From: Cephalotus follicularis
Lineage: Eukaryota; Streptophyta; Magnoliopsida; Oxalidales; Cephalotaceae
Assembly (NCBI GenBank): GCA_001972305.1
Contig: BDDD01001656.1
Coordinates: 82,864-146,863 of the forward strand
Direction of reading: 5' to 3'
Length of the DNA stretch: 64,000 nt
Part shown: piece by piece, positions 1 through 64,000 of the stretch
Position numbering within the stretch: position 1 is the stretch's first letter
Layout: each line of letters starts with the position of its first letter
The notes under the pieces: generated by a model
What the model saw: the letters and a program-made list of their open reading frames with translations, nothing else
What the model was told of the DNA's origin: nothing
Database searches by the model: none
Program-made: the position numbers and the translations under genes

Positions 1-1781
1 AAAATTCATATCCTTCGAAACATTTATGAAACAATTCAAATCGTCATTTCATCATTCACAGAATCATACTGAGCCACATACATATCACATAACATAAATT
101 TGGCAAGGGAGGCGCTAATTCCACATGCCCACTAGAATTGAAGTGTACGNNNNNNNNNNNNNNNNNNNNNNNNNNNNNNNNNNNNNNNNNNNNNNNNNNN
201 NNNNNNNNNNNNNNNNNNNNNNNNNNNNNNNNNNNNNNNNNNNNNNNNNNNNNNNNNNNNNNNNNNNNNNNNNNNNNNNNNNNNNNNNNNNNNNNNNNNN
301 NNNNNNNNNNNNNNNNNNNNNNNNNNNNNNNNNNNNNNNNNNNNNNNNNNNNNNNNNNNNNNNNNNNNNNNNNNNNNNNNNNNNNNNNNNNNNNNNNNNN
401 NNNNNNNNNNNNNNNNNNNNNNNNNNNNNNNNNNNNNNNNNNNNNNNNNNNNNNNNNNNNNNNNNNNNNNNNNNNNNNNNNNNNNNNNNNNNNNNNNNNN
501 NNNNNNNNNNNNNNNNNNNNNNNNNNNNNNNNNNNNNNNNNNNNNNNNNNNNNNNNNNNNNNNNNNNNNNNNNNNNNNNNNNNNNNNNNNNNNNNNNNNN
601 NNNNNNNNNNNNNNNNNNNNNNNNNNNNNNNNNNNNNNNNNNNNNNNNNNNNNNNNNNNTTTCAATACAGAAACTGTCCAAACATGTATAACATTATACC
701 AAAGGCTTGTACACATATACATATGACACTGTATGGGATTTAGACAGTAGAAAAACACAGAATTAACATGATACTATGACCAGTGGCTAACTCAAAGGAA
801 ATGACAAAGTGACATCTAAACACATGCCTACCTATTACAATCCAATATGCTGTCCAAAGTCATATTCTGTTTCTAAGATCATATTACAACATATACAGAT
901 GCCCAAGGACTAATTAATAGGTCCATAAACCATGACAAAACACAAGGACAGGAATCAAAACTAATTATATTCTCACAGCCTATAAGTAAGAATCGGATGG
1001 CATACAAACCAAAATTAATTAACAATACATAAACACAGAGGAAACCAACCTGATGGATGCCAATCAGTTGTAGAGACACCGAAATCAGAGGACAACAATG
1101 GTTGTTCCAAAAGAAAAACAGGAGAAGAAAAACACATTCAAAACAGCCATTATCTTTATGCATAACAAGTAACATAAACTTTAAACCGAAATATGGATAA
1201 TCAAACCTGATTCCATGAAGAACTTACACCAACAACAAAACGAATTTCCATAATACCAAATAGGCAGTGAGTTTGCAAAGTAAGAGAGAATGGCATATCA
1301 CAATGGCAATGTCACTCTTTAGACAGAAATAGGAGACCGAACCAATTAAGATAAGGAAAACAAGAGGATTTTTGGGAGATGATATGTAAAGAGGAGATTG
1401 AAACCGTGTGAAGAGATTGAGAAGGAGAGAGTTATGGGTGAGGTAGAAGAGAGAAAGGAAAAGAGGGAAAAAAAGAAAAAAAGGAAAAAGGAAAAGAATT
1501 TTAAAAGAAATAAAATAAAGATTTTGTTTTAGTAAATAATTTAAGTTTTAATAAAAGGAATTATAAAACTGATTAATAAAATAAAGTAGGTGAAAATATA
1601 ATCTGTACATAAACATTCCCACATACAAACATACCCAAAAGCCCAGGCTGGTATCAGTCAGCCCAAAACACATAGGCCCAAACACAAGGCAAACGGACTT
1701 CATGACAACAAAAATTAAAAAGTCCAAAAACAAACAGTTAAAAGTCCCTAAAACACATATACGAACAAGCAGGGTATTACA
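1..1781 (-). repeat. 3' LTR of element A (partial)
   Basis: The LTR edge is at 1781, where the minus strand begins TGTAATACCCTG directly after the polypurine tract. The same edge occurs at 9262 in the other LTR. Positions 1-149 are identical to 7025-7173. After the gap, 660-1781 matches the right LTR only loosely and is closer by eye to the LTR at 28699-31454. The left end is outside the window. Confidence 0.85.
150..659. other. Assembly gap (510 N)
   Basis: The sequence is unbroken N. It falls inside the 3' LTR of element A. Judged from the other LTR, the missing stretch should be nearer 1 kb, so the gap length may not be real. Confidence 0.95.
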
Positions 1782-1795
1782 TCCACTCCCCCTTA
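1782..1795 (-). other. Polypurine tract of element A
   Basis: On the minus strand this reads TAAGGGGGAGTGGA and lies immediately before the 3' LTR start. This is the standard place for the primer of plus-strand DNA synthesis in LTR retrotransposons. Confidence 0.85.
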
Positions 1796-1834
1796 GAAAG
1801 GATTTCTTCCTAAAATAACAAACATATACACACC

Positions 1835-3170
1835 TTAAGCAAACAAAGGCGGATATCGCTCCCGAATGTGCTCCTCCAACTCCCAAGTAGCTTCGTGCTC
1901 GGGATGATTCCTCCAAAGAACTTTCACAAAAGGAACGGTCTTGGTACTTGTCACCCGCTCCTGTCGATCCACAATAGCCTCGGCCTCCTCGTGACAAGAT
2001 AGTTCCTCTCGAATACTGTCCAGAGGATAGTGAACCACATGCAAGGGATGATACTAGTAACCCCTCAGCAAAGACACGCGGAACACGTTATGAACGTGTG
2101 CTAACTGTGGAGGCAAAGCTGATCGATAAGCAACCTCGCCTACCTTTTCCAGAACTTCAAAAGGTTCAATATACTGTGGACTCAACTTTCCTTTCAGCCC
2201 AAAATGTCAGACTGCTTTCCAAGGTGAAACTTTTAGGAACACATGTTCACCTACTTTGAACTCCAAGTCCCTCCTATGTCTGTCCGCATAACTTTTCTGT
2301 CTAGATTGTGCTGCCTTCAATATCTCCCTTGCTATTGCCACTTTCCTCGTAGCGATTTGCACTATCTCGGGTCCCTCGATAACTCGCTCTCCAACCTCAT
2401 CCCAACATGTTGGAGCTCGACACTTCCTCCCATAAAGAGCTTCAAACGGAGCCATACGGATGCTAGCGTGCCAATTGTTATTGTAGGCAAACTCTACTAA
2501 GATCAAATACTCGTCCCAATTCTCAGTCCACTCCAACACACAAGACCTTAACCTATCCTCTAAGGTCTGCATGGTCCTCTCAGTCTGCCCATCTGTCTGC
2601 GGATGGAAAGTTGAACTAAAACTGAGCCTCTTACCCCAAGCTTTCTGGAACCCTTTCCAAAACCGCGAAGTGAAACGGGGATCCCTATCCGAAACAATGG
2701 ATACCGGAGTCCCATGGAGTCTCACTATCTCCTGTTCAAACACCTCAGCCAAACGATCGACAGAAAAGTCCTCTCAGATAGCCAAAAAGTGAGCCGATTT
2801 AGTCAATCAATCCACTACTACCCAAATAGCATCGTTCCTTCTGAAAGTTCTCGGTAACCCCGTAACAATGTCCATCGAAATGCTTTCCCATTTCCATACT
2901 GGAACTTCCAAGGGCTGTAACAAACCACTAGGATGCTGGTGCTCAATCTTTACCTGCTGACAGATTAAAAACCTCCCAACATACTTCGCTACATCCCTTT
3001 TCATTCCATTCCACCTGAAGTTCTTCTTCAAGTCTCTATACATTTTCGTAGAACCCGGATGTATAGAAAATGGAGAACTGTGTGCCTTTGATAAAACAGC
3101 ATCTCTGATAGAAGTATTTGCCAGAACACACAATCGACTCCCCAACCATATTACACCATGTTCATCCACA
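1835..3170 (-). pseudogene. Element A integrase and chromodomain region
   Basis: The minus strand encodes an integrase-like sequence. The HHCC zinc-binding start is near 3000-2940. Core motifs include SDRDPRFTSRFW and FHPQTDGQTERT, the typical chromovirus integrase core with its acidic catalytic residues. The far end (about 2044-1835) encodes VKVLWRNHPEHEATWE, typical of the C-terminal chromodomain-like tail of Tekay elements. In the family the integrase inserts the cDNA and the chromodomain is thought to steer insertion to heterochromatin. The region is a fossil with several breaks. Confidence 0.85.
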
Positions 3171-3209
3171 CGAAACTCTGATTGTTTACCCTTTTCAACA
3201 TTATGGACT

Positions 3210-4840
3210 TAGGCCCAAAGATCGCCATCATCACTCTGAGCTATCTTAATCCGAGATATAAGAGTAGCCTCTACATTCATTGCAGCAACAAAACCTTCAG
3301 AACCCTGAACATACAGATTCAAATCCAACCTCTCCATATTGACTATCAACTGTGACTGAGTAAGCAAAGCTGTTACACTCCTAGAGCTCTTTCGACTAAG
3401 AGCATCAGCCATCACGTTTGCTTTACCAGGGTGGTACTGAATATTCAAATCATAGTCCTTCAGAAGCTCTAACCACCTTCTCTGATGCATGTTCAACTCT
3501 TTCTGCGTAAAGATGTTCTTGAGACTCTTATGATCGGTAAAGACGTCACAAGTTTCCCGATACAAGTAGTGCCTCCAGATCTTCAACGTAAATACCACTG
3601 CTGCCAACTCGAGCTCTTGTGTAGGATAGTTCACTTCATAAGGCTTCAACTGTCTTGAAGCATAAGCTATCACATGATCATGTTGCATTAAGACACACCC
3701 CAAACCCTTCTTGGAAGCATCACTATAAATCTGGTATCCACCCGACCCAGATGGTAAACGAAGAATCGGTGCCGACATAAGACCATTATTCAGTTTCTCG
3801 AAGGTTGCTTCTCGCTCTTCATTCCATTCAAACTTAGCTCCCTTTCTCATAAGCTGAGTTAGTGGTAAGGCTATAGAGGAAAACCCTTTCACAAATCGCC
3901 TATAGTATCCAGCCAAACCCAAGAAGCGCCTAACCTCCGTCACTGTGGTAGGTCTCGGCCATTTAGTAATAGCCTCAACTTTAGCAGGATCCACACAGAT
4001 ACCTTCAGCTGTAACCACATGACCCAAAAATGCCACCTGTTCCAACCAGAACACATAGTTCGAAAACTTCGCGTAAAGTTGATTTCTCCTCAGAATACTC
4101 TGCACAATGCGAAGCTGTTCTTCATGCTCTTCCTTCGACTTGGAATACACAAGAATGTCATCTATGAACACAATCACAAACTGATCCAAGTACTCATGGA
4201 ACACCCTATTTATCAAATCCATGAAAACTGCCGGTGCATTAGTGAGTCCGAAAGGCATCACCAAAAACTCATAATGCCCATACTGAGTACGGAAAGCAGT
4301 TTTAGGCACATCTTCATCCTTTATACGAAGCTGATGATATCCCGATCTCAAATCGATCTTCGAGAAATACCGAGCACCTTGGAGTTGATCAAACAAGTCA
4401 TCAATCCTTGGTAGCAGGTATTTATTCCAAATAGTAATTCGGTTTAACTCTCTGTAGTCTATGCATAACCTCATAGACCCGTCTTTCTTCTTCACAAAAG
4501 AACCGGAGCACCCCACGACGAAACACTAGGCCAAATGAAACCCCGATCCAACAGCTCTTGCAACTGTTCCTTCAACTCTTGCAGTTCCAACGGTGCCATT
4601 CTGTAAGGTGCCTTAGATAGAGGTGCCGCTCCAGGAATGAGTTCGATGGTAAACTCCACTTCCCGTTGCGGTGGTAAACCCGGTAATTCATCCGAAAACA
4701 CATCAGAAAATTCTCTAACCACAGGATAGTCTTCAAGGTGAGGCTCAGCCTTTGAGACATCCTCCACCACAGCTAAGAAACCTTCAGCGCCCCTAGCCAC
4801 CAATTTCCTAGCCTTCAGAGTTAATATAACTTTCACTTCT
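3210..4840 (-). pseudogene. Element A reverse transcriptase and RNase H region
   Basis: The minus strand encodes the palm motifs of a gypsy reverse transcriptase: [34 protein letters not shown] and the catalytic FIDDILVYS near 4165. The RNase H motifs YSDAS, FTDHKSL and [15 protein letters not shown] follow between about 3780 and 3400. The approach to the RT, DELPGLPPQREVEF, is characteristic of plant chromoviruses. In an active element this enzyme makes the cDNA. Most of the RT and RNase H reads as one long open stretch, so this is the best preserved part of element A. Confidence 0.9.
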
Positions 4841-5044
4841 TTTCTCGGCTGTGAACCCTAATAAACAAAATCAGGTCTATTCACATCCCCAAACAGAATC
4901 CTCCGAGCGTAGCAGTCGATCGTAGCTCGATGTCGATCCAACCAGTTCATACCCATAATCATATCGAAGTCATACATGACTATAGGCAAAAGATCCGCAT
5001 CATGAACCCGATCATCAAAAACAAGAGGACAAGCATAAAAAACA

Positions 5045-5720
5045 CTAAGATATCACAACAGAAGAACACGTAGGGGTCAAAAGAACCAAAGCTGTATCAA
5101 GCAACTGTGAAGACATCCCAAGATGCCAAACAAAAGACCTCGCTACAACCGAGTGGGTCGATCCAGTATCATATAAAACATAAGCCCTACGGTTACCAAC
5201 AGAAATAAAGCCTGAAACAGTACCTGGTGCATTTGCAGCCTGCTGAGTTGTGATAGCAAAGACACGACCTCCCACATTGCACTGTCCATGATCTGCATTA
5301 TTCCCCTTCCTTTCTTTCGCACGAGGGTTAGGACAATCCTTCACGAAATGCCCTTTCTGACCACACACAAATAGGCCCCGATAGCCTTGTAGCACACTCC
5401 CACCGGATGCTGTCTACCACACACATCACACTTGGCAATCTGGACATCCGCAGCTCCCTGTGTCTGCCTCTGATCATTACCGGGCTGTTGCTGTCCCCGG
5501 TTATCATTCCTCTTCCCACACTTGCCATTCCTATTCTTATTATTCTGCCCAGAACCTTGCCCCTGAGAATCTCCTCTGTTTCGCTTTCTGTCACTCTCCT
5601 GACGAGCTGCCTGGAAATCTAACCTTTCCAGCTCTATGTTCTTTGCCGTATTAGCCACTTCAGAAACATCAGCAAACCTGGTGTTGATCAGTTTACCCCG
5701 GAGCTGGTAATGCAATTTCC
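5045..5720 (-). pseudogene. Element A zinc-knuckle and protease region
   Basis: The minus strand encodes cysteine-rich knuckle motifs (CDVCGRQHPVGVC and CGQKGHFVKDC) followed by an aspartic protease with the active-site motif DTGSTHS near 5165. Zinc knuckles bind element RNA and the protease matures Gag-Pol. The order gag, knuckle, protease is that of Ty3/gypsy. The region is a fossil with several overlapping frames. Confidence 0.85.
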
Positions 5721-5730
5721 ACTTAAACTT

Positions 5731-6378
5731 TTATGCATGCTCCAATGCTGTCCCCGCCACGGACCCAGCAAAACCAGCAAGCCTAGTGAAACGAGTCAGA
5801 AATTCTGTCACCGACTCTCCATCCTTCTGTCTGGTATTGATAAACTCTCTGGCGTAAGCCTCCTTATCAGCAGTGGGAAAGTACTGCTGATAAAAGACCT
5901 CGCAAAACTCAGACCAGGTCAAAGTCTTCGCATAGTTTCCACCCTTAGCCAAAACCATAGCTTTCCACCATTTCTGAGCATCACCCTCAAGCTTGTACAA
6001 AGCTAACTTAATCTTCTGTTCATCACTACAACCAAGCACATCAAAAATCTTGTCCATATGAGCAACCCAGTGCTCAGCCTCCACAGGAATCATGGCTGAG
6101 CTGAAAGGTTGCGGTCTCTACTTCTGGAACCGCTCTAGACAAATATAAGTGGGCGTATCGGTCCTGTCCCCGGCATCTCTTCCCAACTGGACATCAGCTA
6201 GAGCATCGTTAGCAACAACTGGCTCCCTACAGCCCTGGTTCTCATTCTGCTCACTCAACACGCGTCGTACCTCCTGAGCGACCGCCTGACGTACAAGCTC
6301 CTCCATAGTAGGCTCATTTCTGACTCCCTGAGCCTCCACGGGTGCAGTCCTCCGAGCAGCGTTCCTTGTACGTGCCAT
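5731..6378 (-). pseudogene. Element A gag region
   Basis: The minus strand starts with MARTRNAARRTAPVEAQGV, a basic start typical of Tekay Gag, and continues into a retrotransposon capsid domain with motifs HWVAHMDKIFDVL, YKLEGDAQKWWKA and FYQQYFPTA. The start lies about 150 bases inside the primer-binding site, as expected. The capsid would package element RNA. The region is broken. Confidence 0.85.
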
Positions 6379-6530
6379 CTACGAAAAGGCACCCAAAACA
6401 TAAAACATCACAAGGAACCAAAAACCAAAGCAGAAACATATCCTAGAATCAAAACCGAAACAGCTTAACCCAGTGTCTACCCAATCTCACAGGTCAAACC
6501 TAGTTAGGTCTTCTCAGGAAACAAAACCTA

Positions 6531-6544
6531 ATTCTCTGATACCA
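6531..6544 (-). other. Primer-binding site of element A
   Basis: On the minus strand this reads TGGTATCAGAGAAT and lies six bases inside the 5' LTR edge at 6550. TGGTATCAGAG is complementary to the 3' end of plant initiator tRNA-Met. Confidence 0.85.
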
Positions 6545-6549
6545 AAATC

Positions 6550-9262
6550 TGTAACACCCCCGGACGGCGGGAGTCGTCACAGGACAATATACATACATAA
6601 CCCATCATAACATATCTGAACATAACATTATTTATTAGCCAAAAACAGCCAAAAACGTGGCAGTCTTACCTTAACACTAAAACTTAACAATTTAACATAT
6701 TAAGTAACTGCGGAAAAACTCAAAACATAATCCAGTTCCAAAATTAAAACATAAAAACATAATTATCAGTGTTTTATGACCACTAGACATAACATAGGGA
6801 TCACACTCCTAGTGATCCTAACACATAAGGTGGTCATCACTCTTTCACACTTTCCCCTGCTGCTCCTCAAAACCTGCCGCATGGAAAACAAAAACGCGGC
6901 TGAGCAAACCTCAGTACGGATAAGGGAAATAAAATAGTAAACGATAATTTAAAAACAGTAATAATTCAATAAACTTCATAATGAAAATCTTAAACAGTTA
7001 AAATAGTTTAATCATATTCAAATACAAAATTCATATCCTTCGAAACATTTATGAAACAATTCAAATCGTCATTTCATCATTCACAGAATCATACTGAGCC
7101 ACATACATATCACATAACATAAATTTGGCAAGGGAGGCGCTAATTCCACATGCCCACTAGAATTGAAGTGTACGGCACTACACAAATCAATTCTCACATA
7201 ACACATATCCGATCATACCTCGGATCACATATCTGATCACATCTCAGATCACATAAACTAGAATCTATTCATACGCCTCTATCATACATAGCGGATCCAT
7301 AAATCCACCTCATGGGATTTATTCATAACACTCAGAGACGCCGTAGACTAATCACACCGCTACGGAAGTGTCGCGTCCCCATGCCAGGCCCACGACATGC
7401 CTATGGTACGCCCCATAGGTGGGTACAATACTCAGTATTCAATTCAAAAATATTGATTTATCAAAATCAATTTAAAATCTCATAAAATATGCTTTCACAA
7501 AACATATCGGAAGACCGCTCACAACGGTATCATAACATACTTTTCATAACATATCGTATCATTTCATATCATATGTATAAAGTCAGAATCATTTAAAATG
7601 TCAAACCAACTTTGTTTTCGAAACATGTCAAAACATAATCAATTTCATAATCGAAGAAGCATAGTAAAACTGTTTTCAGTTTGAAATATCAGATAGCCAA
7701 GGAATAGAAAATCCATACCTTATGCGTTTACAATGCACTTACGGATAGATGATTCCACAAACTTCACTTGAGGCACAACAATCTAAAGACACCAAAGCCA
7801 TACGTATAAGAGTCTAAAACACACCAGAAACGTTAAACAGACTCTTAACAGTGTTTGGAAAAGACTCGGATCGATTCGAGGAACAAACGAAGCAAAACAG
7901 TTGAAAACAGTACATTTCTGGACAAAACAGTCGACTATTACAGAGCACCAGCCGACTGGGGAAACTTGGCAGTCGACTAATCACAAGGGCCAGTCGACTA
8001 CTCAAACCAGCATGCAGACAGTCGACTGGTTCATAGATCCAGTCGACTACTCAACCTAAGACAGTGAACTGTGTTCATATGGCAGTCGGCTGTTCATCCA
8101 ATCCAGCCGATTGTCCACAGGAACAGCCGAATGTTCTGGATGACAGAACAGTAGGTAACTGGACAATTCAATACAGAAACGAGTTCTAATGATTTCTACA
8201 TTAAACAAGAGACACATGTACATAATTATATGACATAGTATGACATTTTGGTGACATAGAAACACATAATCGACATAGAAATATCTGGACAGTGACTTAT
8301 CTTTAAGAGAAAGCAAGAAAACATGCATACATATATGTCCTGATTCTGCCCATTGCTAATTACAGATGTTATAAAACCAGCCGTGACAAGTTTTAGAGCA
8401 TATTACACATGTTAACAGACTGACTAACACTATGACTAAACATATAAACATAGGAATTGAAACCGAAGGACAATAAGAGCATAAAACTCAAATCATCAAA
8501 TTGCAGCAAAACCATTACAGAAAGGAACGAATTAACTGACCTGTAATGGTATAAAAAACACAGAAAATAGCAGAAGGAACACTAGCACACACTCACAATC
8601 GGCTGTGAACAAAACAGGGCCAAAGAAAAACCAAAACAAGGACATACTTAGCAAACCAAATGAATTTAACTCATAAGACCAACAAAAGGATTAAATTTAC
8701 CTCTTCAGAGTTGAGGAAACGATTATATAGCAGCTTACACAGACCCCACAAGGCAGAATTCGACAATGGCACTTGCAAGAAGGATGAAGGCATATAAAAA
8801 GACAAGGACACTCACAAAAGGAAAAGGGGACAAAAATTTGCTAAAAAGGGAAGAAGGGAGGATTTTCAAGGGATTTAGAAAAGGAAAAAGGAATTGAAAA
8901 TGAGTAGAATTAATGAGGGAGAGGGAGGGCTTCGGGAGAAAGGAGAAGGAAGAAAGGAAATAGGAAGAAAAAAGGAAAGAAAAATAAAAGGAAAAGAAAA
9001 TAAATAAAATAAAAGGATTGAAATAAAAGGATTTTTAAAATAAGAAAAATTGTTTTAATAAAATAAAATGTTGATAAAATAATAATAAACCCAACCCAAC
9101 ATAGCATAACATATCCAAAATTCGGACTGGTATCAATCAGCCCAAATCACATAGGCTCAAAACATAGGGCGATCGGAATTTAAAAATCAACAAAATTTAA
9201 AAGCCCGAAAACAAAAACATACAAATCCGTAAAACACATTTACGAACAGACAGGGTATTACA
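6550..9262 (-). repeat. 5' LTR of element A
   Basis: The ends are TGTAAC and ATTACA on the plus strand (TG...CA), giving 2713 bases. The inner edge sits beside the primer-binding site. The LTR holds a conserved block near 7262-7440 with a short hairpin, and an array of CAGTCGACTG-like palindromes near 7925-8135. It has no coding content that I accept. Confidence 0.9.
7925..8135. repeat. Array of CAGTCGACTG-like palindromes
   Basis: About nine copies of a 10-base near-palindrome (CAGTCGACTG and variants CAGCCGACTG, CAGTCGGCTG) are spaced about 15-30 bases apart inside the 5' LTR of element A. Spacers differ from each other. Confidence 0.85.
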
Positions 9263-10969
9263 TTCCAGCCTATGACAGGGTCAATACAATATCGATGAAC
9301 TACAACCATCGGAGAGCTACTATACCATTAGGGAGCTACAACCCTCTAGTAGTACCAATCGTCAATAATAAGAGTACTGCTCATCAGCATGTCAAACAAT
9401 AAATGATACGATCTACGAAATGGGTGGACAAAGTCGATAGCCTAACATGCCGATGTGGGTAAGAAGGTTTCTCTATAGGATTCATACAATACAACCAATC
9501 AATCTGTCAGTACAATACCAATAAGTGGTGATGTCTAATGGAGAAATGGGAATGTGCGTCCAACGTTCTAAACTTAGACTCACAACACTTATGACTCAAT
9601 CAATCAATCAATCAATAGCCAATAGACTGTGACAATCAATTAACGAGATAGGAAAGAACATATGTCCAGCCAAAGAAAGTCACTGGGTCGTTGCCTATGG
9701 TTCAAGCTATCACTTTATCAATTCAATCTTTAAAAACTATGGAAAACTGTGTTTCAAATGCTTGAATACCTCATGTGAGGCTCCGGTCAAGCAGAAATGT
9801 AGAAAGAAGTTGAAAACTAGCTTTAAAATCATCAATTTTCCAAAACAGGACGTTAGGCATCAACGCTATAGATATACAAGTCGACGCTTAACATTCGCTT
9901 TCAACAATAGGTTGATGAGCATCAACGCCCTTGGACGAAGGCGTCGACGCGCATCGCGTTTTAAAAAACTAGTAGGTTTAAGCGTGACGTAGGCGTCGAC
10001 GCGCATCACCTTCTATATACAAGTGGGTTTAGACGTTGATGTCCTTGAGTCAAGGTGTCGACGCATATACCAAAAACGTCAACACCGAGATGGCTGGTAT
10101 GATTTGCGTCGACGTTTTTTCTGGGAAAAGGAAATCCCAGATCGTAGGCGTCAACACAAAAGATACGCGTTGACACTAACGTCAGATAAAACAGTTCAAA
10201 AGCATCAAGGCGTCAACGCCAATTGGCTAGGCGTCGACTTCTGAGCTGGGGTAAAACCTGTTTTCAGTAGAAAAATAGCCGATCTCATGTCAAAATCCAT
10301 TTTAAAGTGATTCTTTGAAAACCAAGGGTTAAAATCAGTCTTTTAAGGTTAGTAAAACTTGTTACAACCTTCAATTTATAGTTTCAATCTCTCTATATCA
10401 GTAGGTCAAGGATTTAATTAAAAACCCTTATTCCACAATTCTATACAATAGAATCACTCAATCATTCAATTCAATCAATCCATCATGCTAGCAGTAGGCA
10501 ATTCAAGTAGAGAAATCCTACATATAATTGGAGTTTCAACAGTTGAGCTTCCAATCAAACAATCGCTAAAAATACCCCAAGAACTCGCTGCTTTCTTGCT
10601 CAAACGGCAAAGCTAGCTTGCAATTGTTATCTTGTTGATGGAGAAACTAGTCCAGGAGCTACCAGGGAGATGGAGCAAGGTTGCCTAGCTAGGGAGAGGA
10701 AGAGAAGGGTCTAGAGAGGAGAAGAAGAATGAGAAATGGGAGAATGAGAGAAAAGGGTTTGAGAGATGACTTATATAGTCAATTCAGCCAGTTCTCCGAA
10801 ACTCAACCCAAATATCCCGACTATACATGCATACGGTCCATATGATAAACAATAGGTATATGAATAACTCAATCCAATACAGTAAAATATAGTTCAATAC
10901 AATTCAACACAGTACAATACGGTACAATATATGCATGAACAGTACAAAAAGGGAATTCGGGTCGTTACA
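9263..10969 (-). repeat. Gypsy LTR fragment L (minus)
   Basis: The right edge at 10969 reads TGTAACGACCCG on the minus strand, a usual start of a plant gypsy LTR. The left edge is the insertion point of element A, so the rest of this LTR should lie left of the window. It contains a (TCAA)n run near 9594-9616 and a GCGTCGACGC-type array at 9840-10240. No internal element sequence follows on the right; a copia gag begins at once. Confidence 0.65.
9840..10240. repeat. Array of GCGTCGACGC-like palindromes in LTR L
   Basis: About a dozen copies of GCGTCGACGC and decayed forms (GCATCAACGC, GCGTCAACGC, GCGTTGACAC) occur at irregular spacing. An arginine-rich open frame across this stretch is a by-product of the array. 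Confidence 0.8.
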
Positions 10970-11249
10970 TCCTTTGTTTCAAAGAAGTTTTGATAAAGCT
11001 TGACATTATTCATTTCCTCATATCCTAAGCTGGCTTTATCGAAAAATGCATATTAGCATCCCTAAAAGGTTTTCTAATTTTTCACTACTATTGGAAAACT
11101 TTGAGAAAGTTTTCTTTAAAGAATCTATTTCAATTTTAAGATTTTCCTTCTCTTTTTCTAAGAAATGCATTTCATTTTCCAAAAAAATCCATTTTAATTT
11201 CTTTAGAATTATCTTTCTTAGATAGAGCGATTGATTTTAATTCATCATT

Positions 11250-12412
11250 TTAGTTGGTTAAACTTTTGACCTTTTTCTTTAAAGAAGCTATAATGGAACT
11301 ATATTTTTCAACAATAATAACAAGTTCGTCATAGCTTACCTCATCATTGTACTCTTCTTCTTCTTCCTCAATGGCCATCAAAGCCAATTGAGCCACTTCT
11401 TCATGTGATTCCTCATCTGAGCTCGACTCATCACTATCATACCAAGTAGCAAGAATAGCTTTCTTCTTCTTCAAATGCTCCTTCTTTTTGAGTCTTGGGC
11501 AATCACTTTTGTAGTGCCCTGGTTTGTTGCATTCAAAGCATATGATTTCTTCAAGCTTGCTTGATTTTCCCTTTTGATGAATTTTCTTGTTTGGTTTACC
11601 ACCAAATTTCTTCTTGCTTGCAAGGAATTTTTTGAACTTCTTTGTGATAAAAGTAAGCTCTTCATCACTATCATCTTCGTAATCTTCAATTGTTGATGAC
11701 TTCAAGGCTACATCCTTTTTCTTCCTTTTCTCGTTCTCTTCATCATGATCCTTCTTTAGCAATGATAGCTCATGTGTCATTAGAGACCCTAGAAGATCCT
11801 CCAAAGGAAGGGTGTTGAGGTCTTTCGCTTCCTCAATTGCCGTCACTTTAGGCATCCACGCCCTTGGTAAACACCTAGGAATTTTCCTTACCATTTCACT
11901 GTTAGAATAGATTTTATCCAAAGATTGCAAAGCATTTATAATATTGGTAAATCTAGTGAACATGGAATTGATATCTTCATTTTCGTTAATGGTAAACATT
12001 TCATATTATGAACTAACATACTAATCTTAGCTTCTTTGACTTTATTGGTACCTTCATAGGTAACCTCAACTCTATTCCACATGTCTTTAGCTGAAACACA
12101 AGATGAAACTCTATTAAAATCACTATAATTTATAGCACAAATTATGATTTTTTAGCTTTAGCGTTCATTTGAACTCTCCTCCTATCTTCATCGTTATAAC
12201 TACTTCTAGGTTTTGGAATAGCGTCACCATTTTCATTTCAAATAGTGGTCAAGTTTGGACCGTCAACAATGAGGTCCCACAAATTATAATCTAAGGATTG
12301 AATGAAAATGGTCATCTTAGCCTTCCAATGGCTATAATTGTTTCCATCAAAAATATGGTGGCTTGGAGATGTTTTGGCTTTCTCCAGAATTCAAGTTCAT
12401 GGCCATTGTGAA
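11250..12412 (-). pseudogene. N1 copia gag (UBN2 type) remnant
   Basis: The minus strand encodes a UBN2-type copia Gag: a start resembling MAMNLNS near 12410, then FTINENEDINSMFTRFTNII, a lysine-rich part, one CCHC knuckle (CFECNKPGHYKSDC), ATWYDSDESSSDEE and a coiled-coil-like tail. A stretch of about 250 codons (11250-11999) reads open, while the N-terminal part is broken. It closely parallels the gag of N3 at 37.9-39.2 kb. Confidence 0.8.
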
Positions 12413-12540
12413 TCTTTAAGGCTCTAACAATTAAGAATTCTTATTGAACTTTTTCTGAATATCAAATTAAACTATAGAAATAATACAAACAAACAAGAAT
12501 TATCAAACAATATAACCAACAGAGAGAGTTAGAGAGTTCA

Positions 12541-13522
12541 AACACAATTTTTATAGTGGTTCGGCCAATCTCTTGCCTACGTCGACTTTCCTCAAAGACC
12601 TCCTTGAATTTCTACTATTCTCCGAATATTTTTTAGGAGCTATTTGGCCCACCTTTACAAATCATTGTGATTGACCTCAATCACTTACAAATTTGGGTTC
12701 ACTCCCCTTTTATAATGAAAGGTTACAATGATGATTTTGTGTTTGAAATGACCTCTCAAAGGTTGAATATAGATAAGTAAACTTACAAGTGACAATCACT
12801 CTAGTATGTTCACAATTAGACGATAAATCACTTGAAACAAGTTTAGATATGAATTTGAAAGTTGTAAGTTGCTATTGATGTTGTTTTTTTTAAACTTGTT
12901 ATTGGCCTCTATTTATAGTTTTCTTCAGTTTGTGGCCGTTGTAGAAGTAATAGAGCCGTTAGAGTTGCCTTGGGACTTGTCGTCTTAAAAATGTCGTTGA
13001 AAAAGTAAAGCAGTGACTGTTTCCAGTGCGCAAAGTGTCGACGGTGTTGCACTGAGCGTCGACGCTTAGGTGACCATTATGAGTTTGAATTTGAATTGCT
13101 CTTCTTAAAACTTTGAAGCTTTCCAATTATGTCGATGGTTTGGTTGAAAGCGCTGACAGCTTCTCCAGAGCATCGCCGCTTTGAGTCAATCAAAAGATTT
13201 TATAAGTCTTTTGCATAAAGCACTGATATGTGCTCCTTAAGCGTTGACGCCTTGGTCTTAAGCGCTGACAGTTTCCCTGTGATTGTTTACGCTTTGAGAA
13301 ATTTCTCCTTAGCTTTAAACACTTCAACTGTTGACGCTTTGCACATAACCTTCGTAGGTTTCCCTAAGCGCTGACGGTTGTACAATGACCGTTGACGCTT
13401 TGCCCTGTTTTTGCACTTCCGCGTTTTGTTTTGCAATGTTTAACTTTTTTTGCACACAAAGAAACAATGTTATATGCAAATATGTTATCATCAAAATTCG
13501 AATTGAGACATAAATGTTAACA
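12541..13522 (-). repeat. N1 LTR with leader
   Basis: The outer edge is at 13522. The inner edge is not sharp: the stretch near 12551-12625 (tatagtggttcggcc) also occurs in N2 at 25299-25381 and may be LTR end or leader. It carries a GTCGAC/GTTGAC array at 13030-13410. No clear primer-binding site was found. Confidence 0.6.
13030..13410. repeat. GTCGAC-type array in N1 LTR
   Basis: Repeated short units such as AGCGTCGACGCT and AAGCGCTGACAG, with decayed forms, are alternately spaced by 15-40 bases. The same style of array is in the LTR of N3 (39600-39975). Confidence 0.75.
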
Positions 13523-14227
13523 ATGCATATTCGTTATGCTTCGACAATTGGAAGTATCAGATATGCTATGCTTTGCACCAGACCAGATATCGTATACGCT
13601 GTAAGTGTTACACGCATATATCGATCAATTTTAGGTGAGCAACATTGGAAAGCTGTCAAAGATATCCTCAAGTACCTTAACAGGACTAAGGATTTGTTTC
13701 TAATATATGGAAGAAGAGGTTTGAAAATCGATGGTTATACCGACTCGAATTTTCAAACAGATGTGGATGATTCAAAGTCAACATCGGGGTTTGTATTCAC
13801 CTTGAATGGTGGAGCAGTAAGCTAGAAGAGTTCCAAACAGCCTGCCACTGCGGATTCAGTCATAGAAGCTGAATACATTGCTGGATCAGAAGCTGCAGGG
13901 GAATATGTATGGATGAAGAAGTTCATCAAAGATTTGGGTGTAGTTCCTGGCATTGATTATCCGATATCTTTATACTGTGAAAACAATGGAGCGATAGTGT
14001 AGGACAAGGAGCCAAGATCACATTCAAAATCTAAACACATTCTTAGGCACTTTCATCTTATACGTGAGATCATTGATTGTGGAGACATAAAAGTGGAGTG
14101 TGTACCAGGGGAAGGCAACATTGCAGACCCACTTACTAAAGCATTACCAAAGTCGGTCTTTGATCGACACCTTGAAGCTATGGGTATGAGACACTACGGT
14201 AATTGACTTTAGACCTTACTGGGAGAT
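13523..14227 (+). pseudogene. Copia element B: RT end and RNase H fragment
   Basis: The plus strand encodes the end of a copia reverse transcriptase (YAMLCTRPDIVYAV) and an RNase H (DGYTDSNFQTDVDDSKSTSGFVF, AEYIAGSEAAGEYVWMKKFI, DPLTKALPKSVFDRH). The polypurine tract (CTGGGAGAT) and LTR follow directly. The left part of the element is absent: the coding sequence starts beside the N1 LTR edge. It is a fossil with a few breaks. It resembles the RNase H of D (61.5-62.1 kb), though their LTRs differ. Confidence 0.85.
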
Positions 14228-14790
14228 TGTTAGAGATGAAGTCCTGCAAGCCAGTGCTGAGTTTGCATTTACTCTATCTTGTACTTAACGATATATATTC
14301 AATAGATATGTTTATATTTTATCATTGGCTATGAGTTCATTATTTTTAATACATGTTTATTTAATAATAAATGATTGTCCTGGAATAAAGTTAGAGAACC
14401 AAGTTCATGATGAGATCATGATGTGAGAGTTGGGAACTCGGCATACTTTATTTTGAATCTTCCTGGTTATAGGATTGACACTCAGGGCATGATCAATCTG
14501 AACAAACCAGCACGTATTGTCATATCGGTAAGCTGAAGGTGACTAATATCACACTCACTTGCATGGTCGATGCTATGACAACTACGTGGGTGCTCATTGA
14601 CCGATTAACAAGTTCACTAAAGGTGACTGAAAAATAGAATATATGTATGGAGTTTTACGTACATGTCAGACATAATTCTAGTTTTACAGCTGCGTAAGCG
14701 GTCCTTGGACATGAGCCGTCACTGGATGTCTTGTGCATAGGATGCTGTGTTTTGATGGTGCTTAAATGCATATTCAATGAAGTGTATACA
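14228..14790 (+). repeat. Copia B 3' LTR, first part
   Basis: The edge TGTTAG lies right after the polypurine tract. The LTR is interrupted at 14790 by element C and resumes at 23832. The base run ATACA next to C is the target duplication. Confidence 0.8.
14786..14790. other. Target site duplication of element C (left copy)
   Basis: ATACA immediately precedes the TG of the C 5' LTR, and the same five bases follow the C 3' LTR at 23827-23831. Five bases is the usual gypsy target duplication length. Confidence 0.9.
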
Positions 14791-14954
14791 TGTAACGGCC
14801 GGTATTTTTTGTTTTGTAATATTTCGTCCTAAGATGTAATCTTATGTTGAATTAATGAAAATGTTGGAGATTTAGACCTCACTAATGTTACCAAACCCTA
14901 ATTATTGCTTGGGAGAAAGGAATGTGTGTGTTTAAACCAAAACGGTGCAGTTTT

Positions 14955-15115
14955 GGGAAAATGCGTTGATGTCTTTGGAAAGACGTCGACGCCTATGGGA
15001 GCAAAGGCGTACGTGAATGCATGGACATACCCGTCGATGTAGGGTGAAGACATCGACACCTCGTTATGAAAGGGAAAAGACATTGACGTCTAAGGAAAGA
15101 CATCGACGCCTTTTT
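14955..15115. repeat. GTCGAC/ATCGAT array in C 5' LTR (a)
   Basis: Units of the type AGACGTCGACGCC and ACATCGACACC are spaced 25-35 bases apart. The 3' LTR has the matching array at 22390-22550, and several of the mismatches between the LTRs fall in these units. Confidence 0.8.
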
Positions 15116-15849
15116 AAAGAACATCTGTCACGTTAAACACTGACAGAACAACATGCAATGGGAAATTTTTGATGCATCATCCAGGCATCTGGACATGCAC
15201 AATGCGATGTGTTGATCATGCTGGTGTGTTGCCAGGCATGCTCAAAACGTGCCCCTCACCTGGTGCATGCAAGAGGATATACCATCTTCATCTGCAACAT
15301 GTAGAAGGAAAAAGGGAAAAAGAACCAAAACCAGAGGAGGGTGAGCACGTGAGGGTGTGGTTATCTGTGAAGCAAGAGAGAAGGGGAGGGTTTCTGCCAT
15401 AATAAAACACCTCTTCCTTCCTCTCTCTCTGCTAAAAACAGTGAGAAAGGGAAATAGTGAGTGGGAGAAAGAGGGAGCCACCATTGTTGAGCTTGATTGG
15501 AGCTAGAGACTTGGAGCTCGTGAATTGCAGTTGCTGAGAGGATCTTGGAGCTGTTATGGCCAGAACCTTGGAACTTAAAGGGGTGGACTTTCCAGTTCCT
15601 AACTTAGAACAATAAGGTAGGGGAAAGTGATAATCTTATACATGCATTTTGGGTTTTAAGTTAGTGAATATCATGATGAATTGCATGATTATTGACTGAA
15701 TTGTGATTCTGGACTTGTTGTGATAACCACTGTGATGTACGGAGTAAACATGCATGTGCAAATTACATGAGTATTTGAACTAGATAATGTAATGGATGAT
15801 TTTGATAATGGCATGTTGTGTTAAAACTATGGAGAAAACGTTCTGGGTT

Positions 15850-16275
15850 GGATAAACGTCGACGTCTACCTGAAGACGTCGATGTCTTCGTGTACGTATG
15901 AAAAAGACATCGATGTTTGAGTAAAAGCAGCGACGCCTTTTCTGGGTATTCATAGAACAGTAATGTTTACTGCAGATGGCGAATTGGCCACTAGAGGTTA
16001 CATGTTTGTTTACGGATTGATGTTCTGGTTACATATCCTAATAACCAGTAGCATTTCTTACGCCTTGCGAGGTTGGGTTTCGCTTATATGAGGATTTAGG
16101 GGCTGGATTCTTCCCTCCAGAATCCAGACTCGTGAACTGATATCTCCTGGTATCATAAAGACATCGATGTCTTTGGAAAGGCATCGACGTCTTTGGTTCA
16201 AAATTCCCTGGGAATAACTGTACGAGAGGCTGACGCCTTAGGGTAAAGACGTCGACGCCTTAGGGATAGACATCG
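15850..16275. repeat. GTCGAC/ATCGAT array in C 5' LTR (b)
   Basis: A second group of units such as AAACGTCGACGTC, GACATCGATGTC and GACGTCGACGCC. There is no counterpart in the shorter 3' LTR. Confidence 0.8.
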
Positions 16276-17503
16276 ACGCCTATCCCCATGTTTAATGGAA
16301 TTTTACTCGAATGGGACCCGCTAGATCCGAAACGATCCTAGGAACGATCCTAGATGCATTCTGAGCATATGTTTGTATTATTACTGTGAATTGCATTATG
16401 GTTGATTTCTAAAAAGTGTTAACCATTTTGAAAAGCTTGTATGACTATTATAATCATTTTGTACGAAAATGTATATTTGTCAACATATGAATATATATAT
16501 TTTTGAAATGACTGGGGAAAGTATTTTCCAAAGACATAGAAATGTTTTAGATTGGTTACACAATCAAATGTATTGTTTTAAGTTTTATAACTTATTACAA
16601 CCTGAAAATGGAGTAATATATTTTTCGTAAAATATATTTGATCAAGTAATTATATTTTATTGCTTGACTTGTACTGTACAATGCTTGTGCCTGTTGATTA
16701 TTAGCCACTGTGCTAATAACCTGTTGATTACTTAGCCACTGTGCTGGTAACCTGCTATTGGTTTAGCCGCCGTGCTAAACAACGTACGGTGGACTTGCTC
16801 CAAGCCGTTCACAAACGGGGAAGGGGTAAGAGTGCATGACGTTGGGGCCAGGAGGTGGCGACGGTTATGATGATTGGCTTGTCTGGTTCCTTTTGGAACA
16901 TATTTACTGCTTGTGTTGATATAGCTTTGTGAGGTTATACCTGTAGTGTGAGCATGCATATATTTTTATATGTATATACGGAGATAAAATTACTGCGAAA
17001 ATTACATGTCATACTGCATCATAATGCATTCATTCATGATACTCATTATCATATACCTCGAACTGTATTTATGAGTTATTCACTTAGTCGAGTGAGGACA
17101 AAGGCTAACCCCTACTGTAACAGATTGATGGAGTGGATTTAACATGGAGCATGCAAGGAGACTTAAAGAGAAGACTGAGTAGTTTCTCTTATTTCTTGTA
17201 CTGGGTTAATGAACATTGGTCATGTTATTTGGATTATTGTAACAAAGGTTATTTTGTTATCCTGTACTGTTTATCACGCTCCGTTTTTGGCGATCGACTA
17301 TGATGTTGGGTTTTGTATAAACTTGTTGGGCATCACGTAGTATGGGATGCGTGGTGTATATTTAAATTCAGCTTATTTCTGTTATTGCTTCCGCTACTGA
17401 AGGTTTTTGTTTATACGTTTTATCGCATGAGCTGAATTATGTTGTGTTGATTGCCTTACCACTTTAAATGTTGACCTCTTGGAAAAAACGGGGTGTGACA
17501 ACG

Positions 17504-17516
17504 TGGTATCAGAGCA
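17504..17516 (+). other. Primer-binding site of element C
   Basis: TGGTATCAGAGCA, three bases inside the 5' LTR edge, matches the complement of the initiator tRNA-Met 3' end. Confidence 0.92.
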
Positions 17517-17610
17517 TATTCCATTTATTCTTAGCTTGGATACTCTCCTTGGCAATCAATAAATTGTTTCCTAAAGTCGTGACTAACCGTCATCCTTCTT
17601 ATAGGAACAA

Positions 17611-18810
17611 ATGGACCGAAGCAGAACACATGGTAGGGCTAGAGCCGTCGGAGCCAATGCCCCTGAGGAAGCGAATATGCCGCAAGGAGTGAATATTCCC
17701 CAAGATGATAGGGACCCGATGACCCGGATTGCGGATTACTTCCAGCAACAGATGGCCTTTAATATGGCTAATGCGGAGGAGATGCGCCAGTACTACGCGC
17801 AAGCTTGGCCGCAACATAGAGCTCCCGATCACTACCCAGGAGAGGATAGTAGTCAATTTGGGAGGGACATCGAAAGGTTTATGAGAGAGAATCCACCCAG
17901 CTTCCGTGGTGAACTTGATGCTACGTTTGTTGAAAGATGGCTTCAAGACTTAGAGAAGATCTGTGAAGTGATGGACTGTACCAACACTCAGAAATTGAAG
18001 TTTTCCGTGTACCGTCTATGGGGAGAGGCCACTCACTGGTGGGAAATGGTCAAAGCGAGGTGGGAGTCAACTGGACTCGATGCTACATGGGAGAGATTCC
18101 AGACAGAGTTCCTCGATTCCTATGTACCCCGGATTGAGCAAGAACGGAGGGAGACAGAGCTTCTTGAGTTGCGTCAAGGGGAGATGACTGTGGCCGAATA
18201 CCAGGCCAGGTTTATGGAGCTAGCCAGACATTCACCTTATCTGGTAGCCGATGAAGTGAAAAAGATACAGAGATTTCTGAAGGGACTGCGACCGGATCTT
18301 CGGTCAAGGAATAGGGCAATGGAGCTGGGTACTTTTTCAGAGGTCGCTCAAAAGGCAAGGCTGCTGGAGAGCATAATCAGTGAGGACCGAGCAGAGAGGG
18401 CCCGAGCACAACAAAATAAACAGAGCCCAACGAGACCAGCTTCTTCAAAATGGCAAGGCAGCGGTTCTCCGACTAAATCATCGAATAACAGATCTGGACA
18501 GACTGTCACACAGGGTACTCCTAGTCGGGGGAGTAATGCAGGAACTGGAGCTTGTTATCACTGTGGTCGTAAAGGCCACTTACAGAAAGATTGCTGGAGG
18601 ATGAACGAATTGTGTTTGAGGTGTGGGGCATCTGGCCATTTCGTGAAAGATTGCTCGAAGAGTCAGGCTACAACACCTGCTGGACTAGCTAGTAGCAGCG
18701 GTGCTGCAGCGGGGCCTTCACAGCGAAGGGACACCGGCAAGGGCATTGCGAAAGGTAGAGTGTTTACCCTTTCACAGACAGAGGTTCCGGAGTCTACCTC
18801 GGTCGTTTGA
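17611..18810 (+). CDS. gag: Element C Gag (capsid and two zinc knuckles), open frame
   Basis: A 399-codon open frame starts MDRSRTHGRARAVG, about 95 bases after the primer-binding site. Residues about 90-230 match the retrotransposon Gag family seen in Tekay elements, with motifs ERWLQDLEKICEVMDC, YRLWGEATHWWEMV, FLDSYVPRIEQER and GEMTVAEYQARF. Two CCHC knuckles are at residues 315-328 (CYHCGRKGHLQKDC) and 335-348 (CLRCGASGHFVKDC). Known role: forms the virus-like particle and binds element RNA in the cytoplasm. The linker between capsid and knuckles is rich in Ser, Thr, Gln and Asn. The frame ends just before the protease. It is one of only two long unbroken element frames in the window, in line with C being the youngest dated element. 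Confidence 0.88.
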   Translation: MDRSRTHGRARAVGANAPEEANMPQGVNIPQDDRDPMTRIADYFQQQMAFNMANAEEMRQYYAQAWPQHRAPDHYPGEDSSQFGRDIERFMRENPPSFRGELDATFVERWLQDLEKICEVMDCTNTQKLKFSVYRLWGEATHWWEMVKARWESTGLDATWERFQTEFLDSYVPRIEQERRETELLELRQGEMTVAEYQARFMELARHSPYLVADEVKKIQRFLKGLRPDLRSRNRAMELGTFSEVAQKARLLESIISEDRAERARAQQNKQSPTRPASSKWQGSGSPTKSSNNRSGQTVTQGTPSRGSNAGTGACYHCGRKGHLQKDCWRMNELCLRCGASGHFVKDCSKSQATTPAGLASSSGAAAGPSQRRDTGKGIAKGRVFTLSQTEVPESTSVV

Positions 18811-19420
18811 GGTACACTGTATATTTATGGTTTTTCTGCTAGAGTGTTGATGGACCCTGGAGCATCACATTCTTTTATATCGTCATATTTTGCATCATGT
18901 TTAGATGTAACACCAGACTGTATGCCATATACCTTGGATGTGAGCACACCTGCCAGAGTTTCCATGTATACAGATACTGTATATAGGGGTTGTGAGATGT
19001 CTATGGCAGGCATTTCTTTTTATGCGGATTCGATAGTATTGCCTATCCGCGACTTCGATGTTATTTTGGGAATGGATTGGCTGTCAGCACATCATGCTTA
19101 CATGGACTGCTACAACAAGACGATTGATTTTTGTCTGCCCGATGGTACCGTTTTCCAGTTTAAGGGAGACAAGGGGTTTTCTACACCGATTGTATCCTTC
19201 ATCCGTGCGTCGAGGTATCTCAAGAAAGGATGTGAAGGGTATCTTGCTTATGTAATTGATCGGAGGAAAGAGAAGCATTGGAACCTGGAAGAAATCCCAG
19301 TGGTGTGTGAATTTCCAGATGTATTTCCTGATGACTTGGGATCCTTACCACGGAGAAGGAATATGGAGTTTGTTATCGATCTTATACCAGGTACAACTCA
19401 TATTTCTAAAGCACCGTATA
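18811..19420 (+). pseudogene. Element C protease region
   Basis: The sequence encodes an aspartic protease with [12 protein letters not shown] (active-site region, DPG where DSG or DTG is usual) and the conserved [16 protein letters not shown]. It follows gag at once, as in other chromoviruses. The matching protease in K has [10 protein letters not shown]. Confidence 0.85.
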
Positions 19421-20690
19421 GATTGGCTCCTGCAGAACTGAGGGAGCTGAAATTGCAGTTACAGGACCTGATCGATAAGGGTTTCATTCGACCCAGCGTT
19501 CCACCGTGGGGTGCACCTGTACTGTTTGTCAAGAAGAAGGATGGATCGATGGGGCTCTGCATCGATTACAGAATGTTGAACAAGGCAACTATTAAGAACA
19601 AGTATTCTTTACCCCACATCGAGGATTTGTTCGACCAGTTGCAAGGGGCGAGAGAGTGTTCTTAAAGCTTGATTTGAGATCAGGATATCACCAGTTGAGG
19701 GTGAGGGAAGGAGATATTGAGAAGACTGCTTTCCGAACAAGATATGGTCACTGCGAGTTCTTTGTGATGCCTTTTGGTGTTACCAATGCACCGGCTGCGT
19801 TCATGTCATTAATGAACGATGTGTTTCGATTGTACCTAGATTAGTTTGTCGTTGTGTTTATTGACGACGTACTAGTATACTCAAGGAGTGAGGAGGAGCA
19901 TGCTTGCCAACTGAGGTTGGTTTTGCAGATTCTCCGAGAGCAGCAGCTGTACGCCAAATTCAGTAAGTGTGAATTTTGCCTTCACCGTGTGATCTTTCTT
20001 GGTCACATTGTATCTGGAGAGGGTTTGGCGGTCGATCCGTCGAAGGCAGAGGTGGTACGAGATTGGCCACAGCCGAAGAACGTAATGGAGGTATGTAGTT
20101 TTCTCGGCTTGGCGGGATATTACAGGAGGTTCATCCAGAACTTTTCAAGGATAGCCGAGCCCTTGACTAGATTGACCCAGAAGACCACCTTGTTTGTCTG
20201 GGATGAAGATTGTGAAGCTAGTTTCCGTGAACTGAAGGATCGGTTGGTTTCCGCTCCTATCTTGGCATAACCTGAGGGTAATGAGGGCTTTGCAGTCTAT
20301 AGTGATGCATCGGATAAGGGCTTGGGTTGCGTGTTGATGCAACGAGGAAGAGTGATCTCTTATGCTTCACGGAAGCTAAAGCCTTACGAAGAGAATTACC
20401 CGACTCACGATCTTTGACTGGCAGCTATTATCTTTTCTCTTCAGAAATGGAGACACTACTTGTATGAAACTCAGTTTGAGATCTTTACCGATCATAAGAC
20501 TTTGAGGTACCTGTTTTGTCAGGACACACTGAACATGAGACAACGCAGGTGGGTGGAGTTCTTTAATGATTATGACTGCAGTATCCAATACCACCCGGGG
20601 AAAGCGAATTTAGTCGCTGATGCCTTGAGCCGCAAGGCTATGGTGGCCAGTACGATGGTGTCGCAATGGAAGATGTTATAAGACTTCCAA
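19421..20690 (+). pseudogene. Element C reverse transcriptase and RNase H region
   Basis: RT motifs are [39 protein letters not shown] and FIDDVLVYS (near 19860). RNase H motifs are [31 protein letters not shown] and HPGKANLVADALSRK. Domain order and motifs are those of Tekay elements. The region is broken in a few places. Confidence 0.88.
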
Positions 20691-20849
20691 GAGTGGTCTC
20701 CATCCAATCAGTCACCGGGGATCTTCGTGGAAGACATGCGGGTCCAGCCAGTGTTACTGGATCACATCAGGGATGCACAACCACACGATCCGGAGTTGCA
20801 ACGGATTTGGGAGAACCTGGACTCGGAATCCGATTTTTGAGTACATGCT

Positions 20850-22170
20850 GATGGTCTTCTGAGATATCGGGGACGTGTGTGTCTACCAAATGAAGCAGGG
20901 TTGAAGAATGAGTTGCTTCGCAGGGCTCATAAATCTGTGTACAGTATTCATCCTGGTAGCACTAAAATGTATCAAGATATGAAGAAGACCTACTAATGGC
21001 CTGGCATGAAGCGCGAAATTGCAGAATATGTCGCGAAGTGTTTGGGTTGCCAGAGGGTCAAGGCCGAACACCAGAGGCAGACAGGACTGTTGCAATCATT
21101 GCCAGTGGCGGAGTGGAAATGGGAACACATCACGATGGACTTTGTTTTTGGATTTCCACTGACTAGACATCGTCATAATGCCGTGTGGGTTATTGTTGAT
21201 AGGCTCACCAAATCAGCACACTTTCTGCCTACACACGTTACTGATTCAACGAGCAAGTTGGCTCGATTATATGTGAAGGAGATTGTGAGGCTACACGGTG
21301 TTCCGGTGAGCATCGTTTGTGATAGGGATTCAATCTTCACTTACAACTTCTGGAGGAGATTTCAGACAGCATTCGGAACAAGATTGAATCTTAGTACTGC
21401 TTTTCACCCTCAAACAGATGGATAGTCTGAGCGTACCATCCAGACCTTTGAGGATATGCTTCGGGCTTGTGTAATCGATTTCACTGGGACATGGGAAGAC
21501 CATATTCCTTTGATAGAGTTTTCTTACAATAACAGCTATCACGCGAGTATTGGTATGGCTCCATACGAGGCTCTATATGGGAGGAGGTGTAGGTCACCCA
21601 TCCGTTGGGACGAGGTTGGTGAACGACCATTGCTTGGATCGGATTTGGTGGAGGAGACTTCGGAGAAAGTCAAGTTCATCAAGGAGAAGTTACTAGTAAC
21701 ACAGAGTCGACAGAAGAGCTATGCCGACAATGTGAAGAGAAGGCCTTTAACCTTCAATGTTGGGGATTACGTGTTTTTGAAGGTATCTACGTGGAAAGGG
21801 GTGCAAAGATTCGGAAAGAAGGGCAAGTTAGCGCCACGCTATATTGGTCCTTTTGAGATTCTGGAGAGGGTTGGGGAGGTAGCTTATCAGCTAGCCTTGC
21901 CTCCTACTTTGTCGAGCGTACATGATGTCTTCCATGTATCGATGCTACGAGGTTATATCCGAGATCCATCACATGTCCTGGATTATGACTCGGTTACGGT
22001 GAGGGATGATCTTTCCTGCGAGGAGTCACCCGTGAAAATCTTGGATTGGAAGACACAAGTATCGAGGAACCGGACCATTCTGATGGTAAAGGTTCAGTGG
22101 CAATTTCATTAGCCGAATGAAGCAACTTGGGAACGTGAGGATGATATCCAAGAAAGTTACCAGTATTTGT
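20850..22170 (+). pseudogene. Element C integrase and chromodomain region
   Basis: The integrase shows a zinc-binding start (near 20920-21060, LGCQRVKAEHQ), the core VDRLTKSAHFLP, CDRDSIFT and FHPQTDG, and a C-terminal part with GDYVFLKVS and GKLAPRYIGPFEI. The tail (about 22030-22170) encodes MVKVQWQFH and EATWEREDDI, the Tekay chromodomain-like end. The 3' LTR follows after a short untranslated stretch. It is a fossil. Confidence 0.88.
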
Positions 22171-22206
22171 TTTAGTATTGTGTTAATTTTGAGGACGAAA
22201 TTTCTT

Positions 22207-22220
22207 GAAGGAGGGGTGGA
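22207..22220 (+). other. Polypurine tract of element C
   Basis: GAAGGAGGGGTGGA directly before the 3' LTR edge. K has a near-identical tract at 52872-52885. Confidence 0.9.
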
Positions 22221-23826
22221 TGTAACGCCCGGTATTTTTCATTTTGTAATATTTCGTCCTAAGATGTAATCTTATGTTGAATTAATGAAAATGTTGGAGA
22301 TTTAGACCTCACTAATGTTACCAAACCCTAATTATTGCTTGGGAGAAAGGAATGTGTGTGTTTAAACCAAAACGGTGCAGTTTTGGGAAAACGCGTCGAT
22401 GTCTTTGGAAAGACGTCGACGCCTATGGGAGCAAAGGCGTACATGAATCCATGGACATACCCGTCGATGTAGGGTGAAGACATCGACACCTCCTTATGAA
22501 AGGGAAAAGACATCGACGTCTAAGGAAAGACGTCGACACCTTTTTAAAGAACATCTGTCACGTTAAACACTGACAGAACAACATGCAATGGCCAATTTTT
22601 GAGGCATCATCCAGGCATCTTGACATGCACAATGCGACGTGTTGATCATGCCGATGTGTTTCCAGGCATGCTCAAAACGTACCCCTCAACTGGTGCATGC
22701 AAGAGGATATACCATCTTCATCTGCAACATGCAGAAGGAAAAAGGGAAAAAGAGCCAAAACCAGAGGAGGGTGAGCACGTAAGGGTGTGGTTATCTGTGA
22801 AGCAAGAGAGAAGGGGAGGGTTTCTGCCATAATAACTGGAGAAAGTATTTTCCAAAGACGGAGAAATGTTTTAGATTGGTTACACAGTCAAATGTATTGT
22901 TTTAAGTTTTATAACTTACTACAACCTGAAAATGGAGTAATATATTTTTCGTAAAATATATTTGATAAAGTAATTATATTTTATTGCTTGACTTGTACTG
23001 TACAATGCTTATGCCTGTTGATTATTAGCCGCTGTGCTAATAACCTGCTGATTACTTAGCCACTGTGCTAGTAACCTGCTGTTGGTTTAGCCGCCGTGCT
23101 AAACAACGTACGGTGGACTTGCTCCAAGCCGTTTGCAAACGGGGATGGGGTAAGAGTGCATGACGTTGGGGCTAGGAGGTGGCGACGGTTATGACGATTG
23201 GCTTGTCTGGTTCCTTTTGGAACATATTTACTGCTTGTGTTGATATAGCTTTGTGAGGTTATACATGTACTGTGAGCATGCATATATTTTTATATGTATA
23301 TACGGAGATAAAATTACTGCGAAACTTACATGTCATACTGCATCATAATGTATTCATTCATGATACTCATTATCATATACCTCAAACTGTATTTATGAGT
23401 TATTCACTTAGTTGAGTGAGGACAAAGGCTAACCCCTACTGTAACAGATTCATGGAGTGGATTTAACATGGAGCATGCAAGGAGACTTAAAGAGAAGACT
23501 GAGTAGTTTTTTTTTTATTTCTTGTACTGGGTTAATGAACATTGGTCATGTTATTTGGATTATTGTAACAAAGGTTATTTTGTTATCCTGTACTGTTTAT
23601 CACGCTCCGTTTTGTGCGTTCGACTATGATGTTGGGTTTTGTATAAACTTGTTGGGCATCACGTAGTATGGGATGCGTGGTGCATATTTAAATTCAGATT
23701 ATTTCTATTATTGCTTCCGCTACTGAAGGTTTTTGTTTATGATTTTTATTGCATGAGCTGAATGATGTTGTGTTGATTGCCTTACCGCTTTAAATGTTGA
23801 CCTCTTGGAAAAAACGGGGTGTGACA
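22221..23826 (+). repeat. Element C 3' LTR
   Basis: It starts TGTAACGCCCGG and ends GGGGTGTGACA, 1606 bases, and is shorter than the 5' LTR. Identity with the 5' LTR is about 96 percent over the first 612 bases by hand count. A GTCGAC array lies at 22390-22550. Confidence 0.9.
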
Positions 23827-23831
23827 ATACA
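23827..23831. other. Target site duplication of element C (right copy)
   Basis: ATACA, identical to 14786-14790. Confidence 0.9.
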
Positions 23832-25039
23832 GGAATTAGTTGGACATAGGATGCTTATGTATGCAGACATGTGAAAGCGCAATGATGAATCCATTGCTTC
23901 CCGTAATGGAAGATTATGCTCAGGATGATTTTCGTTAGCAATTTTGTGCTTGGGCAGGCTAACCATGATATCAAGTGTCTGATATCATTGGTAAAATATT
24001 AGAGGGGCACCTCTAATATTATTTAAGGCTGACGAAAGATAGTCACGTTGCTAAAGATTAAGTTATTGGGGTCTGACATAATCCGTACCCCAGATTTGAT
24101 CAGAGCATTGTTAGTACAGGGACTATATGTGCATGTACCTGTAAATCATGGTTCGCAGATAATTCATATTACCTGGGGGTCTTTATGCATTGCTAGATGT
24201 TGATGTTCCCCGATAGGATGCCTGAGATTAAATTGATAAATTAATCTTGGAAGAAAAGAATTAAAAGAGTTTTAAGTTGAAAAATATGAGAGTATTTTCT
24301 TTTATGTGATAATAAATACATAATCGGATAATTGTGGGTTTCACAATTTAATCCTACGGCCAACATAATAGTGAACACATAGGGTCACACACAATACATG
24401 CTGATATTTTCAATACCGTATGACTGAAAAATAATTAGGATAATTATTTCTTAATTACATTTAATGAGATTAAATGTCCTTAATGTGATTAAGGAAAATA
24501 ACTAGTCTAAAAGGAAGACTAATTAAAGAAGAGGGCTGGTTTTATAAGGAAAGCTTATGAATTAAAAGGGTTATGAGAGAACACGTTTTAGGGCACTGGT
24601 GTTCAACACGTTTTTACTAGCACAAAAATAGTAGAACGCGTTTTCTCTCTGCTCCAAGCCGATCTATCTCCTTTCTCTCTCAAGAATAACCTACAATCAA
24701 TAGTTGAAGGCTTGAACGAAGCCTGGTGTTGGAGATTGAAGCTTGGTGTGGATACCTTGGAGGCCTGCTATTCTTGGAGGCTAGAACCCATGCAAATCAA
24801 GCAAGTTAATCACCATACCTTGGAAGCCGTGATTATCAAGGAAGGGGCCGCTCTATCTTGTGAGTTATTTCTGCCTGCTCCTTCTTGTTTATTATATTTA
24901 TTTATTACTATATATATATGCTCAAAGATCCTGGAATGAACCATGTGGCTTATTGATTATGACATGATAACGGTTTTGTATTAGGATGCATGCCTCTAAA
25001 TTTTTTTTATCTTGTTTAAATCGCCATAAGATTCCAACA
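23832..25039 (+). repeat. Copia B 3' LTR, second part
   Basis: It continues the LTR interrupted at 14790 and ends with GATTCCAACA at 25039, a typical copia LTR end paired with the TGTTAG start. Total LTR length without C is about 1770 bases. A pair of hairpins lies at 23962-24020. The stretch 24640-24900 looks like a transcribed leader with pyrimidine-rich sequence, with no gene that I accept. Confidence 0.75.
23962..24020. other. Two adjacent hairpins in copia B LTR
   Basis: The first pairs CCATGATATC with GATATCATTGG around an eight-base loop. The second pairs AATATTAGAGG (23995-24005) with CCTCTAATATT (24010-24020) around GGCA, a perfect 11-bp stem. Confidence 0.7.
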
Positions 25040-25210
25040 GAGAGAGACTGAGTTGAGAGGGAAAGTGGGCAAAATCGAGCAAGGAAGGAGTTGTTGGGAT
25101 CGTGGAAGGGTATAGAACCTGAAGGAAAAAGCAAAATAAGGATTCAAGCAGTCGATCATCTTTTTCTTCGTTCTCAACAGTGAAATAAAACACTCTTGCA
25201 ATATACAAGA
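25040..25210. other. Unassigned stretch
   Basis: Purine-rich sequence between the end of copia B and a run of 13 G (25211-25223). I see no coding or terminal-repeat signal. It may be leader sequence of the N2 remnant. Confidence 0.35.
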
Positions 25211-25481
25211 GGGGGGGGGGGGGTGAATTGAATATTGAGGAATATGCGGAAATTTAAAAACTTTAAATTTAAAGAGATAAGGAAAGAAAAAACTTCTCCG
25301 ATATTTATAGTGGTTCGGCTAACTCTTGCCTACGTCCACTTTTCCCAAGGGAGCTCCTTGAGTTTCCACTATCTCGGTTTTAGACTTTGATATTCAACTT
25401 GTAATTCCTTGCACATCAAGTAACTTAGTTAGATGCAAATATGTTATCATCAAAACAAGGATTGAGACTTAAACGTCAACA
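25211..25481 (-). repeat. N2: short SIRE-like copia LTR remnant
   Basis: The right edge at 25481 reads TGTTGACGTTTAAGTCTC on the minus strand, matching the N1 and N3 LTR starts, and 25299-25381 matches N1 at 12551-12625. It is much shorter than the N1 and N3 LTRs. It starts at a 13-base G run. Confidence 0.65.
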
Positions 25482-27453
25482 AACAGTTTTGAGGTAGGTT
25501 TTACAATTATGTATTGAATCTATGCATTTTAAATGCATTGAATCGATTTTATGGTTATGGATAGCTGTATACATGCAAGATGGATGGACTAGGGTGTTTG
25601 TTATGGTCTAAAATGGATTAAAATGGGAATCGAATAGAGAATTGAGAGTTTAGTTTTACAGGCCTAATTCCTTATCTCTAGATTCATGGGTTATGGGTAA
25701 GGATATAAAAGGTTAAAGTTATTTTTATCTTACTATCGATGTTAGGGGCATATAGCTACCTTTGGATCGAATTTAAATGGATTCAAATGGTTTTAAAAAC
25801 TAATTTTACAGACTGTTTGACAAACTGCCTGCTGCTGTAAAACCATCGATGCTTTGGCTAAGGCGTTGGCGCTTTGATCGCACAAACCGTATACTCTGCC
25901 ATGTAAATGGTCAACGATTAAGGACAAAATCGTCAACGCTTTTGATTAAGCATCAATGCTTAAGGTGTTTCCAAACGGTTGACAGTTAGTGCACGCGTCG
26001 CTGCTTAAGGCAAAACGTCTTAACCGTTGATGCTTAGCGCCCTGTTTCAGCCAAATCACACTGTTTTCAATCCCAAATCTTTTTATCTTCAAATGGATTC
26101 CATATGAAGCCTCCCTAAGGCCTTGTAGCCTATGGGAATCCTCTTTCAACACCTTTGATTTCCAAATCAAATTTCAAAGTAAACCCTTAAAGTAAGTTTA
26201 AACAAAAAGAGGTTTTATAGAAATGGTTTTCAAAATTGGTTAGGATAGCTCAATTGGGACATCTGGACGCGGATATCCTAGTTGGAATTCCTCTCCGTTA
26301 TTTTTCAAACTCCGATAGGGACCAAGAAATGGTTATGGAAAAACGTCTATGGAAAATGGTTTTGAAAACAGTTTTAATGGATGGATACTATGTGATCCTA
26401 TTATGGTAGGTCCCTATCTTTTAAATGGAAATATAGTTATGGGCTACAGGTATGGTAAGGCTATGGTTGACGGTTTGTTATGGTTGTGACCTTACGAGAT
26501 AACCCATTCACAATCTTCATTTTCATCATGAAGAATTATGGATGTAGGCCGCATATTTTTGATATTGTATTCCTCCCTTTTTGGGTGACCTACGGGTATC
26601 ACCACATTGTGGAGTGACATGGTATGGTATGGATATGGCATGGTTATGTCATAGATCGTACAGATCTCTATTATGGGCTAGTACCTTCAGGACTAGTATT
26701 ATGGTATGGGCTAGTACCTTCGGGACTAGAAAATGGTATGTTATGGACTATGTGGCCAGTGTTATCCTATGGTCCACACGACTATGACACGCAGGGTGTA
26801 TAGACAGAAGAGGTACTATCTCGGGCCGGAGAGGCAGAGAAATACTTGACCCTATGGATTGATTTTCCCCATGGATGGTTATGGATTGTTTTATGGAGTG
26901 TCTTCAGGCCTATGGCCTTTGATGTGATTACGACTAACCAAGTATACCACCGCGTAGGGACGGTTGGTGTACTAACGCTCTCCATAACTGGCATTCATGC
27001 ATTTAACATGTCATGCAGATATATATATTACATTCCATTGCATATAGTATAGACTACATAGTCATGGGTTGCTGACCCATTCTCGTAATGGGTAAGGTAC
27101 AGGTGAAGCACTGAAGTGACCAGACGGGTTGGATCGCAGCACATGATTCCTTGTAGTAGTTTAGTTTCCACCATCTACCTTGGATATATGAATTTGGTTA
27201 TATAAGAGACATATTTTATTTCTGCTATTGAAATTTTGGCTTGTGGCAGTGCTTAAACGAAATGTTGATGTTATGAATATGGTTGGGATTATCTACATGA
27301 GTATTGAATGTTTTCTTTCATATGCATATGGTATTATAAAGTTTTAAATTTGTAGCGTATTCTGGAGTATGATGCCGCGTATGTGATGGATCGTACGGAT
27401 GAACCTGCCATGTTTCGAGCCTTGGGGTCTTCCTTGGGGTTCGGGGCATGACA
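25482..27453 (+). repeat. Gypsy-type LTR fragment M
   Basis: The right edge ends GGGGTTCGGGGCATGACA at 27453, a usual end of plant gypsy LTRs. It has no primer-binding site after it and no internal region. The left start is not visible because it begins at the N2 edge. It contains a decayed palindrome array (25840-26035) and a short direct repeat, GGGCTAGTACCTTC (near 26679 and 26707). Confidence 0.6.
25840..26035. repeat. Decayed GTCGAC-type array in LTR M
   Basis: Units such as ACCATCGATGCTT, ATCGTCAACGCTT and ACCGTTGATGCTT are spaced 15-40 bases apart. They look like CpG-decayed forms of GCGTCGACGCTT. Confidence 0.65.
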
Positions 27454-28001
27454 CAACGCAGATCATATATGGCCTACTAGTCACCTATGACTATACAACA
27501 CTGAGATAATAGGAATCCTATCGACAAAGGTATTGACTATCCAAGATAGGTTTCATATGGTGGATCTGTTCAGTGTCATGCTCCTCTAGCACGTACCCCG
27601 TATAAGCTTCAGGGTAAACCCAAATGGCAATGAAAGAGTCTATCCTCGACTAACACCTGGGAGCAAGCATAACACGGCAAGTCTGTCCAGTTCATCAATC
27701 TCCCTCTGAAAGAAATCATATGACTTGGAACATTTTGTCAGAAGGGAGTAAAGACCACATTCTCATAACCTCCCCGGCAGGAGATCCAACCCTTTATCGA
27801 CAGGGCACTATATGTGTATTCAGTTAACATGGTGATTAACTTATCCGTAGTCACGATCAGGGATGTACGTAGAGAAAGATTCCATTGTTGAATATAATTC
27901 GCACAACAAACATGAATGGAATTAAGACTATACAAATCAAGAGTGTATATATACAAGCATCCAACCACCCTCGTGGCATGCAGAGACACTCCTATCGAAC
28001 A
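27454..28001 (-). repeat. Inverted copia LTR fragment (D/G family)
   Basis: The minus strand of this stretch matches the D and G LTR (55464-56070 and 62174 onward). The edge at 28001 corresponds to TGTTCGATAGGAGTGTC, equivalent to the D LTR start. It points away from the plus-strand D coding sequence that begins at 28002, so it is not a normal 5' LTR for D. Confidence 0.7.
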
Positions 28002-28698
28002 GCGGATCGAAGTCCAAGGGCAAGGCGCCTATGAAGAAGAAAGGGAAGAAGGGAAGAAACCATTTCAAGCGGTGGGGGATTCCATTTAGAAAGGGATCAA
28101 ACAGCTATCTGAGGAGAAGGTTTGTTTCTATTATGGGAAACAAGGCTTTTGGAAGAAGGACTGTGGCGAGTTCCTTAAATTCACTATAGGAGGTGCCTCG
28201 GGATTAGATACTTTCATGATTGAATTAAACCTAGCTCACAATGTGAGTTCTACTTGGGTGTTGGACACTGGTTGTGGCACTAACATTTGTAACTCTCTGC
28301 AGGAGCTAAGATGAGCTAGGCAGCTTAGAGCTGATGAAGCAGTGGATTTACGCATTGGTGATGGATCGAGGATCTTCACTAGTATTGTGGCCATTTTTTA
28401 ATTGTATTTTACAAATGGTTTTGTATTGAGACTTGATCCTTGCTATTATGTAAAGAACCTAGTCTGAAACACTATTAGTGTTTCTTATGTGTATAAGATG
28501 GGCTTGGAGCTCAATTTGATGCAAATTCTTGTACAGTTTTGCATGACAAAGTTCTAGTTTGTGCTAGGCATGTCGATAATGGGACTATGTCTTAGATACT
28601 AATCAAAACCTGGCATTAACAATTCATCCTAGCGAGGCTAGACTGACACATTTGGTTAAGGATGGACTTTTGGACATCCAGGACTTGGAGTCCTTTCC
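28002..28698 (+). pseudogene. D: gag tail, knuckle and protease region
   Basis: The sequence encodes a basic Gag tail, a decayed CCHC knuckle (CFYYGKQGFWKKDC) and the copia protease motif WVLDTGCGTNICNSLQ. Then come GDGSRI and LDPCYYVKNLV, which lead into the GAG-pre-integrase domain. It parallels copia G at 44254-44990. It is broken. Confidence 0.8.
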
Positions 28699-31454
28699 AA
28701 TGTGCTTGTTCGTATGTGTGTTTTACGAGCTTTTTATATGTTTGTTTTCGGGCCTTTAAATATTTGTTGTTATATGAAGTCCATTTGCCCGGTTTTGGGC
28801 CTATGTGTTTAGGGCTGACTGATACCAGCCTGAACCTTGGGTATGTTGGTATGTGAATGCTTGGGTTTACGTTATGTCAATTCTTGATAAAAATAACTAT
28901 TTTAAAACAATTTTATCCCTTTTTATAATTCAATTCTCTTTTTATTTTATTTTAAAATCCCTTATTTTCTAATTTTTATTTTATTTCCTTTTCTTCCCTC
29001 CCTTTCCTTATCTCACCCGAATTCCTCTCTTCCTCAAACTTTATCTCACCGAAAATCTCTCCCTCTCTTCAACTCTTCACACGTTTTCTTCATTTCCTTC
29101 CTTATCTAGCCCAATTTTCTCTCCCTTTTCCCGTTTAAGAGTGGTTTTTGGTTCATTGTGATATGTCATTCTCGTTTCTTTTGGCTATTCCCTGCCGAAT
29201 TCTGCAAAGTTAGGATTTGTGTTGATTCTTGTGAGGTTGCTTCATCATACATTCAGGTTTGTGCTAGTATTTCAATCCTTAATTGTCCTGTTTTAGTTAT
29301 AATATCCTTTGACAGGCTTTGAGGTTATATGTTCTTTTTCTTCCCTTTTGTTTTCTGTTGATCAGTTGTTTAAGTTTGGAAAATCGGTGTGTTAGCACAA
29401 TTATTGTGTGTCACCATTATAGGTCAGTTAATTCGTTTCTTACTGTGATGGTTTATGCTACATTGTTATGAATCCGATTGTTATGTTCCTATGGCTAATT
29501 GGGTTTGCTGTTTTGATTCCTGTCCTTGCATAGTGGTCATGGCTGTCAACATGTTTTAGGCATCACATACATGTTTCATGCTGGTTTAGATAACTGATAA
29601 TGGGAATGGACCTTTAAAATTGGATTATACATACGTGTATGCATGTATTCAGAAAATCTCTTTTCCTTGAGTTTAGCCACTGGTCTCATAAGATATGTAA
29701 ATTCTGTGTTTTCGCACTGTCTAAATGCCATATAATGTCCTATGTATATGTTCGTGTGTCACTGGTATAGGGTTATACATGTTTGGACAGTTTTTGCATT
29801 GAAAAATGTCAAGTTTTGCTGTTCTGTCATCCAAAACAGTTGGTTGTTCTAGTGGACAGTCGGGTGGTTTGGTTGTGTAGTCGGCTACCTTATGAAAACA
29901 GTAGACTGCCTTGCTTCACACAGTCCGTTGGACCTCTGTCACAGTCGACTGCCTGCAGTCTAGTTTGAGTAGTCGGCTGGCCCTGATTATTCATCAACTG
30001 GTGCTCTGTAATAGTCGGTTGTTTTGCCCAAAAAATGCCTGTTTTCAACTGTTTTGATCCGTTTGTTCGTCGAATCGATTTGGGTCTGTTCTAAACACTG
30101 TAATGAATCTATTTTATGTTTCTTATAATTCTCAGACCCTTATATGCATAGTTTTGTGTCTTTTAGATTGTTGTCCTTCAAGGAGAGTTTGAATTAACAA
30201 TCTTTTCGTAAGCCTTTTCTGTGAGCGTATAAGGTACGGATATTCTGTTCTTTGATACTCTCTTCGATTTTATCGAGACAAAATCAATTTTGCATTTATG
30301 ATGTTCTTTTCGTTTTAAGAACTTGGTTATGAAATTGATATGTTCCAAAAATAAAATCGGTTTCGACAATTTGCGAAATTGAATGTTCTCGACTGTATTC
30401 TTATGCTATGATACGTTATGATTTGATTATTTTGTTTATAGGAAATAAATGAGTTGATACTCTAAATATGAAATGTACCGTTTAATAACGATTTTCGAAT
30501 ATGTTTTGGAAAGCATATTTTATGTGTTTCTAAGTTGATTTCGATAAATCAATGTTTTGGTAATGATTAAATACTGAGTATTTGTACCCACCTATAGGGC
30601 GTACCATAGGCATGTCGTAGGCCTGGCACGGGGACATGACACTACCGTAGCGGTGTGATTAGTCTACGGCGTCTCTGTATGTTATGAATAAATCCCATGA
30701 GGTGGATTTATGGATCCGCTATGTATGATAGAGGCGTATGAATCGATTCTAGTATATGGCATATGTGATAAGATATGCAATGTGTGATATGATATGTTAT
30801 GATAATTGACTTGTGTAGTGCTGTACACTTAAATTCTAATGGGCTTGTGGAATTAGCTCATCCATTGCCATATATGTTTCTGATATATGATATGTTATGT
30901 GACTCAGTATGGTTATGAAATTATGTATTTGAAACGTTCCGTATATGTTTCGAAAGATATGAATTGGGTTTTATGAAGTTCGGAAATGAACGTCTAAATG
31001 ATTTACTGCTTAAGATTTATGTTATGAGTTTTATTGAAATCTTATTGCTTTTAAATTACCGTTTAATGTTTTATATTCTTTATCTGTACTGAGGTTTGCT
31101 CAGCCGCATTTTTGTTTCCATGTGGCAGGTTATCAGGAGCAGTGGGGGATGTGTGAATGAGAGTTGGCCACCTTTATATCATGGATCCCTAGGAGTGTGA
31201 TCCCTATGTGTTTTCAGTTAGAGTGGTCATGAACAATAAGATACTTTTGGTTTATGTTTTTAATAATTGACCCTTGGAACATATGTTTTAAGTTTCTGAA
31301 TATGTTCCAGTAAGTTTTTCAGTATGTTATGTTTTGACCGCCACGTTTTGGCTAATAAAGTTATGCCTATGTTATGTTAAGTTAATCTATGTTTTGTTAA
31401 GTTGTGATCTGTATTATGACCTATGACGACTCCCGCCGTCCAGGGGTGTTACAT
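28699..31454 (+). repeat. Solo-like LTR of the element A family
   Basis: It resembles the element A LTRs in reverse orientation and ends with CCCGCCGTCCAGGGGTGTTACA at 31454. No internal region or second LTR adjoins it, so it is a solo LTR or a remnant. A decayed palindrome array lies at 29845-30025 and a strongly conserved block at 30570-30760. It splits copia D, whose integrase resumes at 31455. Confidence 0.8.
29845..30025. repeat. Decayed CAGTCGACTG-type array
   Basis: Units such as ACAGTCGGGTGG, GTAGTCGGCTAC, CAGTCGACTGCC and ATAGTCGGTTGT are spaced about 20-30 bases apart, at the place equivalent to 7925-8135 of the element A LTR. After the last unit comes TTTTGCCCA, also seen after the array in LTR J. 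Confidence 0.75.
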
Positions 31455-32420
31455 GACCAAATCTCCCTTCTCCGGACAAGGGGAAATTGCAGTGCACATA
31501 CTAGGTCTTGTCCACATGATGCCTGTGAACTGATGTCGGTCAATGCACTTGGTGGTTTTCCCTACTTCATTGCCTTTACCGATGATTTGCCTCGGTTTGG
31601 GTACGTGTTTCTGATGAAACAAAAGTCTGAATCCTTTGGGAGGTTCAAGGAATTTAGACACAAAATAGAGAAGCAAACAGGTATGCCCATTAAAATACTT
31701 CGGTCGGACTGAGGCGGCGAATACCTGTCTGCCAAATTCCAAGAATATTTTAGAGATAATGAAATTCTCTCTCAGTGGAAAACTCCTGGAACACCACAAC
31801 ATAATGGTGTATCCAAAAGGAGGAATCGGACCTTGATGAATATGGTTCGGTCCATGATGTCTTTTACCAATCTTTCAATATCCTTTAGGGGTTATGCGCT
31901 ATAGGTGGCAGCGTACATCCTAAACCGGATTCCTTCGAAATCCATCTCCTCCACACCTTATGAGGTATTTAAAGGGAGGAAACCCAGCCTAAACCACTTA
32001 TAGGTGTGGGGCTGTGCAACATATGTCAGAAGGTTGGATCCTTCTAAGTTGGAGCCACGATTGGATCGTTGCCGGTTTGTGGGGTATCCTAAAGTATCCA
32101 TAGGATACTATTTCTACCATCCTAGCGAGAAAAACATTTTTGTTTCGCGTACTACAAAGTTCCAAGAGAGGGAATTCCTTCTCAAAGGAAGCAATGGGAG
32201 TCAAGCAGAACTCCAAGAGTTACCACCGGGTGAGAGTTACCACCGGTTAAGATGCCACAGGACGATGAGGAATTAGAGATTGGACCCTCTAGAGACACAG
32301 TTGGGGTTGGATCCCAACCCGAGATTGGATCTCAATTAGGACTTCCTTAGGTGAGGAGATCATGTAGGATTTCGACATCGCCTAAGAGATATGGTTTTCT
32401 CGTGGAAGGCACGGATAAAC
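31455..32420 (+). pseudogene. D: copia integrase region
   Basis: The sequence encodes copia integrase motifs (PYFIAFTDDLPRFGYVFLMK, FRHKIEKQTG, GTPQHNGV) and the following conserved stretch with NRIPSKS and PRLDRCRFVGYPK. It parallels copia G at 45040-45830. It is a fossil with several breaks, and it ends where H is inserted. Confidence 0.82.
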
Positions 32421-33147
32421 TGTAACGCCCCAAACCCCAAGGGTCAACCCCAAAGGTTTGACACGCTACCAACAGTATCATTCAATAAATTGTAAAAAAT
32501 TAAAGACATTAAATCAATATAATAATGCAAGCAAAAATTCAATAAACAATAATCTTTGTGGATAAAACCCAGTTTATACAGATTTATTTAAATGGTAGCT
32601 CTGCCACAGACTGGCAGGTCATAATACAATCAATTCATCAAATTCCTAGGTCATCGAACTGCAACTGGAAGGAGGAGACTTGTCCCGGTTCAGTGTTCCG
32701 ACTGCTGCGAAGCTCCACCCGTACCTGACCCATTACATTATAATGCAATGGGTCAGCAACCACTAGTTGTGTAGGAACCCCTACCCATGCATATGTGGAG
32801 TGCAATGCAGCAGATATAAATATGTATGCTACGAGAGATGCAGTAAGAATAGTACAGTCCATGCAATACATTCAGTATAACAGTACATTTCTTTAACCTT
32901 CATTCATTCCATAACATTCCATAACAGTCATTATAAATCTTTCAACGGCATTCCCTACTTAAGGAGGAGCGGTAACGCCTTCCAGGTGTTGAAGGCAGAG
33001 AAGCTGGTAGGAATAAACATTACAATTTAGGCAGACCAGTTCCTCAGATCCTCGGATTTAGGTAGAGTAATATATGCGCTCTAGGAGTCATAGGCAGAGG
33101 AAAGGAACATAAACTTTCATTATGCAGTAATAATCATTCAGTCAGTA

Positions 33148-33325
33148 TGGCTCATCTCGGTCGGTGATCCATTGGCTCATCTCGATAGGTGATCCATTGG
33201 GCTATGTCGGTGACCCACCTGGTTCAGCTCAATTTGGTGACCCATTAGGTCATCTCGGAAATAGCCTTACTGGCTCATCTCAGTCCGTGATCCCCGAAGG
33301 GCTCATCTCGCTAGTGATCCAGTCC
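33148..33325. repeat. Short tandem units GGCTCATCTCGGT-GGTGATCC
   Basis: Degenerate units of about 25-29 bases, built on CTCATCTCGGTCGGTGATCCATTGG and GGTGACCCACCTGGTTCAG. The other H LTR (58725-58930) has one extra 29-base unit. Confidence 0.75.
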
Positions 33326-33835
33326 ATTTCATTACGCTATACTTATTATAACATTTATATTTCTGTACAGTAACACTACTTTAACATTTCACTATGAGGC
33401 CTGCCCTTATTAAAATACTACATAATACACTACATTCATTATAATTTTACTACTAAAACCAGTCATGTTATTATGCATGCATGTGATGCATGTAGGGTAG
33501 TAATTGGGGGACACGTTCTCATGTGTTGGACGCAAGCTTGGCAGAGGACCACGCCTTGCTGGCATGGTTAGGGCGCATGCATGCATAACATTTACAATGC
33601 ACTACCCAAATGGTGCAGCATGGCGGCTACACTGATACATCCTCGGACGCATATACGCTTGGGTACAGTCCAGTGGAAACCTCAGCGTTGTGCCATGCTC
33701 GGCATATGGATGCATGCCTGAGATGGCCTGATGGGTGGATGCCAGGACCCATGCTCAGTACATGGAAGTGGAGAGCTCGGTTCCTTGCGTCCTTGGCGCC
33801 TTGGCTCCTTGGCACCTCAGACGTATGCAGTGGAC

Positions 33836-33990
33836 AGTAGGGATCTCGGCACTGGCATCCTCGGCACCCTGGCCATGCATAGGACACATGCAGGGGACAG
33901 TGAGGAGCTTGGCATTGGCATCCTCGGCTCCCTGGGCATGCATAGGACACATGCAGGGGACAATGGGGAGCTCGGCACTGGTGATGTGTG
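33836..33990. repeat. GC-rich tandem units of about 60 bases in H 3' LTR
   Basis: Two and a half units of the type CTCGGCACTGGCATCCTCGG ... GGCATGCATAGGACACATGC. The same zone in the other LTR is at 59430-59600. Overlapping open frames on both strands across 33.6-34.2 kb are by-products of this GC-rich repeat. Confidence 0.75.
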
Positions 33991-34908
33991 CTCAGACGCA
34001 TGGCATGGCAGCCATAGTTTTCACCTCGGGACACATGGAGAGGTCACCTCGGCATAGGGCATCCTCGGCTCATGGATGGTGCAACACATCCTCGGCGCAT
34101 GGACACTTGCTTGCAGTGGAGGATGCACTGCTCGGTGTAGGCTGAAGCGCATGGCATGCTCCTCGGCACCTCGGGCTTTTGCAGTGGAGTGCTCATCACC
34201 TCGCCATGCTCGGACGCATGGCGTAGGAGAGCTCAAGCTTCATATCCGCACCTAGGCTTATGACGGCAATGCGTATGGCGTACTGGTCAGTACTTTAAGG
34301 GACACGTGGAAATAACATACCAAGGAACAATGCTATACATTCTACCGTTACATTTATTATAAACTAACATTAATATAACATTTCCATCATTAAAAAGGTG
34401 CTGGTAGGAGATCCTACCTTAATTTGGCGAGATTGCAGCGCTTCTCCTTTGCTCGGCACAACTCCTCAATTGCTCCTTTGCCTTCACCACTTCTTCTTTC
34501 ATGGCTCCTTTGAGATTGAGAGTGGGAGATTTAAAGACAAGAGGAGGGAGACAAGAATATTCTGGACAATGACATATCTTTGTCTCCTTCCCTCAAAAAC
34601 ATCGAAATCGTCCCCACACTCCCTTCTCACCTTTTTATAGCCAGTAAATGGAATTCTCTAGAATTCCCAAGACACTTGGATGGCATTTTTACGTAATAAT
34701 GTCAATTGGGCATTAGTGGAGTCGGCCCAACATTCTCCTTTTCTTCCCCAAAGAATTAGGTCCAAGGTCTTATTTCCCTCTTGAAACCATTTTTATCCAG
34801 GGCCATAAAATTCCTTTCAAGGCCCAAAAGCCATTTCTTAATTAATTCAATTAAAGTCCAATAGCAATACATTTTCGGCTCGAAATATCGTTCCTTGAAA
34901 TACTGTAC

Positions 34909-34909
34909 N
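34909..34909. other. Single unresolved base
   Basis: One isolated N exactly where LTR sequence stops and internal H sequence starts. It may mark a doubtful assembly join. Confidence 0.9.
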
Positions 34910-35207
34910 GTCCCAAGATTCGGGGGTCAAAACAGATGAGGATACATTACTTTCATATCATCCTCACGTTCCCAGGTAGCTTCTTCAATTCCATGACATT
35001 GCCATAGTACCTTCATTAACGAAATACTCTTACTCCTCAATTGTTTAATCCGTCTATCAAGGATGCAGACAAGAGTCTCAACATAGCTCATGTTCGGTTA
35101 CAACTGTAATAATTCCCATCGAATCACATGAGAAGAGTCGGGCTGGTATTTTCTTAACATTGAAACGTGGAAGACATCATGTACATTCGATAAGCTATGA
35201 GGTAAGG
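34910..35207 (-). pseudogene. H: integrase end and chromodomain-like tail
   Basis: The minus strand encodes NVHDVFHVSMLRKYQPDSSH, then ILDRRIKQLR and EATWEREDDMKVMYPHLF, the classic C-terminal end of Tekay Pol. It is cut at 35207 by solo LTR J. The short duplicated TAAGG shows where it resumes. Confidence 0.85.
35203..35207. other. Target site duplication of LTR J (left copy)
   Basis: TAAGG directly before TGTCACACC. The same five bases follow the J edge at 41348-41352. Confidence 0.88.
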
Positions 35208-36129
35208 TGTCACACCCCGCCTTTCAATTCCATTACAGACAAGCATATATGGTGATATCAGAAAGAAATATAATCCAGGATTCTCATTCAACAATTCATA
35301 AATAAGCAGAAGCATTCATATCTGGATTATAAAACAAGTCATCCACACGCAGCCCATACTACGTGCGTATACAATCCATCAAATTATCCTTTTACATAAC
35401 GAAGTACAACAACATCACGAGGTATGAACCGTTCATTACAATACAGTACATCATAAAAATAACAACCTTAAGATAGAAATAGCAACTCTCCAAAGCTCCA
35501 ACAGCACCTCCCGTACGTCTTCGCTTAATCTAAAATTGTAGGGGTTAGCCGTTGTCCTCACTTGGCTAAGTAGGAAGATAATGCATGATAAGGAATATAT
35601 AAATGCAACATGCATGACATTTTATATTTAGAAATAACATTTAAGTATTCCAATATATAAGCAACCATGCCAAGTGGCCATAGACAATACAATGCAAGAA
35701 TACCGCACAAGGGTACAATCAATTCATACTGCGGTTGGGTGACACATGTCGCTACCTCCTAGCACAAACTGCGCACCACCTATCTATCACCCTACACTCC
35801 GAAGATGATAGATCAGGTAACATTTACTGCCGGCGTTAGCGGGCAGCTTAACAAATAAGATCAGCAAGGCAGATAAGTTTGGGTGATACTCTAGCCAACT
35901 CCTGGCACCTAGGATCCCCACCGTAGTCAGTGACCTCTACCATCACTCGACTAACAGCATTAAGCATAGACAATCAATTCAATCAATTCAGTTCAATAAT
36001 AATATTACATATATATATAATATGAAATGTAGTATTTGTTTTCTTTTGGAAACATATAACAATTCAGTGATCGTACATCTCTTAAGAGGAAAACGATATC
36101 AATACAATAGTGGTTCCCAGTTGGAGAAC

Positions 36130-36760
36130 AAAACAGTAGGTACTTCTCATACTCCCCCTGAGTTAATTTCCTCCCCCTTAGTCATATAAGGGATAAAATA
36201 CCTTGTCATTTAACTCATGATTCTATCTCTTAAGTACTTCTTTCAATATTGTCATTTCTCCCCCAAAACTTTTTCTTTAAAACTTTGAACTAATGCAAGT
36301 ATTCTCCCCCTTTTTGTTATCATCTTAAAAGGGATTAAGGAACTCATCCAACCTTATGACTAAAATTTACAGCAAGAAGATACCAAAGTGAATAACACAT
36401 TTTACTTTGAGCTTAAACACTATAGTCATTCATAATATCTTAAAGGTTGCATAGACCATTAATTTGTGCTAGGAGTTACCAACACAAATATGCATTTCAT
36501 AGTTTGCATAAGATCAAGCCAAGTTCAACACCATATTGCATATCAAGAGCACAATATAGACAACCATTTCATATATGAAACTGCAATAACCAAGCAAACC
36601 ATCAACACAAGTCTCATTAACAGTAACAAAGTCATTTTCATTTCTCAAGCTGAATGAAACATAAGTTGAAAGCAAAATATTCAAGTTAAGATTACAACGC
36701 TCATAGTTCATAAAGAGTAACAACAGAAAATGCAAAAGAAGAAAGATGAGATGCAAATGC
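36130..36760 (-). other. N3 downstream region with repeated polypurine runs
   Basis: The minus strand shows four purine runs: AAAAAGGGGGAGAATA, TTTTGGGGGAGAAAT, TAAGGGGGAGGAAA and CAGGGGGAGTATGAG. Each resembles a copia polypurine tract. No LTR follows at 36130; LTR J sequence begins there. No other feature seen. Confidence 0.6.
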
Positions 36761-37933
36761 TCAGTCCTCCATGCGAGTGCCCGCATCATCTCCTCCGAGA
36801 TCACCCTCCATATCATCAGTTGCCGCATCGTCTGGGGGATCATCGTCGTGGCTGGAGGATGGAGATATGAGGCCATCATACACAATAAGGCCTGCATCAG
36901 CAAATCTCTTGAGAAATCTCTTTTGCCGCCTCTTCATGCACTCAATGTTCTTCTGCATGCCTTTGATTGCGTCGAACATCTCATCCGTCCTATTTCTTGG
37001 AGGATGGTCATCTGGAATCTGTTGAGGCGGTGGTTCGATCTGTAGAGGTACATTCTCCGCTTCTTCACCAGCCTCGGCTTCACCCTCCTCTTGCTCTATT
37101 CTGTTTGAGTCCTCGTCCCTTGGAATCCAAGCACCTGTCCTCTTGTGCTTTTTGAACCCCATTCTTCCGAGGGTTCCTTTTCCCAGCTTGTCAGAACTTA
37201 GAAGGTCGTTGTGCACTTCCTCAGTGAAGTCGACACCACAACACTCGAGAATCCTAGTTATGATATTGCTATACCCTAACCTAGCATTCTCCCGGTCATG
37301 TATCGAATGCATATATTTGACAATAAGAAAGGGAACATTGATTGGCCAGCTAGTGATAAAATGGTACATAGTGAAGGCTTCCATGTGGGTTACCTCATCG
37401 AACCCACCGGCCTTAGGAAGAATGTGCGTGCATATTGCACGGTGCAGAAATCGATAATGCAAAGGTAAGTTCCTAGTGTACATTCGCTGAATCGGATCAG
37501 CGTTTTCACCGAATAAGGTTCGTACACAGTCAAGTCTATCAAAATCATCGCCAGTAACCCAAGTGCGTTGATTCCAGCCTCTAACACCTAGGTTCAAAAT
37601 TTTCAGGATGGTATGAAGTTCGTCTAAATCAAGATCAATGGATTTTCCTTTGACAGTTGTGCTTATGCCAACCGAAGAGTACGAAGAGCTAGTACTAATT
37701 TTTGCATAGAACTCCTTCATTAGGTCTGGATAACTAGCTTTGTGCAAAGAGAAAAGTGGTTCTAGACCCTGAAATCTAATCCATTCTACTATGGGAAATC
37801 CTTCCCTAGAACAAAACTCAAAGTCAAGAACTTTACCTACTAGGATTTTTCTGTTAAAGTAGGCCTCTGGATATCTAGGGAGAGAGGGAGGCACCTCAAA
37901 CATTGTGAGTGTGTGTGTCCATGTTTTCCACAA
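36761..37933 (-). CDS. N3 extra ORF: PF20167-like 'putative plant transposon protein'
   Basis: A 390-codon frame is open throughout. Residues about 12-250 carry the pattern I associate with PF20167: YFNRKILVGKVLDFEF, GFPIVEWIRFQGLEPLF, YPDLMKEFYAKI, TTVKGKSIDLDLDELHTIL, and a histidine- and tryptophan-bearing middle. A Glu/Pro-rich linker follows (about 280-315), then a basic helix with KNIECMKRRQKRFLKRFA (about 330-350) and an acidic Asp-rich end. The first likely start may be the Met at residue 12 (MFEVPP), because the first codons overlap the last gag knuckle in another frame. Its function is unknown. I see no transposase, protease or nuclease signature. Its place after gag suggests it travels as part of the SIRE-like element. 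The family call is from memory of the pattern. Confidence 0.7.
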   Translation of the reverse strand: MWKTWTHTLTMFEVPPSLPRYPEAYFNRKILVGKVLDFEFCSREGFPIVEWIRFQGLEPLFSLHKASYPDLMKEFYAKISTSSSYSSVGISTTVKGKSIDLDLDELHTILKILNLGVRGWNQRTWVTGDDFDRLDCVRTLFGENADPIQRMYTRNLPLHYRFLHRAICTHILPKAGGFDEVTHMEAFTMYHFITSWPINVPFLIVKYMHSIHDRENARLGYSNIITRILECCGVDFTEEVHNDLLSSDKLGKGTLGRMGFKKHKRTGAWIPRDEDSNRIEQEEGEAEAGEEAENVPLQIEPPPQQIPDDHPPRNRTDEMFDAIKGMQKNIECMKRRQKRFLKRFADAGLIVYDGLISPSSSHDDDPPDDAATDDMEGDLGGDDAGTRMED

Positions 37934-37939
37934 AAATTA

Positions 37940-39170
37940 CATGATGTAGTCAAGTTTTTCCTAAACATGGCATTTTTCTTATGAAAACAAGTAAAAGAGG
38001 TGTGTCCTATTTTACCACAATAATCACACAAGGTTTTCTTTCTAATCTTAGCCTTATTAGCCTTTTCCTTTTCAATTTTCTCCTTTCTATAAAAGAATGT
38101 TTGATAAAGCTTGACATTATTCATTTCTTCAAATCCTAGTCCCGCTTTATCAAAAACGCATCTTTGCATTCCAAGAAGTTTTTCAAGCTTCTCACTACTA
38201 TTAGAGAATTTTGAAAAAGTTTTCTTTAAAGCTTCTACCTCTTCCTTGAGATTTTTGTTTTCCTAAACAAGGTAAGCAATTTCATTCTAAAGGAGGTCTA
38301 CCTCAATTTCATTTGAGGTTTCTTCATTAGCCAATTTTAACTCATCAATTTCAATAGTCAATATCTTAACCTTTTTCTTCATTGAAGCAATCATAGAACT
38401 ATATTTTTCAACTAATAAGAAAAGTTCGTCATAAGTTACCTCATCATTCTCTTCTTCTTCTTGATCATCCAAGGCCATCAATGCTATTTGAGCTACCTCC
38501 TCATTTGTGTCTTCATCCGAGCTGGATTCGTCGCTATCATCCCAAGTTGCAATCATAGCCTTCTTCTTCTTCTTCACTGAGTCCTTCTTCTTTAGGCGAG
38601 GGCAATCGCTCTTGTAATGCCCCGGCTTGTTGCACTCGAAGCATATGATTTCTTCAAGTTTACTTGATTCTCCTTTTTGGTGGAACTTCTTGTTTGGTCT
38701 TCCACCAAATTTCTTTTTGCTGGCAAGAAACTTCTTGAATCTCCGGGTGATGAAAGCAAGTTCTTCATCATCATCATCATCATCATCGAAATCTTCGATT
38801 TGGGATGACTTTAAGGCTACAATCTTTTTCTTCTTCTATTCTTTTTCTTCATCGTCATCCTTCTTTTGCATAGATAATTCATGAGTCATCAATGACCCAA
38901 GAAGGTCTTCCAATGCAAGAACATTGAGGTTCTTTGCTTCCTCAATTGCGGTGACCTTTGGCATCCACGATCTTGGCAAGCACCTAAGGATTTTTCTCAC
39001 CATTTCACTATTAGAGTATGTCTTATCCAAAGCTTGTAAAGCATTTATAATGTTAGTAAATCTAGAGAACATAGATTTAATGTCCTCATTCTCGTTCATA
39101 GTGAACATTTCATACTCATGAACAAGCATGCTAACTTTGGCCTCTTTGACTTGGTTGGTCCCTTCGTAGG
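37940..39170 (-). pseudogene. N3 copia gag region with three zinc knuckles
   Basis: The minus strand encodes MLVHEYEMFTMNENEDIKSMFSRF, a run of Asp (from an ATC repeat near 38770-38790), a CCHC knuckle (near 38590-38650), ATWDDSDESSSDEDTNEE, a coiled-coil-like part, and two more knuckles CDYCGKIGHTSFTC and CNFCGKHGHTHSQC (38050-37905). This matches N1 gag up to where N1 is cut. It is a fossil with some breaks, and the N-terminal part is absent. Confidence 0.8.
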
Positions 39171-40096
39171 GAATACAATTACGGGTGCTATTCGGTTACA
39201 CCTTGGTGATTGACCTCAATCACTTACAACTCACTTTGGGTTCACTCCCCAAATTTTCTAGGGTTCACTCCCCTATTACAATCAAAGTATAAATAGTTTG
39301 TGTTTGTAACTAAACCTCTCACAAGGTTGGATTTTACAATATAGGATTGCTCAAAACAGTGAGAACAAGAATTGGCTTAAGATGTAAAAATAAGACTTTT
39401 GATTGAGCTTTTTGATTTGAATGCCTTGAATGAGATTTCTTTGAATGATGTTTGCTTGTATGATTTGCTTGTGTTGTTCTCCCTTTATTCTTCAGAAACT
39501 TTCGTCTATATATAGCTTATTGCATCATAGATCCGTTGGGATTAGTTTAGGATAAATTCCTTAATGGAATGTCCACTGAAATCTGTCAGAAATTACTGCA
39601 GTCGATCAAAGCGTCGACGGACTCCTCTAAAGCGTCGACGGTCATGTGACCGTTGGGGCTCCCAAATTTGAAATCTCGGCTTAAAGCGCAGGCGTTCAAT
39701 TGCTGGTGTCGACCGCCAGATAAAGCGCTGACGCTTAGACGTGGGCGTCGACGCTTAGTCACATTTTAATTGCCATTTCTTCTCTGCCTGAGACGGCAGG
39801 CGCTTTGCACTAAGCGCATCCGCTTTGAGGCTCAAAGCGCAGACGCTTGAATTTGAGCGTCGACGCTTGGAGTGTTATTCCCAATTCTCCAAGTGCTTCA
39901 CCGGTAGACGCTTTGTTCTTGTCTCGACAGTCAGCTAAAGCGCAGACGCTTTAATGCTAGGCGTCGACGGTCTGGGCAGATTTCTGCATAATTCTTGCTC
40001 ATTTGTTTATCTTTTATCTTTCTTGCACATAAAGAAACTTTGTCAAATACAAATATGTTATCATCAAAACATAGGATTGAGACATAAATGTCAACA
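39171..40096 (-). repeat. N3 LTR
   Basis: The outer edge at 40096 reads TGTTGACATTTATGTC on the minus strand. It matches the N1 LTR, including TGATTGACCTCAATCACTTAC (39209-39230 here, 12670-12690 in N1), and carries a dense GTCGAC array at 39600-39975. The inner side passes directly into gag sequence. Confidence 0.72.
39600..39975. repeat. Dense GTCGAC array in N3 LTR
   Basis: About a dozen units such as AAGCGTCGACGG, GGCGTCGACGCTTAG, GAGCGTCGACGCTTGG and AAAGCGCAGACGCTT. Many form palindromes of 10-14 bases. Confidence 0.85.
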
Positions 40097-40124
40097 AGGA
40101 CCTATATCAGAATTTTAACCCAGG

Positions 40125-40250
40125 ACAGTCGGCTATTCTCAAGAACAGTCGGCTATTTTGATTGAGCAGTCGACTGTTTCCTTTTAACATTCGACTGGAT
40201 AGATTGAGTAGTCGACTGCCACGAAGAACAGTCGACTGCTTTGCCCAGAA
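40125..40250. repeat. CAGTCGACTG array in LTR J (a)
   Basis: Six units: ACAGTCGGCTAT twice, GCAGTCGACTGT, ACATTCGACTGG, GTAGTCGACTGC and ACAGTCGACTGC, about 20-25 bases apart, then TTTGCCCAGAAAATG. Confidence 0.85.
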
Positions 40251-41139
40251 AATGTAGGCAGTAGCAGGTTATGTATTTCAATGTCTAATTACTAACTTAA
40301 ACAACACATGCAATCAAATAGAAATTAACCATACATGATATGCATAATATATCTTCCAAAAACATGTCATTACCCGTACCTTAAACGCTATCCCAAGATC
40401 AATTGGGATTGATCTCTCTCTTTGAGTTTCCAAGGCCTTTTCACCGACCAATCTTCCAATCTCAGCAGAATTTAATCTATAACATGTATGTTTATGGACA
40501 CATGCATTAATACCAGTAAGTATCAATAATCCTCTCATTACAATTACAAGTTCCAACAGTAATTCTTAATAATCCATTAAGTCTCCATTTTTACATTAAC
40601 AATATCTCTCCACTTTTCTTGAACCATTTACCAATTCCATTTCCATTCTAGAAATTGCTAACCTTAATCATGTTAACAGAAGATATCTAACATCCTCCTA
40701 GTTACATTATCAACATCAGCAGAGAGTTTGGATTGAGGACTTACCAGGGAGATCCAAAACTTTCAAGTCTCTTTGAACACCCCAAATCCTCCAAGTGCAA
40801 GTTTTCACAATTCTCCAGCAATTCTCCTATTCTCTCAGTGTTTTCTAACACTTACACTCTAATCTAACAGCTGATATAAAGGCTTAGGAGCCTTAGAATT
40901 CTCCAGATTCCCATTAATTCAGCCTTCTCTTTTCTCTCTCTCACATGTTCACTCCTCTCTCATTCTTTCTATCTTTTTCTCACTACTCTGCTGTGATTGC
41001 AGGTTGCAGGTCTGCAGAGTACATGCAAGGCACTCCTTTTGCATGTGAGGGCAGCTGCTGGCTTCGCATAACACCTGTCCATCATGCCTTGCCTCTGCCC
41101 TATCTCATATGCATGCACAGACACCTGTTCTGTACCATT

Positions 41140-41205
41140 CCAGTCGACTGTCACACCACGCATCAGCCAGTCGACTGTTCCCCTATGGCAGTCGGCTGTC
41201 GATGG
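41140..41205. repeat. CAGTCGACTG array in LTR J (b)
   Basis: Three further units (CCAGTCGACTGT twice and GCAGTCGGCTGT) spaced 20-30 bases apart, near the LTR start. Confidence 0.8.
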
Positions 41206-41347
41206 TTGCTTTTGGTTATTTTAGGTCCATTTGCTCAATTAAATTAACAACCACAATCCGTATTATAATTGGACATTAAATTCAAGTAACTGCACATTTT
41301 ATTCATCGAGATCACAATATACACGGATTGAAATTGCGGTTATTACA

Positions 41348-42343
41348 TAAGGCAAGTCATTAGGCAGCCATGCCTACGCTCTCAAGGATCTCAAAGGGTC
41401 CAATAAAGCGAGGGGATAACTTCCCTTTCTTGCCGAACCTCATAATACCCTTGAAGGGTGAGACTTTAAGAAAAACATGTTCTCCCACTGCAAATTCCAG
41501 ATCTCTTCTGCGGTGATCCGCATAACTTTTCTGTCTGCTTTGAGCCGTTAACAGTCTTTCTCTGATCAGCTTAGCCTTTTCTGTGGTTTCTTGCACTAAC
41601 TCTGGTCCCAGAAGACTTGCTTCTCCAACTTCGAACCAACAAATTGGGGTTCTACACTTCTGTCCGTAAAGAGCTTCCAAAGGTGCCATTCCAATACTAG
41701 CGTGGAAGCTATTATTATATGAGAATTCCACTAAGGGCAGATATACATCCCAACTACCACCCCAATCCAATAAGTATGCTCTAAGCATGTCTTCCAAAGT
41801 TTGGATGGTCCGCTCATATTGCCCATCAGTATGCGGGTGAAAAGTGGTACTGAAGAAGAGTTGGGTACCAAGAGCTGCTTGCAGTTTCTTCCAAAACCGT
41901 GATGTAAAACGAGGGTCTCTGTCAGAAACCACACTGACTGGTACACCATGGAGTTTTGCAATCTCAGCAATGTACAAGGTTGCCAACTTTTTGAGGGAGT
42001 ACGTGGTCTTGATTGGCAAGAAGTGAGTCGATTTATAAAAGCGGTCAACGATCACCCATATAGTATCACAGTTGGTTCTTATTATTGGCAGACCGGTCAC
42101 AAAATCCATGGTGATGTGTTCCCATTTCCATTGTGCCACAGGTAAAGGCTGGAGTAAACCTGTCGGCCTTTGATGTTTTGCTTTAATTGGCTGACATGTC
42201 AGACATGAGGTGGCATACTCAGCAATCTCTCTTTTCATACCATTCCACCAAAAGCTAAGCTTCAGATCTCGATACATCTTGGTACTCCCCGGATGCACCA
42301 AAAATCTGAAGCGGTGAGCTTGAGACAACAACTCATCCTTCAA
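41348..42343 (-). pseudogene. H: integrase main part
   Basis: The minus strand encodes a nearly complete integrase as one open stretch: zinc-binding start (SCLTCQPIKAKHQ), VDRFYKSTHFLP, VSDRDPRFTSRFW, FHPHTDGQYERT, EFSYNNSFHASIGMAP and the GKKGKLSPRFIGPFEIL end. It is cut at 41347 by LTR J, and its last part lies at 34910-35207. Confidence 0.88.
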
Positions 42344-42359
42344 TTCCTTTTATCAGGAA

Positions 42360-43794
42360 CACAAATTCTGTCTCTCTATCTGATTAGTCCATCATGTTGC
42401 ATTGAAAAGTCTTGTTTCAAGCCTCCTTGATCATTCATTGCAGCCTTAAGTAACAATCTGTCCACACCCTATACTTTTCGGATTCTTTCCAATAACATAG
42501 GATGTACGTGTATATGAGAAATCATTGGGCATGCTAACTGGCAACTTAGTGCGTCTGCCACAACGTTAGCTTTGCCTAGATGGTACTGGATTTCATAATT
42601 GTAGTGATTGAGCAACTCCATCCATATTCTCTATCTCATATTCAAGTCTTTTTGTGAAAACATGTACTTTAGGCTTTTGTGTTTAGTATACACCTCAAAC
42701 TTCATTCCATAAATATAATGCCTCCATTTTCGCAGAGCAAAAACTACTACTTCCAACTCCAGGTCATGAGTCGGATAATTTTCTTCATAGGGCTTCAATT
42801 TCCTTGAGCGTATGCTATCACCCTTCCATTCTGCATCAAGACACATCCCAAGCCACTGCATGATGCATCATTGCATACCAGAAAACCTTCACTACCTTCT
42901 GGTAAAGACAAGATTGGTGCAGAAGTCAAACAAAGTTTGAGCTCCTGGAAGCTACGTTCACACTATTCATTCAATTCGAAAGCTACATTCTTCTGCGTCA
43001 ATCGGGTCAGAGGAGTAGCTATGCGTGAGAATCCTTCAACAAAACGATGGTAGTATCCTGCCAAGCCTAGGAAGCTTCAAACTTCTGTCACATTCATGGG
43101 TCGTTTCCAGCCTTTAACCGCTTCTATCTTTGAAGGATCCACCTTTAAACCATCACTGGATATGATATGACCAAGAAAAGCTACCTCTGAAAACCAGAAT
43201 TCACATTTGTTGAACTTGGCATATAACTGATGATCCATGAGAGTTTGCCATGCCAAGTGCAGGTGTTCTCCATGTTCCTCCATTATTTTGGAGTATACCA
43301 GAATATCATCAATGAAGACTACAATAAAGCGATCAAGAAATGGACTAAACACTCGATTCAACATACTCATAAATGAATCAGGGGCATCAATCACCCCAAA
43401 CGGCATAACAAAAAATTCATAGTGTCCATACCGTGATCTAAAAGCGGTCTTCGAGATGTCTTCCTCTCTGACCTTGAGCTGATGATATCCTGATCTCAAA
43501 TCTAGTTTAGAGAACACCGTCGATCCCCTGAGTTGATCAAACAACTCATCAGTATGCGATAGCGGATATTTGTTCTTGATAGTCACTTTATTTAGCTACC
43601 GATAATCAATGCACATTCTCAGCGATCCATCTTTCTTTTTAACAAATAAGACCGGTGCTCCCCTTGGAGACAGACTCAGTCGGATGAAGCCTTTATCAAG
43701 TAACTCCTGCAACCGTGTCTTCAATTCTTTCAATTCAGGGGGAGCCATTCGATAAGGAGCTCTCGATATAGGTGCTGTTCCGGGTAGTAGGTCT
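42360..43794 (-). pseudogene. H: reverse transcriptase and RNase H
   Basis: The minus strand encodes RT motifs ([31 protein letters not shown] near 43310) and RNase H motifs ([33 protein letters not shown]). The approach, rc near 43740-43794, gives [20 protein letters not shown]. The right edge is where copia G begins. It is broken in a few places. Confidence 0.85.
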
Positions 43795-44253
43795 TGTTGG
43801 ATTAGGGGTGTCCTTTTATGCCACGATATGGCTCGTTTCTATATAAACACTCTTAATTTAATACAATTCTAAATTCCTTTTATATTCTATGTGCCTTTAT
43901 ATATATTGGCAAGGCTATGTGGCTCATGCCAACCAACCAAAAGGAATAGACTAATTATACGTAATTTACTGTATGCCAAAGTAGCGTCCTATCACATTCA
44001 AAGGGTTGGATGTCTTGCCGACAGGGCTATGAGAATGAGATCCTTATTCCCTGTGAACAATGTTCTAAGTCATAGGTTCAGTTTCTTAAGGGCAATTGAT
44101 GAACCGTGAAGACTTGTCACGTGAAGCTTGCTCCCAGGTTAGCAGTGGAGGTTGGTTATCTCATAACCAATTAGGGTAATCCCTAAAGCTAAATGTGAGC
44201 TGTATGCTAGAGAGCAGGACACTGAACTGACCCACCAATAGGAAACCGATTTG
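43795..44253 (+). repeat. Copia G 5' LTR (partial)
   Basis: It starts TGTTGGATTAGGGGTGTCC, like the D LTR at 62174. It passes straight into a lysine-rich Gag tail at 44254, so the LTR end, the primer site and most of gag are not present. Confidence 0.78.
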
Positions 44254-44990
44254 GAGGGAAGAAGAAGAAAAAAGGGAGACGACCAACTGTGTCGGCGGGG
44301 CCAGTGGTTGGGGGATCAGTTCTAGATACGATCCGACAACTGCAGGATGATGACTGCTACTTCTATTCTTGGAAGCATGGGCATTGGAGATCACAGTGCA
44401 GTGAGCTCCAAAAGTCCAAATCTGGAGGGGCCTCAAGGTCATGTACTTTCATGATTGAACTTTTTCTAGCTACCAATGTTAGTTCAACTTGGGTTTTGGA
44501 TTCGGGTTGTGGTACTAACATTTGTAACTCTATGCAGGCGCTAAGAGGAGCTAGACAGCTGAGAGAGGCTGGAGCATTGGACTTGCGTCTAGGTGATGGA
44601 TCGAGGATTCACACCACTGCAATAGGCATTTTTGAATTGTCTTTTTGTAATGCCCATGTAATTAAACTTGATCCTTGTTACTTTGTAAAGAACTTGGTTA
44701 GAAACGTTGTTTCAGTTTCTTATTTGTATAAGATGGACATGGAGATCACTTTTTCTACATATGGCTGTAGACTTATGCAAAATGATGTTCTTTTATGTGA
44801 TGGCACATTGACAATGGGATCTATGTTTTAAATACTAATGCACAATGGCATTAACAATTCAAACTGGAACAAGCACTAAAAGACAACGCGAGATAAATGA
44901 TGTAAACCCTTCATACATATGGCATTGTATATTAGGTCATCCTAGTCTGGGTAGACTAACACGCTTGGTTAAGAATGGTCTTTTAGACAT
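44254..44990 (+). pseudogene. G: gag tail, knuckle and protease
   Basis: It encodes a lysine-rich Gag tail, a knuckle (CYFYSWKHGHWRSQC, one Cys replaced), then the protease motif WVLDSGCGTNICNS and LDPCYFVKNLVRNVVSVSYLYKMDM. The open part runs about 180 codons. GAG-pre-integrase with WHCILGHPSLGRL follows near 44930. Confidence 0.82.
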
Positions 44991-45840
44991 CTAGGACGTG
45001 GAGTCCTTTCCAGAGTGTGAGCCATGTCTTATTGGCAAGATGACCAAATCACCATTCTCTGGGGTGGGAGAAAGGGCTATGGACATACTGGCTCTTGTCC
45101 ACACCGACGTCTGCGGACCTATGTCGGGCAATGCTAGTGGAGGTTTTCCCTACTTCATCACCTTTACCGAAGACTTGTCCCGGTATGGTTATGTGTTTCT
45201 GATGAAACACAAGTCTGAGGCCTTTGAGAGGTTCAAAGACTTCAGACTAGAAGTAGAAAAGCAAATGGGTGAACCCATCAAGGTCCTTCGGTCGGATTGA
45301 GGTGGTGAATACTGATCTGCTGAATTCCTGGGTTATCTGAAGGATAACAGAATTCTCTCTCAATGGACACCTCCAGGAACACCATATCATAATGGTGTCT
45401 TCGAGCGAAGGAATTGGACTTTGATGAACATGGTCTGGTCCATGATGTCTTTTGTGGATCTTCATATATCATTCTAGGGTTATGGGCTGCACGCCGCGGT
45501 GTACATCCTAAATCAGATTCCTTCATGATCCATCCCCTCCACTTCGTACGCGGTGTACATTGGGAGGAAACCCAGCCTAAACCATTTGAGGGTTTGGGGT
45601 TGTCCGCTTATGTTAGAAGGGCGGAACCTTCTTAGCTGGAGGCACTAGCAGATTGTTGTCGGTTTGTGGGATATCCTAAGTCGAGCATAGCATATTACTT
45701 TTACAATCCCAGCAAACGAAAGACTTTCGTTTCGCGTACTTCCAAATTCCTAAAGAAGGAATACCTACTTGCAGGGAGCAGTGAGAGCAAGGTGGAGCTG
45801 AGAGATCTGTCACCTGGTGAAAGCCCATAGGATGAAGAGG
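44991..45840 (+). pseudogene. G: copia integrase
   Basis: Motifs are CEPCLIGKMTKSPF, HTDVCGPMSGNASGGFPYFITFTEDLSRYGYVFLMKHKSEAF (shown in parts: HTDVCGPMS, FTEDLSRYGYV), KVLRSD and GTPYHNGV. These include the usual catalytic acidic residues of the copia integrase core. It is a fossil with several breaks. Confidence 0.83.
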
Positions 45841-45999
45841 AATTATAGGTTCAACCCTCTACAGACACAGTTGGGAAAGGTTCCCAACCTGAGAGTGGAT
45901 CTCAGTTAGGCACTCCTCTCATGAGGAGATCAGGCAGAGTTCCAGTACCTCCTAAGTGATATGGCTTTCTCACTGAGGGCACTGAGGAACTCAATGACA

Positions 46000-46985
46000 T
46001 TGATGATGACGAGCCTGTCAGCTACGAGGAGGCAGTGAAGAGCACTGAATCCGGGGCATGGCTAAAGGCCATGAAATCCGAGATGGACTGCATGGATGCA
46101 AACCAAGTACGGAACTTGGTCGATGCACCTAAGGGTATTAACCCTATTGGTTACAAATGGATCTTCAAGAGGAAGATTGGCACTGATGGTAAGATAGAGA
46201 CTTACAAAGTGCGATTGGTCGCGAAAGGGTACAGGCAAAGACACGGAGTCAACTATACCTAAACTTTCTCACCAGTCGCTATGCTTAAGTCCATATGGAT
46301 ATTGTTTGTTATTGCCGCTCATTATGACTATGAGATATGGAAAATGGATGTCAAGACAACATCCTTGAACGACTTTCTTGAAGAGGACATTTACATGTCC
46401 CAACCAGAGAGGTTTACATCCATGGAGAATCAACAGAGAGTCTGTAACCTCCAAAGGTCGATCTAAGGCCTTAAGCAAGCGTCCCGTAGCTGGAACATCC
46501 ATTTTGACGAGACTGTTAAGACTTTCGATTTCATCAAAAACGTGGATGAGCCTTGTGTTTTCCAGAAATCGGATGACGCGAATATCACGTTCTTGGTACT
46601 ATACGTGGACGACATACTAATCATATGGAATGATGTGGGTATGTTACAGTCCGTCAAAGTATGGTTATCAAAGAACTTCTCCATGAAGGATTTGGGAGAG
46701 GCATCCTATGTATTAGGTATAAAGATCTACAAAGATAGATCTAATAGGTTGCTAGGGCTCTCCTAAAGCAAGTACATCAGCAAGGTGTTGAAACGGTATG
46801 GCCTTGAGAATTCCAAGCGGGGCCTTCTTCTGATTGGCTAGGGAATTCACCTCTCCAAGAGGATGTCTCCACAGACAAATGAGGAGAGGATTCGCATGAG
46901 TAGGCAGCCATATGCTACGGCAGTTGGCTCCATCATGTATGCCATGCTGTGTACTAGACCTGATGTCGCCTATGCCATGCTTTGT
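46000..46985 (+). pseudogene. G: copia reverse transcriptase
   Basis: RT motifs are YKWIFKRKIGTDGKIE, RLVAKGYRQRHGVNY, KMDVKTTSLN and the catalytic box LVLYVDDILI (near 46600), ending AVGSIMYAMLCTRPD. The sequence then meets the LTR of K; the RNase H is not present. It is broken in a few places. Confidence 0.85.
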
Positions 46986-48502
46986 ACTGGGTTGAAATGT
47001 CGTGAGGAAGAAGACGACATGTACGCAAGACCATCGACGCTCTGGAAAAAGAGTCGACGGGTTGGGCTATGAAATGCGATAGTTTTACTGAATGCGTGTT
47101 AAGATGTCGAGGCCTATGGGAGAAGACATCAACGCCGAAGGTACAGAAAGCGCTAACACTAAGGATCGAGCGTCGATGCTTAGAGGACATAAGCGTCGAT
47201 GCCCAAGGGAAAGACGTCGATGCTTTAAAGGCTGTTTGGACCAAATTCGCTTAAACAACGTAGTGCAATCTAGATTTTATTTTAGATGCATTAGAACATT
47301 TGTTTGCATTACATATGTACTGCTTTTTATTGTTTATTGACTGCGTTTAGTTTCTAAAGTTGTTTCAATATTTTACAAATGCTTATGTGATTTCGAAAAT
47401 CATTATTTAAGTACGAAAATATATATTGGACAAATACATATTTTTGAACAAACTGGGGAATGAATCCCATTACTGTTACTGTTTAAAGTATTTTCTATGA
47501 GATGGAAATGCATGATTTCAAGTAATTTTAAATGACTTGAAGTAAGCTGATATATTTTTGATCAAGTAATTATTTTATAAAATTGCTTGAACCGTACTGT
47601 TACTGTGACTATTTTCGGTGTTTGCACTGTGACTATGCTGTGTTTGGGCTGTGTTTGTGTTTGCACCGTCCTAGTTGCGTGGCAGAGATTGCCAGCGATG
47701 ACTAGTGGCAGGGTTGACCTATGAGCAAGGAGTTAGCTGGGTGACTCACTGTACTGTACTGTGGCCTACTTCCTGCCGTTCGGAGGCGGGGCAGAAGTTA
47801 GGAGTGCGATGTGGGGCCAGGAGTTGGAGACGTTGTTCGTACTTAATGACTGCTTGTTAGTCCCTTTGTGGACATACTGTATACTGTTTACTGGTCCTAT
47901 GCGGACATTACTGTTGTTGTGTTGCGTGGCCCTGGCCGGGTTACTACTATACTATTGATATACATATATATATTTACATATGTATATAATGTTATTTTTC
48001 TGTATTGCATCACTATACATACCTTACATGACATGCATTTAATGTCGATCCCAAATTGCACTTATGCTCAGCCGAGTGAGGAGAAAGGCTAACCCCCTAC
48101 TTTACAGATTGATTCAGTGGACCGGCTTTGGGAACCAGCATGGATGAAGAACAAGTTTTAATAATGTTTTACTTGGGGTTATGTCCTTTTGGGTTTTGTT
48201 AAGCTGGTTATGTATTGAATGGGTGTTGTGTACCGTACTTCCAGTTTGCTTGTTTTCTGATGTTGCTGGATAATGTAATTTGATCACGCTCTGTCTTGTG
48301 GGCTTTTAACTATGAAAGACATGTATTTGGTAACGTGTATCATGGGATGCACGTTACGTGCTTTTCAGCTTATGGGTTTCAATGCTTCCACAACTGATAT
48401 CATGTTTGAAAATTTTAATTTTTTTGGTATTTTACATAAGCTGAATCTTATATGTTAATTGCCTTCACCATATCTCCAGTTTATGGGAATCGGGGTGTGA
48501 CA
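46986..48502 (+). repeat. Element K 5' LTR (partial)
   Basis: It matches the second part of the 3' LTR (about 53950-55463) and ends GGGGTGTGACA. A CpG-decayed GTCGAC array lies at 47030-47225. Confidence 0.85.
47030..47225. repeat. GTCGAC array in K 5' LTR
   Basis: Units such as ACCATCGACGCTC, AAGCGTCGATGCC and AGACGTCGATGC. The 3' LTR counterpart (54000-54200) keeps more intact GTCGAC cores. Confidence 0.8.
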
Positions 48503-48505
48503 GCA

Positions 48506-48517
48506 TGGTATTAGAGA
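48506..48517 (+). other. Primer-binding site of element K
   Basis: TGGTATTAGAGA, three bases inside the LTR, is a one-base variant of the initiator tRNA-Met complement. Confidence 0.8.
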
Positions 48518-48664
48518 ATATTCCATATATGCTGAGGCAGGATATTATCCTCGGCAATTAACCGATTGGATAAGGAACTTACTCAAGCTAATGAATTCCT
48601 TGGTGATTAACGAATTGTTTCCTTGAGATTGTTACTAATAACATCTTTCCATATAGGAACAAAA

Positions 48665-49480
48665 TATGGACGGAAGGAGAAGGCACGTGAGACCTCGAGC
48701 TGCTGAGGATAACGTTCCTCGGGAAATGAAAGAAGGATGGGATCTGGTGGATCGCATAAACGAGTATTTCCAATAGCATATGGCTGCTAGCACGATTCAT
48801 TTGCAAGAGATGAAGTTGTCATACACAGATCTTATAACTAACTATTTCTAGTAGCAGATAGCTGCTAATATGGCTCACCTAGAGGAAATGCGGCAGTTGT
48901 GTGTTCAAACTCAGCTGGTCAAATGGACTAGGCCAGCTCCATCAGAGTGGCAAGATGTTGACTCTTCAACCAAATCATCCAAGAACAGTTCTCAGCAAAC
49001 GGCCACTAAGGGAACTCCGGGTCAAGGGAGTAGGGAGAGAAAGGAGACTTGTCTTCACTGTGGGAGTAAGGGCCATCAGCTACAAAAATGTTGGTGAAAG
49101 AATAAGTTATGCATGAGGTATGGGACGACTAGCCATGTGATAAGGATTGTACAGGAAATCCATCTCTACAAACTGTAACCGTGGAACTCCAAGTCAGGGG
49201 AGAAATACGAGAGTTGGAGGTTGCACACATTGTGGTCGCGTGGGCCACCAACAGAAAGATTATTGGAGGTACAATGGTTGGTGCTTGAGGTGCGGGGCAC
49301 CTGCTCATTTGGTGAAATATTGTCCGAAGAGTTCAGCGACAGTACCTATTGGGCCTTGGAGTAGTAGTAGTGCGGCAGCGGGACCGTCACAGAGGAGAGA
49401 CACCGGTAAGGGCCTCACAAAAGGTAGAGTCTTTGTACTTTCTCAGACAGAGGTTCTAGAGTCGACTTCTATTTTTAGAG
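48665..49480 (+). pseudogene. K: gag remnant with zinc knuckles
   Basis: It starts like C Gag (MDGRRRHVRPRAAEDN) but the capsid core is not recognisable. Several CCHC-type motifs remain, among them CLHCGSKGHQLQKCW and CTHCGRVGHQQKDYW plus CLRCGAPAHLVKYC. There is one more knuckle-like unit than in C, as if this part were duplicated. Confidence 0.75.
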
Positions 49481-50000
49481 GTACTTTGTATATCTATGGT
49501 TTTTCTGGTAGGGTGTTGATGGATTCTGGAGCATCGCATTCTTTTATATCTGCACGTTTTGCATCTTGCTTAGATGTTACCCCTGACTGCATGTCATATA
49601 TGATTGATGTGAGTACACCGACTGGGACTTCTATGTACACTGACTCGGTATATAGGAGTTGTGAGATGTCTATGACAGGCATTTCTTTGTATGCAGATTT
49701 GGTTGTGCTACCTATCCGTGACTTCGATATTATACTGGGGATGGATTGGCTGTCAGCACACCGTGCTCGCATGGATTGCTATAACAAAACTATGGATTTT
49801 TGTCTACCATATGGAACGACATTTCAGTTCAAGGGAGACAAGGGTTTTTCTACGCCGATTATATCCTTCATTCGTGCGTCGAAGTATCTAGAGAAGGGCT
49901 GCGAAGGATATTTGGCCTACGTGGTTGATCTGAGGAAGGAGAAAGGTATAAGTACTGAAGAAATTCCTGTTGTAAGTGAATTCCTGGATGTGTTTCCTAC
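49481..50000 (+). pseudogene. K: protease region
   Basis: It encodes [18 protein letters not shown] (active site DSG) and [16 protein letters not shown], followed by [13 protein letters not shown]. It is the direct counterpart of the C protease at 18.8-19.4 kb and reads open over this span. Confidence 0.85.
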
Positions 50001-51300
50001 AGACTTAGGGTCCTTACCACCGAAGAGGATTATGGAGTTCATCATTGATCTTGTGCCGTGAACGACTCCTATCTCTACAGCACCTTATCGGATGGCTCCT
50101 GTCGAGTTGAGGGAGTTAAAGTTGCAGTCGCAAGATCTGATCGATAAAGGTTTTGTTCGGCCCAGTGTTTCTCCGTGGGGTGCGCCTGTGTTATTTCTCA
50201 AGAAGAAGGATGGGTCGATAAGGCGTTGCATCGACTACCGGATGTTGAACAAGGCAACTATTAAGAACAAATACCCCCTCCCACACATCGAGGATTTGTT
50301 TAACCAGTTGCAAAGGTCAAGGATGTTTTCCAAACTCGATTTGAGATAGGGTTATCACCAACTGAGAGTAAGGGAAGAGACATTGAGAAGACTGCCTTTC
50401 GGACGTGGTATGGTCACTACGAGTTTCTAGTGATGCCGTTTGGTGTTACCAACGCACCAACAGCATTCATGTCGTTGATGAACGACGTATTTCAACCATA
50501 CCTGGACTAGTTTGTTGTAGTGTTTATTGATGACATACTGGTATATTCAAGGAGCGAAGATGAGCATGCGTACCACTTGAGGATAATACTACAGATCCTC
50601 AGAGAGCACCGATTGTAAGCCAAGTTTGGCAAGTGTGAATTTTGGCTCGATCATATGATCTTTCTTGGTCGCATTGTATCTGGAGAAGGCTTGACGATGG
50701 ATCCGTCAAAGACCCAAGTTGTGCGGGACTGGCCGCAACCGAAGAATGTGACGGAGGTGCGTAGCTTCCTTGGATTGGCGGGGTATTATCGGATGTTCAT
50801 CCAGAACTTCTCGAGGATTCCTGTACCTTTGACCAGGCTAACCCAGAAGAAGACTTTGTCCGTCTGGGACGATGATTGTGAGGTCAGCTTTTGAGATCTG
50901 AAGAATCGGTTGGCTACTGCACATGTCTTGCCATTACCTGAGGGTAATGAGGGTTTTACAGTCTACAGTGATGCATCAGGTAAGGGTTTGGGCTGTGTGT
51001 TAATACAGCGGGGTAGAGTGATTGCATATGCCTCGAGGAAGTTGAAGCCCTATGAGGAGAACTACCCGACACATGATCTTGAACTGGCAGCAATTATTTT
51101 TGCTCTTAAGAAATGGAGGCACTATCTATATGGGGCGCAATTTGAGATCTTTACGGATCATAAGAGTTTGAAGTGCCTATTCTGCCAGGATCCATTGAAC
51201 ATGAGGCAACGAAGGTGGGTAGAGTTCTTTAATGATTAAGATTGTAGTGTTCAGTACCACCCGGGGAAAGCAAATGTGTTCGTCGATGCCTTGAGTCACA
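50001..51300 (+). pseudogene. K: reverse transcriptase and RNase H
   Basis: RT motifs are [27 protein letters not shown] and FIDDILVYS (near 50525). RNase H motifs are [42 protein letters not shown] and HPGKANV. It is strongly similar to C and has several breaks. Confidence 0.85.
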
Positions 51301-51499
51301 AGGCGATGATTGCCAATATGATGGTATCGTAATGGAAGATGTTGGAAGACTTCCAAGAGTGGACTCCATCCTTACGGTCACCAGGTATTTTTGTGGCTAG
51401 CATGAGAGTACAGCCGGCATTGCTTGAAAAAAATAAAGAACGCTCAAGCACATGATCCTGAATTGCAGTAGATTCAGGAGAATCTGGACTCGGAGTCTA

Positions 51500-52850
51500 A
51501 TTTTTGGGTACATGCCAATGGTATTCTGAGATTTCGGGGACGGGTGTGTCTACCGGATGAACACGGATTGAAGAGTGAGTTACTCTACGGCTCACAAGTC
51601 TCGGTATAGTATCCATTCTCGTAGCACCAAGATGTATCAGGATATGAAGAAGAATTACTGGTGGTTAGGTATGAAACATGAGATTGCCTAGTATGTTGTG
51701 AAGTGTCTGACTTCTCAGTGGGTTAAGACCGAACACCAGAGACCGGCGGGATTATTGAAGCCATTGCTAGTGGCAGAGTGGAAATGGGAACACATAACCA
51801 TGGATTTTGTCTCAGGATTCCCACTGACTAGACATTGACAAAATGCAATGTGGGTTATCATGGATAGACTCACGAAGTCAGCTCATTTTCTACCCACTCA
51901 TGTCACTGATTCAGCGAGCAAGTTGGCTCGGTTATACGGCAAGGAGATTGTGAGGTTGCACAGTGTTCCCATGAGTATTGTTTGTGACAGAGATTCGATC
52001 TTTACTTCCAACTTTTGGAAGAGGTTTCAGACAGCTTTTGGGACAAAGCTGAACCTGAGCACTAACTTTCACCCACAGACCGATGGGTAGTCAGAGCGTA
52101 CTATCCAGACCTTAGAGGATATGCTTCAAGCCTGTGTTATCGACTTTGCAGGTACTTGGAAGGACCATATTCCCCGGATAGAGTTTTCATATAACAACAG
52201 TTATCACTCCAGTATCTGTATGGCCCCATACAAGGCTCTATATGGGAGGAAGTGTAGATCACCCGTTTGTTGGGGTGAGGTCGGTGAACGACCATTGCTT
52301 GGATCTGATCTGGTAGAGGAGACTTCAGAGAAAGTCAAGGTGATCAAAGAGAAGCTGCTTCCTACTCAAAGTTAGTAGAAGAGCTATGTGGATAGTGTCA
52401 AGAGGAGGCCTTTGACTTTCAGTGTTGGTGATCATGTGTTCTTAAAGGTTTCACCATGGAAGGGCATGCAAAGGTTTGGGAAGAAGGGCAAGTTAGCTCT
52501 GCGCTATAATGGTCCTTTTGAGATTCTGTAGAGAGTTGGGGAGGTAGCCTACCAGTTTGCCTTACCTCCTGCACTGTCAAACGTGCACGACGTCTTCCAT
52601 GTGTCTATGCTAAGAAGATATATCCAAGACCCATCGCATGTCTTGGATTATGATACGGTTCTTGTGCGAGATGACCTTTCTTGAGAGGAGTCTCAGGTGC
52701 GGATCCTAGACTAGAAAACGCAGGTATTGAGGAACTGAACCATCTCCATGGTGATGGTTCAATGGCAGTTCCACCAACCAGATCAGGCCACTTGGGAACA
52801 TGAGGATGATATCCAAGAGCATTACCCGCACTTGTTCTAGTAATGTTATA
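51500..52850 (+). pseudogene. K: integrase and chromodomain-like tail
   Basis: The core includes MDRLTKSAHFLP, CDRDSIFTSNFW and FHPQTDG, then EFSYNNSYHSSICMAP. The end has GKKGKLALRYNGPFEIL, VHDVFHVSML and ATWEHEDDIQEHYPHLF-like sequence. It is broken in several places. Confidence 0.83.
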
Positions 52851-52871
52851 ATTTCGAGGATGAAATTCCTT

Positions 52872-52885
52872 GAAGGAGGGGTCGA
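52872..52885 (+). other. Polypurine tract of element K
   Basis: GAAGGAGGGGTCGA directly before the 3' LTR edge TGTAACGCCC. Confidence 0.85.
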
Positions 52886-53059
52886 TGTAACGCCCGGGAT
52901 TTTCACACATTGTAATAATTTAATTTTCGATGTGACCTTATCATGGAATTAATGAGAATAATTAAATTCCCAACTTTGATGATTTTTTTCTCTTTTTGAT
53001 GGTTGAAATTTGAAAAAGGAATTTCAAAGGAGTTCTTTGATTTAAGTATTGAAATTTCA

Positions 53060-53220
53060 GGCTAAAGCGTCGACACCTTTTGGAAAGCGTCAACGCCTAC
53101 GCAGCAAAAATGTGCACGTAAACCATGCACATGCACGTCGACGTGGAAGAAATGCGTCGACGTCATTACAAGAAATGACCAAAGCGTCAATGCCAGCATG
53201 CAATCTGTTGACGCTTAGAG
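53060..53220. repeat. GTCGAC array in K 3' LTR (a)
   Basis: Units such as AAGCGTCGACACC, GCACGTCGACGTGG, ATGCGTCGACGTC and CTGTTGACGCTT, with 15-40 base spacing. Confidence 0.8.
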
Positions 53221-53999
53221 CCGAATATCAGACACGTTTCTCTGCTGACAGAATAACGTGCAAGGGGAGCTTTTCATGCCACTTTTCAGGCACCTTCACA
53301 TGCGTTTTATGACGTGTTGATCATGCATCGAGATTCCCTAAAGTACCAGAAACAAAAAGAGGTAGATAGGAGTGGGGTTCTGGGCATGCATGAACTAGGA
53401 GAAGGAAGAAATGGACACCTGTTGCACCAGGTTACACAAGAAAGAGAGAGGAAGGAATCAATGAATGAATGCAGAGAAAAACAAAAGGGAACTGCATAAA
53501 AATCGGCTCCTCTCATCTCTCTCGTCGGTTACAGTGAAAGAGAAAACCAGGGAGTGAAGAGAAACTCTGAGAGAGAGATAAAACAAGAAAAGGTTTGGAG
53601 AGAGAGAGAGAGCTCAAAACTCCATTCTTGAGCAAGGGAGAGCTTCGAACTCGGATAACAACTACTGGAGCGAACTTGGGAGCATTCAAGCCTAACTGGG
53701 GAGCCCAAAGGGACTGATTAAGTACTAGAACTTTCAGCTTCTGACTTGAAGTCAGAGGTAGGGGAAGCCATAATTGTATTTTGGGTTCAATATTTGGTGT
53801 TTGATCAGTGATGTATATGGATAGATATCATGGTCTGATTAACTGTTTTTAATCACTGAATTGATGCCATGTTTTACTGGATGTGTAATCTGTCATTGCA
53901 TGTTTGTTTCCTGGTTTTATTGCATGTCATTTTGCATGTATCTGGGCTGACTTTGTACTAGGTTGAGGTGTCGAGAGGAAGAATACGACCTGTGCATAA

Positions 54000-54200
54000 G
54001 ACCGTCGACACTTTGGCAAAAGCGCCGATGCTTTCGGCTGTGAAATATGATAGTTTTACTGAACGCGTGTTAAGACGTCGACGCCTATGGGAGAAGACAT
54101 CGACGCCTAAGGTACAGAAAGCACTGACGCTAAGGATCGAGCATCGACGCATAGAGGACATAAGCGTCGACGCCCACGGGAAAGACATTGACGCTTTAAA
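54000..54200. repeat. GTCGAC array in K 3' LTR (b)
   Basis: Units such as ACCGTCGACACTT, AGACGTCGACGCC, AGCATCGACGCAT and AAGCGTCGACGCC. It is the counterpart of 47030-47225. Confidence 0.82.
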
Positions 54201-55463
54201 GGCTGTTTGGACCAAATTCGCTTAAATGACATAGTTCGATATCGATTTCAGTTTAGATGCATTAGAACATATGTTTGCATTACATATGTACTATTTTTTA
54301 CTGTTTATTGACTGTGTTTAGTTTCTAAAGTTGTTTCAATATTTCAGAAATGGTTATGTGATTTTATTTAAGTACGAAAATATATATTGGACAAATACAT
54401 ATTTTTGAACAAACTGGGGAATGAATCCCTTTACTATTACTGTTTAAAGTATTTTCTATGAGATGGAAATGCATGATTTCAAGTAGTTTAAATGACTTTA
54501 AGTAAACCGATATATTTTTTATCAAGTAATTATTTTATAAAATTGCCTGAACTGTACTGTTATTGTGACTATTTTCGGTGTTTGCACTGTGACTATGTTG
54601 TGTTTGGGCTGTGTTTGTGTTTGCGCCGCACTAGTTACGTGGCAGAGATTGCCAGTGATGACTAGTGGTAGGGTTGCCCTATGAGCTAGGAGTTGGTTGG
54701 ATTATTCACTGTACTGTACTGTGGCCTACTTCGTGTTGTCCTGAGCTGGGGCCGAAGTTAGGAGGGCGACGTGGGGCCAGGAGTTGGCGACGTTGTTCGT
54801 ACTGATTGACTGCTTGCTAGTCCCTTTGTGGACATACTGTATACTGTTTACTGGTCCTATGCGGACATTATTGTTGTTGTGTTGCGTAGCCCTGGCCGGG
54901 TTATTGCTGTACTGTTAATATACATATATATATTTACATATGTATATACTGTTATTTTACTGTACTGCATCACTTTACATACATTACATGACATGCATTT
55001 AATGTCGATCCCAAATTGCACTTATGCTTAGCCGAGTGAGGACAAAGGCTAACCCCATACTTTACAGATTGATGCAGTGGACCAGCTTTGGGAACCAATA
55101 TGGATGAAGAACAAGTTTTAATAATGTTTTACTTGGGGTTATGTCCTTTTGGGTTTTGTTAAGCTGGTTATGTATTGAATGGGTGTTGTGTACCGTACAT
55201 CCGGTTTGCTTGTTTTATGATGTTGCTGGATAATGTATTTTGATCACGCTCTGTTTTGTGGGCTTTTAATTATGACAAACATGTATTTGGTAATGTTTAG
55301 TATGGGATGCACGTTACATGCTTTTCAACTTATGGGTTTTAATGCTTCCGCAGCTGATATCATGTTTGAAAAGTTTAATTTTTTTGGGTATTTTGCATAA
55401 GCTGAATCTTATATGTTAATTGCCTTCACCATATCTCCTGTTTATGGGAATCGGGGTGTGACA

Positions 55464-56070
55464 AGCTTGCTCTCGGGTTAGCAGTGCAAGTTGGTTATCT
55501 CGTAGCCAATTGGGGTAATCCCTAAAGCTAAATGTGAGATGTATGCTAGAGAGCAGGACACTGAACAGACCCACCAATCGGAAACCTATTTGGATAGTCT
55601 CTACCCAATGTCAATAGGATTCCTATGGTCTCGGTAGTGTATAGTCTATGGTGACTAGTAGGTCTATAGCCTCCGTTGTTTCCTTTGACCTGAGCGGCTG
55701 GCATGCATTGTGTGGTAACTACATGGCTTTGATTTCTGCCTCCCCCTGCACTAGCCAGGTGCTGGGAAAAGGGTTTTCTTTAGGTCTTATGGGAGTTGCA
55801 TTGGGATGTATGGGTGAGTGCTCAAGATGGGATCGTCACACCCGGGCAGAGGGTGATCGGCTCTATTTTTCTATGTACGTTGCAGACTTAAAAGTCCTGA
55901 TCAAGCATAGGTGGACTAGGAACGAGAGGTTCCCATGGGAGGTCCGTCGATAGTCTCAGTGCGATCATAGATTCATAGCTATCATAGTAATACTAGGGGT
56001 GACATTCATCCAAACCCTAGGCTGTGATCGGAGCCATGTATGATGAGGGAAACATGACACATATGCCGAT
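55464..56070 (+). repeat. Copia G 3' LTR piece
   Basis: It matches the D LTR (about 62840-63455) and overlaps the G 5' LTR at its start (AGCTTGCTCTCGGGTTAGCAGTG against AGCTTGCTCCCAGGTTAGCAGTG near 44125). Its left side is the K insertion point; its right side meets H protease sequence. Confidence 0.78.
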
Positions 56071-56072
56071 GA

Positions 56073-56500
56073 CTATTCTGGCACGTTGAAGTTTACGACC
56101 TTCCTGTTACAATCCACGTAAGCATAGTGTGCCGCTAACCAATCCATTCCAAGAATTACATCAATTTCACCCATCAGTAGCACTATCAGGTCTGCCAACA
56201 GAAAATGTCCATCGATACCAATAGCACAAGACTTACACACCCATTCGGAGGTAACAGACTCTCCTACTGGTATGCTAACTTCCATAACAAATGGTAAATG
56301 CTCCAGTTCCACATTCAGTCGTTGTATGAAATGTAATGCTATATAAGAGTGAGATGAACTAGAGTCTATGAGGGCCTGTGCTTCACAATGAAATAAGTAA
56401 ACAGTACCTCCAATAACTGAGGCAGATCCTGCTGCAATTTGCTTGTCCAAAGCATACACTCTACCTTGCACGATAGGTGTTGATCCCATTGGTCGTTTCC
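56073..56500 (-). pseudogene. H: protease region
   Basis: The minus strand encodes QALIDSSSSHSYIALHF (active-site region with DSS for the usual DSG) and [22 protein letters not shown], typical of Tekay protease. It reads open for about 138 codons. The downstream side is occupied by copia G. Confidence 0.85.
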
Positions 56501-57890
56501 CACGGTCTCCTCATCCTGAGCTTGTGCTAGGATGGCCCTGTAGTTGCTGTCCAGTATTACGATTTGATTGGGAACCTCCCTGTGAAGGAGTCGCACTCTG
56601 TCCTGACTGATTACCATAACCATCCCTTCTGTAAGGACATTTTGCAACCTTATGATCGGTAGCTTCGCATACCGTATAATTTCCAACCTTCCACTAGCAA
56701 TCATCAGAGGCATGGTTCGTATGCTGACACTGTATACATGGTTCATAAGAGGCCTGACTGCTGGACTCGGCATGTCTGGATTGACCTTTCTGTTGTGGCA
56801 GTAAGCGTCAATCTCTTCGTCTAGAGCCATTACCTCTTCTTCTTTGATGTCTCCCAAATCTGGAGGGACCAGCTGGACTGCCAGTACTGTGAGAGGATCC
56901 ACTCTAACCACGGCTACTGATATACCTCAATCTCTGTGACTTATTACTACCTCCAGAACTCCTACCAGATTATCCACCTGGAGATATTGATCTTTTATCT
57001 TCCGTCTGGATCCTCAATCTCTGTATCTCATTGGTCACAACTTCAATGTCTCTGGCTCTACTAGACACCTCAAAAAGAGATCTCAATCAGAGGGTTACTA
57101 GCTGCTATCTGATCTCAGGTTTGAGGCCAATAAGGAACTTCTTGGCTTTTCTGGTTTCAGTGTTGACCATATGGGGAGCTACTCTTCACAATTCAACAAA
57201 TTTGGCCTCATACTGGCCCACTGTCATGTCACCTTGAGTTAGGTTGAGAAATTCGGCTTCTCTCTTGTCGACTTCTGCTTCAGGATGTTCATTAAATTCT
57301 TCGTTGAATCTGTCCCACGATCTGACTATCCCTGATCATTCCCGTGAATCTGCAATCATTTTCCACCAATGGTTGGCTTCGCCCTACAGCATATATGTGG
57401 CGAAAAGAATTTTATGAGAGTCAGAACACTCCAACAATGTGAAGATCATTTCAATTTGCATTATCCATCTCTCAGCCGCTATAGCATTTCCATCTCTCAT
57501 GAACACTGGGGATTCAATCTCAAAAACCTTGCTAAGGGATCCTCTAGGCCTGAAGGTTGATCAACTGATCTTCTTGCTGTCATTGAACACCTAAGAGGTC
57601 TCATCGCCAGAGGTTGTTCACGTGCTTCAGCCGCGCGTGTATCCGGTCTGGCAGCTGAGGTCTGTTCCGATGCAGTTGCATGTCACCGCATAAACTCGTT
57701 CATCTGAGACATCATTGCCCGCATTCTTCTCATAAGACACCTAGATTCCTGTCATGTAGGGGCTGTAAATTCTGTTTCCTGGGCTACATTTATTTCTTCT
57801 GCATCTTTACTTGCTCGAGTACGTTTAGTCGACGGCTCGACTATTGCTCCTCGCGTAGTCCTGCTTCGATGACCGTCCATTTCCACTTCT
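56500..57890 (-). pseudogene. H: gag and zinc-knuckle region
   Basis: The minus strand starts MDGHRSRTTRGAIVEP near 57885 and shows capsid motifs FNEEFNEHPEAEVDKREAEF (in part), GDMTVGQYEAKFVEL and KAKKFLIGLKPEIR. Knuckle motifs CIQCQHTNHASDDC and CEATDHKVAKC follow. It is a fossil with about ten breaks. The first codons lie about 110 bases from the primer-binding site. Confidence 0.82.
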
Positions 57891-57992
57891 GTATAACAAC
57901 AAAGAATTAATATCCACTCAGCTTTTTTCGCATGCCATTCACTTTAGAAGCCAAGGACTCCTTACTGGTATACCCAGCATACGAGAACTGGG

Positions 57993-58004
57993 GCTCTGAT
58001 ACCA
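57993..58004 (-). other. Primer-binding site of element H
   Basis: On the minus strand TGGTATCAGAGC, an exact initiator tRNA-Met complement, four bases from the LTR edge. Confidence 0.9.
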
Positions 58005-58724
58005 AGTCAGTAATGCCTCAAACCCCAGGGTTCAACCCCCAAGGTTTGACGTGCTACCAATAGTATCATTCAATAAATTGTGAAAAATTAAAAACATTAA
58101 ATCAATATAATAATGCATGCAGAAATTCAATAAACAATAATTTTCGTGGATAAAACCCAGTCTAAATAGATTTACTTAAACGGTAGCTCTGCCACAGACT
58201 GGCAGGTCATAATACAATCACATCATAAAATTCTGAGGTCGTCGAAATGCAACTGGAAGGAGGAGACTTGACCGGGTTCAGTCTTTCGCCTATTGCGAAG
58301 CTCCACCTGTACCTGACCCATTACATTACAATGCAATGGGTCAGCAACCACTGGTTGTGTAGGAACCCCTTCCCATGCATATGTGGAGTGCAATGTAGCA
58401 GAGATAAATATGTATGCTATGAGAGATGCAGTAAGAACAGTATAGTCTATGCAATACATTTAGTATAACAGTACATTTCCCTAACAGTCATTCTTTCCAT
58501 AACAGTCATTATAAATCCTTCCGTGGCATTCCCTACTTAAGGAGGAGCGGTAACGCACTCCAGACGTTGAAGGCAGAGAAGCCGGGAGGAATAAACATTA
58601 CAATTTAGGCAAACCAATTACTCCGATCCTCAGCTTTAGGAAGAGCAATATACGCGCTCTAGGCGTCATAGGCGGAGGAGAGGAACATAAACATTCATTA
58701 TGCAGTAACAATCATTTGGTCAGT

Positions 58725-58930
58725 GTGGCACATCTCGGTCAGTGATCCATTGGCTTATCTTGGTCGGTGATCCTTTGGGCTATGTTGGTGACCCACCTAG
58801 TTCAGCTCAATTTGGTGACCCACCTGGTTCAGCTCAATTTGGTGACCCATTAGGTCATCTTGGAAATAGCCTTAGTGGGTCATCTCGGTTGGTGATCCTC
58901 GAAGGGCTCATCTCGCTAGTGATCCACTCC
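58725..58930. repeat. Short tandem units in H 5' LTR
   Basis: Units of about 25-29 bases as in 33148-33325. GGTGACCCACCT-GTTCAGCTCAATTT occurs twice here and once in the other LTR. Confidence 0.78.
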
Positions 58931-59429
58931 ATTTCATTACACTACACTTATTATAACATTTATATTTATGTACAGTAACACTACTTTAACATTTCACTGT
59001 GAGGCCTGCCCTTATTAAAATACTACATAATACACTACATTCATTATACTTTTACTACTACAACCAGTCACGTTATTATGCATGCATGGGATGCATGCAG
59101 GGCAGTAATTGGGGGCCATGTTCTCATGCGTTGGACGCATGCTTGGCAAAGGACCACGCCTGGCTTGCATGGTCAGGGCGCAAGCATGCATAACATTTAT
59201 AATGCACTACACAAATGGCGTAGCATGGCGGCTACACTAATACATCCTCGGATGTATATCCTCAGACGCATATATGCTTGGGTGCAGTCTAGTGGAAAGC
59301 TCAGCGCTGTGCCATCTTGGCATGTGGATGCATGCCTGAGATGGTCTGATGGGTGGATGCCAGGACGTATGCTCAGTACATAGCAGTGGAGAGCTTGATG
59401 CCTTGCGTCCTTGGTGCCTTGGAACCTCA

Positions 59430-59600
59430 GACGTATGCAGTGGACAGTGGGGAGCTTGGCACTGGCATCCTCGACACCCTGGGCATGCATAGCACGCATG
59501 CAGGGGACGTTGGGGAGCTCTGCACTGGCGTCCTCAGCACCCTAGGCATGCATGGGATGCATGCAAAGGACAATGGGGAGCTCGGCACTGGCGATGCGTG
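59430..59600. repeat. GC-rich tandem units of about 60 bases in H 5' LTR
   Basis: About two and a half units of the type AGCTTGGCACTGGCATCCTCG ... GGGCATGCATAGCACGCATGCAGG (shown in parts), the counterpart of 33836-33990. The flanks also hold CATGCATG runs (59078-59100). Confidence 0.75.
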
Positions 59601-60563
59601 CTTAGACGCATAGCGTGGAAGCCATAGTTGGTACCTCGGGACACATGGCAAGGTCACCTCGGCACAAGGCATCCTCGGCTCATGGATGGTGAAACACATC
59701 CTTGGCACATGGACACTTGCTGGCAGTGGAGGATGCACTGCTCAGTGCAGGCTGAATCTCATGGCATGCTCCTCGGCACCTCGGGCGTTTGCAGTGGAGA
59801 TCTCAACACCTCGCCATGCTCGAACGCATGTCCTAGGAGAGCTCAAGCTCCATCTCGGCACCTCGGCTTATGACGACAATGCGTATGGTGCACAGCTCGG
59901 TACTTTCAGGGACACATGGCAATAACTTATGAGGGAACAATACTATACATTCTACCATTACATTCATTCTACACTAACATTAATATAACATTTCCATCAT
60001 TAAAAAGGTGTTGGTAGGAGATCCTACCTCAATTTGGCGAGATTGCAGCCCTTCTCCTTTGCTCAGCACAACTCCTCAATTACTCATTTGCCTTCATTGC
60101 TTCTTCTTTCATGGTTCCCTTGAGATTGAGAGTGGGAGATTTAAAGACAAGAGGAGGGAGACAAGAATATTCTGGACAAGGACATATCTTTGTCTCCTTC
60201 CCTCAAAATCACCAAAATTGTCCCCACACTCCCTTCTCACCTTTTTATAACCAGTAAATGGAATTCTCTGGAATTCCCCAGACACTTGGATGGCATTTTT
60301 ACATAATAATGTAAATTGGGCATTAGGGGAGTCAGCCCAGCACTCTCCTTTTCTTCCCCAAAAGAATTAGGCCCGAGGTCTTATTTCCCTCTTGAAACCA
60401 TTTTTGTCCAAGGCCATAAAATTCCTTTCATGGTCCAAAAGCCATTTCATAATTAATTCATTTCTAGTCCAATAACAATACATTTTGGGCCTGAAATATC
60501 GTTCCTTAAAATACTATACATTTATACATATATATTTTATTTACAAAAATTCTGGGCATTACA

Positions 60564-62173
60564 TCAACCTAACGTTATCTAGGATGACGAGCCTATTAGC
60601 TACAAAGAAGCAGTGCAGGGCACTGATTGCAAGGCATTGTTGGTAGCCGTGAAATCCAAAATAGACTCCATATACGCCAACCAAGTTTGGAATTTGGTCA
60701 AAGCACCCGAAGGCATAGTGCCTATTGGTTGCAAGTGGATTTTCAAGAAGAAGATTGGCGCTGATGAAAAGGTTGAGACTTATAAAGTGTGATTGGTTGC
60801 GAAAGGGTATGGACGAAGACATGGTGTCGACTATAGCGAGACTTTCTCACCAGTTTCAATGCTTAAGTCCATTCGGATTTTGCTTGTTATTGCCTCTCAT
60901 TATGATTATGAGATTTGACAAATGTATGTCAAGACGGCCTTCTTGAATGGTTATCTTGAAGAGTAGATTTATATGTGCCAACCCAAGGGGTTTACATCCG
61001 AGGAGCATCCGGACATGGTGTGTAGACTCAAAAGGTCTATTTATTGCCTTAAGCAAGCATCCCATAGCTAGAACATCAGTTTTACAGGGTCGACAAATAT
61101 TTTGGCTTCATCAAAAACATGGATGAGCCGTGTGTCTACCGAAAAAAGGAAGATCCCTGTATCATTTTTTTGGTACTGTACGTGGATGACATTCTACTCA
61201 TTAGGAATGATGTAGGTATGTTACAGTCTATGAAAGTATGGTTAGCCAAGAATTTCTCCATTAAGGATTTTGGAGAGGCTTCCTACATACTGGGTATAAA
61301 GATCTACAAGGATAGATCTAATAGGTTGCTTAGGCTTTCCCAAAGCAAATACATCAACAAGGTGCTGAAACGGTATGGCTTGAAAAATTGTAAACGTGGC
61401 CTACTGCCAATTGGCCAGGGAATTCACCTTTCTAAGAGGATATCCCCATAGACGTGTGAGGAGAGGAGACGCATGAGTAGGTAGCCTTATGCTTCGGCTA
61501 TGGGCTCCATCATGTACGCCATGCTATGTACTAGGCCTGATGTCCTGGGTATGGCAATCCTATTTTAGTCCGATCCAGGTGAGAGGCACTGGGAAGTAGT
61601 CAAGGGGATCCTTAAGTACCTTAGACGGACTCAGGATACCTTCATGATATATGGAAGAGACAGTGAGTTGAGACTGGAGGGCTATACAGACTGTAGTTTC
61701 AATAGTGATCCATATGATCACAAGTCCGTTTTGGGATCTTTGTTTGTCTTGAACGGTGGGGCTGTGAGTTGGAGGAGTTCAAAGCAGGAGACTACTGCAG
61801 ACTCCACCATGGAGGCAGAATATTTTGTGGCCTCGGATGCCGCAAAAGAAGTTGTTTGGATGCGAAAGTTCATAGTTGAACTTGGAGTGGTTCCATCCAT
61901 CTGTCATCCAGTTGTGGTGCACTGTGACAATGATGGGGCCATTGCACAAGCCAAGGAACCCAGGTTTCATCACCGCTCTAAACATATCCAGTGGCGGTAT
62001 CATTTGATCATGGAGATCATAGACAAAAGAGACGTCGTTCTAAAGAAAGTTGCCTTGGAGTCAAACCTAGTAGACCCCACTAACAAAGGCTATGAGTAGC
62101 GTAGTACACGAGCGTCATCGTAGTGTGATGGTTGGGCTATAGGTCTTTGTGTCTTGAGGTCCAAGTGGGAGAT
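60564..62173 (+). pseudogene. D: reverse transcriptase and RNase H
   Basis: RT motifs are CKWIFKKKIGADEKVE, RSIYCLKQAS-like sequence and LVLYVDDILLI (near 61175). The RNase H part (61.5-62.1 kb) has EGYTDCSFNSDPYDHKS, FVLNGGAVSWRSSKQETTA, MEAEYFVASDAAKEVVWM and HCDNDGAIAQAKEP. The last 150 codons read open. The polypurine tract AAGTGGGAGAT follows at 62163-62173. It is a fossil with several breaks. Confidence 0.85.
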
Positions 62174-63915
62174 TGTTAGATTAGGGGTGTCCCTACAAGC
62201 CATGAGGTGGCTGGATGTATATGTATTTCACCCTTTGTAAATACAATCTTAATTCCATTTATGTTAAATTGTGTAATTTCCAGTAGTTATGGCATTGTCT
62301 TATGTATATCCCAAATTATTATTATTGATCTGTTTAATTTATATATATTGACTGAATACACATATGGCACCCTATCACTCAAAGGGTTGAATGTCGTGTC
62401 TGGGAGGTTATGAGAACAACTACCTTACTCCCTTTTGACAAAATGTTCCAAGTCGTAGGTGTTAGATAAGGGGTGTCCCTACAAGCCACGAGGTGACTGC
62501 ATACATACATATATATATAGACCAGAGATGTCTCTTAAAGCCGAGAGAAGCTGCATATATGCATATTACACTCCCACTTTCTACCTTCTTAGTTCCAGGT
62601 ATGTTCTATAGTGCATATCCAGTAACAATGGCACATGCTCTATGTATTTATCCTAACCATAACTATGGAATCAGATTGATTAACACATTAGCTGACTACA
62701 CATATAGCGCCCAATCTTCGAGGGGTTGGATCTCATGCCTGAGAGGTTATAAGAATGAGATCCTTACTCCTTTCTGACTAAAACGTTCCTAGTCATAGGT
62801 TCACTTTCTTAGGGCAATTGATGAACCGAAAAGACTTGTAACGTTATGCTTGCTCCTGGGTCAGTGGAGAATGGACTATGTCATTGCCATTTGGGTTTAC
62901 CCTAAAGCTAACACGGGGTGTATACTGAGAACATGATACTAAACCAACCCACCATAGGAAACCTATTTTGGAAAGCCATTACCTATGTCAATAGGATTAC
63001 TATAGTCTCGATAGTGTATAGTCAACGGTGACTAGTAGGATATACGTGACATGCGTTGTTTCCTTTGACCTGAGCGGCTGGCATGTATTGTGTAGTAACC
63101 ACCTCGCTTTGATTTTTGACTTCCCTAGTTCTAGCCACGAGCTGGGAAATGGTTGTCTTTGAGCCTTGTGGAAGCTCCATTGAGATGCATGGGCGAGTGC
63201 TTAATATGGGATAGTCACACCCGTAAGATGGGGTGACAGGCTCTATAGTATTTATGATACGTTGAAGACTTAAAATCCCAGCCGGGAGTAGGCATACTGT
63301 AAATGGGATTTCCTGGGGATATCTGTCGATAGTCTTAGTGCGTTCAAAGATTTATAGTTATCACAAATTTAACTAGGGATGACATTGATCAAAACCCTAG
63401 GTCGTGGTCGGAACCTATGATGAGGGATACATGACACATAAGCCGATGACAGGATAAAGCACGGGTGATCTGGCTAACTAATGATAGATGTGAAACTTCG
63501 ATCCATGGATCCAGGGGATGATTGGAAATCATACCGGGGCTATTGTGATAGTCGTACCGGAAGTTTGGGATGTTCTAAGAAACTTATCATGGTACCGGAA
63601 CTCAACCAGGCTTTCGGGTCCACCTGATTTTGGAACAAGTTAGTATGTCGGGAGACATGTCATTTAGTGAGAGGTTAGCATCTGGGAGATGTTACTTTGC
63701 TAGTGAACATTTTATTTGCTAAACATATATCACTTCTTTAGAAGTGAGTTCAGGCATCACTATAATGGAATGATTCCGAGCAAAGGGTTTTTTGTTTTAA
63801 CATGTAAGTGCTTTGGGCAATTACTTTGGGAGAGAGCTTAATGGCTTATGGGCTTATTCGACTAGAGATCCCATTGCCTTGTTGGGCCGAATTTGGGCCT
63901 TAAATATTCCTATGA
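62174..63915 (+). repeat. Copia D 3' LTR
   Basis: It starts TGTTAGATTAGGGGTGTCC right after the polypurine tract. The first about 290 bases recur at 62460 (TGTTAGATAAGGGGTGTCC), and a weaker third start occurs near 62520. It shares sequence with the G LTR pieces and the inverted piece at 27454-28001. A short perfect hairpin (CACTTCT-TT-AGAAGTG) lies at 63731-63746. The LTR end is not identified. Confidence 0.8.
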
Positions 63916-64000
63916 TGTAATAACCGGAAAATTTTGTTAAAGTTATAATGTGGTTGCTATTATTGAGGTTGAAAAATATTTCAGAAGACTAGTACTATCA
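63916..64000 (+). repeat. Possible start of a further gypsy LTR
   Basis: TGTAATAACCGGAAAATTTTG resembles a gypsy LTR start; LTR J begins TGTAATAACCGC on its strand. Only 85 bases are visible, so this could also be copia D LTR sequence. Confidence 0.35.

Follow-up and report, generated by a model that had tools for sequence, protein, structure and literature searches.

Clusters of short protein-binding sites are known from plant transposable elements. The heat-element clusters of ONSEN and the LTR repeats of Tnt1 are clustered factor sites in plant LTRs, which belong to single families and use other motifs than the one described here, and in CACTA elements, which are DNA transposons, subterminal arrays of short motifs separated by divergent spacers are bound by the element's own protein. 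VANDAL elements, which have a VANC protein of their own, are DNA elements of the Mutator type (PMC5735166, PMC10398659), whereas the arrays reported here lie in LTR retrotransposons of two superfamilies; compared to the VANC target motifs, our units are palindromic and recur about every 21 bp, and their cognate protein is at most a candidate. Rider of tomato is similar in that its U3 has stress-type transcription-factor sites including a CBF site (PMC6762207), but it is one family with mixed single sites and not a set of families with phased arrays of a single type. The C-repeat (CRT) element of cereal CBF/DREB and ERF proteins, given for barley as (G/a)(C/t)CGAC (PMC3602543), is fitted by one of our two unit classes, class A, whose oriented core is G(C/T)CGAC; the palindromic arms, the exact pitch and the ATCGAC of class G lie outside that element. 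Literature searches returned no title describing such arrays among the matches listed for LTRs with palindromic or factor-site arrays, and no LTR title among those listed for CAGTCGACTG.

The GTCGAC-centred arrays are real and far above chance expectation. In the window, by which we mean the whole 64-kb stretch of DNA analysed, GTCGAC occurs 45 times against a mean of 5.8 and a maximum of 13 in 200 dinucleotide shuffles, a comparison of the kind that had been proposed for the LTRs when the arrays were noticed from the sequence alone, and 15 pairs lie 10-60 bases apart against a shuffle mean of 0.015 (maximum 1). Throughout the 1.58-Gb genome there are 263,653 close GTCGAC pairs, compared to 4,345 for a reversed-pattern control. 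GTCGAC is also the top-ranked over-represented hexamer (85 vs 14.8) in a 190-kb genome sample that includes two C1 loci picked from the genome pair search and one satellite locus; the 16 sample loci other than C1 and the satellite (L026) hold 56 vs 11.5.

Two classes of unit make up the arrays (Table 1), which are short motifs tandemly amplified in non-coding regions: class A is CAG(T/C)CGACTG and class G approximately AAAGAC(G/A)TCGACG(C/T)CTTT. The class A pitch is exactly 21 bases, with a core identity one pitch on of 0.53 for an offset of 21, compared to 0.25 for 20 and 0.15 for 22, and the mid-spacers of neighbouring units are at background identity (0.20-0.32). Class G units, with up to three CpGs each, have a similar spacing of 20-21 bases and are more weakly phased than class A. 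The spacers, described as unrelated in the sequence-only reading, are so in class A, while those of class G are mostly the arms of a 16-18 bp palindrome. The same reading gave 6-12 units per array, which needs correction: clusters of exact GTCGAC in the window have 1-6 cores, and when near-cognates are counted, the six window arrays of at least 4 units have 4-9 units and sample arrays up to 13. Segments bearing arrays have 4-13 cores, and no core was found in the repeat pairs of L017, L018 and L022 or in one arm of L014; among the LTRs examined, arrays are all-or-none.

Table 1. Arrays and associated features of the window (positions in the window; L-numbers are loci of the genome sample)
Feature	Position	Strand	Context
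Class A array, 7 units	7928..8092	+	LTR ~6.7-9.3 kb; sense strand inferred by alignment to L016
Class G array, 9 units	9878..10240	-	LTR alignable with the L019 Gypsy LTR
Class G array, 4 cores	14985..15107	+	Left LTR (14790-17501) of Gypsy element; PBS at 17504
Class G array, 5 units	22393..22539	+	Right LTR (22220-23827) of the Gypsy element with left LTR 14790-17501
Decayed class A array	29880..30030	-	One exact GTCGAC plus near-cognates; LTR 28.7-31.2 kb; then TTTGCCCA on + strand
Transposase_32 (PF20167) ORF	36761..37936	-	Downstream of Copia-type gag; candidate element-encoded factor
Putative TATA box TATATATA	39507..39514	-	Sense direction: 86 bases downstream of array 39601..39968
Class G array, 7 cores	39601..39968	-	Upstream of Copia-type gag region
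Class A array, 6 units	40126..40238	-	Pitch 20-21 bases; Gypsy family with L016 and L021 as relatives
Short class A array, 4 cores	41143..41203	-	Just beyond end of integrase ORF 41360-42349
Class G array, 4 units	53067..53163	+	Stretch alignable with the 22-kb LTR
Class G array, 5 units	54002..54173	+	Right LTR (53951-55463) of Gypsy element
Decayed copy of 54002..54173 array			Left partner LTR 46980-48502

Both superfamilies carry the arrays, as had been claimed from the sequence alone, with the limit that "Copia-type" denotes the gag family only, no Copia reverse transcriptase having been seen. Class A is present in Gypsy LTRs of L021 (identified by gag, protease and RT), of the 40-kb family of the window (by integrase), of L016 and of two window LTRs, at 7 and 30 kb (all three by alignment), and also in the Copia-type elements L009 and L024, assigned by gag. 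Class G is present in Gypsy LTRs at 14-23 and 47-55 kb of the window and in L013 and L019, and it also adjoins a Copia-type gag at 38-39 kb. The description of these LTR families as unrelated is correct for class A of Copia-type vs Gypsy elements, whose match is confined to the arrays; it fails for the 7- and 30-kb LTRs, which align across 2.7 kb and partly also with the 40-kb family, and for the class G Gypsy LTRs, most of which align with one another (L019 aligns with the 9.3-11.0 kb LTR). Exchange of modules, one of the options first raised, finds support in a 19-base core-plus-spacer string common to a Gypsy and a Copia-type array (0/300 shuffles), but the other Gypsy/Copia-type pairs tested had no common strings beyond chance; on these strings, exchange between the two kinds of array is plausible.

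To read the strand of the core variants, 21 whole LTR or array segments were oriented by PBS, ORFs and alignment, and the L012 sample array and the L010 arrays, whose element sense is unsettled, were left out. Read for the CRT core (G/a)(C/t)CGAC, the sense strand of class A LTRs has GCCGAC 30 times vs GTCGGC once, and that of class G has ATCGAC 32 times vs GTCGAT 14 times, with the 47-kb LTR alone at 1 vs 4; in a narrower set of 17 chosen segments, likewise without the L012 and L010 arrays and also without the 47-kb LTR and others, the class G counts are 20 vs 4. Paired GTCGGC variants share a common orientation in 92.5% of cases. W-box or methyl-C mimicry, with WRKY proteins as readers, was considered and rejected as a common explanation: GTTGAC is rare in oriented class A segments (3, or 4 with GTCAAC, vs 48 GTCGAC), less so in class G (10, or 13 with GTCAAC, vs 33).

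Several arrays stand close to promoters. The L009 array lies 44 bases before a TATA, and in L009 the leader of an internal ORF likewise has an array in front of it; a putative TATA follows the array at 39.5 kb of the window, and there are further array-then-TATA contexts. Counts before TATAAA are 2,985 for AGCCGACT (control 283) and 839 for AGTCGGCT (control 194). Repeated sites upstream of TATA in an LTR, as an enhancer would have them, are found in L009, at 39.5 kb and in other contexts and not in L019, a Gypsy LTR whose array, unlike these, is downstream of the TATA box.

Our leading explanation, in which we have middling confidence, is that the arrays are phased DNA-binding sites that may act as enhancers of the LTRs, and that tandem amplification, together with exchange or convergence, has spread them. 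The palindromic sites, in rows with a spacing of about two helical turns, would be cis-regulatory modules of the LTRs. The arrays, their pitch, strandedness and placement are directly observed, and we infer that a sequence-specific protein reads the sites as double-stranded DNA and switches on the LTR promoter. In both superfamilies, several families would have gained such rows, and the array-bearing families would answer to one factor or a few related factors. Among the options in the sequence-only reading, binding sites for a palindrome-reading factor have the best support, because the 21-bp class A pitch with random mid-spacers is joined by a stranded motif and by promoter-proximal placement in several families, although the binder itself is putative. 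By likeness of motif, as the oriented class A core is G(C/T)CGAC, an AP2/ERF protein of CRT type is the best lead for class A. The canonical DRE core ACCGAC occurs once in the 21 oriented segments, and use of the DRE type is not seen; ERFs that are specific for the CRT and leave ACCGAC unbound are described (PMC3602543), and these would have no need of it.

Some observations count against the enhancer and CRT model. The L019 array is on the other side of TATA, and some families have the opposite core orientation before TATA. Class G is less phased and less oriented, ACCGAC is nearly absent, and the palindromic arms are outside the CRT consensus. Rider, with a CBF site in its U3, showed no cold response (PMC6762207).

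Taken genome-wide, the arrays suggest that otherwise unrelated elements are controlled via a common DNA code. It is possible, and we propose it tentatively, that the phased palindromic arrays are read by a single factor, either a host protein or the product of some of the elements, and that it co-activates otherwise unrelated Gypsy and Copia-type elements or jointly shields them from silencing; their families would have acquired arrays independently or by exchange. If one factor does read them, a large share of the genome's retrotransposons would be one regulon whose DNA code is simple and testable, and the sequence would show how a regulatory module moved from one superfamily to another. One could then ask directly which signal mobilises most of a plant genome, and whether elements take regulatory parts from each other or arrive independently at the same solution.

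We consider it unlikely that the arrays are a functionless 21-bp minisatellite that slippage multiplied and that recombination or template switching carried from LTR to LTR. The constant orientation within arrays, the strings common to different families and the weak base preferences in sense spacers (where the cores are fixed by the search pattern) are all consistent with such an origin, yet in class A the cores and the exact pitch persist between neighbouring mid-spacers at background identity, and GTTGAC plus GTCAAC are few (4 vs 48) although CpG should decay first, an argument that is weaker in class G (13 vs 33).

Comparably doubtful is the explanation that the arrays are anti-silencing targets as in VANDAL, where an element-encoded or host protein would bind them and strip the element's DNA methylation. 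The position of an array up- or downstream of TATA would then be immaterial, and between LTR pairs the core CpGs are kept in 39/46 cases vs 105/186 for other CpGs (stratified p 0.003). Context-matched CpGs shrink this gap to 39/46 vs 36/51, and retention at the cores, which would be a hypomethylated footprint, is a weak sign that became less marked once contexts were matched and two further LTR pairs were included. A Transposase_32-like ORF is present in some array-bearing Copia-type elements (the L009 matches are below the Pfam cut-off), but it is a candidate cognate protein only, and its predicted fold is unusable (mean pLDDT 39.5).

RNA elements, in which the palindromes would pair within element transcripts, are improbable. 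The palindromic units are able to pair mutually, and 12 arrays fold more strongly than shuffles, with z from -0.7 to -8.8 on the sense strand and from -1.9 to -7.8 on the antisense strand. However, the sense-strand variants, T to C (30 vs 1) and G to A (32 vs 14), break sense pairing and would retain G.U pairs on the antisense strand only, which folds better in 11/12 arrays, and the L009 and 39-kb arrays, being upstream of TATA, are outside the 5' leader. Sense-strand variation that preserves pairing was not found, the common sense variants being A.C mismatches, and the stem-loops first suggested are disfavoured for sense RNA because the common class A variant is of this kind. An explanation by G.U-tolerant stems in sense RNA was reversed once element orientation had been fixed by PBS, ORFs and alignment. 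That the arrays are CpG-dense targets attracting DNA methylation and silencing, another early suggestion to which the CpGs of class G units would lend themselves, is very improbable, as core CpGs decay no faster than others between LTR pairs and are kept at least as well, and an element should not select for its own silencing target.

The string TTTGCCCA, which had been noticed behind two arrays of the first class, is indeed found on the + strand of the window only at 30023 and 40240, each time after an array, and its complement occurs once, at 25066.

The hexamer GTCGAC occurs 45 times in the window against 5.8 expected, the highest enrichment of the 64 palindromic hexamers. The sequence-only reading had proposed a comparison with dinucleotide-keeping shuffles, and the excess withstands it, as the maximum in any of 200 such shuffles was 13. 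The copies are clustered, with 15 pairs lying 10-60 bases apart (shuffle mean 0.015), and across the 1.58-Gb genome 263,653 pairs have 10-40 bases between them compared to 4,345 for the reversed pattern. By enrichment, GTCGAC also ranks first among all hexamers (85 vs 14.8) in a genome sample of 19 loci of 10 kb, some N-rich, and a 93-base stub, which includes two loci picked from the pair-search listing and a satellite locus (L026, nearly all ~163-bp satellite); the 16 loci without these three hold 56 vs 11.5.

With near-cognates counted and at least one GTCGAC required in each, the window together with the 19 sample loci yields 23 arrays of at least four units. The class A unit is CAG(T/C)CGACTG and the class G unit is (A/G)CGTCGACG(C/T), many copies of the latter being lengthened to AAAGAC(G/A)TCGACG(C/T)CTTT; at 39 kb the lengthened forms resemble AAGCGTCGACGCTT. 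The classes are seldom mixed; both occur in one internal array of sample locus L009, directly ahead of the leader of a sub-threshold Transposase_32-like ORF (table). GCATGC (3.3x), GACGTC (2.8x) and ATGCAT (2.5x) are over-represented in the window as well, and class G arms may contribute part of the GACGTC excess.

Core-to-core distances peak at 20-21 in both classes, with further class A peaks at 41-42 and 62-63. For class A, every unit was set against the stretch lying exactly one pitch further along, regardless of whether that stretch was itself a unit (137 oriented matches; an exact palindrome counts for both strands). Offset 21 gave a core identity of 0.53, compared with 0.25 for offset 20 and 0.15 for offset 22, and mid-spacer identity was 0.20-0.32; the cores and the pitch are therefore retained where spacer likeness is gone, which for class A agrees with the earlier description of the spacers as unrelated. 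Class G is less strictly phased (0.26-0.37 at offsets 20-22 vs 0.22-0.23 at 25; 35 matches).

Domains and alignments place each class in both Gypsy and Copia-type elements (the latter assigned by gag family alone), as the sequence-only reading had held for the arrays in general. Class A occurs in a Gypsy group at 7, 30 and 40 kb and in loci L016 and L021, with Gypsy-type gag, protease and RT in L021 and integrase in the 40-kb element, and in the LTRs of L009 and L024, both with Copia gag. That reading's view of the LTRs as unrelated holds in part: the Gypsy class A LTRs partly align with each other, whereas the L009 and L024 LTRs match them over the arrays only. Class G is carried by Gypsy LTRs of the 14-23 and 47-55 kb regions and of L013 and L019; the class G array at 39.6-40.0 kb stands upstream of a region aligning with Copia-type gag. 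A relative of this 39-kb LTR (L009, ~1.7-3.2 kb) aligns at 80% with the 3' part of the L009 class A LTR, so related Copia-type LTRs can differ in class. No core is present in the LTR pairs of L017, L018 and L022, nor in the one arm of L014 that was counted. In the 14.8-23.8 kb element, ~1.1 kb of the left LTR (15406-16506), with more class G cores at 15858-16272, is missing from the right partner.

Some Gypsy and Copia-type arrays share core-plus-spacer strings of a length not reached in 300 shuffles, such as a 19-mer in the 7-kb LTR and the L024 array and an 18-mer in the 54-kb and 39-kb arrays; in other cross-superfamily pairs sharing at least 14 bases, string length was within chance by the same shuffles. 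Class G shared strings consist partly of palindrome arms. The matches permit, without proving, an exchange of array modules between the superfamilies.

The arrays are stranded. AGTCGGCT pairs share orientation in 92.5% of cases (37,901 on one strand, 37,611 on the other; 5,004 convergent, 1,150 divergent), and among the arrangements searched for CATCGACG, 25,869 and 25,908 pairs had the same orientation vs 7,402 convergent. Element sense was taken from the PBS, from ORFs or from an alignable relative of settled orientation (alignment alone for the 7- and 30-kb LTRs). Across 21 oriented segments, classes together and with both LTRs of an element sometimes included, class A sense strands carry GCCGAC 30 times and GTCGGC and ACCGAC once each; those of class G carry ATCGAC 32 and GTCGAT 14 times, the 47-kb LTR being reversed (1 vs 4). 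TATAAA follows the array end by 44 bases in the L009 LTR, TATATATA lies 86 bases past the last core at 39 kb, and genome pattern listings yielded further TATA contexts directly after arrays; the L019 Gypsy LTR has the reverse order, TATAAA with a CT-rich leader preceding the array. The orientation rule is not universal, as both AGCCGACT (2,985; control 283) and AGTCGGCT (839; control 194) precede TATAAA.

Because core, pitch and strand stay while spacers drift, and several promoters carry arrays, we favour reading the arrays as DNA-level sites. Two turns of B-DNA span 21 bp, and neighbouring sites therefore lie on the same helix face, where they might be bound cooperatively. In its oriented form the class A core agrees with the CRT element of barley, quoted in PMC3602543 as (G/a)(C/t)CGAC, but this element does not account for the palindrome arms, the near-absence of ACCGAC or the weaker class G orientation. 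Rider, which has a CBF site in U3, showed no cold response (PMC6762207). The main functional rival is that a VANC-like factor reads the arrays. Action through RNA pairing in transcripts is disfavoured: array RNA folds well from either strand, but the observed variants disrupt sense-strand pairing. Between LTR pairs, 39/46 core CpGs were retained vs 105/186 other CpGs, a difference that shrinks with context-matched CpGs (36/51). LTRs with transcription-factor sites (PMC6762207) and transposons with motif arrays (PMC5735166) are already known; phased palindrome arrays common to Gypsy and Copia-type LTRs had no description in the literature searched, which excluded preprints and most subscription journals.

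Genome-wide, Transposase_32 gave 13,073 first-look candidates, and the 150 scored among them were all above the cut-off. Two window stretches that are 88% alike contain 63-bp tandem repeats (table). A 510-N run occupies window 150-659. Window 4026-7174 is repeated without a difference by the 3 kb ahead of the window plus the window's first 149 bases, as though an assembly overlap had been left unmerged at a scaffold gap.

Coordinates of Transposase_32 ORFs, the mixed array and repeats
Feature	Location	Position	Remark
Transposase_32 (PF20167) ORF	window	36761-37936	beside Copia-type gag
Transposase_32 (PF20167) ORF	L009	7698-8882	beside Copia-type gag; below Pfam cut-off
Transposase_32 (PF20167) ORF	L021	923-1345	below Pfam cut-off
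Mixed class A/class G array	L009	7490-7674	
Similar stretches	window	32422-34908 and 58010-60519	
63-bp tandem repeats	window	33825-33981 and 59431-59593
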